A DNA stretch of 64,000 nucleotides from Hybos culiciformis. Taxonomy: Eukaryota > Arthropoda > Insecta > Diptera > Hybotidae. Location: assembly GCA_964007475.1 (NCBI GenBank), contig CAXFZM010000538.1:1-64000 (forward strand), written 5' to 3'. Of this stretch, positions 1 through 64,000 are shown in pieces. The translations under genes and the position numbers were made by a program. Each line of letters opens with the position of its first letter. The stretch's first letter is position 1. The notes under the pieces were generated by a model. The model was not told the DNA's origin, searched no databases, and worked only from the letters and a program-made list of their open reading frames with translations.

Positions 1-452
1 TATTGAAAAGTGATTCTAAATGTTTAATTCGATTAGTTTTATCTCATGACTGTATGAGATAAGTATATATAATACTAAATGTTTTGGAAATTGAGTTAGA
101 ATATGTTTTAGATACGTAAATATATAATATTAAAAAACAATTTTTTGATAATTGAAAATTTGAAAGAGAGATTTATAATAAATGAATGCCAAAATTACAA
201 TTTTTTTTTTATATATATTATATGTATATACCTACTGTACTGAGTTTTATCTCATACCAGCCAATGTTACGTTATATCGTTAAAACTATTAATTCAAAGG
301 TCATATATTGGATTGAAGTTCAAAAATCCTGGGGACGAGAGATACAAAATATTAATTATAATCTAATTAAGTTAGTTTTACAAAGACCTTTAATAGGACT
401 TTAAGTTGAAAAAAAATAATGATATTGATAAGATTGTTTTAAATTTATAATT
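1..452. other. AT-rich intergenic DNA
   Basis: No gene, RNA or repeat structure seen. The only open frame of note (72 codons from 186) is low-complexity and resembles nothing I recognise. Confidence 0.6.
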
Positions 453-1250
453 GTACTAGTCGAAATACCCGGCTTCGCACGGTAGTCCTGAAGTTATATT
501 AATACACTTTAATCCAGATTTTGTGCACTAAAGAAACAGAATTTAAAAATTTGTTAAATAGCCACTTCCCCGGTGCCTTAACACATCCAGTCTTCTAAAT
601 AGTCGATTCGAGTCCAACGCTATAATATTTTATCGGAATATACCTAAATTGCATTTTGTGCACTAAAAAAAAAAGAATTTCAAAATTTGTTAAATAGCCA
701 CTTCCCCGGTGCCTTAACACATCCAGTCTTCTAAATAGTCCATTCGGGTCCAACGCTATAATATTTTATTGGAATATGCCTAAATTGCAAAACCGCCTTC
801 TAAGGTAGCCCCCCGTCGGTGCCTCGGTTCAAAAATATAACCAATCGGGTTCTAGACTCATTATTTTCAAAATTTTAAAATTTCGAAATTTGTTGTATAG
901 CCACCAATTGAGCCTTGGGACGGTGGGGGGTGTTTCAACATCCAGTTTTTTAAATAGGCTTTTCGGGTCCAACGCTACAACATTTTATCGGAATATACCT
1001 AAATTGCAAAACCGGCTTCTAAGGTAGCCTCCCGTCGGGGCTCGGGATCAAAATTTCTAGTACCATATAACCATCTCGGGTCCCAATGTCCCGCCGGGGC
1101 CTCGGATCAAAATTTCTAGTACCCTATAACCATCTCGGGCCCCAATGATACTTAAGTTCAAAATTTCAGCCAAATCGGTCCAGCGGCCAAATCGGTCCAG
1201 CGTCATTGAGGACAGAGAAACAGAGAATTTTCATTTTTATTTAGTAGACG
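453..1250. repeat. Modular interspersed repeat with internal tandem blocks
   Basis: The block opens with a segment reading AATACCCGGCTTCGCACGG and closes with a GACAGAGAAACAGAGAATTTTC-type segment followed by TAGTAGAC. Inside, a module of about 136 bp (around 516-652 and 653-789) is repeated almost exactly, and a diverged third copy lies near 885-1010. Each ends in a GTCCAACGCTATAATATTTTAT-like stretch. A second, shorter module (TCAAAATTTCTAGTACC, then ATAACCATCTCGGG) occurs twice near 1040-1145. The block is clearly more GC-rich than its surroundings. I see no terminal inverted repeat, target duplication or coding region, so the class is unknown; a non-autonomous interspersed element is the likeliest reading. 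Confidence 0.65.
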
Positions 1251-1882
1251 ATAACAAAGCTGTAAAGTTCAAAAGGCTTAAGTCGTACATAGAAATTTGA
1301 CCACAATTCCTTTACAGAAAAAATTTACAAATAATGTTTTGTCATTTAAACTCTGATTGTTTTATGTTATATAATTATTAATTTGACACATCCAAATATT
1401 TTCTTCTGTTATAAATTTTTTCTTTTCACAAAATCTTTTAGTTGTATGCGTCTAACATAATACCTTATGTTTTTCTAAAAATAAATTGACTGTAAATGAA
1501 AAAAAAAAAACATTTCCTATAAAATTTATCAAAATAATTTATTTTCTGCTAACATAAAAATGATTGAATTAAATTTATTATATGAAATGTTATATTATAT
1601 GATTTATATGATTTTCCTTTTATTAAAGACTCAACAAATATTAAATTTATTTTATCAACATCGGGCGCTATAAAAATGTTTACAATAAGAAAAAAAAACA
1701 AAAAAAATAGTCTCAAAAAATGTAATAAGAAAATATGAACAACAGTAAAAAAAATCAGATTCGTAAAATTTTTTTTGCAAACGAATTTTAATTTTTTTTC
1801 GGATTAGAAACTCTTAAGTTTAAACTTTTTCCATTACTCGCTCAGGCAAGGGCAATCAAAATAGGGTAGCTTGAAATGATTC
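1251..1882. other. AT-rich intergenic DNA
   Basis: Homopolymer-rich AT sequence. I see no gene or structured element. Confidence 0.6.
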
Positions 1883-1890
1883 ATCTGATC

Positions 1891-2411
1891 TAGAGAGTCA
1901 CGTTTCCCGGATTATTTTTGTTCCCGGGAAACGGGAAATTATAAATTCATTTTCCCGGGAATCCCGGGAAACCCGGGAAAGTAAAGAAATAAGATTAAGG
2001 ATGAAACCTGTAAAAGTGTTTAAAATTTATGGAAAACACAATTGAAAAAACAAATTTAATTCATAAAATAAAAAATTATAATAAAAAAAGATTAATCGGA
2101 AATAAAAATAAAAAACTATTTCATTACGTAATTATATTTATATATAAAATTTTTGATTTGAGTTTAAAAAAAAAGTTTTTAAAAACGAAAGGCAGTTCAG
2201 GGAACAATCACTTAAATTTGATTTTTTTTTGGTGCTTTGGAAACAAAATTTCGTTCAATAATATTTTTGTTTTGATTTAAAAGAGAATAGAACCAAAATG
2301 AACACAATATTATCCTTTTGAAACAATTATTTTTTTCCCGGCAATTCCCGCTCGGTGTTCCCAGGAAACGGGAAAAAAATTATTCAAAATTTCCCGGGAA
2401 AGGACTCTCTA
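1891..2411. mobile_element. hAT-type non-autonomous element (MITE) with 8-bp target duplication
   Basis: The left end reads TAGAGAGTCACGTTTCCCGG and the right end reads CCCGGGAAAGGACTCTCTA, an imperfect inverted repeat beginning TAGAGAGTC. The element is bracketed by a perfect 8-bp direct repeat, ATCTGATC (1883-1890 and 2412-2419). An 8-bp duplication with TAG-type ends fits the hAT superfamily. The subterminal parts are full of TTCCCGGGAA motifs, five or more across both ends, which are plausible transposase-binding sites. The internal 83-codon open frame (2029-2280) is lysine/asparagine-rich and resembles no transposase. Confidence 0.85.
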
Positions 2412-2419
2412 ATCTGATC

Positions 2420-4380
2420 CTTTTCATTTTGTGTGAATAACTTGTAGAAAAGAGTACGGAGTATAAATGAAAATTTTTCGAAACAAATAAATTCTTTATT
2501 CGAACTAATACATTTTTTTTAGTGTTTATTTTTTTTAATTTATTATTAAATTATTAACTTAAATTTTCAAAGTAAAATGTAGACGTAATTATAAAAAATA
2601 AAATTAATTATTTAACCTCTTTGTAAAGAATTTCAAATAGTACATTATATTAAATTCATGTACATTATATTCATGTATGTACATTATATTAAATTCAAAT
2701 AAATTGCATACAAATAAAAATATTTCTTTAAGGTTGTTGTTGGTATTCCGCAAAAAAAAAATATTATGTTCAGCTTTTCTGTTCATAATGCAACAAGTTG
2801 TTCATAAATCCTGGACCAACGTATTTAATTATTACATTAAGATTAAATAAATTGTAAATTAGGTAAAATTATTCTTACCCAAATCTTTTTTAAGAACTAA
2901 TGTACGTTGAATATAATATTCAGTACATATACATTGTACATAAATAGTGAACTATAAATTTAAACATTTTCACATTGTTTATTGTGATATTGAATACTGC
3001 AATTACATTTTCACTTTAGAAATAAAAATGTATAGAACAGTAAGATTTCGATTTAAAATATTTTCGAATAGATTTTTTTTCAATCGATTTCCATCCGAGT
3101 ACTAATTTTAATCGGAATTTATTTTCATTCTCAGCTCTAATTCTTAAACACAATCAGGAATTTCCAAATTATATATCAATATTAATTTACCGTTTTTTGG
3201 ATACAATGGAGGACTAATCTTTTTTTTAAGTTCCTCTAATTGCCACCTATACTAATTTTCATTGAAATACATTTAAATTTTTATAAAAATGTAAACTTTC
3301 TGTAAATTTTGTATAAGCTTCTTACACCCAAAACCAGATTCGCTTGAATGAAAATGAACAATATTGTGAATATTTTGGTATTGATACGATCAAAAATAAC
3401 CAGGTAGTTAATAGTTATATTAGTAAATTAAATTGATATTATTTATTTTTAACACTTCTAACAGCGTCAAGAAATTTGGAGTTATATCAAAATTTAAATA
3501 TAATAAAAATTTATAATTATATTAATTACATTTTTAATAACCTGAATTTTTTTAATTATTTTACTGCATTAGTACACAAATAAAATATTAATTTGAAACA
3601 AGAATAAGCTTCCTTTCCATTTTGTTAAAAAAAGCAATTGGAAAATGATATTTATATAGTTTGGGTGAATTTTATAAAAGAAAGTCTTTAATTTTTGTTT
3701 TTCTTCAATTTCCGGTAATAACTAAAAATAATAATAAATAATAATCTTTTACTAGGTATTTGACTTTTTAACTTCTTTCATTTTTGTTTATTTTTTACCC
3801 TGGAAGAATACTACATTTATAAACAGAATTATTTGTATTATTTAAAAAAAAAAAAAAAACTCTTCATAAATTATGTTTTTATGGGATTAGTTTTATTCAG
3901 TTTGTTCTTCATTAAAATGTTTTTCTTTATAACTTTTTTTTTTATAAATTTTCTTCTTTAATTCTTATCTATATATAATGGTTTTTCTTTTACAATGTGC
4001 GTGTACAGAATATAAGAATTTTGTTAAATTCAGATAAGTCAATAATTATTATCAATATGTTTATACTAAGTACAAACATAATTTTTGCTTTGGCATATAG
4101 AAATTATACCAGAAATTATTTTTATGTTCGATACTAATGATGTAAAATAAAAAAAAAACAAGAAGAGACATCAAGTCAGTTAGAGAGATAAAAAAGTTAT
4201 TTAGCTTTTTAAATTTCAATTTTATTTATTTTAAAAACAAAAAGGTTGGAATCGACAATCTGTATACACATATATCTATTCTCTATTTTTATAGAAAATT
4301 TGAGAAACAGGATTTTTACTCAAACAGATTTTTTTAATTGAATATAAACCCACTCCTATGAAAATTATCCATATATTATG
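2420..4380. other. AT-rich intergenic DNA
   Basis: Nothing recognisable on either strand. A short tandem of TACATTATATTAAATTCATG-like sequence lies near 2640-2700, and many A or T runs occur. Confidence 0.6.
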
Positions 4381-4384
4381 TTAA

Positions 4385-4660
4385 CACGTTGACGGACAGT
4401 AGAAACAAGTGAAATTCGAAAATTGACACTATATGTTTTTGTAATTTGTTGTTTTTGTAATTTAATGTGTTAACCTTGCATACTAAATTTTTTTTCGAAA
4501 ACATGACACTAGGCTTCTACTTGTACGCTGGTAAATGCACATTTGTGCTGCTACAGCCGCAGTGTCTAAAAACGACCGTTTCGTATTGGACGGCTATTGC
4601 CGTCATGTCACATAGTGAACTTGAACTTGACGGCTATAGACGCAACTGTCCGTCAACGTG
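4385..4660. mobile_element. piggyBac-like MITE inserted at TTAA
   Basis: The ends form a perfect 16-bp inverted repeat: CACGTTGACGGACAGT on the left and ACTGTCCGTCAACGTG on the right. They are flanked on both sides by TTAA (4381-4384 and 4661-4664). A TTAA target duplication with perfect inverted ends is the hallmark of piggyBac-type elements. The 276-bp interior has no transposase. A CGGCTAT motif recurs near the right end and may be subterminal. The 65-codon open frame across it is chance. Confidence 0.85.
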
Positions 4661-4664
4661 TTAA

Positions 4665-5379
4665 TAAAATACCAATGCAAAAAAATGTTTCGAATTCTCT
4701 AAAATACATATTTGAATTCTTTTTTTTTTTCTAAAATTTAATGATTCCAAGTGAATGACATTGAATTTAAAAACAGATCTCTTTCTAACCAAAACTATAT
4801 TCTTTTCTATTGTGTTTGGTTGTTGAATTTCTTTTGTATAAAATTTTAATTTTTTTTATTTTTATTGATTCGAAAAATATTTTGGAAAAACAAATTTTTG
4901 TGTTACATAATAAAATATTGTTGAAGAAAGAATTTCTTATTTTTTTTTTATTTTTAATGCTTCTTTATTGACTATTCATTACCGAAGCAGAATTTTAAAA
5001 TAACAAAGAATCCTTCTTTTTGTTTTTAATCCTTTTTCGTATACAATAAGTTAGATTTTAATGATCGAAAATACATTTTTGAAAAAAAAAAATTAAAAAA
5101 AAAAGGATTTGTTTTAACGCTATCCGTTTATTTTCTTTATTCTAATTTTTAAGCTTTGTCGTTGAAAAAAATAAATAACTTTTAGGAACATAATCACTTA
5201 ATCAGCATAAAAGCTATTTTCTTCAAAATAAAACTTTGTAAATTTTAATTTTTTGTTTTGCTAGATTGAGTTGTAAATTTGAATTTTTAATTCTTCTATT
5301 TAAAAATAAAAATAAATAATAGAATAAATTTTGAAAAATTTGAAAGATTTAAAATATAGTTACCGATTGTTAACTTAAA
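4665..5379. other. AT-rich intergenic DNA
   Basis: A/T homopolymer-rich, with no gene or repeat structure recognised. Confidence 0.6.
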
Positions 5380-7204
5380 AAAAGGTTCTGCTTCATATCC
5401 AACAACTCTCCATTACAATGATGTCAGTAGTGACAATAACTGTATTATTGCTAATCTCTTCGCTGATTTCTTCAAATCTTCTTTTGAGGCCGTTCCTACT
5501 TCGCGTTCGCCTCAAGTTGACTCTGTCAACTCATATTCTTTTCTTTCAAATTATAATTCTTATATATCTAAAAATGAAATCTCCAAACATATTCAGAAAT
5601 TAAAAAAATCAAACACAGTATTCCTACCGTTTTCTTGATGGAATGTATGGATAAATTAATTGAACCACTTTATATTCTATTTAATATGTCTATTTCTTCA
5701 TGTTGCTTCCCTAAAATTTGGAAAATATCCTATATTATTCCACTTCATAAAAAATCCAATAAAGCACATATTCAGAATTATAGGCCCATCGCCCGACTAT
5801 CTTCCTTGCCTAAACTATTTGAGTCAATTATTTCTGATAACCTTCAATTTTCCATCAAGCCTATTATTTCTGATAGACAACATGGTTTCGTTCGTGGGAA
5901 GTCAACTACCACTAACCTTTTAGACTTTACGTCTTTTTGTAATAGTAAATTTCTTTCCAGAAATTATGTCGACTGTATTTTCACATATTTTTGGAAAGCC
6001 TTTGACAAATTATGCCACAAAACCCTAATTTGTAAATTGGACAAAATGGGTTTTCATTCAGCTTTTGTTAATTGGATTTATGATTACTTATCTAATCGTT
6101 ATTATCAGGTTTCTTTTAATAACTTCTTATCAGCATCGTTTTTGGTAAATTGTGGTGTCCCCCAAGGTAGCCACCTTGGTCCTATTTTCTTTATTTTATT
6201 TATAAATGATCTTCCAAATATACTGAAGTCATCTGAAGTTCTTATTTACGCAGATGATGCCAAAATAATCAAGTCCATAATTTGTTATTCTGATTGCATT
6301 GACTTTCAAAATGATGTTGAATCATTTAGCAATTGGTGTACCTCAAATAATCTTCATTTAAACGTTAATAAGTGTCACTCAATGTCATTCTTTAGAAAGA
6401 AAAACATTTTTGATTTTCAATACAGTGTTGGATCCTCTTCTTTAACAAGAGAAGTAGAGAGTTTTGTTGGATGAAAACTTGAATTTTGTTAAACATATCG
6501 ATTTTGTTACAAGTAAGGCTCTGCGTGTTCTTGGTTTTATCAAGAGGCAATCTAAACAATTCAATGACCCATATGTTATGAAACTTTTATATTCTTCTTT
6601 TGTTCGACCCACTTTGGAATATTCTTGCCAAGTCTGTAATCCATTCTACGCAGCTCATATCTCTAGATTGGAATCGGTTCAAAAAAATTTCCTTCGTTTC
6701 GCTTTAACGCGACTCAATTGGCAGGATAATTTAAATTTACCTCCATACACTGACAGACTTCAACTTCTAAATCTCCCAAGTCTGGAGAATAGAAGAGCTT
6801 ATTTGTCGTTCAGCTTTATCCACAAAGTCATCGAAGGAAAAACGACAAGTAGCTGTTTAATGTCTAATTTATTTTTCAATGTGCCCTCAAGAACTCTTAG
6901 AAATTTTGATGTCATTAGTATTCAATTTTCCAGAACTAATTATGGTCAATATAGTCCACTTAACTCCCTATTCAAAATTTATAACCGATACCATTTCCTT
7001 CTTCATTTATACGTTTTCGAAAGTCCTTCTTTTAAAAGTAAATTTTATCATAATTTTTTAATTAATTCGAACTAAGTGATACATATATATATTCTTACAT
7101 CCCTTATTAAATTTATTGTACATATATTTAATTTAATTTTATTATCATTAAGTTGTATTCGCTTGTATTAAGCATTTGAAATAAATAAATAAATAAATAA
7201 ATTA
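5380..7204 (+). mobile_element. 5'-truncated Jockey/CR1-type LINE
   Basis: A non-LTR retrotransposon copy with no first open frame and no endonuclease, only the reverse-transcriptase part and the 3' end. It finishes in a tandem (AAAT)n run, AATAAATAAATAAATAAAT (about 7182-7202), the usual 3' end of Jockey/CR1-clade elements. The 5' end is cut inside coding sequence at about 5380, as expected from incomplete reverse transcription. I could not find a clear target duplication. Confidence 0.85.
5384..7075 (+). pseudogene. LINE reverse transcriptase, inactivated
   Basis: Read in three segments, this is the polymerase of a Jockey-like LINE. From about 5384 to 5635 a frame encodes the upstream linker (IANLFADFFKSSFEAVPTSR and onward) and ends in a stop. 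From 5635 to 6474 the fingers and palm follow, with NYRPIARLSSLPKLFE, QHGFVRGKSTTTNL, GVPQGSHLGPIFFILFIND and the catalytic YADD. A frameshift near 6465 moves the thumb/connection part (RVLGFIKRQSKQF, SFVRPTLEYSCQVCNPF) into the 6464-7075 frame. Motif A reads FTYFWKAFDK where the family has TDFSKAFDK, so its metal-binding Asp is Tyr. With two frame breaks and this lost residue the copy cannot be autonomous. Confidence 0.88.
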
Positions 7205-8762
7205 TTAGACAAACCCAAAAATCGTCAATACTTTCTTCAAAGCGTAGTGAAAATTTTAACCGAAATGGAGAATTATGTCATAAAGGAAGGACGAGAATTA
7301 TATAAAAATTACAAAACTTACAATTTGTATTAAATAACAAGTTTGAAATATTTCGATTTTTATTTTCGCAACATAATGACGGCTATACACGTGACCTAAA
7401 GCCTTTCACATGCAGCGTTGTTTTGCACCATTTTGAACTTTTTTAATAAAATTTAATAATTTTCGAAAATTTTAATTTAAAATATTCGTATTATAGAATG
7501 GCAATTATGTAGTTCATTTTTTGCATAAGAAAGTGAATGTGTAATTTTTTTTAAGTGGGACATAACTCCCACATCGTTGAAAAATCGTCGTGGGAATTAT
7601 GACATTCCATTTTTGGAAATTATGCCATTTTTTGAAATTGGAGTTTTGTTCATGAAGTATGTTAAAACTACCATATTTCGTAGGATTTAGGGCGTGGGAA
7701 TTCTAACGCATGTAACATATAATAAGAATACAAGATGTGTTTAAGTATTCAAAGTAACTCGTTAGTAACACAAATAAAGTATACTGCATAAAGTATACTT
7801 TATCAACTCGATTTTTCCTACAAATGTTGGCACAAAATAATTTTGTATTCTTAAATCGCAAATTAAGCAATTGGGATACTCCACTATGTCTTCAGCTATT
7901 GTACTATATGTTACATTATCGTTCACCAGGTATAATATTTTAATATTTCTTTTTATTTTATTACGGAGTAAGAGACAAGTTTGCATCTAAAATCATATTA
8001 AATATAATAGAAGAATAGTAGAAATATTAATTTAACAAAATGAAATAAAGAACTTTAAATAATATAAATAATAAATAATTAAATAATATTTTGTCCGGAT
8101 TGTAACAAACTTCATTCTAAAAAGATTTTCTAAGGATAATGAATTTCTAACATGGTGAAAAATAATCCAATTAAAATGTTATCTTTCCAGTACATATTCA
8201 AATTTCAATTTTGAAAATTCATTTTTATTTATATAATTTTATTTTACATTTTTAGTTTTCAATCCCAATACTCATTATATATTCAAAAATATTCACAAAA
8301 TTTTCGATTGTCATAGATATTTTTACTTTTTTAGAATTTATGTAAATTAATATTACCACTGGTCAACAATCAATGGCTATCAACTCAACAATTTAATAAT
8401 AAAATTTATCCTTTTCTTTCTTTTCAAACAAAATTTAATAAAGGATACATATTTTTTTATCCTGAAATAGGTTAAACATATAAAATAAAATCAGATTAAG
8501 TTATACAGAAAATAGAAAAAATAAAATTGTTTAATGAAAAATGGTAATAAAAAAAATTCTACCAAAAGGTCAAGTACATTTTGAATAAATTGCATTCATT
8601 CTTCATTTAACTTTCTGATGTCATGAAAACGGAATTTTTTTAAAATTAATGAAATTAAAAAAATATTCTATTTTAAACTCAATTTTCAGATATAAAATTA
8701 ATTAATTTTCTAAATAATGTTATATTGTCATCATCCTTTCACCTTTATTAGTACATTAGTAC
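7205..8762. other. AT-rich intergenic DNA
   Basis: No gene recognised. Directly after the LINE tail a 41-codon open stretch (7207-7333, + strand) has a protein-like composition (LTEMENYVIKEGRELY) but no identifiable family. Near 7555-7580 a short palindrome, GTGGGACATAACTCCCAC, is visible. Confidence 0.5.
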
Positions 8763-9412
8763 ATTACAATCAGTGGCGTGCCGTGATATTTTTAAGTGGG
8801 TGTGCAAAATCTAAATACGAATTTATACATAGACATTCAATCGCCATAAAAACTATATTTTTTAAAAGAAAAAAAATTGAATAAGTTAAAAAACGGATTA
8901 TTCTTTAATGAAAATATTTTTGTCTCTTGAAACAAAATTATTCCGGAAGCATCGATATATTATGCACGCATACATGTTTTCTTCTAATTGTTTTATTCTT
9001 GGCTGTTTAATAACCAGCGCTTTCGTTTCCTTATAGGATTTTTTGAAATTATGTATACACAATTTTTCATGCATTTTGTAACATGACAATAATAAAAAAT
9101 AACATAATATAATGAGTAGTGATTTTTAGGTAATTACCTTTTTTCAGTCGTGCGTAATAACAGATTTTTATTAAAATATCTCCACGTTTCGAAAAATTTG
9201 CTGTAATTTGAGCCCAATATGTTAGCGACTTTTTCTACCTATTTCATGTTTTATCGACTATTTCGACTTTTTTGACTTTTACTGACTTTTTTAAACATTT
9301 TTGACTTTTTTAGGAACTATTTTACCAATTTTGTTCTTACATTAAAGGCCGTCATAATGAAAAACATGGATTTTTCAATTTTGAAAAAAATTTCAAACAT
9401 AATATCTGGCAG

Positions 9413-9604
9413 AAGAATGATATTTGCGAGCAATATAACGTTCAGGAAATAATTCCCTTTAAGTATGGCCCTATTACTTCGAGAGAAGTTGAAAGATCAT
9501 TTTCTATACATAAAAATCTTTTCAGATCTAACCGACAAAAATTTGAATTCGAAAATTTACGAAAGCATTTTGTAATTTATTACAATAAATCAATTAATAA
9601 TTAA
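9413..9604 (+). pseudogene. hAT transposase C-terminal (dimerisation) fragment
   Basis: The open stretch encodes PFKYGPITSREVERSFSIHK, then LFRSNRQKFEFENLRKHFV, and ends at a stop. This is the hAT C-terminal dimerisation motif (PxTSxxxERSFS, then a region ending NRxxFxxENL). The rest of the transposase, including the DDE residues and zinc finger, is not recognisable upstream. It lies inside the 8771-11,039 element in the expected position toward the 3' part of the gene. It is dead coding material that supports the hAT call made from the termini. Confidence 0.8.
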
Positions 9605-10213
9605 TAAACTTGTTTTTACATTTTTATTTCAAAATCCATGTTCATTTTTTAAGTTTTTTGTGCAATGAAATTTATATTTTTTTTTAACTTTTAAATGAAA
9701 TTGCTATATTAATATATTCGCACAATAAATAATATGAAAATCCAAAATTATTATCTTTTTTATCATTCGTAGATTTGAAATTTTTGTATCAAAATCTAAA
9801 TTTCTGTAAATTTTTCGGAAATTTTTTTTAACTATTTTTTTTAACTATTTTTTTAGCTACTTTTTTAGTGTCTTTTTTAGCGACTTTTTTTTGTTTTTTT
9901 AGGAACTTTTTAGGTGTCTAAACAAGGTTTTTAAGGAACTAAAATTCACAAGCCTAATAATGAGCAACAAATCCAATGCGCCTTCGCCTTCACTTCACAT
10001 TTACATTTGTAAATAAAAAAAGCTTTTTCTCTCAAAAAATGTTAACGCACTCTCTCTCTTATGTTAATTCATTTTTTCTAACTCTGCTACTGTTGTTCGC
10101 TGTTTCATAACGCGCTTACTTTCTTTAAAAGTTATTATATATTTTTAAAAAGTATATAACATTTTTTTATGTATTTTAGCAGCAAGATACATAAGAGGTT
10201 TAGTTCAGCCTTA

Positions 10214-10749
10214 TGCTAGAGATAGAGTCGACGTAATTCACGCGCGTATGCGCGCGTAAAAAAAATAAAAAAAACCTGTTTTTTTTACCTGTTATGCTCA
10301 ACGCCGTTCACATGCGAAAAACAAAAGAGAAAAAGAAAAAAATTAAATTAGAAAAATAAAATGGATTCTGTTATATAATATTTTTATAATGCTTTTTAAT
10401 TTATTTACAACTTAATAAAACATAAAAAATTTTAATAAATTTGCAATAAATAATTATTTAATTTTTATTTTTGAATATAATTATATTTATGAACTTTTTT
10501 ATTTTATTAAATAATTATTTGTTTGTAAAATTTTTTTTTTCTAATTACAACAAAATAAACAACACAATTATAAACAAATGATTCCCACAATGTACGGCGT
10601 AAAATACTGGGAAAGTTAAAATATTTCAACTTTTACGCGCGTAAGCTACGTTTTACGTCGTTGCGTATAGCCGGTCTCATACATTTTCATACAATTTGAT
10701 TTTTTACGTGCGTACACGCGCGTGAATTACGTCGACTCTATCTCTAGCA
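10214..10749. mobile_element. MITE with 3-bp TTA duplication (PIF/Harbinger-like) nested in the hAT
   Basis: The ends form an almost perfect inverted repeat of more than 40 bp: TGCTAGAGATAGAGTCGACG on the left and its complement on the right, continuing through ACGTAATTCACGCGCG. Both sides carry TTA (10,211-10,213 and 10,750-10,752). A 3-bp TWA duplication is typical of PIF/Harbinger elements. The subterminal sequence is rich in CGCG and TACG, unlike the AT-rich surroundings. No coding sequence is present. Confidence 0.75.
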
Positions 10750-11047
10750 TTAAGCGCAATTATTCTAATGCGCTATTATTGTTATTATTATTCGAATTAT
10801 GTTAAATAGAGAAAGCTTTTTGTTTTTTTACACAGATTTTCATTACGTACCTACAAATTTTTGCAGGATTATGTACAATAATATTGATTTGTTACAAAAA
10901 ACAAAAATTAAATAGGTATCTAATTTTTTTAGACATAAATATTAATTTTTAATTTAAAAAATAAACTTATTTTTAAGTTTTTTTTTAAGTTTTGGTAGGT
11001 TTGCGTTGCGCATTTTGCGCCTTAAGATGCTCGTCACTGATTACAAT

Positions 11048-11859
11048 GCTTACTATCAAAACAACAAGAGTATAATGCATGTATTTTGTCTTGTGTTTTT
11101 ATTTATAGGAAAAAGTTTTCAATATAATTATATATGTATAAAGATTTCCAAAGTTTGATTCAACTAAATGAGTTTCTTTAAACATAAGAGTTATATAAAA
11201 AACTGCTTAAATTCAAACTTCTAGACTTTCATTAAAAAAAACAGTTGCATAATAAAAATAAAGAGTTTTCCTAAAATATTTTCAAATATTTCTTATTTTT
11301 AAAACAATTATTTTAATTTAACATCTCATCAATTAAAACTTCGCAAGTCAAACTTTGACACTCTCTCGACAAAAGCAGATTACTGCAAGATCAAATTTTC
11401 ATTAATAAGTAGGTCCATAATGTGAAAACAGAGCTGAAATGTTATATTTTTCCTGAATTTTTATTATTTAATTTTTTAATTCACAATTTTTTATTAGTGA
11501 TAATGATAACTTTTAATTTTAATTTTACTTATCACTTATTATTATATCAATTTTCCTCCTTATTTCCTCGTTTCTATTTCATAGTACACAGAAGTTGCAT
11601 TATTACTTTTGTTTTACATTTTATTATTGTTAAATGAAAATATAAATCAAAAATACCTACAACAGGAAATAGATTTTATTTAAAATTTTATTTTATTATG
11701 TTAAAATGAAATACAGTGGTGTCAAATTGATTGGGTTCAACGAAAAAAACGAATAATCAATAATCTGAATCCAGTCTTATTTAGTTTTATATTTTTTCCA
11801 TTTATGGAGCAAATCAATTCACAATTCTTTATTTAAGCTCCTTTCGTTCAACTTTTTTA
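11048..11859. other. AT-rich intergenic DNA
   Basis: No gene or repeat recognised. The 71-codon frame at 11,422-11,637 is hydrophobic low-complexity translation of T-rich DNA. Confidence 0.55.
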
Positions 11860-12445
11860 TTTCCTTTAGGAGTAAATAACTTGCAAAATGATTTAAATGT
11901 CCTTTCTGTACATTATTACAAATGGAAAATAGATATTAACATCTCGAACACTAACGCAATATTTTACACTCAAAAAGCGTCAAATCAAATTTAAATGTCC
12001 TTGACATTGACATAGAAAGGGCAGACGAAATAAAATATCTTGGAATATTTTCGATAGAAAAGTTAAATTCCACAAGCATATCTCTATTGTTTAAATTCCC
12101 AATATTAAATTGAAATTGTAATTTCTGCGACGCGGCATTCAACTTGACTTGAAAACAACATTTTTGAAACTTTCTTTGAATTTTAAGTTATTTGAATTCT
12201 TTTCATTGAGCCTATAATTTATGACAACACTGTATTTGAAATAAAATATACAATAATGATTTTGTTAAAATTTTCATAAATGTAGCAGTAAATTGTTTTT
12301 TTTTTTCCATTTTCATTTTTATGATCTTTTGTAAACATTATTTTATATAGTTACAGTATACATATTATTATTATTATACTGTGTCAACATAATAAATATA
12401 TATTGTGAAAACTATAAAATTTCTTCCATAATAAATAAATAAAAA
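11860..12445 (+). mobile_element. LINE remnant (Jockey-like reverse transcriptase C-terminal part)
   Basis: Across shifting frames the + strand encodes LQNDLNVLSVHYYKWKIDIN, then SNTNAIFYTQK, then EIKYLGIFSIEKLNS. This is the segment after the YADD motif in Jockey-type reverse transcriptases (Q-DL--L--Y--KWK--IN--KTN-I-FT, then EIKYLGI). The frame breaks at least twice between 11,990 and 12,020. An AATAAATAAATAAAAAAAAAA run near 12,430 may be its 3' tail. No catalytic motif survives. Confidence 0.65.
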
Positions 12446-14198
12446 AAAAATGTTTATATAGAAATAAATTGTAATATTCTTTGCTTCAACAAAAAGAATA
12501 TGCATTTACACAATAACACAATGTTAAATTTTACTTCTGTGATGCAAACCTGAAAACAATAAAATATAATATTATATTAATACAGTATTGATATTATATT
12601 TACATGAAAAATTGAAAACTAATCTAAATTTATTCAAATACATTTTTCTGTTCAAAATATGTTAATTCTTTATTGATTCATTTCCTGAAGAGTTCTTTAC
12701 AATTAAAACACAAAAAATTTGATTTAAGCCTCTAATAAAAAATGTATATGCCCCATTGCTATATATAACTACTAAAGAAATAAATTGTATTCATTCCCTT
12801 GATTCCGAAAAATTTATTCATTTTAATTTTAACTAACTTATATTAAACATACATATTCAAAAACTTAGAGGCAAAAATATTTATAAAAAAAATTTTGAAA
12901 AAAGTTATAAAAAAAATATAAGCTCATTGCGTAAAATAGAGAATTCCAATTTACGGTATAAATTAATATGGAAACTCATGTTTACCAAAAAAAAAGCCAT
13001 TTTCATAAGAGAATTTATTTTCTTTCAATTTACTATAATTATTTCAAAAATAGCTTGATTAATTAAAGTACTTATCACTTACTGAAACCAAAGAATTTTT
13101 AAATATAATCATCATAAATTTCGTGTCTAAGTCACAGACACGGAATCCTCTTTTAAAAATTCATTAAAAAAAAGTTTTTCTTTTAAATACTTCAAGAAGT
13201 TATTATATAGGTATAGTATACCTATTATATGAACGATTAACGAAATTTTAAAAATATTGCGTATACTAGGATTTCAGAAAATAAATGGATTTTTTTTTTC
13301 TATTTCTTGTCAAATATTTTAGGGAAAATAAAAATATGTTTGAATTTGAATTAACAAAATTCTGAAAAGCTATTAAAATGAAATAAAATTGGTTATAAAT
13401 TAATTTTTAGAACTTTTACATTCTTTTTTACCCAAAATAATATTCTATTAATTTAACGTTGATATTTTTATGAATATATAAATACATTTATTTTTTTAAT
13501 TTTTAAATTGCATTGTGAATTTTCTATAATTTTTTTTTTCCTTATTTTCCCTATATAAGACCCTTTTTAATTTATACGGAAAAAAACTTAACTTTATTTA
13601 AAAATATAAATTTTATTATTGATAAATAAAATGGATCCTAAAAAATATTCAAGTATTTAAAAAAAAGATAATTATTATGGAATGTTAGAACCCAAAAATT
13701 AGCAAAATCACTAATTCATAAATGTGCTCTAAGCTTATATATTTGTTTCGTATACTGATTGTGAAAAAAAAAAAACAGTTTATTAAGGATAATCAGTGAA
13801 AAGTAAAAAAAATGCCATGGTTTCGTGTATTTAACATTGTATTTTAAGGTTGGTTCTTAATTAAAATTTAGTAGTCGTTTAAAGATATGTACATGCATTA
13901 TTTTGATTAAACTTTAATACGTGCAACAAAAGTGATAAAAATGCGACTCAATTTATATAGAAATATTTAAATATATATAATTTTATAAACACTTATAAAT
14001 TTGTTTTTTATGTTAAAAAAAATAACCAAAAAGAAGGGCCCAAATCCTGTAAAACATAACTATCTGTTTTAAAACTACCTATCTAACATAAGAAAACTTT
14101 TGCGGGTCGTACCATTCAAATGTAGGCTTAGTTCCAAATCGTCTTGGATCTGAGCATTTTGGGACCGCCTCTACTACCCTTTACTGAGTTTAACCCAA
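12446..14198. other. AT-rich intergenic DNA
   Basis: No gene recognised. A short perfect hairpin, GTGTCT-AAGTC-AGACAC in type, lies near 13,120-13,142. Confidence 0.55.
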
Positions 14199-14480
14199 AT
14201 TATAATATTAAGTGTTTATAACAAATAACTATAATTAAATTATTATAAATTATAGTTATTATATTATTATATTATTCTATTAATATATTATAATATCATA
14301 TTATTACATTAATATATTATTCTACGAAATTAATATGTTAAATTATTATTTTATTTTTATATTATTAAATTTTATGTTATTATATTAAATTCTATATTTT
14401 TATATTATTATATTATTCGATAATTATTATCATATTATAAAATTACCATGTTACTATATTATTATATTATCTCTCTATTG
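14199..14480. repeat. TATTAT/AATATAT low-complexity tract
   Basis: Almost pure A/T built from degenerate TATTATATTATT and ATTAATATATTA words. It is a simple-sequence tract with no coding content. Confidence 0.8.
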
Positions 14481-16114
14481 TATCCGTATTTAATTGAGTG
14501 TTATTTTCTTTTTGAACACGATATTTAGTTTGCCAGCCTGAGCCGAAATTGATTGGGTATAATTTCTTAAAAAATTATATAAAGCAAATCATGTTCCTTT
14601 GTACTTCCTATATCTGATGTTGCAATTTAAAAATTTTACTTTAAACAACAGCAAATGGCTATTGAAAAAAATTAGAACTTTATTAAAAATTACTACATAT
14701 ATATTCGAGTTACTTCAAAAATGCTTATTTTAATAAAATATAGAATTTATTTTTAATTTCATTTTTTTTTTCCTTTGTCATAACGAAACGTCATGTTAGT
14801 GCAATATTGCAATCTAACAAATAACTAAAAACAAAAGAGTCCTTAGCACATTTCGTATTTTTATTTTTGTCTGCGTTTATTCCTAGAAAATTCTGAAGGA
14901 TATTTAAAAAGAAAAAGAAAAAAGCTTTTAATATTCATACTGTTGTTGTAAATTAAGAATAATCTTTATGATTTTCTTTGTCTTTTAAAAAGTTTATCGG
15001 ATAATACAAAACAATAAATATGTTTTTATAAAACAAAGAATTTTAACACCCGCTGTTTCAGATATTTTAAAAATTTCAAAACAAAAAGAAATTAATTTCG
15101 TATTTTATGATTTTCTATGTTATGAAGCTTATAATAATAAAATAAAAATAGAATTCGCATATAAAGTTATAGATATGCAAGTAATATACTATTCTTTCTT
15201 GTACTTTCTATAATACAGATAATATTTATATAGTCTATGTATTAAAGTTTATACACAATTGGTAATTTCTTTTAACATTAGTAGATATAGTCAGGATTAC
15301 CTTTTTTATTTTTAATTAAACTTTTTCTAATTAAAAATGGTTAAAAATATATCTATATTAAACATTTTTTTTTTTTTTCAGAAATATTATGTTAAGGAAA
15401 AATTATTTTAAAAAAATATAATACTTTTTTTTAATTTATATACTCTTATTTTTCACTATATCCGTTTACCAATAGGTATTAAGAAATTAACCTTATTATT
15501 TGAATTTTTCCAACAAAAAAAAATTCTTTAATAATAATATAATGATACCTTCTATTAACGAAAAACAGTTTTTTTTCTGGAAATCAGATTAAAATGTAAG
15601 CTTAGTTAGAAAATGAATTTTATGGGAAAACATTTATAACAATTCAATACGAATTCGATAAGTCAAATCCATTTTATCTACATTAATGGATGTAAAAATT
15701 ATTTGACCGTAATTCTTTGTATACGCCTAAACCAAAAATAATTTTCACTAATTTTCAAATAAATATCTTTATGAACCATCATTAGTTGAGCAAAAAATAT
15801 AATTATAATGCAGTAAAGTCTTAGTTCTTAGGTTAAAAAATTAAAAAATTCTTTAACAATTTTAGACTTTCGAGTATAAAAACTTCGACCATATAAAAAA
15901 GGTACCAGAACTATTTCATTTTAATTTAATTTAACTGAAACGATTATGAAATTTTATTTATAATATTCTCAAAAATATATTTCATAATTAATTTTTTTTA
16001 AATTTGATATTTTTAACTTTCTTGTTTAGTTTATCCATCAATAGCATTATAACATATGAATGAAGTTTAATATCGATAATGATTACTTTTTTATTGTGCA
16101 AATAATCATAATAA
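14481..16114. other. AT-rich intergenic DNA
   Basis: No gene or element recognised up to the left end of the GC-rich palindrome. Confidence 0.55.
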
Positions 16115-16991
16115 TGGCAAGAAAAAATGGGTCCGCGCAATAACTCATCGGTACTTAACTCATCGGTCGATTTTGGATAAGTTATATCCATTTTAACTCA
16201 TCCGAAAATTGGCCGATGAGTTATATCCTTTGGAATGACATAACTCATCCACCTCAATGCTTATTTGTGACAAACACTACGGTACTTATTCCTTGGCCGA
16301 TGATTGGCCCCATTTTTGTGTTAGCAGTAGAGGGAGTGTCCCAGAACGAGAAAAGTGGGCGGAGGGTGAGGGCTGCGGCCGGGCGGACTGGTGGTTGGTC
16401 AGTGGGATTTGCGGCTGGCGCCACAAATCCCACTGACTAACCAACAGTCCGCCCGCCCGCAACCCGCAGCCCTCACCCTCCGCCCTTTTCTCGCGTTCTG
16501 GGACACTCCCAATACTGCTAACACAAAAATGGGGCCAATCAGGTCGGTAAATGTAATGTATTTATCTTGTCGGCCAATGAGTATTGGGAGTGTCCCAGAA
16601 CGCGAGAAAGGGGCGGAGGGTGAGGGCTGCGGGCTCCGGGCGGGCGGACTGTTGGTTGGTCAGTGGGATTTGTAGCGCCAGACGCAAATCCCACTGACCA
16701 ACCACCAGTCCGCCCGGCCGCAGCCCTCACCCTCCGCCCACTTTTCTCGTTCTGGGACACGCCCTCTACTGCTAACACAAAAATGGGACCAATCATCGGC
16801 CAAGGAATAAGTACCGTAGTGTTTGTCACAAATAAGCATTGAGGTGGATGAGTTATGTCATTCCAAAGAATATAACTCATCGGCCAATTTTCGGATGAGT
16901 TAAAATGGATATAACTTATCCAAAATCGACCGATGAGTTAAGTACCGATGAGTTATTGCACTTCGCCGAAAAAATGTATACTTTCTTGCCA
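16115..16991. mobile_element. Nested GC-rich foldback element
   Basis: An 877-bp near-palindrome. The outer arms (about 16,115-16,345 and 16,745-16,991) are inverted copies beginning TGGCAAG/CTTGCCA. Each holds about five copies of a TAACTCATCGG-type word. The middle contains four copies, in alternating orientation, of a ~100-bp very GC-rich module (GGGCGGAGGGTGAGGGCTGC, then CAGTGGGATTTG). These lie at about 16,318-16,420 (+), 16,421-16,527 (-), 16,581-16,675 (+) and 16,683-16,784 (-), so a pair of hairpins sits inside a larger hairpin. The third copy lacks the TGTTAGCA start. No target duplication is visible and no transposase is encoded. I read it as a non-autonomous foldback element. Confidence 0.75.
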
Positions 16992-19499
16992 ACTGAAAAA
17001 AATATTAATAATATTTTGTAATACCAGAAAAAAAAAAGTAGTTGTAAGTTAGTTGCCAAAAAAAAAACTTATAACAAAATATTTTTTATCTTATATTGTT
17101 GCCCATTCTTTTGATCATAAACTTAACGATAAACTTCATTACACTATTTTTTTTGTATAACGAGAAAATTCATTTAACGATGACCAATTTTTTTTTTTTT
17201 TAGTTTGCAATAAATCATTCTATTGTTGAATTTCTCTATATACTTATTATTGGAAGTATAATGTATTATCATTTAATTTCCATAATGAAACATTAAGACT
17301 GATTATTGAGATTGATTTATGGGACAAAAAAAATCTTAATAGTTTAATGGACAAAACTTATACCCTTAAGATTCAAACAGAAGCAAAGGAAACTTAACTA
17401 AATATTTTGTGTAAGAAAAAAAGAAGAAAATTGATTTGCAATTAAATAATAAATTTTATTAACCAAAATTACTTAATATTGTAATTTCTTCTATTTTTCG
17501 AAGAGAAAAATTTACACATAAAGGTCAGAAACTAGATATAATTTTGACTTTTAACTTCTATTTCATGCTCCTAAGTACTGTGAAAATTTTCCTTCGGCGA
17601 CAATGGACCTTTATAATTTTATTATATTACATATTACTAAATATGTTGTATATTTTATTTTAACTTCGTAGGTTATGAAACCATAATATATTTCATTCAA
17701 TTTAACTTTTTTTTCTATACAAGAAACCCACGTCAGACACTTACATCATGTTATAGTAGATTACATAAACGTACATATAAGATTTATAATAATGAAAATC
17801 CCGATTATGAATGTTTGAATTGACACACAAATCACAAAGAGTTCAAGAATTTAATCATTGTTCTTGATTAAATGTTTTTATTATTTTTATTTTTTTCTTA
17901 TAAATTGCAAATTCAAATAAGGATAGTTTTAATCAAAATTTTCTATAATAGACATATGAACAACCAAAAAAAGAAAAAAAAATGAATAATTGAAATTTTT
18001 ATTCCATGACCTCATTAAAGTTTCTTTTAATCATTTTTGTTGTCTAGGGTTATGAACTTATTATTCACAGCAACCTAATAATAAAAATTATAATATAGAC
18101 TTATTATAAGAACATTTATCGATTCTTACGAGATCAAAGAAAAAAACTTTCAATAAATACATTTTTTTAATTAAAAATTGAATTGATATTCTCTGAAGAA
18201 AAACTTAATTGCATGTATTGAAATAATATGCTTATTTTTTTTCTCTAGGGTTTTCCATCATCCTAATAATATTATATATATTTATGTTCAATGTTCCATA
18301 TAATGATTTTATGTAATAAGGCAAATTAATTTTTTCAGATTTATCGTACACCTACATTTACAAATTTCACTAAAGTATTTAATTTACTGCATAAAAACTA
18401 CCTATATAATTACAATTCGAGAATTTTACATTAAAAATAAATGACTAATTAAGGTTTTTCAAGTTATGTTTCTATTGATTTTATAAAATTATTGCAATAT
18501 CTGTAAGAGTTATTAAAACTGTCATAATTAACTCTCTATTGATCAATTAATTATGACAAAATCAATTAATTATGACAGAATTAATTTGGCTGTGGAGACT
18601 GTTATTTATTATCCTATACTGTTTAAATTTCTTTTGCCAAGGTTAAAACGCAATTTTTTTAATGCAATTGTAATGATCATAACTGCTCTATTATTTTGGT
18701 ATTCACTATACTAAATGAAATACACAATATGGCATCAGTAATGTTTGAATTGTTACAATATAATTCTACTCTTAATCCTGTACAAACTTCTTCATGTTTT
18801 TAACATTTTTCTTTTTTATTTTCAAAGTATTTCCTTTTCTTTTATAAAACTGAATTTCAGTTTCAAATTAAATTAAATTCAAATTAAAAAATAAATAATA
18901 ATAATTTTCTTCTTTATCTGTAACAAAGTTTCCACATAATAATAACTTTCTTTAACATCACTATCATGCAATCACAAAATATCAAATATCTTTTTATTAA
19001 AATGTTCTTGACATTCTTTTTTTCTGTATCTTAAAAAACAAAAGAAAATAATACTTTTCTCAAAGAATTATATAAACATTTTGAAATTCAACACCATCGC
19101 GGTTTATAATGTGTCATAGAAAATACACATTTCACAATTCAGTAATCTTTACATAATTTCAAGTAAAGTTATCTCAAATATTATAAACAAGCAATGGATA
19201 AGTTTCTTGTATGAATATCACACCAAAATTTCAACACACCAAAATTTTATAAAGTGATATCCCAAAATCTTGGTTGCGATTTCTTATTCTCAAATATTGT
19301 TAATTCTCAACGTTCGTAGATAATATTTTTCGTATTATTTATTATTGTTTATATTTTGTTACAGTTATTATTTCATTCTATTTTTGCAAGACAGGATTTC
19401 ACGCATTAAAATGAATATGAAACCATTAAATCGTTTACAAAATGTAATTTTAGGTTTTAATTTTCACAATTTTTAAATTTTTCCAAAACAATATACATA
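16992..19499. other. AT-rich intergenic DNA
   Basis: No gene recognised. A short direct/inverted cluster of TCAATTAATTATGACA lies near 18,535-18,585. Confidence 0.55.
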
Positions 19500-19899
19500 T
19501 AGGGGAGAGGGCTGGGTTGTGGGTCGGGCTGTGTTGGGGATCAGCTAATTTTTTCTTTCATGCAAAGTAAAAATTGCGGTTTTAACTACTGTCAAATTTT
19601 TGTTTCGACCCAAGGTAGTTTTTAAGCAAACACCGAAGTGAATGAACGTATTGCTTATACAAGCTGCATAATCCATGTGTAAAAATCGATTAAAAAAAGT
19701 GATTTTAAAATTTTTTCAAAGTTCGATTTTGTTGTGTAAATGAATCGTTAAAGCTGAATTGAATGCATTAACATTTAGTTTAAACCTTATATTTTTCAAA
19801 TAGGTATGGCATTGTGATGATATACGAGTTGAAAATTTTTTTTTTCGTCGTCTGTCAAAATGACGTCATATGGTTAGGTTGTGGGTCAGCGATTGGCTG

Positions 19900-20755
19900 C
19901 AGAGCCGTAACTAGGGTATGGAGAACATGGCCCCGGCCATAGGCGCCTGAGTAAAAAGGCGCTCACTCATTTCACATTTTTCGAATTTTAAACAGTTTTT
20001 ATTTAGAAAACATGATTTATTACAGCTTTATACAAAATTTCAAAATTCAAAGTTCACGTAATTTTCTTCAAAATTAATTTTTGTTAATTTGCTAAATTAT
20101 TTGAAAATAATTCGAATTTTTGTCGGGTGAAAAGTTAATGTCTAGAATATCCATGATGGAATTAAATAAATCAGTGAAAGATCTTTGTTCGGAGTATTCA
20201 GAACTGGATTCCGGTGAGATGCTGAATGAAATCGAATGCTTTAAATTTCAAAGTGCGCAACTGTTTAAAAATTTAAACTCTTTACATCATTTTGAAATTT
20301 TAAGGAAATTGTTGCACTTGATTTCGAAATTTTTATGTTTCTTTACGAATTTTACTAACACTTCTAGTAACTGTGGCTGGCTAGCGGGGAGAGAAGTTTT
20401 AGCAAACTTAAGCTCATTAAAAATTACGTGCCTTCAACATGAAACAAGATCCCTAAAGTGCGGATGAGCAATATTGTCAATCGAAATAATCAACGTATTT
20501 CCAAACATTAAAGCAAGAAAAATTAAATTAAAAAAATTTCTAAGTGTTGAATTTGTTGAAATTATTGCATTTGTTAAAAATCAGCAAAAGTATTAATTTC
20601 AAATTGAATAGTTATGTTGAATTTATGTTATCTTTTTTCCGTATAAAATAGATCAAGATTAAATTTTGGAAGTTAATTTTTTGTAAGATAGTTGAGATAG
20701 TAGGCGCCATTTTAAATGTTTGCCATAGGCGCCGCAAACTCTAGATACGGCTCTG
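19900..20755. mobile_element. Non-autonomous hAT (ZMYM-like) with 8-bp target duplication
   Basis: The termini are CAGAGCCGTAACTAG on the left and CTAGATACGGCTCTG on the right, matching the hAT pattern CAGNGCCGTA-CTAG. They are flanked by a perfect 8-bp duplication, ATTGGCTG (19,892-19,899 and 20,756-20,763). Subterminal GGCCATAGGCGCC and GCCATAGGCGCCGC words pair as inverted motifs. The insertion sits inside the TA-flanked MITE, so it is the younger of the two. It carries a scrap of transposase. Confidence 0.92.
20120..20600 (+). pseudogene. hAT transposase C-terminal fragment
   Basis: The reading frame 20,120-20,467 encodes SLHHFEILRKLLHLISKFLC, then FTNTSSNCGWLAGREVLANL, SSLKITCLQHETRSLKCG, and a stop. 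Read-through continues as AILSIEIINVFPNIKARKIK. This is a mutated copy of the ZMYM-type hAT C-terminus, which normally reads like SGERSFSKLKLIKNYLRSTM and then LAILSIE. The SGERSFS motif has decayed, and the stop at 20,465 breaks the frame. No DDE core remains. Confidence 0.72.
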
Positions 20756-21115
20756 ATTGGCTGGGTCGTGGGTCACCATTTTTTTCCACTGTGTGGCATA
20801 AACAGCGTTTGTAGGTGTCAAATATCGTAAGTTTTGTCAGTGTAAAGTATTTTATCTGATTTGACCAGTGTTTTAATGCATGTTTTTCTATTGTGAGTCA
20901 TGTCTCTACAAAAAAAGACAACTAAATCACAAAAAATCAACTTTTTTCAATTGATGATGATAATTGAAAATTGTCACTTTTTGAAATGATTTTTGCCATT
21001 GAAGGCTTCTAAAATTAATAAAAATTAAAATTTTCGATATTTATCGAGGTTTTACTTCATATTTTTTCATTTTAATGAGGTTTTCTAGGTGACCCACAAC
21101 CCAGCCACTCCCTTA

Positions 21116-24100
21116 TATATAACAATATGCATATTTTTAAACATTTGTCATATTCAAGAACAGATTTTTCTAACTGGCTTTCTTCGGCGCTGTATTCAAA
21201 TTCGTTTATTTAATAATAAGTTAACTGCTTCTTGATAGAAAACTATAACAGAAGAAACCACGAAAAATCTTAATGATATTTAAAGAATTTATTTTAACCA
21301 ATTTTTTTAAGCTGAAAGATTATAATTAATTATATTAACTGAAAAACAAAAACTTTAATTATTCTTATGGCTATTAAAGAAATATACTTTATAGCTTAAT
21401 ATTCAGAAATTACTCAGATTTAATAGAGTTAAAGTATCGTGAATGACTGGGAAATTCAGATTTGTCTGATGAAAAATTACTTGGTGATTTATTCAATACA
21501 TGGGAGCATGTTAAATAAATGTATAATTTATATTAATAGAATTAAACTAATGCAAAAATCAAAAAAAAATTTAAATTAAAAATATTTAAATTTGAAATAT
21601 ATTTGTTATAAAAAAAAAAAAATTTATTTTTGGTAAAACATGTTTGTGGGGACTCCAATTTTACATAAACATAAAATTCAAATTGAGTGAATCAAAAATG
21701 CAGAAAATATTGTTAATCTCAAAACTTTTATAAAACTTCATTATAATTTTATTCTATGTTCTGTGAATTTAATTAAAATAGCATAAGAACTAATTTGAAT
21801 TTTATATAAAAGAAAATTTTTGTTTTAAGTAAAACACAACACATTGAAAACAATTTTGGTTTCTTTATTAAGTGACATTTGGTAAAAATTTAAGAAGTAA
21901 AAGTTTTTGTAAAATTATCTATTAATTTAATTTTCTTTTCATTATCTTCAATTGAGGTCAGTTTGAACAAATTGGGGAAAAATTGAGTTCTTCTGATGCG
22001 ACTGAATTTTCATATTAAAAGTTTTAGCTTGTGCGGTAAATTGTGCAAATGCTTTTACATTCCCTTCATTGTCTACAAAGCGATTTTCAAAATTGTAGCA
22101 CCATCAACTAGAAAAAATATGATTCCTAGGAGTCTACGAGATAATATATTCATCGTACATTTTAAAAAAATTGTTGTTAACAAATAAATTAATAATTTTT
22201 CTACTTCATACTAAAAACTTTTTTCTTGCAACACAGTGTTTTCTACTTAAAAAATTCAATTATAAAAAAAAAACAAATTTTTCAACGGGAAACATATAAC
22301 GTGGATCCCAAACATCAAACACCAAAATCCAGACTCCAACCCTGATCAAACAACAAACCAGAAATGTTTAAATTTAATAAAATTATGTACCTATCTTAAA
22401 AAATACTTTACATTTATTTAATAAAAAAATTATTATTCTTATATACTGCAAATGGAAAATTACTTATAATTATCCTTATACTTTGTAGCCTTGATTTATA
22501 AATTTTCCTAAAAATAAAGTCATAAAATTAAATTAACGTCTCACTTAATGAATTCATTTTCTTTTTTTTAATACATTAACAACAATTTTATTTCATAAAT
22601 AAATCTTGAAACGAAAAATCATTTTTGAAAATAAATTTTTTTTTAAATTTTCAGACCATTTATTTCTTGATAAATAATAATAGAATTCCTTTTAATTTTG
22701 ATGTTGACGAAAATATTTTATAGAGAATATTGTGTATCCATATAGAATAAAGTTGTGCTTGAATAAGTTTAAATAAGTTTTAGAAAAAATAAAACAAAAC
22801 AAAACATAAAAACATATATGTATAAAGACACAGTGCCGTTTATGTGTGCTTTGATTTCCTAAGAGACATAGATGTTTCATAATCCTAGAAATTATTTTTC
22901 TGACTTTTTTTTTATTATTTTCATTAAATCATTTTCAAGAGTATACTTTTATATTTTTTAAAAAGGACAAAAAAAATTTTTTTTAATTACATTTTAGTAC
23001 ATAATTTAATTGATCATATATTGTTTAAGATATATTTTGATTTATACTGCCAATAATACTTGAAATCTGTCAACTTCAATTAAAAAAAACTTATAAAAAT
23101 AATTATTAAAAAATTGATTTCCAAAAAACAGAGAATAAATAAAATTAAAATTAACAAAAAAAAAAATGAATAAAAAAAAAATAAGAGATTAGTTTAGTTC
23201 AATTCAGTGTACTTAAGGCGTTAGTTCCAGAAGCGGCCTAATCTCTAACATTTTTATAATCACAATTTCTGTTTATGTATTGCATTTTAATTGTGAAATA
23301 ATTATTTTTTATATAATTTCTTTAATTAAAATATTTTGTTCCTTTTTAAAGGTAACTTTGTTTTACATTTGGAATTCAGGTAACCTACTCTAGATTTTAA
23401 AATGGAAAAGACTAAGATATTTGAAGTTAAAAGTTTGACCTAGCAATAAAGATATAAATGAATAAATAAATAAATCAGAACATAATAGTAATTAATTATA
23501 ATTTTTCTTAAATGAAGAAATAAGTATTTAGTGTTCTCTTTTTAATTTTTGTTTATGTAAATTATTGATTGACGCTTTTATGCTTATTTTTGATTCACAA
23601 TAGATACTTAAATAATATCTTAAATGTAACAAAGCATTAAAAAGAGCCAATCAATATATTGAGTAATACTACGTCCTACGTGCAATGTTTATTTTTATAT
23701 AAATTTCACAATTGGAAACTGTTTTTTTTAAAATAAATTATGTTTCATAAAGAAAGTACCATATAAGACTTTTTTTTCCTATAACGAAAAAATAAGAATA
23801 ATTAAGTACATTTTTAATGAATTTCAACAAAAGTATTTTATATTTGAATTTTACGTATAAGTTTTATTGAAATCTCTATTATCTTGGGATTTCTATGGAA
23901 ATAATTCTATAAGTTTTCAGAAAACTGGAAAAATATTTAGATTTTTCTAATTTAATGCACTCAACACAGTTAATTTTGACAGCTGGTTTCATGATTTTTT
24001 TATATAATAATTCAATTATAAATAGGAGTTTTTTTACTTTAAATTTTCACTCAAATCTAAATTTTTGTAGTTAGAAAACCGAAATTGTAATTAAGGAAGT

Positions 24101-27100
24101 TGATAGATAGTCTTGCAGATAGATAGATTACATAATTAATTATCTGCAGTACCTTAATTATACATAGCAAATAAAAATTTTACTTGGAAAATGTTGCTGA
24201 AGATGTTTCTACACTTTCTTACGTTTTCTAAAAAAAAAATTATTTTTTTTTTTTTTTTTTTGAGATAAATAAACATATTTCCGCAAAGCATTTTCTTCAA
24301 GCTTTTTTTTTATTAAATAATATTTTCTTTGAATCTAATTAAAATTTCTCTTCTGAAGATATAAAATAAAATTTTTGTTAAGTTTAATACTTACAGTACT
24401 TTTACGAAGAAATGAGAAAACATGTTAATGCGAACATTTTCCAAATATTACCTTCAACGTAATTATTTTTCTTTCACATTGAGAAAGCTTAGGGCCATAT
24501 GTTTAAAAAATTTATTATGATAATGAAGTTTAGAACAAAATTATTCATGTTAACTTTATATTTGTGTACAAACACTGCTCTTATATAAGTATAGTATGAA
24601 TGAATATGTTGTTAAAGTAATAAAATATACACATATTTGAAAATAGGAATTAAATTTATTTAGATCAAATTAACAAGAATTTCGATTTACGATGATGAAC
24701 TTGTCCAGGTATAACATATAGTTTGCTTTAAATGTTCTTTCCGAAAATGAAAATATTTTTAATAGATTTCGACTTACTGGTAATAAATTGAAGTTAGATG
24801 ATAACAAACTTTTCTAAGTAAATGCTTAACATATGATATTATTCTGGGATTTTCCGGATAATAGGACAGCGTATATCTTACGACAAAATTCGACACTTTT
24901 TCATTGTGAAATCTGTAAAATTCCATGAAAATATTTTTAAAAAAAATATAATTATTTGAATAAAAGAATATGTCAGAAAAACAACATTTACACAACAAAT
25001 GAATAAAAAAAAATTCGAAGTAAAATATTTTCATAAGAATTGACATAGAATTCTCATCCACATGAAAACATATTAACGAATTTCCAATATGTAAAAATTT
25101 TCAGCACCCTTTTTTATTGTTAATGTCTCCTTATTTCTATTTAATTAAGAAAAATAAAATATAATAAAACTAAACTTCGCTTTACACTTTGTTTTCAAAT
25201 GTGCAAAATTTACGTCAAATATAAAAGAAATAAAACTTTTAAGGAAGAGAAAATTTTATTTTCATTTAGTTTAATTTTATTCAAGAAATTTTTATTTCCT
25301 TAATTTTTATAAGGATTTTAAAATTTTGTACAATATTTAAATGTATAATAATAAAATTTTTATTGCCTTTCTGGATGAGGCAATAAAGTATACGGAAACA
25401 ATAAGAACAGAATAAACTTATTATCAGAAGAAGTATTACTTTGAAAATACCAAGTATACGAATAAAACTAGATATTATAAAGGTATTCAAAAAAGGATGC
25501 TCATTCATACAATATATAATTTTAATTTTAAATGGAAAAAGAAATATTTCGGTAAATGCAGTTGACAGGATTTATAATTTATGTTAATGATAAAAATGTT
25601 TTAAATATTATTTTGCCAACATCTATTTATTCCTGAAACTAACAGATTTAGTAAATTTTAAGTTACAAAATGTTAAAAAAAAACGGCTTTTACAGTCTTT
25701 AACTAATTTTATAATGCCCAGACAATAATTTTACTATAAAGTTCCTCTGATGTCGCCCTCTAAAATTATATCGCCCTATATATGTATTAAATAAATATTT
25801 GACACATTTAAGGGTTAAAAAATCTTATGTCAACGGTATAATATCATATCAATATTTTCGTGAATAAATATTTATAAGTTTCCTTCCTTTTTTCGTTCAA
25901 AATTTTTTCCAATATTTATTTAATAATATAATTTTTCTTGGAATTAGGTTTCCCTTTAGAAAATTGAAATAAAAAATATTTTTGTGCACACTATGTGGGT
26001 ATATTGAGTTATGCTTTCATTCTGTTTCTGTAACACATATTATTTATTTAATTCAAATAAACACTATAATTTTTGATATGGTACTTTCTTTGCAATATTT
26101 GATGTTATTTATGAAAGGTTTCTAACTATTAAAATTTAAATGAAAATTGTTTAAAATGTTTATTTATGTTGGTTGTAAAAAAAAAATATTAGAAATTATT
26201 TCCCATAAGTATGAAATATATGATATTGAAATTTCATTTTTAAAAGTGCATATTTTGAATAAAATTTAGTTTTTGAGTTTTATTTAATGTTTATAATTAT
26301 AAATAGGTAAAGGGTAAAAGAATTTCCTACACATTTAATTTAAACAACATTTCTAAAAATTTAAAATAGAAAAAAAGCACTAAAATTTTATTTGTCATAA
26401 AGAATGTTAATTGGTTTTTCAAATTTATAATTAATTTCCCCTGTAGTTTATCGCGTAAAGGAATTTAATATTTTCACGATATTTTTCTGAAAATTATTAA
26501 GCATATTTGAGTTATGAGGAAGGAAAATATTTCATGCTCTTACATGTGTATGTGGAAATAGTTGCAAATTTATAAAAGAAAAAAAAAATAAGTGAAATTT
26601 TTGATTCAGGCAAATAAAGAAAATTTTGCATCGCTTGAAGTATTCTTCCAATTATACTTTTGCAGAGTAAATTATATCGTTGTCATCGTAGTCAAGCAAA
26701 AAATTTTGATGATGAACCAAGCAAATCAATATTAGTATCCTTAATTTTCTTTTAATTTTAGGTCTTCAAATAAAAATTTATCAAGTTTCTCATTAAATTA
26801 AAAAAAATTTCAAAGCCAAAATTATTTTACAAATCCTAAATAAGAAGCCATCTTGTAGCGAATTATATTGGGCCAATTTAAAATCTTTGTAAAATAATTT
26901 TTGTTTTGTATTCCTAACTATTGCACTAATATACGATAATAATTAACTTCTGATTTAAATAATTCTATACCATTCGGATACAGAATGTCTAGATTTAAAT
27001 GATTCAGTAAGAACTCATAGTCCAATGCAAAAGATTTGAGATTTTTTGATTTCGTGAATCCAAAATCGACTGAATTGTTTAAAATGTTGTTGAACCAAAT

Positions 27101-27475
27101 TGAACTAATGAACATGAAACTTACTAGCGCGGCATAAATATATTTATTGATAATATAATTTATGTGAATGCAGCAATTAAAATAAAACTAATTTGTTTAA
27201 TTTTCTTTCTATTCCAAAAATGTTAAATTTTCTTTTTTTCATTACTATAGATAAACATAATAGTCAAATAAATTTATACTATACATATACATCATTATAT
27301 GACTTCTTGAAAAGAAATTTTCTAAATTTATATTTGAAACAATTTAATTAAATTAAAAATTAATATTATTTCATTGTCTATTAAATTTTCTTTCATATTC
27401 CACTTCATATTCCATGTAATTAAAAAATATATGTATTAGCATAAATTAAACATAATAAAATTTATATTGTAAAAA
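21116..27475. other. AT-rich intergenic DNA
   Basis: Six kilobases without a gene I can support. Minor features are a TGAATAAATAAATAAATC tail-like run near 23,458 (possible LINE 3' end), a GATAGATAG microsatellite near 24,105-24,127 and a T-run near 24,245. Open frames of 60-98 codons (24,774-25,061, 25,281-25,508, 26,918-27,115, all minus) are AT-driven and unrecognised. Confidence 0.5.
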
Positions 27476-27570
27476 AAATTTTTGTGCCGATTTACACAGA
27501 AAAAAGTTAATTTACTTTTTGAGTTGAGAAAATAAAAAACTTAGCTTTTTTAAAGTCGGCACAAAAATTT
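27476..27570. repeat. Short hairpin with 15-bp arms
   Basis: AAATTTTTGTGCCGA and TCGGCACAAAAATTT form a perfect inverted repeat around a 65-bp loop. It could be a very small MITE or the relic of one. No target duplication was identified. Confidence 0.55.
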
Positions 27571-27924
27571 GTTCTGCAGCACTAATCATATTTTACTTAA
27601 TTTATGGTATTAGTAAAATATACATTATTAATTTATTATATGTGTATCTTTTTAAATTCTCGACATCGTGAAATAATTGTTCAATGATGAATTTTAAATT
27701 TTATGTGTTTTAAAAAGGCATTATTACGTGATTTAATTGTTTGTGAGTAATTATTTCGTTGGTGTCGGAAGTTATATACCCAACTAGCAGATTATTCTTG
27801 TAAATAACTGTTATACCACTTATAAGCTGTATAAGATTCTAGTAAAAGGATTCGTGATACTGAATCATAGTGATCTTATTATGCAACATTTATAAGAATT
27901 CTATTTCATTAAAAAATATAAACA
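27571..27924. other. Presumed left flank of the giant element
   Basis: No repeat or gene is recognised. The boundary between ordinary DNA and the giant inverted-repeat element must lie here or inside the tandem array that follows. Confidence 0.4.
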
Positions 27925-28555
27925 GCTCTTTAATGCCGGTTTCAGTCTTCCTATTAGAATTCATCTTATCCCAAAATTCTTCTTCTCTTTTACTTTGTAC
28001 ATATGAGTAAAAAGGAAAAAAAATGTTCTTTAATGCGGACCGTGATCCTGCTATTAGCTTCTATTTTCATAACAAAACTATTTTTTCTCTCTTTTACCTC
28101 CTACAAATGAGTAAAAAGGAAAAAAAAAGTTCTTTAATGCCGGCCGTGATCCTGCTATTATTAGCTTTTATTTTTATAACAAAACTATTTTTTTTCTCTT
28201 TTACTTCGTTCTATGAGAAAAGAGGAAAAAAAGTTTTTTTTAATACCGGCCGTGATCCTGCTATTAGCTTTTATTTTTATAACAAAACTATTTTTTCTCT
28301 CATTTACTTCATACTATGAGAAAAGAGGAAAAAAAGTGTTCTTTAATGCCGGCCGTGATCCTGCTAGTAGCTTTTATTTTTATAACAAACCTATTTTTTT
28401 TCTCTTTTACTTCGTTCTATGAGAAAAAAGGAAAAAAAGTTTTCTTTAATACCGGCCGTGATCCTGCTATTAGCTTTTATTTTTATAACAAAACTATTTT
28501 TTTTCTCTTTCACTTCATACTATGAGAAAAGAGGAAAAAAAGTGTTCTTTAATGA
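27925..28555. repeat. ~103-bp tandem repeat, about six copies
   Basis: A unit built of TTCTTTAATGCCGGCCGTGA, TCCTGCTATTAGCTTTTATT and ATGAGAAAAGAGGAAAAAAAG recurs at about 103-bp spacing (near 27,930, 28,028, 28,131, 28,234, 28,337 and 28,440, with a last partial copy near 28,545). The first copy is degenerate. Because the period is 3n+1, each copy is read in the next frame, which produces a staircase of overlapping open frames that are not genes. It abuts the larger array directly and is probably the outermost part of the giant element's left terminus. Confidence 0.85.
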
Positions 28556-28842
28556 TGTGGGTGAAGTTAGCCATAAATTGCCAGCCATAAAAGTTGCGCA
28601 AACGAAATTTTTTTTTTATTTTAATTTTCGGTATGGCAGTGTGCGAAGTTAGCCATAAATTGCCAGCCATAAAAGTTGCGCAAACGAAATTTTTAATAAT
28701 TTTTAATTTTTGTATGGCAGCTATCACAACCAGTGCAGGGACACTAATGCCACTTTGGCTCAAGTTGGATCAAAGCCCAACCAATATTCCCCCATTCGAC
28801 GATTTTCGATACCAGTCTTCTGGCATGTTCAAAATCCTTCTG

Positions 28843-28877
<35 letters not shown>

Positions 28878-30328
28878 GTATGGCAGCTACCACAACCAGG
28901 CCAGGGACACTCATGTTGCTTTGGCCCAAGTTGGACCAAAGCCCACCCAATATTCCCCCATTCCAGGAATTTCGATACCAGTCTTCTGGCATGTTCAAAA
29001 TCCTCCTGAAAAAAAAAAATAATAAAAATTTTTGTATGGCAGCTACCACAACCAGGCCCGGGACACTCATGTTGCTTTGGCCCAAGTTGGACCAAAGCCC
29101 ACCCAATATTCCCCTATTCCAGGAATTTCCATACCAGTCTTCTGGCATGTTCAAAATCCTCCTGAAAAAAAAAAAAAATAATAAAATTCGAAAATTTTTG
29201 TATGGCAGCTATCACAACCAGGCCAGGGACACTAATGCCGCTTTGGCCCAAGTTGGATCAAAGCCCACCCAATATTCCCCTATTCCAGGAATTTCCATAC
29301 CAGTCTTCTGGCATGTTCAAAATCCTCCTGAAAAAAAAAAAAAATAATAAAATTCGAAAATTTTTGTATGGCAGCTATCACAACCAGGCCAGGGACACTA
29401 ATGCCGCTTTGGCCCAAGTTGGACCAAAGCCCACCCAATATTCCCCCATTCCAGGAATTTCGATACCAGTTTTCTGGCATGTCCAAAATCCTCCTGAAAA
29501 AAAAAAAAAATAAAAATTTTTGTATGGCAGCTACCACAACCAGGCCAGGGACACTAATGCCGCTTTGGCCCAAGTTGGACCAAAGCCCACCCAATATTCC
29601 CCCATTCGAGGATTTTCGATACCAGTCTTCTGGCATGTTCAAAATCCTTCTGAAAAAAAAAAAATTTGTATGGCAGCTACCACAACCAGGCCAGGGACAC
29701 TCATGTTGCTTTGGCCCAAGTTGGAACAAAGCCCACCCAATATTCCCCCATTCCAGGATTTTCGATACCAGTCTTCTGGCATGTTCAAAATCCTGCAGAA
29801 AAAAAAAATTCTAAATTTTTGTAAGCCAGCCATAGAATGTGTCAGCCATAGAATATTTTTTATATTTTTTAATTTTTGTATGGCAGCTATCACAACCAGG
29901 CCAGGGACACTAATGCCACTTTGGCTCAAGTTGGATCAAAGCCCAACCAATATTCCCCCATTCGAGGATTTTCGATACCAGTCTTCTGGCATGTTCAAAA
30001 TCCTCCTGAAAAAAAAAATTAAATAAAATTTCAAAATTTTTGTATGGCAGCTATCACAACCCGGCCAGGGACACTAATGCTACTTTGGCCCAAGTTGGAC
30101 CAAAGCCCACCCAATATTCCCCCATTCCAGGAATTTCGATACCAGTCTTCTGGCATGTTCAAAATCCTCCTGAAAAAAAAAAATAATAAAAATTTTTGTA
30201 TGGCAGCTACCACAACCAGGCCAGGGACACTAATGCCACTTTGGCCCAAGTTGGACCAAAGCCCACCCAATATTCCCCCATTCGAGGATTTTCGATACCA
30301 GTCTTCTGGCATGTTCAAAATCCTTCTG

Positions 30329-30361
<33 letters not shown>

Positions 30362-31139
30362 GTATGGCAGCTACCACAACCAGGCCAGGGACACTGATGT
30401 TGCTTTGGCCCAAGTTGGACCAAAGCCCACCCAATATTCCCCCATTCCAGGAATTTCGATACCAGTCTTCTGGCATGTTCAAAATCCTCCTGAAAAAAAA
30501 AAAAATAAAAATTTTTGTATGGCAGCTACCACAACCAGGCCCGGGACACTCATGTTGCTTTGGCCCAAGTTGGACCAAAGCCCACCCAATATTCCCCTAT
30601 TCCAGGAATTTCCATACCAGTCTTCTGGCATGTTCAAAATCCTCCTGAAAAAAAAAAAATAATAAAATTCGAAAATTTTTGTATGGCAGCTATCACAACC
30701 AGGCCAGGGACATTAATGCCGCTTTGGCCCAAGTTGGATCAAAGCCCACCCAATATTCCCCTATTCCAGGAATTTCCATACCAGTCTTCTGGCATGTTCA
30801 AAATCCTCCTGAAAAAAAAAAAAAATAATAAAATTCGAAAATTTTTGTATGGCAGCTATCACAACCAGGCCAGGGACACTAATGCCGCTTTGGCCCAAGT
30901 TGGACCAAAGCCCACCCAATATTCCCCCATTCCAGGAATTTCGATACCAGTTTTCTGGCATGTCCAAAATCCTCTTGAAAAAAAAATAAAAATTAAATAA
31001 AAATGTTTGTATGGCAGCTACCACAACCAGGCCAGGGACACTAATGCCGCTTTGGCCCAAGTTGGACCAAAGCCCACCCAATATTCCCCCATTCGAGGAT
31101 TTTCGATACCAGTCTTCTGGCATGTTCAAAATCCTTCTG

Positions 31140-31176
<37 letters not shown>

Positions 31177-32730
31177 TATGGCAGCTACCACAACCAGGCC
31201 AGGGACACTCATGTTGCTTTGGCCCAAGTTAGAACAAAGCCCACCCAATATTCCCCCATTCCAGGATTTTCGATACCAGTCTTCTGGCATGTTCAAAATC
31301 CTGCAGAAAAAAAAAATTCTAAATTTTTGTAAGCCAGCCATAGAATGTGTCAGCCATAGAATATTTTTTATATTTTTTAATTTTTGTATGGCAGCTATCA
31401 CAACCAGGCCAGGGACACTAATGCCGCTTTGGCCCAAGTTGGACCAAAGCCCACCCAATATTCCCCCATTCCAGGAATTTCGATACCAGTTTTCTGGCAT
31501 GTCCAAAATCCTCTTGAAAAAAAAATAAAAATTAAATAAAAATGTTTGTATGGCAGCTACCACAACCAGGCCAGGGACACTAATGCCGCTTTGGCCCAAG
31601 TTGGACCAAAGCCCACCCAATATTCCCCCATTCGAGGATTTTCGATACCAGTCTTCTGGCATGTTCAAAATCCTTCTGAAAAAAAAAAAAAAAAAAAAAA
31701 ATTTTGTATGGCAGCTACCACAACCAGGCCAGGGACACTCATGTTGCTTTGGCCCAAGTTGGAACAAAGCCCACCCAATATTCCCCCATTCCAGGATTTT
31801 CGATACCAGTCTTCTGGCATGTTCAAAATCCTGCAGAAAAAAAAAATTCTAAATTTTTGTAAGCCAGCCATAGAATGTGTCAGCCATAGAATATTTTTTA
31901 TATTTTTTAATTTTTGTATGGCAGCTATCACAACCCGGCCAGGGACACTAATGCCACTTTGGCCCAAGTTGGACCAAAGCCCACCCAATATTCCCCCATT
32001 CCAGGAATTTCGATACCAGTTTTCTGGCATGTCCAAAATCCTCTTGAAAAAAAAATAAAAATTAAATAAAAATGTTTGTATGGCAGCTACCTCAACCAGG
32101 CCAGGGACACTAATGCCGCTTTGGCCCAAGTTGGATCAAAGCCCACCCAATATTTCCCCATTCCAGGAATTTCGATACCAGTCTTCTGGCATGTTCAAAA
32201 TCCTGCAGAAAAAAAAAATTCTAAATTTTTGTAAGCCAGCCATAGAATGTGTCAGCCATAGAATATTTTTTATATTTTTTAATTTTTGTATGGCAGCTAT
32301 CACAACCCGGCCAGGGACACTAATGCCACTTTGGCCCAAGTTGGACCAAAGCCCACCCAATATTCCCCCATTCCAGGAATTTCGATACCAGTCTTCTGGC
32401 ATGTTCAAAATCCTCCTGAAAAAAAAAAATAATAAAAATTTTTGTATGGCAGCTATCACAACCAGGCCAGGGACACTAATGCCGCTTTGGCCCAAGTTGG
32501 ACCAAAGCCCACCCAATATTCCCCCATTCCAGGAATTTCGATACCAGTCTTCTGGCATGTTCAAAATCCTCCTGAAAAAAAAAAATAATAAAAATTTTTG
32601 TATGGCAGCTATCACAACCAGGCCAGGGACACTAATGCCGCTTTGGCCCAAGTTGGACCAAAGCCCACCCAATATTCCCCCATTCCAGGAATTTCGATAC
32701 CAGTCTTCTGGCATGTTCAAAATCCTTCTG

Positions 32731-32765
<35 letters not shown>

Positions 32766-32835
32766 GTATGGCAGCTACCACAACCAGGCCAGGGACACTC
32801 ATGTTGCTTTGGCCCAAGTTGGAACAAAGCCCATC
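28556..32835. repeat. Left terminal array, ~155-167-bp unit, about 26 copies
   Basis: Each unit runs TATGGCAGCTACCACAACCA, GGCCAGGGACACTAATGCCG, CTTTGGCCCAAGTTGGACCA, AAGCCCACCCAATATTCCCC, then CGATACCAGTCTTCTGGCAT, GTTCAAAATCCTCCTG and an A-run of 9-31 bases. Variants differ at fixed sites (GCCG/TGTTG/GCCA; CCAGGAATTTC or CGAGGATTTTC). Four units (29,820, 31,326, 31,857 and 32,222) carry an extra GTAAGCCAGCCATAGAATGT spacer. Blocks of about 535 bp are duplicated (31,010-31,548 and 31,549-32,078), which is higher-order structure. The first two units (28,556-28,710) are diverged and contain GCCATAAAAGTTGCGCAAAC twice. Long open frames across the array exist on both strands only because the unit lacks stops. 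Confidence 0.95.
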
Positions 32836-32840
32836 CTTTT

Positions 32841-33553
32841 TTTTTTTTTTTTTTAAACACATTTTTATATATAATTTTTTTTTTGTTTAAATCCTTAATA
32901 GGATATATGTTCATAAATATATATACATATATAGACATTTGTCTACAAAAAATTTTTTTTTTTTATTATTTACTGCATATAAATTTACTTTATTCTGTGG
33001 TTCTGGTACAGGAGTTTACTACGTTGTAGGTATTATGCAATTTCTTTGTTTGTTGTCATTCAACAATTCAATATCAAAAAAAATCATGAAAAAATAAAAT
33101 TATAAAAAGAATAATTAGTATAAAAATATTTCTTTAAAAGATTCTTGTTAAAATATTTTTGAAAAGACCGATTTATCTAAATACTTTTGTCATGAAAAAA
33201 AATTTTTGTTGTGTTTTTTTTTTGTAAAAATTAAAATATTTATTTTAAAATTTCATTCTTCAAAAAAAAAATTTATTTTGTTGTAACTTCGGTTTTATTT
33301 AAAAAATTTTTATTTTCCTATCTGGCAGTTCATAAAATAAAAATATCATATAGCGCAAACTGTATTTGCAGCGATATTTTTACTGTGCTGTGATCTTTTT
33401 ATTTATTGTGTGTGTGATCGTGGTGAAAAAAATTATTGACGTTGACATTTGTCAGCCAGAATAAAAATATTAAAAACAATAACAAACATTTGGGATGGGA
33501 ATTTATTTTTTTGTATTTTAATTTTATTTTTTCTATTTTTATAATAAATTTAT
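32841..33553. repeat. Left inner arm of the giant inverted repeat
   Basis: The arm starts after a T-run at the end of the array (TTTAAACAC) and ends at CTATTTTTATAATAAATTTAT. The reverse complement of 59,893-60,660 matches it almost base for base. The differences are a few substitutions, homopolymer slippage, a ~12-bp indel near GTGATCGTGGTG, and about 70 extra bp at the array edge on the right. No gene is recognised. The segment GACGTTGACATTTGTCAGCC is conserved in both copies. Confidence 0.92.
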
Positions 33554-34094
33554 TATAATAAAAATATTGAAAAATAAAATTTTTCGGATTTTCTTTATGA
33601 TGGTAAGTATTATTTAATTATTTGAGGTAATTTTTGATAGAAATAATTTTACTTTTGTTTTTTTTTTCAATTTTTTTTAAGCTATGCTGACACAAGTGCC
33701 ACTGCCACATAGTGAATTTTTAGTTGGTGCTAAATTAGATCAAATTTTCTTTGGATTAATGGCGATTGAAAATAAGGTAATTTACAAAAAAATTATTGAA
33801 GGAATTTTAGGTGGTAAAAAGTTTAAATTCGGATATGGATACGGATAGTTAAGGCTTTCGGCAGCACTGTCACTGGAACAGTGAAATAACACATTTTATC
33901 AAATTTTGATTTTATCGAATCAATCTTAAATGAACTTTTATAAGGTGAAGATTTTTCTACATTTGATTGAATTGATTTTCAATTTAACAATTCCATAAAT
34001 AAATTTTAATTTATAATGTCATCAGGTAAAAAAATTAGAATGTTCAAATGAATTAAATTTGTAATTAAATTTGTAACAATTCCAACTTTTAAAA
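33554..34094. other. Interior DNA with one unidentified exon-like stretch
   Basis: A stretch from a TTTTTTTTAAG acceptor-like site (about 33,682) to AATAAG|GTAATT (about 33,776) is open and encodes LTQVPLPHSEFLVGAKLDQI followed by FFGLMAIENK. An ATGATG|GTAAGT junction lies near 33,600. I cannot assign either to a family. Confidence 0.35.
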
Positions 34095-34475
34095 GTAGAA
34101 TTTGAATCGGAGTTAAAAGTATTTCAAAATTTACTTCAAACTTTGTTGGAATGTAAAGGAAAATATGCTACTTCTAAAAAATCTTTAGATTAAACCAGAT
34201 TGGGAAAATAAAGAAATTTTGTTTTCAACTGGAAGTATGTACGTTCCTGGAATTGTAAAAAAATTTTGATAATTTTGTCATGTTACAGACATCGGAACGG
34301 AATCTTATGTGGAAAAGGATTTGGACGGATTTAAAGATTATTTCAAAAGAAAAGTAGATTAGATCCAGGAACAGATTAAAAAAAAATGTTGATAAAATTT
34401 AAATGCAAAAATCTAGATTCTTGAGTGCAATGAAATTCCAAGCAATTGAATAAGCTGCAAAACAATCAACGTAAA
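34095..34475 (+). pseudogene. Pfdn5: Prefoldin subunit 5 fragment, inactivated
   Basis: Prefoldin 5 is a subunit of the cytosolic chaperone that hands unfolded actin and tubulin to the TRiC chaperonin. The + strand, read in changing frames, gives VEFESELKVFQNLLQTLLEC, KGKYATSKKSL, then KPDWENKEILFSTGSMYVPG, then DIGTESYVEKDLDGFKDYFK, RKVD, a stop, IQEQIKK, and a weaker KSRFLSAMKFQAIE. This follows the order of the PFDN5 family, with its SSMYVPG and VGTGYYVEK blocks and the FFKRKIDFL helix. There are at least two frame shifts and an in-frame TAG where the family has a residue after KVD. No intron is evident, and the N-terminal start is missing. It lies between the left arm and the left coiled-coil gene, and is best read as a captured, dead host-gene piece. 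Confidence 0.8.
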
Positions 34476-36640
34476 GAATTTTGTGATTATTACTTCCTTT
34501 GACTTCTTAATTAAAAATTTAAAAAAACGTATTATGTAGTATTCTTTTAACTACATTAATTTTATCATTTGCCTTTTTGAATTTTTTTTTATTTTTTATT
34601 TTTTTTATTTATGTTTTTAAATTAAACAATTTGAATTTACTTTAAATGGTTCATTAAAAATTTATTTTGGGAAAAAAAATTTATACCTACAATAAGATCA
34701 AATATTATAATATATTCCGGAATTGTTATTAATTAGATAATATTATGTTATTGAAAATTAACAATTTTTTTGATTGATTTGAGAAGACAAAATTTGGAGA
34801 AAATTGGTTAAGTAGTTCGTAAGATATTGCTAACTAAAAAAAAAAACGACATAAGTCAAATTTACAAAAGGAAAATTAACCTATGTCAACTAAATAAAAG
34901 TTATGCTGTTTTGTATTTTGATTACACATATATTTACGTAATGCAATCAATGTTCAGATAAATGAAATTCGTGGATGGAAATATAAAAATTGGTTTCAAC
35001 TTATTAGTTTAAAATTTTATATTAATGAAAACATTTTTTTTTTTTTTTATATTAATTTTTTTGTTTTATTTTAGGAAACTTATATCGATGGAGATTTATT
35101 AATGGAAATTTATCAATGGAATATTATCAATGGAAAATTATCAATGGAAATGGAGAAGAGTAAACTTCTTTTTATATCAGATGGCCGTATTGGACAATTA
35201 GGGAATATTTATTTTAACTTTATGAATTAGATTATTTTTTGTAATAAGTAAAATTTTAAATTGTATTATTATATTATAGTTATAGATCGTAAGCTACTAC
35301 ATTCCATTTTAAATCATAAATTAAAATTTTATATGGCATATTTAAATGTGTCATTTGTTACATTTGAGATTTTGAAAGTTAATTTGTGATATTTAATAAT
35401 AAAATAAAACGAATAAATTACTTCTTTTTTTTTTTTTTTAAGATCAAAGCAATTTATTTTTTTAGTAAGATCACTTCAACATGAATTATTACTTCCTATT
35501 CATTAGTGATTTCTCGATGAAAAGGTATTTCTATCTCTGAAATTCGTATCATTCAATTGGTGAATGAATAGTACTAGCACCTGATGTCTTATTAGCATTA
35601 TGCTAATGTATGTTGAAGTTTCATAATTTTTCTTGTAACGAATTTGTATTAAAAGAAGACATCGAAAAATATTTTTATTTAATTTACCTAATTGATATAA
35701 AAAAAATTTTTACATAAAGGAACATAAAGGAAGTGAGAAATTTTAAGGTAAATGTGTTGATCTAAATTTGATCAAATATGGAATGTTATTATGAAATTTT
35801 GTAGAAGTAGAATTGCCTTACTGAACGATTGAACTTTTATAATAAATCATTGTTATTTTCACTATTATTGTAAGTTTTTATTATTATTTATTAAATTTAT
35901 AAGAAAACAAGATGATCAAGAAAACACATTCGAAATGTGTTAGAATACCTTATTGAAAAAAATACCATTAAAAGAAACACAATTTGTTAATATTCGTTTA
36001 GATATTTCCTTAGAGGATTGCACAAAAGATTACGAAAAAGAGTATTTATCCTCTATTCACATGCAAAAAATTGCATTAAGATTTAGATCTTTTTATTTAT
36101 TTAATACAAACAAGCATATTTTAATTAAGAAGTATTTATTTGAAACGAGTTTGACGATCTATCAATTCGGTACAAAAAATTTTCTAATCTAGCTTTTAGA
36201 AACGATAGTACCTAATTAAATTAAATTGAACGTAATTATTACCTTACCGTATTGAACGTAATTATTATGACAGAGAATTCAATTTGGGTGGCTGAGAATA
36301 GGAGCAAATGGGTTTTATTTCTTTGTTCTACGATTTAAAAAAATAAATAAATAAATTGGATTTATGTAGAAAAATCTCCGAAAAATCCAAAAATCATAAC
36401 TTTATAGTGCTAAATGCTAATATTCTATATTTTTTGTTCGTTCAAAATTAAAAATGAGATAGGTGGATGAAAATTGGGTACTTTACCCTACTATGTATAC
36501 GGTAAGTGTATTTATCCTTTAAAAAAAAGGAATTTTTTTGCAAATATCTCGAAAACTGTGCGTTTTTCATAATTTTTGGGATTGGACCAACCTATGGTGA
36601 CCATGATTCCAACTTTTAATTACATATTCAACAATCCCAA
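34476..36640. other. Interior AT-rich DNA, no recognised gene
   Basis: It holds a mini-tandem of ATTTATCAATGGAAAAT-like words (35,082-35,150, about five copies). A 79-codon frame without ATG (35,953-36,192) encodes KETQFVNIRLDISLEDCTKD; it has protein-like composition and could be another captured scrap, but I recognise no family. Confidence 0.4.
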
Positions 36641-36786
36641 AATTTGTTCGATACAATGATTAAAAAAAAATCTTCAAAAAAAAATAAGAAAAACCACTTA
36701 ATTAAATAATTTTTTTTATTTATTAAATATTTTTTAACTTATAAATTTTTGATTTTAATTAAAGTCCAAATGCTCCGGAACAGGGG

Positions 36787-36898
36787 CCTGAAAAAAAAAA
36801 TATATATTTATTATTATGGGTACATACAGGTAAGTTATATTATTATATTATACTATTTAATTATTTTTATCTTTTGTGAAAAATAACCAAAAACTTAC
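36787..36898 (-). other. 3' UTR intron of the left coiled-coil/RGG gene
   Basis: On the minus strand the stop codon TAA (36,899-36,901) is followed directly by GTAAGT. 111 bases later, TTTTTTTTTTCAG precedes GCCCCTGTTCCGGAGC. The right-hand gene copy has the same arrangement (TAG then GTAAGT; TTTTTTTTTTCAG then GCCCCTGTTGCAGAGC). Conservation of both sites between the copies is good evidence that the intron is real. Confidence 0.75.
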
Positions 36899-37321
36899 TT
36901 AATAATAATATGGACGTCCGCGGTAGCCACGCCCATTATATCCGCGTCCTCGATAGCCGCGTCCGCGGTAGCCACGACCGCGGCCACGTCCGCGATCTTC
37001 AGGAGCGCCATAGTAATAATATGTCTGTTGTATCGGCCGATTTTGCTGACGTTGTTGCTGCAGTCTTTGTCTGCTGTCTGCGATCTGTTTCTGCAGCTGC
37101 TTGAGGCTCCCCTCAAGAGAAACCTTTTTCTCCGTTTTCTTGAGGTGATCCTCAAGCAACTTCAGTTCCGCCTCTTTTGATTTTAATTCTGCTGCTGCTG
37201 CTTCTATTTCTTCTTCTTTAATATTCATCTCCACTTCCCTTATGGCTAGCTCCTCTTCTTTTACTTTTGCCCTCTCTGCCCGCTCTTGCTCAAGCAGTCT
37301 TTTTTCTCTTTTTGTTGCCAT
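36899..37321 (-). CDS. Coiled-coil protein with RGRGY-rich tail (left copy)
   Basis: A 140-residue protein. Residues 1-85 are highly charged and heptad-like (KREKRLLEQERAERAKVKEE, then EAELKLLEDHLKKTEKKVSL), predicting a long coiled coil. A Gln-rich joint (about 86-98) leads to a tail of RGRGYRGRGYNGRGY type ending RPYYY. RGG/RGY tails usually bind RNA or drive condensation, and the coiled coil should multimerise; this is inference, as I know no named family. The ATG is chosen because TTTATTTCAG stands immediately before it. A matching donor (TATAG|GTAAGT at 37,692/37,691) suggests a 5' UTR intron, 37,322-37,691. An inverted paralogue sits at 55,133-55,564. Over 34 core codons the two differ by nine synonymous and no amino-acid changes. 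It is transcribed outward, toward the left array. Confidence 0.8.
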   Translation of the reverse strand: MATKREKRLLEQERAERAKVKEEELAIREVEMNIKEEEIEAAAAELKSKEAELKLLEDHLKKTEKKVSLEGSLKQLQKQIADSRQRLQQQRQQNRPIQQTYYYYGAPEDRGRGRGRGYRGRGYRGRGYNGRGYRGRPYYY

Positions 37322-37769
37322 CTGAAATAAAGAAAAGAAAATTTTTATATTTATTTTGGCAAGAGTTAATTAGTTTTCTAACTCAGTAATTCTTTCGTCG
37401 GTTTTCTAGTTCAGCTTGCTCGTAGTGGAAGAAAGTAGATAATAAAGTTTGGATAACTTTGTCCTAGTTTAACAACAATTTTTTTTTGATCCAACAAAAA
37501 AAAGATCAAACGCTCAAATCTACCTTTCGAAAAATTTTGTAGGTAAGTATATTGTTTTATTTCGGAAATTAACTTCCACAGAGGACGGCTCCAAATTTGG
37601 ACACTACACTGAACTTTTAAACCAAAAACTGTTTCTCCAACCGCATTTTTCCTGGAAATTTGAAAATTCTTATAAAAAAAAATTGACTTACCTATAAATA
37701 CCAATGTAAATTTTAAACAAAACTGAAATTTTTAACTTTTTTTTTTTTAAAGTGAACCGAATTGGACGA

Positions 37770-38390
37770 GTTTTGAAATTTAAATGAAATAATTAATAGT
37801 TCAACTCTATGCAAAAAAATACCTACACACGCAAAAAATATGAAACAAAATTAAAAATTCAACACTACGCAGTGTGTCCAGATGCAAAACATCTTTACCT
37901 TAAATTAAAATAAAATCATTCATAAAAAAAATGCTTATGAAGTTTTGAGAAAAAAAAACTATTTTTCAAAATATATTGTCTTAATCCTTTTTTGAAGCGT
38001 CTCAAAAATGTTCGAGTGATTCTATTTGAAAGGTAATTGAACGTAGATAATCTTAGCACTTCAACTTTTGTGGCCACTGTGTTGACGGAAAGTAGCAAAC
38101 TTGTCTTTTTGGAAATAAATCATAAAAATATTGAACCAAAGAAATAAAAATTTTATTAGCTACTATATATTTAAAATTCTTATCAGAAATATTAAAAAAG
38201 TGAAATGTAACGAATATATGTAAAAAGTTTTAGTATCGCACACTTAATTTTTAGAATTTTCTACTTTGGCACAATCATTGAAAAGTTTGGCCTCCACTGA
38301 CTTGATTTTAATTTACTATTATAACAAAATTTTTAACTTCAACTCGAGGGAAATTTTGTGGTGAAAACTAATAAGAATAAACTAATAACT
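37770..38390 (-). promoter_or_regulatory. Conserved upstream region of the left coiled-coil gene
   Basis: Three blocks occur in the same order upstream of both gene copies: TTAGTTTTCACCACA (here near 38,360), then CAGTGGAGGCCAAACTTTTC with AATGATTGTGCCAAA (near 38,265-38,305), then TTGCATCTGGACACACTGCG with TAGTGTTGAATTTTT (near 37,850-37,890). Sequences between the blocks have diverged, which suggests that the blocks are promoter or 5' UTR elements. No TATA box can be singled out in such AT-rich DNA. Confidence 0.6.
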
Positions 38391-38591
38391 GTTGACTAAC
38401 AAAAAAAAACAAAAATTAATGCTTTTTTTTTCAATAAAATATAAAATTAATGTGGTGAAATGTCAAAAAAAAAAAAAATCTTTTGTGACGCGTCTCATTT
38501 GTTTCTAAAATTCAAATATTTTTTTGAGAAAAATTTTGGATTTTTAAATTAAAAATTAAAAGTATTTAAAAAAAATATATCTGTACTTAAT

Positions 38592-41500
38592 ATGGAGACA
38601 TTTATTTTAAAAATGACAATGAAGACGATGAAGAAGAAAATTCAAAAATTGCTGACTGGTCTCGGCGGTTGCGATCGCTGTGAAGACAATCAAAAATTAT
38701 CTAGAGTATGTTCTTGTCAAAGTTTTATTGATGAACCAGATTGTGTGAAGAGTCATCATAGTGATGAATTAGAAGAAGATTGTTATGATCGTAATACAAA
38801 ACAATTTCTAGTTGACATACATTCACCGATGGAAGCTAACTCACATTTAAATTTTCATACTTCGAATTTAGAATTGCCATCAGGAGAAGATGGATTAAGC
38901 AGATTAGATCCAAAAATTCAAAAGTAAGTTTTATATTAATTTTGTTTTTTAAATTTTAAAAATTTAAATCAATAAAACATTAAAATCTGTATAAAAAGCG
39001 GAAATTACGATGCTCTTAAATTAACTTAAATTGAAAATTTCATTTTTATTTGTTCTACTAATATTGACATTCATGGAACTAAAATTTCCTGGTACCTACT
39101 TAAGTACACCTAATGCCTCAGTGTTAACATACAAAAATTTGTTGGGTCTCCGCTTTTTTTCGGTTCAGAAATATTTAATTTGTAAAGGTGAATATTTGCT
39201 TGCTGCGTTGAATTTGGTTTTATTTACAGAGAAAGATACATATATAATGTATACATTATGCAATAAAGGTTCATGTGGTTCAGATTTTTATTTTATTAAT
39301 TTTATTTAATGATTTTTATGTTTTTTTAACTTTCCAGACAATTGTTATTAATAATTCGTGAAATGATTGTTACTGAACGTGATTATGTTCGATCATATTA
39401 TGTTATTGAAAATTATGTTGATGAATTGTTACCACAAGCAATGCGTGGTCAACGTAATGTTATATTTGGTAATATTGAGAAAATTTTTGAATTTCATCAG
39501 CCACATTTTTTAACCGAATTAGAACAATATGAAAATAGTCCATTAAAAGTTGGTGCTGCATTTTTAGAAAATGAGCAGAAATTTTATTTATGTGCAATGT
39601 ATAATAAAAATAAGCCTAAAAGTGATACTCTTATGAGCGAATACGGAACACAATTTTTTAAGGTAAGTTTTAGAATAAAAAAAAATTATTAAAAATTTAA
39701 TTTATTATAATTTTTTTAGTCGAAACAATTAGAATTGAATGATAAAATGGATTTAGCTTCATATTTGTTAAAACCAGTTCAAAGAATGGGAAAATATGCT
39801 TTACTTTTACAGCAACTTGTTAAAGTTTGCAGTAACGTTGAAGTTAGTAAACTTGTTTGGAAATTATATTGACTCTATATAAAAATATAAATTAAAATTG
39901 TACAAATATAGATTAATAAATCCTTAGTTAATCTATATTTGGCTAACCGAGATTTAAAGTTATATTATTTTGAAAATTTCTTGAGTACTTATTTGTCTTT
40001 TTCAAAACAGGGTTCATCATATCAAGAAATCGCAGCTGATGTTGAAGAATTACAACGTGCCGAAGAAATGGTAAAATTACGTCATGGCAATGATTTGCTA
40101 GCAATGGACTCGCTACGAGACTGTGATGTTAACTTAAAAGAACAAGGACGATTGTTAAGACAAAATGAATTCCTGGTTTGGCAAGGGCGTGGTTGTAAGA
40201 AATGTTTGAGGCAGATTTTTTTATTTGAAGAATTGGTATTGTTTAGTAAGGCAAGAAGATTTCCAGATCATAAGGTCAGCTTAATAATTTCGATTAAATT
40301 GTTTAAAAAAATCTTACTATGTGTTTATTTTATTTTTAGAATCTCGATATTTATATTTATAAAAATAGTACTAAAACATCAGATATTGGTTTGACAGCTC
40401 ATGTTGGTGATTCTACAACAAAATTCGAAATTTGGTTCAGAAAGCGAAAACCAGATGATACTTGGACATTACAAAGTATGTCCCAAGATATTAAAAATGC
40501 ACGGACCGATGAAGTATCAAGATTATTATGGAAACAGGCGAAACGAAATCGAGGTATTACATTCTTAATATACTTAACTATTATAAATATATAAAAAGAG
40601 AACTTTTTGAAAACTGCGATATATTCATTTATATCATGCTTTTGTGACAATATCGACCTTTGTTCAATTAATTAACAATGTTATTAAGTATATTGCAAAT
40701 AATTCTATATTTTTAATTTTTTCCCTTGAATTTCTGACTACGCATTAAGTTTATCAAATATGTTATTTTAGAAATTCGTCTGGCTGAAATGTCGCCGATG
40801 GGAATCGGTAATAAACCTTGTTTGGATATTCGCCCAAGCCATAACCAAATAAATGATCGTTCAATAACAATCTCACAACTTGGAAGAGGTACGAATAAGA
40901 AATGAATATTTTAAATTGGAAAAATAAATAAATATATATAATAGTGCAATTTAACTCTCTTAATATTAATTTCTATATTTAAGCGCCACTCATTTGCTGG
41001 TTCATTGCCTTTGGAATCAGTTAGGTCATCGAAACGACCAAATTCATTGATTTCAGAATCCTCATCACTGTCATCAGGTACAAGTTCTTCATCATTGAGC
41101 ACACGGGCAGTAATAATGGCAATGCTACTGTCAAAAACTCAAGTGTTTTAGAATTGATTAACGAAACATCTACATTAAATATTAACAGTGGTATTATTAA
41201 AAAAACATCAAAGATCAACTAAACTTGTTAGTCAGTTATCAGTTGGTAAGAATTTAATTATAATTAATTATTTAAGTTAATTTATTATAAGGCAGTATTG
41301 AATGTAGACAATACCTATGTTTCTGTACATTTTAATATTTCTTGCTGAAGTGAAAGTAAATTTTAAAAATCTTTGTTGACAGTGGCTAAATACAAAAATC
41401 GGAAATTTTACAATGTTTTTAAAACATAAACAAATATTTCGAACATATTTTCATCGAAAATCTAAAATTATTTACTTTCAATCACCTTTTAATTGCCATA

Positions 41501-41920
41501 CTGGTAAATTTCGATGCTACGGTACGCGGACGCGCACAGTTTATTTCTGAATAAAAACTACCGTGAAAACCGATTTCTAAATCATATTTCTTAATAAATT
41601 TTAATCACATTTTAATAAAATTCAAAAAAAAAAGGCAAGATATAAATTTTATCGATTTTTTGATTTAAAAAAAAAATTTTTTTTAATGACAAATAAAATT
41701 TAAAAATATTTGTTGGACTAAAAGATATCAAAGTTATTCAAATTTTGATAGGTGATGTATTCAAATACAATATAAACAAATTGATAGTTATTTCTTGTTA
41801 TACCTACATACTTTATTAAATGTTCTATTAAATATTTTAGAAAGTGGAATTCTGTCAGACATTTCAATGACACCAGATACCGAATCGCATCATGAACCAA
41901 AATGGCCATCAATCTTATAA
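38592..41920 (+). pseudogene. Puratrophin-type RhoGEF (DH-PH), captured C-terminal half
   Basis: RhoGEFs of the puratrophin/PLEKHG4 type exchange GDP on Rho GTPases through a DH-PH pair. Eight exon pieces can be joined: 38,592-38,923 (GGCDRCEDNQKLSRVCSCQS), 39,338-39,662 and 39,720-39,842 (DH: REMIVTERDYVRSYYVIENY, KMDLASYLLKPVQRMGKYAL), 40,011-40,274 and 40,340-40,553 (PH: FLFEELVLFSKARRF, RFRKRKPDDTW-type core), 40,772-40,888 (EIRLAEMSPMGIGNKPCLDI), 40,984-41,236 (RHSFAGSLPLESVRSSKRPN) and 41,841-41,920 (SGILSDISMTPDTESHHEPK). Most junctions have GT-AG sites and matching phase. About four residues are missing in the DH domain after VDELL, the 40,888/40,984 junction is out of phase, and exon 7 shifts frame twice. 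The N-terminal half is absent. The stop at 41,918 could be the natural end. Confidence 0.85.
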
Positions 41921-42164
41921 ACGGCAAGAAACTATTCAAAAATTAGACGAAAAAGATAAAGAACTAATAAAATTACCCAAATTAAGTGAAGAAACTAGGG
42001 CTGGTTTAAAGCAAGCGGAGAAAATAACAAAGCATCTTGAAAATCAAATAACCGAGAAAAATGAGAAAATAAAACGTTTTGAAGATGAATTACAAGAATC
42101 AGAAGAAACACTTAAAATAGTAATGAGTTTTATAGAAAGTAAAAATCCTAAAAGGAAAGCTTAA
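41892..42164 (+). CDS. Unrecognised coiled-coil open frame after the RhoGEF piece
   Basis: Ninety codons starting with ATG at 41,892. The first ten overlap the last RhoGEF exon in another frame. The remainder is strongly charged and heptad-like (EETRAGLKQAEKITKHLENQ, then KIKRFEDELQESEETLKIVM) and ends RKA. The composition is that of a real coiled coil, not random AT translation. I recognise no family. It could be another captured exon, or RhoGEF-downstream sequence in a shifted frame. Confidence 0.4.
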   Translation: MNQNGHQSYKRQETIQKLDEKDKELIKLPKLSEETRAGLKQAEKITKHLENQITEKNEKIKRFEDELQESEETLKIVMSFIESKNPKRKA

Positions 42165-42221
42165 TCAACATTTTATATATTTTAAAATTACTTAATTTAG
42201 TTTTTTTACCATAAGTTCAGG

Positions 42222-42438
42222 CATAGATTAAGAATACACCAAGATGGGAAGTTTCATACAACATTTTTTCAGTCTTTTTTGGTATTTTATTGTGAAGGTG
42301 TTAGTAAAACTAAATAAAATTCTTTTCATACATTGATAATTATCACGTATTTTATTTTGTTTTACTAACACATTGACTTAAAAATACCAAAAATAATGTT
42401 GTATGAAGCTTCCCATCTTGGTGTATTCTTAATCTATG
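42222..42438. mobile_element. 217-bp MITE with 7-bp flanking duplication
   Basis: The termini form a long inverted repeat: CATAGATTAAGAATACACCA and AGATGGGAAG on the left, with their complement on the right and matching TTTTGGTATTTT and GTGTTAGTAAAAC near the centre. GTTCAGG flanks it on both sides (42,215-42,221 and 42,439-42,445). The whole unit folds into one hairpin. It has no coding content, and the superfamily is unclear from a 7-bp duplication. Confidence 0.8.
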
Positions 42439-42445
42439 GTTCAGG

Positions 42446-44049
42446 TTAACTATAAAATATATACTGATTACAAACAAAAGTATTGATATCATACATAAGC
42501 ATATGCATATACCTAGGTATTTCTTTTTTTGTTGAACAAAAAATATTATCATCAACAGAGTGAAAAAGATGTACAAAAACCATATAAATATCACAATATT
42601 CTGTTACTTGTATAAAAACGGAACTGCTTTAGATTATTATTAAAGGATTTTTATTTAATTTTATTTGAATACATTTTTTACTGTTTTCATACCTGATGGA
42701 TGCACAAATAAGTCTAGAAAATTAGAAATGAACATAATGTGCGTTAATAGTTTTTTTTTTAAATTTAAATACCTATTTAAAATAATCAGTAATCATCATA
42801 ATAGGATTCGCTTCAATAAAGTAAAGTAGTTCATTGAACATCAATGAAAGTCCATGAACTTGAATTTTATGGTAGTTATGTGTTATGTTATAAATACCGC
42901 TAATGGTGGAAGTAAAATATTACTATAATATTTCAATGGCTCTAACATTTTATACAATATATTTTGGTGTAGGTATATATGATGACTGTGCGTGTATTAG
43001 AATTACAACACGGAACAAAATTTTTCTTTAAGTAAAAATTTTTTTATTAAGAATTTTTATTTAACTTTTTATCTTAACATGTGTTTAGAAAAAAAATGGA
43101 ACATTATAGTAGATATGTAGGTATTTTCAATTCAGGACTCAAATGTCATCAAATATTATTCAATTAAATAGTAAATATTTTGAATTAATTAGAGCTCGAT
43201 ATAAAATATTCAGAGTTATTGATCCTCGAAAAAATTATAAACTTGTTAATATGCTTTTAACTAACAAACTGAACTAACCTCGACGGCAGTCATAGAATTG
43301 TCCTACGATGCCGTCATATAAGTGACATTTAAGTAAGATTTACAACTAGCTTAGTAGTCAGCCTTATAACTGATCCTGGAGACAGTTTTAATTCTGACTT
43401 ATATGTCAATTTCATAACTAACGGCTACGTCATCTATATTCTTTACCTTAATGCTTGTCGTATACCTAACGTTCAGTCGTAATTTACGGTTACAAATAAC
43501 CAGCTCGAAGGCACTTAATGTATGGGCAATGTCAGTTATTTGTCACCGTACTTTTTATATATCCTTGTGGCTAACGTGTTCATATCATTAGTATACTAAG
43601 TTAGTTAACAAATGATGTTTTTTATTTCCGATGAACTAGACAAATAACTGACTCGTGGTATATTGGGTATGAAAACATTGCAGCAGGTTTAATTCTCCTC
43701 CTAATCTAATTTTGATTAAATAATTGTGGAATTAATAATGGTTTGAGAAATTTCGGTGATTACAGGAATATTAGATCTACTATTGGGAAAATAAATTTAT
43801 CAACGGCAGAGGGTGAGATCAGAGTTGGATCAGAATAATACTAGCTAAGAATTCTATTGAAAGAGTTCTCGAAATTTTTTTGATTTTCTCAGGCATAATA
43901 TGTCTTATTCATCAGAAGACTGTTTGTTCGTGTAGTAAAAATTAATTAAATGGTGCTATTAGATTTGAAACCACTTGAGTTAATTTTTTTTTTAAATTCT
44001 GAAAATATTTTTTATACTTTTTCAATTATTTTTTTTTTACTCTCATTAA
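42446..44049. other. Interior DNA, no recognised gene
   Basis: No open frame of interest. The part from about 43,270 to 43,660 is less AT-rich than its surroundings but shows neither repeat nor coding signal that I can name. Confidence 0.45.
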
Positions 44050-44830
44050 AGCGGGCATCCAAGATTATGAAAATGGGATGGTTATGACTGATGGTTTACA
44101 TTTATTTAAAGCTCATCATGAAATTATTCAAAATATCGTTGTGCGCGTTTTACAATTTATGGGAATTGGTTTGAAAATTTTAAAAAGTCAAATAACGTTG
44201 GATCAACTTGAGCGACAGCGTTTTGGAATATAAAGGTATTTTTTTTAAACTCATTTTTATTGGGTAAAAATTAAAATTTTATTTTTAGCGGTGATGAATT
44301 TAAAACATCCATGACAGAATTTAATGCTCAAAAAGTTACCATACGACACCCAGAGCCAGTTAAAAGAACTTTATGTTTAATTGAAACTATAATACTGGAA
44401 AGAGATCCGCAAACATACAGTGTTTGTACACTCGGCCCTTAATTGACGTTTACGCATTACTACGTGACAAGCATAGTATTGATAGGTTTCATATGGGTAA
44501 TTTGAAAACACAACACAAATGACAGGTAAAATATAATTATATTCGCATTTTTTGTTAGGTATTTATTAATATTTAAAATTTAAGGGACTCATTGCTTGCA
44601 ACTTAACAAGATGCTGTTCGTTCAAGTGTTCATGTAAGACTTACTAAAACACCGCGCGGTAAACGTGTAGCAGATCAAACAGTCGAAGAAACTGAAGCTA
44701 ATTTTTTGCGATTAGTTATTAACAATTTTCAAAATCATTAGAGGCTATGAAATTTTGGAGAGATTTAACGCCAACATATCACACAGCGTTTTGAATTACA
44801 GTGTCATACAAGATGTAAGTTTACATTTGG
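44050..44830 (+). pseudogene. Exon-like fragments of an unidentified host gene
   Basis: Four open stretches look coding and are bounded by splice-like sites. At about 44,053-44,230 it encodes AGIQDYENGMVMTDGLHLFK, then AHHEIIQNIVVRVLQFMGIG. At about 44,289-44,440 (after TTTTTAG) it encodes DEFKTSMTEFNAQKVTIRHP, then EPVKRTLCLIETIILERDPQ, with a frame change into LIDVYALLRDKHSIDRFHMG. At about 44,610-44,740 it encodes AVRSSVHVRLTKTPRGKRVA, then DQTVEETEANFLRLVI, and with another shift KSLEAMKFWRDLTP. The composition is that of a conserved helical protein, but I cannot name the family. Frame shifts and stops show that it is dead. It probably represents a further captured gene. Confidence 0.5.
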
Positions 44831-45147
44831 TGTTAATTAATACAAAAAATAGGCTGGCGGCGGGCTATTTATTTTATAATTATTTAGCTTATTTTATAAT
44901 AAGCTTAATAATTATCTAATAATTATTAAATTTAGTTATGAAACATTATGGTAAAAGGAATAGAATAATTTAATAGTATACCATTTAACATAACATTTAA
45001 AATTTTTTTACTGATATAAAAACGATCAGGAGAAAATTATACAAATATATAATTTCTAAATAAAAAAAAACTTAAATAAAAAGGTTCATAGAAATTATGA
45101 TTAACTATATAGGTAACTATTTTTTTGGAAATATATTTGAACATTTG
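44831..45147. other. Interior AT-rich DNA
   Basis: Contains a small imperfect palindrome, TTATTTAGCTTATTTTATAA, near 44,878-44,920. No gene seen. Confidence 0.5.
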
Positions 45148-45283
45148 AACTGTTATTTTTGAAAGTGGTATAAGTCCATTTTTTCATGTAAATATGGACA
45201 AAAGGTGGCTATATCTTACTAAAATTACCATTAACTCTTTTTTTTTTAAAAAGTGGACTTATACCACTTTCAAAAAAAACAGC
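45148..45283. repeat. Hairpin/MITE-like inverted repeat, 136 bp
   Basis: The left arm AACTGTTATTTTTGAAAGTG, GTATAAGTCCA pairs with the right arm ending GTGGACTTATACCACTTTCA, AAAAAAAACAGC. No flanking duplication is obvious. Confidence 0.7.
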
Positions 45284-45509
45284 TCATTTCTTTATCTACA
45301 AATTCAATGTTATATACATTTTTTTTTTTTTAAATTATTTTTCCGGTTAGTATGCTGATTAATAGGTAGATAGGTACATTTATTTTATAAGCAGTATCTA
45401 ATTAACAACGTTCTAATTCGTTAACACAAATGACCGCTAAAAATAATGCAACTGAAAAATGTAACTAAAATTTTAAATTCTCAATGAATACATTTGGGAC
45501 TTTTCTGCT

Positions 45510-46992
45510 AATATTACGTAATTATGCCCAATTGTATATGAACGTGTAGAAGGGAAATATATCAGTATGGAAGCTTTGCGGCTCCAAGAAAAACAATACT
45601 TATATAATGTTACTACACGAATTTTGATCTTCAAGCCAAATGTCATTTTAGTTCACAAAAATGTTGCAGGTATCGCTCAAGATATGTTAAGAAAAAATGG
45701 GATTACATTAGTTTTGGACGTTAAGTCAACTGTCATCGAACGATTAGCAAGATGCATGCAATGTGATATTGTGACATCGATTGAATCAAAATTCCGACCG
45801 GCCAAATTCGGAACATGTGATACATTCTATACAAAAAAAATTTTCGACGGCAATGGTATTTAATTTTTACGATTTTATTATATATTTTTATTACGGTTCT
45901 TTGATTGAGAATATGAAATATGAATGAGAATAAGAAAATTACCGTATATTCATTAAAAATACAAAATAAACCTGCTTAAAAAATTTTTGAAACAAAATTT
46001 TCGAGTCCTAAACATGACAGTATTATCTTACGGTAGGCATTTACAAATATATTTTATTAATTTGACGACACTCGAATAAAAAATTAAAATTTAGTACATA
46101 AACATAACACCTAAGACCTGCCAGTTTTTTTTTTATTAAAAAAAAAACAAAAAAAGGTTTCCTATGATATAATTTATATTAAAAAATATTAATTTTTTTA
46201 GGTTCAATTAAAACTCTTATGTTTTTCGAAATCAAAAAGACGAGTGCTGGGAATTGCTGTTACATTCGTCGAGGTGGTAATTATCAAGAACTAGCCTAGT
46301 TGAAGAAAGTAGCTTCAATGCTTGTATATGGTCGAATGAATTTCTTATTAGATGAATTCACAACTCCTCCTCAGCCAAAACCACATCTTTTTGAGTCCAA
46401 AGAACATACCCCGTCTGATAATGAAGCTGCTGATATGAAGGAACAATTACTAAAGTCTAATGATAATATTTCGCAATCAAGAACTCCAGACAAACGTATT
46501 TTAGTAGAAAAGAAGTCAGATGACAAATTACAGATTGTTACAATTGTAATAGAAAATGTCATAGATTTGTCAGACCCATTGAGGGCTCCAAGTCAACAAG
46601 ACCAATCAACTGATCTAATAAATGAACTTCAAATAGTCGATTTTGCGTATGATAATCGTTTAAGTACCGCTCTAAGTTCAACAAGTTTATCAACAAGTCC
46701 GTTAATATCATTCCCGTTGCCATATTTAGAATCCGAACAAAGTCGAAAATGTTATCTACGATCCCTATTTCCAGATGAATTATATTTTTCTAAACAGTGG
46801 TCAAATAATACAGAAAGAAATTCAAAATCATTTCTAACCAATGTCGAGAATAATAATTTTAATGAAGATCTAAAGCTTAATCCATCACATGCATTACAAT
46901 GAATTTTGTTAAACCACTTGATGATGATGAAGTTCAAACGTTGTTAGCAGAATTTAGAGCATTTGGGAATTTATATCCGAAATGTGATAATA
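45510..46992 (+). pseudogene. fab1: Fab1/PIKfyve fragment (chaperonin-like region), inactivated
   Basis: Fab1/PIKfyve is the endosomal kinase that makes PtdIns(3,5)P2. This piece covers its central TCP1/chaperonin-like region, not the kinase domain. Exon 45,510-45,855 encodes CPIVYERVEGKYISMEALRL, then KPNVILVHKNVAGIAQDMLR, GITLVLDVKSTVIERLARCM and FGTCDTFYTKK. A phase-matched GT-AG intron (45,856-46,201) leads to 46,202-46,992 with SIKTLMFFE, YIRRGGNYQELA, then MNFLLDEFTTPPQPKP, SFPLPYLESEQSRKCYLRSL and VQTLLAEFRAFGN. It has an in-frame TAG at 46,297 (where Fab1 has a residue between LA and LKKVA), a frame shift near 46,900 and a broken upstream start. A GTAAGT donor at 46,993 leads to no recognisable next exon. 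It is a captured, dead copy. Confidence 0.88.
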
Positions 46993-47463
46993 GTAAGTAT
47001 GATAGGTTAACAAGTCTTGTATGTTTATTTTTATTTTTCTAACTCCCAAACATTTAAATGAAATTTAATATCAAAAAACTCAAAAATAATTTTTTACGAT
47101 TCTTTCAAAATTTAAACTTTAGTAAAAGTTTCTTAATAAAGTAAAATTCGTTTGAAACAGAAGTGTTTTATATTAAAATATAGCATAATAAGAGTGTCAA
47201 ATTTAACAAAGATTAGTTTTGAAATAAAAATCATTTACATTTGAACATGAGAATATTTTAAAATATAATTTATAATTATTTTTAGTGAGACGGGTTTGTA
47301 ACCAACTTCCATTGCATCAGAATCCACAAAAATTATGCGAGCCTACTTAGACGTAAAACATTTATTATATATAAAGAACAAGGATTGGTAGATGTTAGTA
47401 AAAGTAAAATACATATTTCTTTATAAAAAAAGTAAATTTAATCACATTTTATTTTGTTTTTAG
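46993..47463. other. Intron-like DNA between gene pieces
   Basis: Mostly AT-rich. A short open stretch after TTTTAG near 47,285 (VCNQLPLHQNPQKLCEPT) ends in a stop and is not assignable. Confidence 0.4.
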
Positions 47464-47672
47464 TTTCTCTGCAATCCGATTGAATTGAACAGAATATCCG
47501 AAGAATTAAAAACAACAAAGGATATTGTTTTCAAAACTCGGAACATATGTTTGTAGCGAAGAAATCCGTGAAAATATCTGAGCAAGATTATAATTTATTG
47601 AACAATTTATTGAACAACTGAGAGCTGTTGATGGTGTTGAAGAAATTTTTGACAATTTAGATTTAATTAGCT
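47464..47672 (+). pseudogene. Probable TACO1/YebC-family C-terminal fragment
   Basis: TACO1 is the mitochondrial translational activator of cytochrome oxidase subunit 1 and belongs to the YebC family. After a TTTTTAG acceptor the frame encodes FLCNPIELNRISEELKTTKD and IVFKTRN. With a frame shift near 47,548 it continues FVAKKSVKISEQDYNLLNNL, and after a second shift LRAVDGVEEIFDNLDL, then a stop. The order (short strand, P-x-L-x-x-I-x-x-x-L helix, then K-x-x-V-x-I, then a helix ending D-x-V-x-x-I-x-x-N) matches the YebC C-terminal domain. Two frame breaks mean it is not functional. The assignment rests on pattern and is less sure than for the other captured pieces. Confidence 0.5.
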
Positions 47673-48703
47673 AGCTGTTTTGTTTTTGTATAACAATTCG
47701 TCAATTAAAATTATTTAGTTTCAAAAGCGAGATTGTATAATGAATTTTTCAACTCATTCGAATCAAATAGAAAATACTGTAACAATTTATTTTATTCACG
47801 TGTTTTATTTTTAAGAAATGTAGTCATCGTTTTGTTTTATTTAGTTAAATTCAATTCTATGTTAATAAATTTTCTCAATGGAAATCGTGTACGTTTTTTT
47901 TTTAATAAGAAAAATTAAGAATTTAGTCGGATTTTTTCAGAAGAACTTTTTTCTCAAATATTCAAGTACATACCTCTAAATATGGATCGGTTGGATATGG
48001 GATTCGGTGGTTTGATATTAACAAACAGATACTTATAGTACTGCAATAAAAGAATTTAATTAAGTTTTAAATCAAAATATTTAATAAAACAAAACTATAT
48101 TATTTGCAATTTCCTCTCTGTATTTTCATAAATGCTGAAAATTCTAATGATTTAAATTTGTGCGTTATTATTGCTTTACCCTCTAATGATAATTGTGATG
48201 GCGATAATTGGTTTGCGAGTTGGATATGGCGGTTGCGTAAATGGTTTTATGCTACAATTATATAATAAATTTATTTTTTTTTTTTAAATCTTTGTTCTGA
48301 TATCAGAACAATAAATATTAATAACAAAAAAAGTATTAAAGCATATCTAAATTTAAATCAGGTTAAAAATAAAAGTTTATCGTAGGTACTACAACGCTAT
48401 ATCGTACAATGTTTATATTAAAATATTTATAGCTCCTTTCCACACCACCTTTACCCATAAGTTTTGGGGAGGTAGAGCTCATGGCGCATTTTTTTTAAAC
48501 GTGGTATCCCCAGTAGGTCTAATCCACATAACATTTTTAAATATTATACATTTATAATATAACAAAATATATGCATAAAAAATTAATAAAATTAATATCA
48601 ATAAATAATAAATTTTGACAAATGATTTCAAAACGCTTAAAATTAAAATTTTGATGTTGCTCACATTTGTTGTATTTACTTTTTTTTTATTAGATTGAAA
48701 TAT
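47673..48703. other. Interior AT-rich DNA downstream of the transposase
   Basis: No gene recognised. On the minus strand an AATAAA signal (complement of 48,686-48,691) lies about 13 bases after the transposase stop and is its probable poly(A) signal. Confidence 0.5.
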
Positions 48704-51700
48704 TCAAGATCTGCATAATTTACATAAAAAGAAACTGTGAACACTATACTTAGTTTTCTTGTAGTCAATTTGAAAACATCTTTTACATACAACTTTTTCG
48801 CATACGGTACAATTTTTAATATCTTCTCCACAATTATTTCCGCAGTGGATACAAAATGTCTTAATATTTTCGGATTGAGACAACAATAATGTTTTTGCTT
48901 TTTCCCGAAAAAATATTGAATTAGCTTTTTGCAGATGTGGATTATCAGGATTGACAATTATTTTTTCGGCAAATTCACAAATGAGAGGACCGCAGCTGTA
49001 ACTATCGTTTTGTATAAAATGATGCGGAGAGTCGATTGGTGTTAACTCATTGCATATTCCTTTTTGCTTGAAAAATTTATTGAATTTTTTTAGATATTTT
49101 TTTATTGTGTTCATATCAGTGCCCTGAGGATCAATTATATAAAACTCTTGCTTTTTAACATTTATTACTGCAAGCATCCAATGCATATTATTCTGATTAA
49201 TTTTTGAAAAGATTATATGTTTTTCTTTCAAAAACAAATAATCGGATGAATTAAAATATGTCAAATCCTGCTCTTGAGTGATACAACAAGAGAGGTTATG
49301 GTCAAGTAGACCAAACATTTCAGTTTTACCATACTTTTTAATAAGGCATGCAATTATTATGTCTATTACTGTATCATCAAGCCAGCTAGAACCAAAAAGT
49401 GTAAGAAAACTTTCTAAAGTTAAAAAATTATGTAAATCGTTATTTTTCAACGATTCATTGTTTCTATACGCACCTAAAAGTATATACTCAATGGGTTCAA
49501 TTTTATATTTTGTATAATATTTTATATTCTTAACTACACCATTTTCGTACTTGGATAGCTCATTATTATTAAAGGAAGATTCGGAAACATCATTTTTTTT
49601 AACATCATTTTCGTACTTATTATTAAAAGAGGATTCGGAAAAATCGTCGTTTTTTTTGACAACATCATTTTCGTAATTAGATATCTCATTATTATTAAAG
49701 GAAGATTCGGAAAAATTATCGTTTTCTTCAAATCTGTTCACTTTTTGAATAAAATTTTTTGTTTCAAAGGTATGTGGAAGCTTCATTTTTTTAATAAACC
49801 GTGGAGAATAAGACAAATAACTTTTTCTTTTTCTTTTGACTGAAGGTGTCTTATTCCAATTTTCAGTTAAATTTAAATTCATTGGATCGTCCTTTTCTAA
49901 AATATGATCTTTTTTATTTTTTGGTGTGAAGGAGCCCAATGAAATAAGCTCATCTCTTATATTTTGATCAATTTCGCCCTCAGAACTAATATTAATTTCA
50001 CTCGACTTTTTCATTTTGTTCTTATCCAAATAAAATGATTGTGATTTTACTTTTTCTTTATAGCCGACTTGGCAATTTTCTAAAAGTTTTTTTTGAGAAC
50101 AATATTTTTTTTCTTCACCTTTAAATTCGAGCATTTTTAAAGTCTCAACACAATCTTTAATGTGACTTTGAATCACTCTCGAAGCTTTGTCTTTTCCTTC
50201 TGCTTGAAGTATAGTTTTATAAGTTTTGAAAAAACTTTCAACAGGAGCATTACTTGCTCTTTTGCTGCTCATTAAGCATGACCAGAAAGGAAGATAAGAA
50301 AAATATCTATTTAAACTATGAGTCAAAAACAACTCATTTTTGTACTCATTTTTTGATAAAGAAATGGTTCGTACTTCTTCATCTGTAACTTTTTTATTAG
50401 CTTCTTGTAAAATAATTATAAAATAATTATAAAAACTACTTCTTTTATAAGTAGGGAGATTTTGTGAATATTGACTACCCTGTGTATCTATTTCAGAGTC
50501 AATAATTGTATCTTTAATTTCTTTAAATGAAGAATGATTTTCATTCTTTTCTTGAAGGATATCGTCAAAATATTTGTAACTAAATTTAAAACATTCTTTT
50601 TCTTTGGTTTTAGCAGATAAAATGATACAAAAGTGTTCGAAGAATTCTGCGGCTTCAGATAAAGAGCTTATGTTGAATGCTGCTCCTAAAATTGATTTGA
50701 TAAAGATTTTTATTTTTCTATCTGTGAAGTATTTTGCAACATCGTTACAAATTATCTTCATGTAATGACAGCAACAAAATCGAACCAAAATAAAATCAGG
50801 TTCATTTTTATTATTGTTAAAAACTAAATCAAAACATTTTTTAAGATATATTACCACACATTCAGGGTGGTCACTCTGTGGATTTTCCATAAAATTCAAC
50901 TCTCTTAAAATTGCATTGACAGTAGCATAACTGACGTCCGTAACCACTTCCTTAATTTTTTTTAAACATTTTACTTTTTGCAGAGTATTTCTTACATCTG
51001 CTAAGAAGCACCCAATTGTCTTAGAGTCGTGCTCACTACTAATCATACTACAAATGGGTAGAATTTTGTTGTTTTTTATTCTCATAACCACCGCGTAGAA
51101 CAAAACTCGTTTTTGAGTTCCTTTTGGCGCTCGTATAACATTACCTGTCGCATCAATATACAAAATATTTTCTGTCCTAAATTCAAATATTTTTTTAATT
51201 ATTCTTTCGTCAAATACGTAGACTCCAAGTGGGTCCTGTACTTTTTGTATAAAACCATATTTTTTTTTCATTTCCAAAAGATCGAAAAAATCATCCTTAG
51301 CGCAATCAAGTTCTGCCTTTCTTTCTTGATTCACTTTTCTTATTACGTGTTTACTCTTTATTCCTTGAAGATTTCCTTTTTCAACAATAGACCTTGCAGC
51401 TCGATTTGCTTGTTCATTCAAATAATTATATGAGTTGTAACAACGCAGATCATATTTCATTAAAAGCCTTTCAAAGCCTCTGACTTGTGAAGTGAGTCTT
51501 AGTACTTTTTTTTCTGCGGAGCTTACATTTATTCCATGGGTAGGCTCTTTTGAATTTCTGAATATTTCTACTTTTTTTAAATCAAGGAATGTTAAAAACT
51601 TATAATATGTACAATTGTAATGGGAACAATAAGCATACAAAATATAGCCGCTTTTAGTTTTATTGAGTCCTTTAAAATTTAAAAAACACACATTATTAAA

Positions 51701-53197
51701 TTTTCTGAAATTCCTTTTAATTATAAATTTTATTTTCTCTGAGAAAGTACAACTAATATCTTCCTCTGCAATTAATTGCAATTCAAGATCGAGAATAAGA
51801 AATTCGCCTATTTTGTGAAATAAACCCTTAAAAGAACGTACAGGTCTTACACTAATAGCAGGTTCGAATTTTATTTCTACATTTGGTTTTTCGTTTTTAT
51901 TATAAATAATTTTTAAAGACAGATATTTTTCTATTTTATGAATTTTAGAATCTGGAATCTTAATAGAATCTAAGTTGAAACTATTATCCTGATTTTCGAT
52001 TTCAATTTCCTCAATTTTTGAATAATTTTCGTAATCTTCATTTTTTTTTTCCAATAAATTATTTTCGTTTTTAATAATTTCATTTATTTTTCTTTTTTCA
52101 AAATCTAAATCGAAATTTTTTAATTCTAAATCATTTACTTCATATTTTTTTTCAATTTTCAAATTTTTTTCATATTCCTCATTTTCAATTAAATTAGTTT
52201 CAAATTTTTTTTTTATTTCAAAATCTAAATCGAAATTTTTTAATTCTAAATCATTTACTTCATATTTTTTTTCAATTTTCAAATTTTTTTCATATTCCTC
52301 ATTTTCAATTAAATTAGTTTCAAATTTTTTTTTTACTTCAAAATCTAAATCGAAATTTTTTAATTCTAAATCATTTACTTCATATTTTTTTTCAATTTTC
52401 AAATTTTTTTCATATTCCTCATTTTCAATTAAATTAGTTTCAAATTTTTTTTTTATTTCAAAATCTAAATCGAAATTTTTTAATTCTAAATCATTTACTT
52501 CATATTTTTTTTCAATTTTCAAATTTTTTTCATATTCCTCATTTTCAATTAAATTAGTTTCAAATTTTCTTTTTATTTCAAAATCTAAATCGAAATTTTT
52601 TAATTCAAAATCATTTACTTCAAAATTTTCTTCAATTTTCATATAATTTTTATATTCGTCATTTTTACTACAAATTATATTCTTTTTGTCTTTATTACTA
52701 ATTTCTTTAATTTTTTTTATTTCTATATCGTTTAGTTCATAATTTTTTTTAATTATTATTTTTTCTTCATTTTCTTCATTTCTAATTATTTTATTTTCTT
52801 TTTTCTGAGGAATTTCTTCTATTATTTTTATTTCAAAATCATTTATATCATAACTTTCTATTTTTTTTTCATTTTCCTCAATTTTTTTTTTATGAGGACT
52901 CTCGTTTATTTTATTTTTTACAGCATTAACATTTTTCAAAGAGCCGTAAATTGAATCTGTTTGTAAATTTTTCTTACCTTGTTTTGAACGACGGTAGAGA
53001 TTGTAAAATCGTTTCCTATTTTTGGCTGAATTTTGGATTTTAAATAGTTTTGCGAGCCTTTCATATGACTCATTATTTTTTCTCTCGAAATCATTTTTTT
53101 TCAAATTCAAATAATCTACAGCCATCTCAAAATCATTAAGATCAATGATTGATGGCTTGTAGGTATATTTATAATTATTATCGAAATAACTTTCCAT
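48704..53197 (-). CDS. MULE-type transposase fused to Ulp1-like protease and zinc-binding tail
   Basis: One uninterrupted 1497-codon frame. Residues 1-170 and 172-372 are charged; the second part consists of 40-residue repeats. Around 500-545 the block GYILYAYCSHYNCTYYKF with a later THG resembles a WRKY/FLYWCH-type zinc-binding fold. The MULE core follows: LYIDATGNVI (Asp near 683), VVTDVSYATVNAIL (Asp near 754), a C-x2-H in RFCCCHYMKI (near 810) and APVESFFKTY (Glu near 986). A Ulp1/C48 cysteine protease occupies about 1270-1420: HWMLAVI (His ~1338), IIDPQGT (Asp ~1355), Gln and SYSCGPL (Cys ~1401), so its catalytic set is intact. The last 50 residues hold CIHC, CTVC, CKRC and CKLC pairs, like a RING/PHD-type knuckle. 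TTATTTTTCAG nine bases before the ATG suggests a 5' UTR intron. This is probably the mobilising protein of the surrounding element. Confidence 0.85.
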   Translation of the reverse strand: MESYFDNNYKYTYKPSIIDLNDFEMAVDYLNLKKNDFERKNNESYERLAKLFKIQNSAKNRKRFYNLYRRSKQGKKNLQTDSIYGSLKNVNAVKNKINESPHKKKIEENEKKIESYDINDFEIKIIEEIPQKKENKIIRNEENEEKIIIKKNYELNDIEIKKIKEISNKDKKNIICSKNDEYKNYMKIEENFEVNDFELKNFDLDFEIKRKFETNLIENEEYEKNLKIEKKYEVNDLELKNFDLDFEIKKKFETNLIENEEYEKNLKIEKKYEVNDLELKNFDLDFEVKKKFETNLIENEEYEKNLKIEKKYEVNDLELKNFDLDFEIKKKFETNLIENEEYEKNLKIEKKYEVNDLELKNFDLDFEKRKINEIIKNENNLLEKKNEDYENYSKIEEIEIENQDNSFNLDSIKIPDSKIHKIEKYLSLKIIYNKNEKPNVEIKFEPAISVRPVRSFKGLFHKIGEFLILDLELQLIAEEDISCTFSEKIKFIIKRNFRKFNNVCFLNFKGLNKTKSGYILYAYCSHYNCTYYKFLTFLDLKKVEIFRNSKEPTHGINVSSAEKKVLRLTSQVRGFERLLMKYDLRCYNSYNYLNEQANRAARSIVEKGNLQGIKSKHVIRKVNQERKAELDCAKDDFFDLLEMKKKYGFIQKVQDPLGVYVFDERIIKKIFEFRTENILYIDATGNVIRAPKGTQKRVLFYAVVMRIKNNKILPICSMISSEHDSKTIGCFLADVRNTLQKVKCLKKIKEVVTDVSYATVNAILRELNFMENPQSDHPECVVIYLKKCFDLVFNNNKNEPDFILVRFCCCHYMKIICNDVAKYFTDRKIKIFIKSILGAAFNISSLSEAAEFFEHFCIILSAKTKEKECFKFSYKYFDDILQEKNENHSSFKEIKDTIIDSEIDTQGSQYSQNLPTYKRSSFYNYFIIILQEANKKVTDEEVRTISLSKNEYKNELFLTHSLNRYFSYLPFWSCLMSSKRASNAPVESFFKTYKTILQAEGKDKASRVIQSHIKDCVETLKMLEFKGEEKKYCSQKKLLENCQVGYKEKVKSQSFYLDKNKMKKSSEINISSEGEIDQNIRDELISLGSFTPKNKKDHILEKDDPMNLNLTENWNKTPSVKRKRKSYLSYSPRFIKKMKLPHTFETKNFIQKVNRFEENDNFSESSFNNNEISNYENDVVKKNDDFSESSFNNKYENDVKKNDVSESSFNNNELSKYENGVVKNIKYYTKYKIEPIEYILLGAYRNNESLKNNDLHNFLTLESFLTLFGSSWLDDTVIDIIIACLIKKYGKTEMFGLLDHNLSCCITQEQDLTYFNSSDYLFLKEKHIIFSKINQNNMHWMLAVINVKKQEFYIIDPQGTDMNTIKKYLKKFNKFFKQKGICNELTPIDSPHHFIQNDSYSCGPLICEFAEKIIVNPDNPHLQKANSIFFREKAKTLLLSQSENIKTFCIHCGNNCGEDIKNCTVCEKVVCKRCFQIDYKKTKYSVHSFFLCKLCRS
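52081..52680 (-). repeat. In-frame 120-bp tandem repeats within the transposase gene
   Basis: Four nearly identical 120-bp units, with a more diverged one at the N-terminal end (about 52,570-52,680), encode 40-residue repeats of the type FETNLIENEEYEKNLKIEKK, then YEVNDLELKNFDLDFEIKKK. The period is a multiple of three, so the frame is kept. Identity between units is almost complete at DNA level, which implies recent expansion. The encoded segment is acidic/basic and probably extended or coiled-coil, ahead of the DNA-binding part. Confidence 0.95.
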
Positions 53198-53205
53198 TTT
53201 AATAT

Positions 53206-53387
53206 TCTGAAAAATAAGAAAATAATCATAAGAAAATATTGATCTAAATCCCCAGAAAAAAAGACGTCTGGAAACCCTATTCGAACGAGACTTCTTTTTT
53301 CCCTCGTAGCCATAGATTTAGTTGCAAACAAGAAGGCGCGAACAGAATTTCTCACTCGTAGCCATAGGATATGTTGCGAAAAAGGAA
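53206..53387 (-). promoter_or_regulatory. Transposase 5' flank with a duplicated motif
   Basis: The sequence ACTCGTAGCCATAGGATATG, TTGCG and its variant CCTCGTAGCCATAGATTTAG, TTGC stand about 67 bp apart just upstream of the transposase acceptor. They could be promoter elements, but nothing beyond the repetition shows it. Confidence 0.35.
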
Positions 53388-53963
53388 GGTTTACCCCTCA
53401 TTTATAACATATTAAAAAATACGAATTATCACATAAAAATCGATTTGTATGAGATTATGCAGTAATTCATTTAAAAACGAAATATCACATAAAACCAAAA
53501 TGAATTTGAAAATAAATGAATTATCTCATAAATTTTATGTGATAATTCGTTTTTAAATGAATTAGTGCATAAAATTTTCGTTCGATTTTTTTTATGAGAT
53601 AATTCATTTTTTAATTTATGTACTAATTCATTTTAAAATGAATTATCACATAAAAATAATTTTTTATGAGATAATTAATTTTTCAATTTATGTGCTATTT
53701 CGTTTTTAAATGAATTATCCCATAAAAAAAATTTATGTGATAAGTCATTTTAAAAATTATGTGATATGACATTATGCGATAATTCACGGAGCCTCATTTA
53801 TATGGCTGTTTTCGATTAAAATGAAGATTTTTTTTGAATGTGTGTGTAAAAGTTCTATAAAATTTTTTCATTGTTGTATAAAACTTATACAACTTTTACA
53901 CACACATTCAAAAAAATCTTCATTTTAATCTTTGAAAACATCCTTTGTAAATGGGGGGTTAAC
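53388..53963. mobile_element. Hairpin MITE split by an AT-rich insertion
   Basis: The outer ends, GGTTTACCCCTCATTTATA on the left and, read inward from the right, GTTAACCCCCCATTTACAA, begin a long palindrome. It continues through GATTAAAATGAAGATTTTTT and GAATGTGTGTGTAAAAGTT on both sides. The left arm is interrupted at 53,407-53,791. Without the insert the element would be a hairpin of about 180 bp. It lies just upstream of the transposase gene. Confidence 0.7.
53407..53791. repeat. AT-rich insertion built of AATTATCACATAAAA motifs, 11-bp duplication
   Basis: A direct repeat CCTCATTTATA (53,396-53,406 and 53,792-53,802) brackets 385 bp. The interior is composed of at least nine direct and inverted copies of AATTATCACATAAAA and AATGAATTATC-like words. 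I see no open frame. The class is unknown; an 11-bp duplication does not fit the common cut-and-paste families. Confidence 0.6.
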
Positions 53964-54599
53964 TCTTTTTCCAAATTTTCTGGACTTATTTCGGATTTTT
54001 AATTTTCGGGATTTATAATCTCCCAGAATAAGGAAATTGTGTATAAATTGTAACCGAACTACAATTTTCACACAATTTCAAGGGGAATACTGCCGAATGG
54101 AAATATACCGAATGGTCAAAATTTCTATTGAAAAATATTAATTTTTATATAAATTATGACCGAAAATTGTATGAATTGTGACCGGAGAAATTAGGTCCTG
54201 TAGCCGAAACAAAAATGAAACCGAAGAATGCAACAAGTAAACTACCGAAAATCATTATCATCATAGACTAAAAAAAAAACCCCGTAATTAGATTAAGTAG
54301 TCTTGCATCATTTGAAGCTATTTTAGGCCAGAAGCATAATTTTATGGGTCATAAGGTTCAATTTGCCTAGATTCAAGTTACTTGGGAGCCTCAATAGGAA
54401 AATATTTCCCGCCATAAGATATTTAAATTTTCATAAATTTTTTTTATTTATAATATAAAACACTTACCTGAATAATTATACTGAATTATAATTTCACTTA
54501 AAATTTAATTTCTTTATATTTTATCTTTTTAAATAAAATTATTTTCCAATTAAAATTTTTTTTTTTATTAAAAGCTTTAAACAAAATTTATGTTAGTTT
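53964..54599. other. Interior AT-rich DNA
   Basis: No gene recognised between the split MITE and the upstream blocks of the right coiled-coil gene. Confidence 0.45.
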
Positions 54600-55060
54600 T
54601 AAAACTGTTTTTTGCTATTAGTTTTCACCACACAATTTCCCGAAATTGCTATAATTTCCCTTTTGGGAGTCTTGCCACCAGGTGAGGTTAAAAATTTTGT
54701 AACAATAATAATTTAAAAGGATAGTCAGTGGTGGCCAAACTTTTCAATGATTGTGCCAAACTTGTACATTAAAAAATTTAAGTGTGCCACAAATCACAAT
54801 AAAACCTTTTTACATTTTACTTTTTTAATGTTTCTGATAAGAATTGTAAGTAGCTCAAATAAGTGCAAAAAGAGCGATTTTGAAGTCTTCGTCACATTTT
54901 TAAAAGACACCATTACTCTCATAAACTTACATTGACGTGATATGTGGAAATTTTATTTTCAGTTTTTGCATCTGGGCACACTGCGTAGTGTTGAATTTTT
55001 TTGTTTCATATTTTTTGAGTGTGGCCACACTAAAAGAGTTGAATTATTATTTATTTCATT
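54600..55060 (+). promoter_or_regulatory. Conserved upstream region of the right coiled-coil gene
   Basis: This is the counterpart of the left block and has the same order of words: TTAGTTTTCACCACACAATT (near 54,620), CAGTGGTGGCCAAACTTTTC with AATGATTGTGCCAAA (54,726-54,765), and TTTGCATCTGGGCACACTGC with GTAGTGTTGAATTTTT (54,963-55,000). The shared blocks are separated by diverged sequence, as expected of promoter elements kept by selection. Confidence 0.6.
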
Positions 55061-55132
55061 CCAATTTAAATAATCGTGCGAAATAGTCGTTAAAAAAAAA
55101 AATTGCAGTAAATTTATATATTTCTTAAAAGT

Positions 55133-55564
55133 ATGTCCAATAAGCGGGACAAAAGGATTTTAGAGCAGGAGCGGGCGGAGAGGGCAGCTCAAAAAGACCA
55201 GGAGTTGGCACTCAGGGAGGAAGAAATAAAAATAAAAGAGGAAGAAATGGATGCGGCACAGGGTGAGCTAAAAGCAAAGGAGGCAGAGCTGAAGTTGCTT
55301 GAGGATCACCTCAAGAAAACCGAAAAAAAGGTTTCTCTTGAGGGGAGCCTCAAGCAACTTCAGAAGCAGATTGCGGACAGCAAGGTGAAACTGCAGCAAC
55401 AGCGTCAACAAAATCAACCCATTCACCAAAATTTTTTTTATGGCGAAGATCGTAGACGTGGCCATCGTGGTCGTCCCTACCGCGGACGCGGCTATGGTGG
55501 TCGGGGCTATGGTGGACGTGGTGGACGTGGTTACCGCGGACGTCCTTATAACTATTATTATTAG
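55133..55564 (+). CDS. Coiled-coil protein with RGRGY-rich tail (right copy)
   Basis: A 143-residue paralogue of the protein at 36,899-37,321, in inverted orientation. Residues 1-85 form a charged coiled coil (MSNKRDKRILEQERAERAAQ, then EAELKLLEDHLKKTEKKVSL). The Gln-rich linker QQQRQQNQPIHQN follows, then a tail of GRPYRGRGYGGRGYGGRGGR type ending RPYNYYY. The tail should bind RNA or self-associate; the function is inferred. Nine synonymous and zero replacement differences separate the copies over 34 core codons, so both have been under purifying selection. The gene points outward, toward the right array. The transposase gene starts 1.9 kb away in the opposite direction. Unlike the left copy, no acceptor abuts the ATG, so its 5' UTR intron seems to have been lost. 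Confidence 0.82.
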   Translation: MSNKRDKRILEQERAERAAQKDQELALREEEIKIKEEEMDAAQGELKAKEAELKLLEDHLKKTEKKVSLEGSLKQLQKQIADSKVKLQQQRQQNQPIHQNFFYGEDRRRGHRGRPYRGRGYGGRGYGGRGGRGYRGRPYNYYY

Positions 55565-55740
55565 GTAAGTTTTTTTTTAATATATATAAATAATATTCCT
55601 TTGAACACCTACCTGTATGTACCTGTAACAATAAATGTATATATATATATATTTTTTTTTTCAGGCCCCTGTTGCAGAGCATCTCAAAATATTTCAACAT
55701 ATTTTATAAAATAAATAAAAGAAATTAAATAAAAAAAATT
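55565..55740 (+). other. 3' UTR intron and terminal exon of the right coiled-coil gene
   Basis: The stop TAG is followed at once by GTAAGT. TTTTTTTTTTCAG ends at 55,664, and the terminal exon begins GCCCCTGTTGCAGAGC and carries AATAAA-type signals at about 55,708 and 55,728. The left copy shares donor, acceptor and the first nine exon bases. Confidence 0.75.
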
Positions 55741-57414
55741 ATTTAATTAAATCATTTGTAATTTTTTATTTTGAAGACTTTTTTTAGCAGATTTTTTATC
55801 GACATTTAGATATCGTGAGCGAAATATTATAAATATGACTGACTATTATTTTATTGCTAATAAATATAATACAATAAAATAAAATTTCAAGTTTGCAGAC
55901 TTCTGAACATGTTTATTATAACCAAGTCCTATATAGAAACAAAAAAACTTAGAATTTGGTAATTGTAGCTGGAATACACCTACAAAATAAAGTTTCACAA
56001 AATACAGGTAAGTAACTATGCATTTAAAAATATCCATTTATTTTTGGAATGCATAATAATGAACGTCCTTACGATAAGCTGATAGTAGTAATCAACAAGA
56101 TTAAAAATTTAAAGTCTTTTGCCTCCCGTTTCTACCAGTTCCTCAATTAATTTTTTATTTGTTTAAGTTAGCATTCCTTAATTTTTAATCAATAAATATT
56201 ATTATTATAAATTTAAATTTTTAGAATATAAGTTTGCAATCAAGATTTTTATAAATAGTTTACATTAAGATATAATCTCTATAATGAAAAAATGTTTAAC
56301 TAAAATAATTTTTAAGATCAAGAAATGAATAATACACAACCACTTCTAGTTTCAAATATTAAGTGTATCTTTCATACAAAAACAAATAATTTCTATTAAG
56401 GGATTACAATTATTTCAATTTATATAATAGTATCCAATGTTCTATTTATTGCCATGTTATCAATTAATTAATATTCATGATTTACTTCAAAAATGCCAAA
56501 ATATGATAGGAACCTAAAATATGTTAGGAAATATATTATATGTTAGTGATAATGTCAATTTGTGTTATTTATTTTTTTGAATAATACTTATTAATGGCTT
56601 CAAAGTGTGAAACTGAAAGTCGTCGGAGGTAAATACAGTCAAAAAACAGGTTTATTTTAAGTTTCTTTCTTTATTTTTTCTTTAATTAATTTTCATAATT
56701 ACTCAACTCAAATCCCAATTTCAAAAATGCATTAACCTTTTATTTGTGGCATTTAAGTCTGGGGTATTATATTTTCTTTTCAAATAGAAACTCTATTTGT
56801 CCTATAAAAAAAGGGTGGGAAATTGTATACAATATGCTTTTTAAGCTTAAAAACAATTGTTAGAATTAAGCACTTTTTCGTTAATTAAAACTTTGTTTGC
56901 ATTCTACTTAATTCCCTTATAAATGTGTAGTCAACATACATACAACGTAAAATTGATTATTTTAAAGAATTTTATTTTAGTTGAAAAAATTTTACCTGCA
57001 ATAGATAAAAGTATAAATATGTATAGTCCTTTTCTTCCTAAATCAAATCATTTAAATTTAATTTAAAAAATATTTATAAATTATATGAAAAATAAATAAT
57101 CGAGTTGGATAATTTGTTTTGTAACTTTATTAAAGATTATATTTAATTTCATTTTAGTTTTAGGAGATAAAAACTTGGAAATTGCTGAATGATAACTAAT
57201 TATAATGATTACATATTAAAAATTATTTAAATGAAGCTTTTGTGCGATCTAATTTTCTAAGTGGTTATTAATTCGAGCTTATATTTTTAAGGTTTGATTT
57301 TTTTTCTATACAGGAATGAATATAAAATATAACAATTTTTATCTCCCAAGTCTAATTTCAAATAAAAAAATATTTAAAAACTTAATTCAAAAAACACAAT
57401 ATCAAAACACAAAA
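55741..57414. other. Interior AT-rich DNA
   Basis: Weak similarity to the left copy's 3' flank persists to about 55,810 (TTTTGAAGACTTTTTT). Beyond that I recognise no gene. Confidence 0.45.
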
Positions 57415-57762
57415 TCAAAACATCTTATCGATGTAACAGACAGCTTCGTTATCACAGCCGCCGTATAAAATTTTTGAACCATATGAATCGAAACTGTTAA
57501 CTGCTTTTTCAATATCACTTATAATTGATGTTACATTAACTTTTGATTTCGTTCTTTCACAATTCAACCATGGATTTATTTCTTCGTCGACTAAACCTGT
57601 CGTCGACGATTTTAAACTGATCATTAAATCTGAAGTTGCATTACTAACATATTGCCAAAGCTCACCATCTTCTGATGAAGTTAACAATTTATTATGATTA
57701 TCAAAATTGATTTCAGCTATTGGACTGGAATGTGCACTCAGATAAGAAGCAGGATATTTTGT
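57415..57762 (-). pseudogene. Nup43: Nup43 last exon, captured fragment
   Basis: Nup43 is a WD40 subunit of the Nup107-160 complex of the nuclear pore. After a CTTGTTTTTAG acceptor the minus strand is open for 115 codons to a TGA. It encodes TKYPASYLSAHSSPIAEINF, then KLLTSSEDGELWQYVSNATS, EEINPWLNCERTKSKVNVTS and KILYGGCDNEAVCYIDKMF. The order (WD40 blade with SEDG-x-LW, a variable loop, W-L near a V-TS strand, and a last blade with GCDxEA-x-Y at the very C-terminus) matches Nup43. The frame is intact, but all earlier blades are missing, so it cannot make a working propeller. It is on the same strand as the filzig piece next to it, yet belongs to an unrelated gene. Confidence 0.75.
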
Positions 57763-58568
57763 CTAAAAACAAGAAAAAATTAAATGGTCGTGAATAAAAA
57801 TAAATTTATACCTATATCTTTTCATTTATTGTATGAAATAATTAAAACAAAAATTTTAAATAATTTAATTTTTCAGAAACTTCAAAACTGAAACTCAGAC
57901 TTTATTAAATATGAACAAATAAGCCCGCAAATTTAACAAAAAAAAAAGAAGTTATTTGTCCGGTATCCGGTGCAATCGTCGTACATTTCAGTCGTACTTT
58001 GAATAATTAAGAAATTTGGATTATATCAAATAAGATGTTAAAAACGTGATTATAAAAAAAAGAAAAAACTGAATTTTAAAAACGAATCTGCGTTGTACAA
58101 CCATTATAATTTTTTAAAAAAATGTTCACAAATTCAACCGGTTATATGACATCAGTGAAATTATTTTACAAGCCGATAATTTCTAACAAAATATCAAACA
58201 TTTGAAGATATTTCGTGCCACAATCTAATCTTATAGTAAAGAACAAAAAAAAATACTTCCACAAATTATAATTATTTATCTATAAAAAAAATGGATGACG
58301 GAACGAAATAACAAACGAGCGATATAACATTTTTCCCCAATGACAAGATAATTAACTATTTGCGACAATTACCTTCATTCTGGGGAATAAAAAAAAATCT
58401 TTCCAAGCATAGACTATTTTTTTGACATTTTGTAGAGAAATTATATTAAACTTAAATAGTGTGGGTGGACGCTAAAATATTAAAAGAATGTCAAATTAAT
58501 AAAAAACAAGGAAATACTTGGAATATATCGGATATTGCAAAATGAACCAAACACTATATAATGCTTAC
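57763..58568. other. DNA between the Nup43 and filzig pieces
   Basis: AT-rich. A good donor (GTAAGC) of the filzig exon points into it, but no following protease exon is present, so the serine-containing part of the enzyme is absent. Confidence 0.55.
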
Positions 58569-59893
58569 CAATGTGTGTATCGTAATGTATCTCACTCTCT
58601 AATTCCAGTAAAGCCAAATCATTTTCAAATGTTGCTGCATCATATTGTCGATGAACGATAACTCTTTTAACGTTCTTTGTTACAGAACGTTTAGTTTCTA
58701 AATCGCCATTTATATCAAATTTACCAAAAACTGCTACTAAAGATGCCAAAAACCTAAAAGAATTTATTTAGTTATTATTATTTTAAGTTTTTAATAAATT
58801 ATTAATTAAATATTTTGATTCAAAATTAATTTAAATAATATAGGAAGGAATCTATTGAATTACAAACTTTCATAACAGGTGAAGTATTTTTTTTTAAGAA
58901 CCCAAACGGTTATGTTTCACATGATTCATTCTAGTGTAGATATTGATTCATGAATATACATTTAAATAAAAAAAGAACCACAATTATTAACGAGATTCAA
59001 ATTCTTGTATTTGTGGTATATAGTTGTACATAAATTTCATTTTTTTTTACATTTAAATGAAAAAAAAAATATTACTGAAATTTACATATAGTATACGCAT
59101 CTGCAATTTATTTCAATTTTGCAATACATGCATACTCATGTTTCTAAGACATAAAACCAATATAATTTATAGTTTAAAGGAAAATCCATAAATTTTTATG
59201 TTATTTGCTTTTCAGATTTTATTACCCTGGTTGACAATGAGCTGCTGTTATCACAAATTTATTTGTTATTAATACCCCACCACATTTGTTCTTTGTAAAT
59301 AAACCTAACCATGTTGATTCTCTGACTAGAACTTGCCAAGGCCATTCACCAAATACAGTACCCTTACCACCAACAATTCGACCCGATTTAACATGAGGAC
59401 CTACACCACATTCTAAAAATAAAATAAAAAATTTCAATATTTATTATGTTATATTTATGTGTGGTACATAAATGTGAACCAATGTTATGCGTTGAATATT
59501 TTATACATAAAATGAAAATAAAATTGAACTTATAAGAATTTTTCTAAATATTTCAACCGTGCTATAAATGTTGATCAGAATATCCGTAAGGAAGGACATT
59601 ATTATTTTTTAAGTATAAAATTCAAAGATTTGCTTACGGAATCGTCTTGTCTCTTCGTTAGATTCAATATCAATTTCATTTTCTTCATCATTTCCCTGCT
59701 CTTCAATAACTTCTTCTTCAATCGGTTCGATTATAGTGGTTGTCTGAGTCCTTTTTGTAGGTTTTGTGGCCTTTGATTGTTTTTTTAGTTGTTGTTGCTG
59801 GTCGTTTAATGATTGTCGTAGGCTTTTTATTATTTGCAAGCTTTTTAGTTGTTAATCCAGGTCGTTTAGTTGTAACTGTAGGTCTTTTAACAT
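58569..59893 (-). pseudogene. flz: filzig-type trypsin-like serine protease, captured N-terminal part of the domain
   Basis: Filzig is a membrane-bound epidermal protease of insects. Three exons on the minus strand join in phase. Exon 59,893-59,638 is the Thr/Lys-rich stem (KRPTVTTKRPGLTTKK, then EEEVIEEQGNDEENEID), with one frame shift near 59,775. Exon 59,412-59,226 has CGVGPHVKSGRIVGGKG, CGGVLITNKFVITAAHCQPG, with the RIVGG activation site and catalytic His. Exon 58,753-58,569 has FLASLVAVFGKFDINGDLET, SVTKNVKRVIVHRQYDAATF and ENDLALLEL with the catalytic Asp. Donor and acceptor phases agree (Q|CG, PG|FL, HI|G). Everything after DTHI is absent, including GDSGGP with the catalytic Ser, so no active protease can be made. 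Its stem exon begins exactly where the right inner arm ends (59,893), which marks a capture junction. Confidence 0.9.
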
Positions 59894-60660
59894 AAATTTA
59901 TTATAAAAATAGAAAAAAAAAAATTAAAAAAAAATTAATTCCCATCCCAAATGTTTGTTATTGTTCTTAATATTTTTATTTTGGCTGACAAATGTCAACG
60001 TCAATACTTTTTTTTCACCACGATCAATTCAGTTCACACACAACAAATAAATAAAAAGATCACAGCACAGTAAAAATATCGCTGCAAATACAGTTTGCGC
60101 TATATGATATTTTTATTTTATGAATTGCCAGATAGGAAAATAAAAATTTTTTAAATAAAACCGAAGTTACAACAAAATAAAAATTTTTTTTTGAAGAATG
60201 AAATTTTAAAATAAATATTTTAATTTTTACAAAAAAAAAACACAACAAAAATTTTTTTTCATGACAAAAGTATTTAGATAAATCGGTCTTTTCAAAAATA
60301 TTTTAACAAGAATCTTTTAAAGAAATATTTTTATACTAATTATTCTTTTTATAATTTTATTTTTTCATGATTTTTTTTGATATTGAATTGTTGAATGACA
60401 ACAAACAAAGAAATTGCATAATACCTACAACGTAGTAAACTCCTGTACCAGAACCACAGAATAAAGTAAATTTATATGCAGTAAATAATAAAAAAAAAAA
60501 ATTTTTTGTAGACAAATGTCTATATATGTATATATATTTATGAACATATATCCTATTAAGGATTTAAACAAAAAAAAAATTATATATAAAAATAATTTTT
60601 TTATTAATGTAAAACAAAATAAATTAAATTAAATATATAATTGCCTTATTTTAGTGTTTA
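59893..60660. repeat. Right inner arm of the giant inverted repeat
   Basis: It is the reverse complement of 32,841-33,553 with very few differences. It ends at the array through a T-run shared with the left side (left GGAACAAAGCCCATCC, right GGGTGGGCTTTGTTCC). About 70 bp near 60,590-60,655 (AATTTTTTTATTAATGTAAA and following) is present only here. Confidence 0.92.
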
Positions 60661-60676
60661 AAAAAAAAAAAAAAAA

Positions 60677-60747
60677 GGGTGGGCTTTGTTCCAACTTGGG
60701 CCAAAGCAACATGAGTGTCCCTGGCCTGGTTGTGGTAGCTGCCATAC

Positions 60748-60783
<36 letters not shown>

Positions 60784-61236
60784 CAGAAGGATTTTGAACA
60801 TGCCAGAAGACTGGTATCGAAAATCCTCGAATGGGGGAATATTGGGTGGGCTTTGGTCCAACTTGGGCCAAAGTGGCATTAGTTTCCCTGGCCTGGTTGT
60901 GGTAGCTGCCATACAAAAATTTTTATTATTTTTTTTTTTCAGGAGGATTTTGAACATGCCAGAAGACTGGTATCGAAATTCCTGGAATGGGGGAATATTG
61001 GGTGGGCTTTGGTCCAACTTGGGCCAAAGTGGCATTAGTGTCCCTGGCCTGGTTGTGGTAGCTGCCATACAAAAATTTTCGAATTTTATTTTTTTTTTTT
61101 TTTTTCAGGAGGATTTTGAACATGCCAGAAAACTGGTATCGAAATTCCTGGAATGGGGGAATATTGGGTGGGCTTTGGTCCAACTTGGGCCAAAGCAACA
61201 TGAGTGTCCCGGGCCTGGTTGTGGTAGCTGCCATAC

Positions 61237-61269
<33 letters not shown>

Positions 61270-61890
61270 CAGAAGGATTTTGAACATGCCAGAAGACTGG
61301 TATCGAAAATCCTCGAATGGGGGAATATTGGGTGGGCTTTGGTCCAACTTGGGCCAAAGTGGCATTAGTGTCCCTGGCCTGGTTGTGATAGCTGCCATAC
61401 AAAAATTTTCGAATTTTATTATTTTTTTTTTTTTTCAGGAGGATTTTGAACATGCCAGAAGACTGGTATGGAAATTCCTGGAATAGGGGAATATTGGGTG
61501 GGCTTTGATCCAACTTGGGCCAAAGCGGCATTAGTGTCCCTGGCCTGGTTGTGATAGCTGCCATACAAAAATTTTCGAATTTTATTATTTTTTTTTTTTT
61601 TTCAGGAGGATTTTGAACATGCCAGAAGACTGGTATGGAAATTCCTGGAATAGGGGAATATTGGGTGGGCTTTGGTCCAACTTGGGCCAAAGCAACATGA
61701 GTGTCCCGGGCCTGGTTGTGGTAGCTGCCATACAAAAATTTTTATTTTTTTTTTTTTTTCAGGAGGATTTTGAACATGCCAGAAGACTGGTATCGAAATT
61801 CCTGGAATGGGGGAATATTGGGTGGGCTTTGGTCCAACTTGGGCCAAAGCAACATGAGTGTCCCTGGCCTGGTTGTGGTAGCTGCCATAC

Positions 61891-61925
<35 letters not shown>

Positions 61926-64000
61926 CAGAAGGATTTTGAACATGCCAGAAGACTGGTATCGAAAATCCTCGAATGGGGGAATATTGGGTGGGCTTTGGTC
62001 CAACTTGGGCCAAAGTGGCATTAGTGTCCCTGGCCTGGTTGTGGTAGCTGCCATACAAAAATTTTTATTATTTTTTTTTTTCAGGAGGATTTTGAACATG
62101 CCAGAAGACTGGTATCGAAATTCCTGGAATGGGGGAATATTGGGTGGGCTTTGGTCCAACTTGGGCCAAAGTAGCATTAGTGTCCCTGGCCGGGTTGTGA
62201 TAGCTGCCATACAAAAATTTTGAAATTTTATTTAATTTTTTTTTTCAGGAGGATTTTGAACATGCCAGAAGACTGGTATCGAAAATCCTCGAATGGGGGA
62301 ATATTGGTTGGGCTTTGATCCAACTTGAGCCAAAGTGGCATTAGTGTCCCTGGCCTGGTTGTGATAGCTGCCATACAAAAATTAAAAAATATAAAAAATA
62401 TTCTATGGCTGACACATTCTATGGCTGGCTTACAAAAATTTAGAATTTTTTTTTTCTGCAGGATTTTGAACATGCCAGAAGACTGGTATCGAAAATCCTG
62501 GAATGGGGGAATATTGGGTGGGCTTTGTTCCAACTTGGGCCAAAGCAACATGAGTGTCCCTGGCCTGGTTGTGGTAGCTGCCATACAAAATTTTTTTTTT
62601 TTTTTTTTTTTTTCAGAAGGATTTTGAACATGCCAGAAGACTGGTATCGAAAATCCTCGAATGGGGGAATATTGGGTGGGCTTTGGTCCAACTTGGGCCA
62701 AAGCGGCATTAGTGTCCCTGGCCTGGTTGTGATAGCTGCCATACAAAAATTTTCGAATTTTATTATTATTTTTTTTTTTCAGGAGGATTTTGAACATGCC
62801 AGAAGACTGGTATGGAAATTCCTGGAATAGGGGAATATTGGGTGGGCTTTGATCCAACTTGGGCCAAAGCGGCATTAGTGTCCCTGGCCTGGTTGTGATA
62901 GCTGCCATACAAAAATTTTCGAATTTTATTATTTTTTTTTTTTTTCAGGAGGATTTTGAACATGCCAGAAGACTGGTATGGAAATTCCTGGAATAGGGGA
63001 ATATTGGGTGGGCTTTGGTCCAACTTGGGCCAAAGCAACATGAGTGTCCCGGGCCTGGTTGTGGTAGCTGCCATACAAAAATTTTTATTATTTTTTTTTT
63101 TCAGGAGGATTTTGAACATGCCAGAAGACTGGTATCGAAAATCCTCGAATGGGGGAATATTGGGTGGGCTTTGGTCCAACTTGGGCCAAAGTGGCATTAG
63201 TGTCCCTGGCCTGGTTGTGGTAGCTGCCATACAAAAATTTTTATTATTTTTTTTTTTCAGGAGGATTTTGAACATGCCAGAAGACTGGTATCGAAATTCC
63301 TGGAATGGGGGAATATTGGGTGGGCTTTGGTCCAACTTGGGCCAAAGTAGCATTAGTGTCCCTGGCCGGGTTGTGATAGCTGCCATACAAAAATTTTGAA
63401 ATTTTATTTAATTTTTTTTTTCAGGAGGATTTTGAACATGCCAGAAGACTGGTATCGAAAATCCTCGAATGGGGGAATATTGGTTGGGCTTTGATCCAAC
63501 TTGAGCCAAAGTGGCATTAGTGTCCCTGGCCTGGTTGTGATAGCTGCCATACAAAAATTAAAAAATATAAAAAATATTCTATGGCTGACACATTCTATGG
63601 CTGGCTTACAAAAATTTAGAATTTTTTTTTTCTGCAGGATTTTGAACATGCCAGAAGACTGGTATCGAAAATCCTGGAATGGGGGAATATTGGGTGGGCT
63701 TTGTTCCAACTTGGGCCAAAGCAACATGAGTGTCCCTGGCCTGGTTGTGGTAGCTGCCATACAAATTTTTTTTTTTTCAGAAGGATTTTGAACATGCCAG
63801 AAGACTGGTATCGAAAATCCTCGAATGGGGGAATATTGGGTGGGCTTTGGTCCAACTTGGGCCAAAGCGGCATTAGTGTCCCTGGCCTGGTTGTGGTAGC
63901 TGCCATACAAAAATTTTTATTTTTTTTTTTTTTCAGGAGGATTTTGGACATGCCAGAAAACTGGTATCGAAATTCCTGGAATGGGGGAATATTGGGTGGG
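60677..64000. repeat. Right terminal array, same unit inverted, about 20 copies, continues past the window
   Basis: Read on the + strand, each unit is a T-run followed by CAGGAGGATTTTGAACATGC, CAGAAGACTGGTATCGAAAT, TCCTGGAATGGGGGAATATT, GGGTGGGCTTTGGTCCAACT, and ends GGTAGCTGCCATACAAAAATT. Two units carry the spacer ATTCTATGGCTGACACATTC (62,400 and 63,575). The order of variants mirrors the left array, with 63,404-63,910 equal to 29,520-30,026. Translations of the unit on both strands are open but are repeat artefacts. Confidence 0.95.

Follow-up and report, generated by a model that had tools for sequence, protein, structure and literature searches.

A likely giant foldback-type Mutator-like transposon with a transposase gene and Pack-MULE-like cargo in Hybos culiciformis

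Do two opposed tandem arrays on one contig of Hybos culiciformis form the ends of a single, very large transposon, or do they bracket chromosomal DNA of another origin? The window, i.e. the whole stretch of DNA analysed here, covers 64,000 nt of contig CAXFZM010000538.1 (GCA_964007475.1), and its right edge cuts the second array. The two arrays consist of a 160-bp unit in opposite orientations and, together with inner arms that are 96% identical, flank about 26 kb of interior. We find that this locus of >36 kb is likely (probability of about 0.6) one giant transposase-encoding foldback-type Mutator-like transposon with Pack-MULE-like cargo, and we infer that the whole >36 kb is mobile as a single unit. 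A more specific proposal, to which we give roughly even odds, is a self-mobilising insect foldback Pack-MULE of ~37 kb: the DDE-Ulp1 transposase that it encodes would move the 4–6 kb arms along with an accumulating set of host gene segments, introns included, which come from at least five genes.

Terminal arms built of tandem units

The initial annotation had described two inverted arrays of a ~160-bp unit and a pair of nearly identical inner arms, and self-comparison bears out both. Specifically, the 129-bp core of the unit (period ~160 bp) has 46 self-BLAST matches in the 64-kb window, 25 on the + strand and 21 on the − strand, all inside the two arms and none outside them. The left tandem array (28712–32833, + strand; TRF and self-BLAST) holds 25 copies, the innermost truncated, and the right one (60677–64000, − strand; TRF and self-BLAST) holds 21 copies up to the window end, which cuts the array. 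The left inner arm (32861–33553, + strand) mirrors the right inner arm (59892–60593, − strand) at 96.3% identity over 707 columns, and these arms of ~0.7 kb differ by substitutions and indels. Read by eye, the inner ends of both arrays fall at an identical position within the unit and then run into a stretch of T, after which, at the array border, the right arm carries ~60 bp absent from the left.

On the left, the main array is preceded by an outer domain of 103-bp units (27925–28554, + strand; TRF 27976–28554, 5.6 copies, 88%), whose diverged outermost unit starts near 27925 by eye and provides the candidate left terminus. Two 82-bp units (28563–28720, + strand; TRF) link this domain to the main array and resemble a variant spacer of that array (63 columns, 78%, E = 4e-7). 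The left arm, with outer, tandem, and inner domains, totals 5.6 kb, and the right arm, which lies partly within the window, shows there the tandem and inner domains. These are long inverted repeats made of tandem units, the defining feature of foldback elements, with the termini themselves remaining candidates. Further inward, no similarity of 50 bp or more, as would be left by one long decayed arm, is found between 33.55–36.66 kb and 55.79–59.89 kb.

Units are equally alike across the arms and inside each arm—i.e. full-core identity is 95.2% within the left array (24 cores), 95.4% within the right (19 cores), and 95.4% between them—and the longest block mirrored between the arrays spans 919 bp at 100% identity. 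The two arrays are homogenised, yet their unit order is not significantly collinear (shared-order score of 8, against a mean of 6.2 and a maximum of 9 in 2000 shuffles).

A MULE-type transposase with an Ulp1 domain

The interior encodes an uninterrupted ORF of 1,497 codons (48704–53197, − strand), with acidic 40-aa repeats, a MULE-type DDE core, an Ulp1 (C48) domain, and a C-terminal zinc-finger-like region. When 100 sequences were generated from a Markov model of the interior, their longest stop-to-stop stretch was 172 codons. The DDE pattern of MULEs consists of D, D, C-x2-H, and E residues, and the ORF carries D682, D754, C808/H811, and E987, all identical in P0001, the only relative from protein-database searches and a distant one (E = 6.9e-11). 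The Pfam MULE match (PF10551) falls below its cut-off of 27.6 bits in the ORF (E = 0.0013, 19.6 bits) and is likewise sub-threshold in P0001 (22.9 bits), and we assign the ORF to MULEs because of the catalytic residues and this one distant relative. The Ulp1 domain exceeds its curated Pfam cut-off and is in the same frame as the transposase. The 1,497-codon MULE-type ORF that had been reported in the interior stands, and the arm architecture and catalytic residues uphold the earlier foldback-type and Mutator-superfamily assignment. The earlier account of the interior was correct as to the transposase and overlooked the cellular-gene pieces, the Ulp1 domain, and a nested inverted repeat.

Other assignments for this ORF were rejected. 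Within the acidic repeats, Pfam reports Glyco_hydro38C2 (E = 1.7e-4, 22.1 vs 22.0 bits), with no stretch passing alone, and we treat this as a low-complexity match. Peptidase_C5 (adenovirus protease) scores 19.1 bits with the whole ORF, where the cut-off is 21.3, and 23.0 bits with the C-terminal piece, and this match overlaps the stronger C48. An endogenous virus was also discarded, with no convincing viral family among the ORFs scanned. Scans of the viral_contigs and genome_contigs collections confirmed nothing, and since these hold viruses and prokaryotes, the empty scans say little about an animal element; Rfam (gathering threshold) and ARAGORN gave no hits in the 64-kb window. A single-sequence AlphaFold model of the transposase core was uninformative (pLDDT 35.6). 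By eye, a Cys/His cluster is visible near residue 524.

MULEs of the Phantom group have an N-terminal FLYWCH zinc finger (PMC3169594), and here no Pfam match to FLYWCH was found, with Pfam at its limit (whole ORF, E = 0.01; residues 500–1060, E = 10). Ulp1 (C48) domains are described in plant MULEs, including Kaonashi/KI-MULE and families of melon, rice, and grapevine (PMC13317346, PMC2528002). Among these, cases in the orientation of the transposase occur in grapevine (some families in the same orientation and frame), melon, and rice, and in melon the domain occurs in TIR-bearing MULEs (PMC13317346, PMC2528002). KI-MULEs are described as lacking TIRs and as carrying their ULP domain in the orientation opposite to the transposase (PMC2528002), whereas the Hybos element has long inverted arms and Ulp1 in the transposase frame. 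It also has foldback arrays, which the available text on plant ULP1 MULEs does not mention (PMC13317346, PMC2528002).

Cellular-gene pieces and alternative readings of the interior

The interior contains parts of five cellular genes with introns kept—i.e. RhoGEF-PH, RME-8, PIKfyve, Nup43, and a trypsin-type protease. Cellular families are matched by 9 of 97 interior ORFs and, in a like Pfam scan, by none of the 78 ORFs of the left flank (Fisher P = 0.005, with ORFs of the same gene not being independent). The RhoGEF (DH)-PH segment (39330–41148, + strand; Pfam) retains introns and a C-terminal tail, is open, and may be a working gene. It matches RhoGEF (E = 2.7e-14 and 8.7e-9) and SOS1_NGEF_PH (E = 3.3e-10 and 1e-10), and its closest solved relative is Trio; its splice sites and tail (40771–41148) were assigned by eye.

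The other pieces are partial, with PIKfyve, Nup43, RME-8, and the trypsin domain each covered only in part. The RME-8 (DNAJC13) fragment (44003–44853, + strand), from part of the N-terminal region, matches PF19432 at positions 147–214 (below cut-off), 216–267 (E = 2.2e-16), and weakly 361–385 of 818, and is apparently broken by a frameshift and stops, its continuation being read by eye. The PIKfyve fragment (45522–47021, + strand) spans the chaperonin-like domain (7k2v_A residues 180–283, E = 1.9e-20) and the next exon, and is broken by an in-frame stop at 46297. Its next stretch is colinear with 7k2v_A 307–352 at a weak E of 0.8, with the remainder read by eye. By itself, 46300–46899 has no significant PDB match, and thus the second exon rests on position and on by-eye reading against known relatives. 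Assignment of RME-8 and of the protease depends in part on the same grounds. The Nup43 fragment (57415–57762, − strand), a C-terminal part, matches residues 248–371 of 375 in 6lk8_C (E = 3.6e-8), an entry labelled 'Nup42', as well as 5a9q (E = 5e-7) and 4i79 (E = 6e-7), both labelled Nup43. Lastly, a trypsin-type protease fragment (58480–59440, − strand) comprises the N-terminal domain half in two exons (PF00089 positions 1–44 and 66–104 of 220). The GDSGG motif is absent from all six frames of the window, and a Thr/Lys-rich stretch upstream of the fragment extends to 59892, where it meets the inner arm. With the arms taken as the TIRs, cellular-gene fragments lie between MULE TIRs, which is what defines a Pack-MULE.

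Could these pieces be resident host DNA? Two foldback arms or elements may have landed in opposition around a chromosome stretch in which a MULE and gene relics were present beforehand, in which case the 26 kb would be host DNA with at most Ising TE-like mobility. Large segments between foldback elements are reported to move in Drosophila (PMC6431247), and the intron-bearing segments, including one open RhoGEF-PH segment, would fit such a locus. We nonetheless regard this composite origin as unlikely: each side has a single arm, on both sides the inner domain lies closer to the centre than the tandem domain, and the inner arms end against unrelated DNA. Several gene pieces are also partial or broken, a transposase lies inside, and the 78 flank ORFs scanned match no cellular family.

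The interior also holds a second inverted repeat that is older than the outer one. Its left part (36663–38352, + strand) matches the right part (54672–55785, − strand) in three blocks of 72–78% identity by self-comparison. Each part contains a coiled-coil and RGG-repeat ORF (36899–37369, − strand, and 55112–55564, + strand), and the two copies share 78% of residues over 137 aligned codons. A dN/dS of 0.11 (NG86) to 0.25 (YN00) points to purifying selection on this gene pair. The lower identity of this repeat, compared with 96% for the inner arms, would suit a smaller, older MULE (36663–55785, with the RGG genes and transposase) nested in a non-autonomous foldback that is served by a transposase elsewhere, and Tetris and FB4 also have no identified transposase in the available text (PMC4079207, PMC8277862). 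Such nesting is improbable in our view, as no 8–12-mer flanks the repeat in register, the sole match being a low-complexity 8-mer out of register, and the repeat holds a gene pair under selection and has no tandem units.

An assembly artefact, in which collapsed or misplaced repeats caused the second array to be joined falsely in inverted orientation, could account for mirrored blocks as long and as identical as those seen but is very improbable, because unit order differs between the arrays, the inner arms have diverged by substitutions and indels, and the right arm has extra sequence at its array border.

Proposed movement and known relatives

Under the preferred reading of one giant transposon, the repeated units would serve as binding sites for the transposase, which would cut the outer ends of both arms, and the whole element would insert with a duplication of 8–11 bp, the target-site duplication of the MULE superfamily (PMC6446971). 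The units would stay similar through unequal exchange or gene conversion. The five gene pieces are predicted to have been copied from the host. Because introns are kept and the protease piece lies directly against the inner-arm border, capture was probably from DNA, with breaks in the arms being mended by gap repair or template switching. The Ulp1 domain may target SUMO-modified proteins of the host or chromatin, and the paired RGG-protein genes may provide an accessory function.

Among known systems, Tetris of Drosophila virilis is a foldback whose long inverted termini comprise outer flanking, tandem (~220-bp units), and inner domains (PMC4079207), a plan also seen in the Hybos left arm. As described there, Tetris has terminal repeats of up to 1.7 kb, three complete copies without a conserved ORF, and no transposase found (PMC4079207), unlike the Hybos element with its 5.6-kb left arm, unbroken transposase, and gene pieces inside. 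Similarly, Ssk-FB4 of Drosophila, called Pack-MULEs, have foldback ends round one host gene segment, and FB4 is non-autonomous, its mobilising transposase not being identified in the available text (PMC8277862). The Hybos element shares the foldback ends, but holds parts of five genes and encodes a transposase. The same text reports no Pack-MULE in 100 animal reference genomes, with the fly Ssk-FB4 as the known exception (PMC8277862). If our reading is true, the Hybos element is the sort of autonomous partner that foldback elements have lacked, and allows tests of the route of gene capture in animals and of what an Ulp1 domain does for a transposon.

Size is a further difference. None of the Pack-MULEs in Jiang et al. 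2004 is reported to be longer than 7 kb, and a cargo above 6 kb is said to lower cut-and-paste mobility (PMC6431247). If true, our reading describes a natural gene-capturing vehicle several times above this supposed limit, and one that tests whether tandem terminal repeats allow a DDE transposase to move very large DNA. Tm1, a Mutator/Foldback of root-knot nematodes, also combines terminal inverted repeats containing tandem units (~14 bp) with a MULE transposase, in this case Phantom-type and 496 aa long, within 2.6 kb (PMC3169594). A 2026 survey of arthropod MULEs gives complete elements of 1.9–10 kb, transposases of 313–1136 aa, and TIRs from 13 bp to ~1.5 kb, and the words Ulp1, Foldback, and Pack-MULE are absent from its available text (PMC13359780). 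At >36 kb, the Hybos element shares the DDE MULE superfamily with these elements and is >3 times longer than the largest of them (PMC13359780), in agreement with the unusual size first claimed for it.

Terminal arrays and inner arms

The initial annotation proposed a giant foldback Mutator-like transposon running from 27.9 kb to past the window end. Its arrays and inner arms stand, whereas mobility of the whole as one unit is inferred, like the mechanism of capture. Specifically, the opposed arrays of one ~160-bp unit are borne out by TRF, an inverted-repeat search, and self-BLAST. Within the window, self-BLAST places 46 matches to the unit core, 25 at 28712–32833 and 21 in mirror orientation at 60677–64000 (where the array is still running), and finds none outside both arrays. 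TRF also delimits an outer array of 103-bp units at 27976–28554, outside the left array; by eye, a single diverged unit that starts near 27925 precedes it. Inside the arrays, the inner arms (32861–33553 and 59892–60593) are 96.3% identical over 707 columns.

Averaged over full unit cores (24 in the left arm and 19 in the right), identity is 95.2% for pairs from the left arm, 95.4% for pairs from the right, and again 95.4% for pairs that span the two. The arms share a 919-bp mirrored block that is 100% identical, and five successive unit types occur in common order when A-runs are compressed. Taken over the whole arrays, the succession of unit types shows no significant collinearity (score 8 vs. 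a mean of 6.2 and a maximum of 9 in 2000 shuffles). It therefore seems that the arms trade sequence with each other, as opposed to having arisen recently by mirror duplication. The motif TATGGCAG belongs to the unit and is at most a candidate recognition site; the left arm holds 26 copies, all on one strand, the right arm has 20 on the opposite strand, and the rest of the window has none.

The transposase ORF

The transposase ORF (48704–53197, minus strand) has 1,497 codons. By comparison, 100 Markov sequences based on the interior contained no stop-to-stop ORF longer than 172. Acidic 40-aa repeats, encoded by 120-bp tandem repeats at 52087–52665 (4.8 copies, 96%), lie in its first part, and a borderline Pfam match to Glyco_hydro38C2 within them is taken as spurious. 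The core has a weak Pfam MULE match (E 0.0013, under the curated cut-off) and also matches one database protein, the distant relative P0001, at E 6.9e-11 and 26% identity. P0001 itself likewise falls under the MULE cut-off (E 1.2e-4, 22.9 bits), and it has the same residues as the ORF at D682, D754, C808, H811, and E987.

Pfam identifies the C-terminal part as a C48/Ulp1 peptidase (42.9 bits vs. a cut-off of 20.7), in which H1339, D1356, and C1402 are assigned to the usual motifs. A zinc-finger-like tail follows (FYVE_2, E 6e-4, under cut-off). MULEs with a ULP1 domain are known from plants: KI-MULEs carry it reversed, whereas certain grapevine, melon, and rice families have it in the same orientation (PMC2528002, PMC13317346). 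The open-licence papers covered here yielded no animal MULE with this domain.

Interior repeats and probable cargo

A second, more diverged inverted repeat lies inside the element (36663–38352 and 54672–55785; three blocks, 72–78%), with three further short matches at 61–68% in the same comparison; a duplication in register around it was sought and none was found. An outward-pointing ORF on each side encodes RGG repeats and a coiled coil, and no Pfam family reaches its cut-off for either. Across 137 aligned codons, the pair differs at 18, 16, and 59 sites at codon positions 1–3, respectively, and dN/dS is 0.11 (NG86), 0.15 (LWL85), or 0.25 (YN00), so purifying selection appears to have kept both copies. 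Short palindromic stretches at 53411–53956 and 42222–42438 could be small hairpin (MITE-like) insertions.

The interior also holds pieces of cellular genes. RhoGEF and PH domains (39330–40594; Trio is the closest solved relative) are read from four ORFs; introns are present, and their GT and AG borders were placed by eye. The RME-8 N-terminal region is represented by profile positions 147–214 (23.4 bits, under cut-off), 216–267 (E 2.2e-16), and, weakly, 361–385 of 818, with an apparent frameshift near 44435 plus stops; its presumed continuation was read by eye against DNAJC13. A PIKfyve chaperonin-like domain matches 7k2v_A (E 1.9e-20), and the stretch after it, which has an in-frame stop at 46297, lines up colinearly with that chain, though weakly (E 0.8). 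The 200-aa ORF at 46300–46899 by itself has no significant PDB match, and the Pfam scan reports no kinase family. Nup43 is present as its C-terminal part (residues 248–371 of 375). A trypsin-type protease, which we take to be filzig-like, is present as an N-terminal half in two exons; GDSGG is absent from all six frames of the window, and the Thr/Lys-rich stretch upstream reaches 59894, at the inner-arm border (59892).

We compared the interior with the left flank using ORFs of at least 42 codons that passed a complexity filter, plus two added by hand. The scan took in 97 of 106 such ORFs from the interior, without the nine that overlap the transposase, and 78 of 88 from the flank, without nine in a palindrome and one over a reverse transcriptase. 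At E 0.005 or better, cellular families were found in 9 of 97 vs. 0 of 78, with a Fisher P of 0.005 that is a guide only, since ORFs from one gene are not independent. Nup43 is not among the nine, having been found by a PDB search applied to interior and not flank ORFs. The sole flank family is the reverse transcriptase (ORF 5360–7072, RVT_1, E 9e-27), which by eye seems to sit in a degraded non-LTR retrotransposon. The flank palindrome (16137–16959; 380-bp arms, 98% complementary, 63 bp between) is GC-rich (46% vs. 19–22% in adjoining kilobases) and may be a foldback or MITE-like element of small size. The ORF at 9314–9601 (plus strand) resembles by eye the C-terminal dimerisation region of a hAT transposase, without a Pfam match at E 0.005.

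Comparison with known elements

The whole is most simply explained as a single foldback-type MULE whose middle is coding and laden with cargo. A composite locus in place of one element, a set of nested elements, and a misassembly in place of a real element have each become less probable. The element differs from known foldback and MULE elements in scale and content. In the available text of a 4268-genome survey, the longest complete arthropod MULE is 10 kb, TIRs measure at most about 1.5 kb, and transposases reach 1,136 aa (PMC13359780). The Pack-MULEs that Jiang et al. 2004 described are no longer than 7 kb (PMC6431247). A screen of 100 animal genomes counted 370 Pack-TIRs; insects had none of them, and none was a Pack-MULE (PMC8277862). 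Tetris of Drosophila virilis has the same domain plan (PMC4079207), and in Ssk-FB4 of Drosophila foldback ends flank host gene sequence (PMC8277862).
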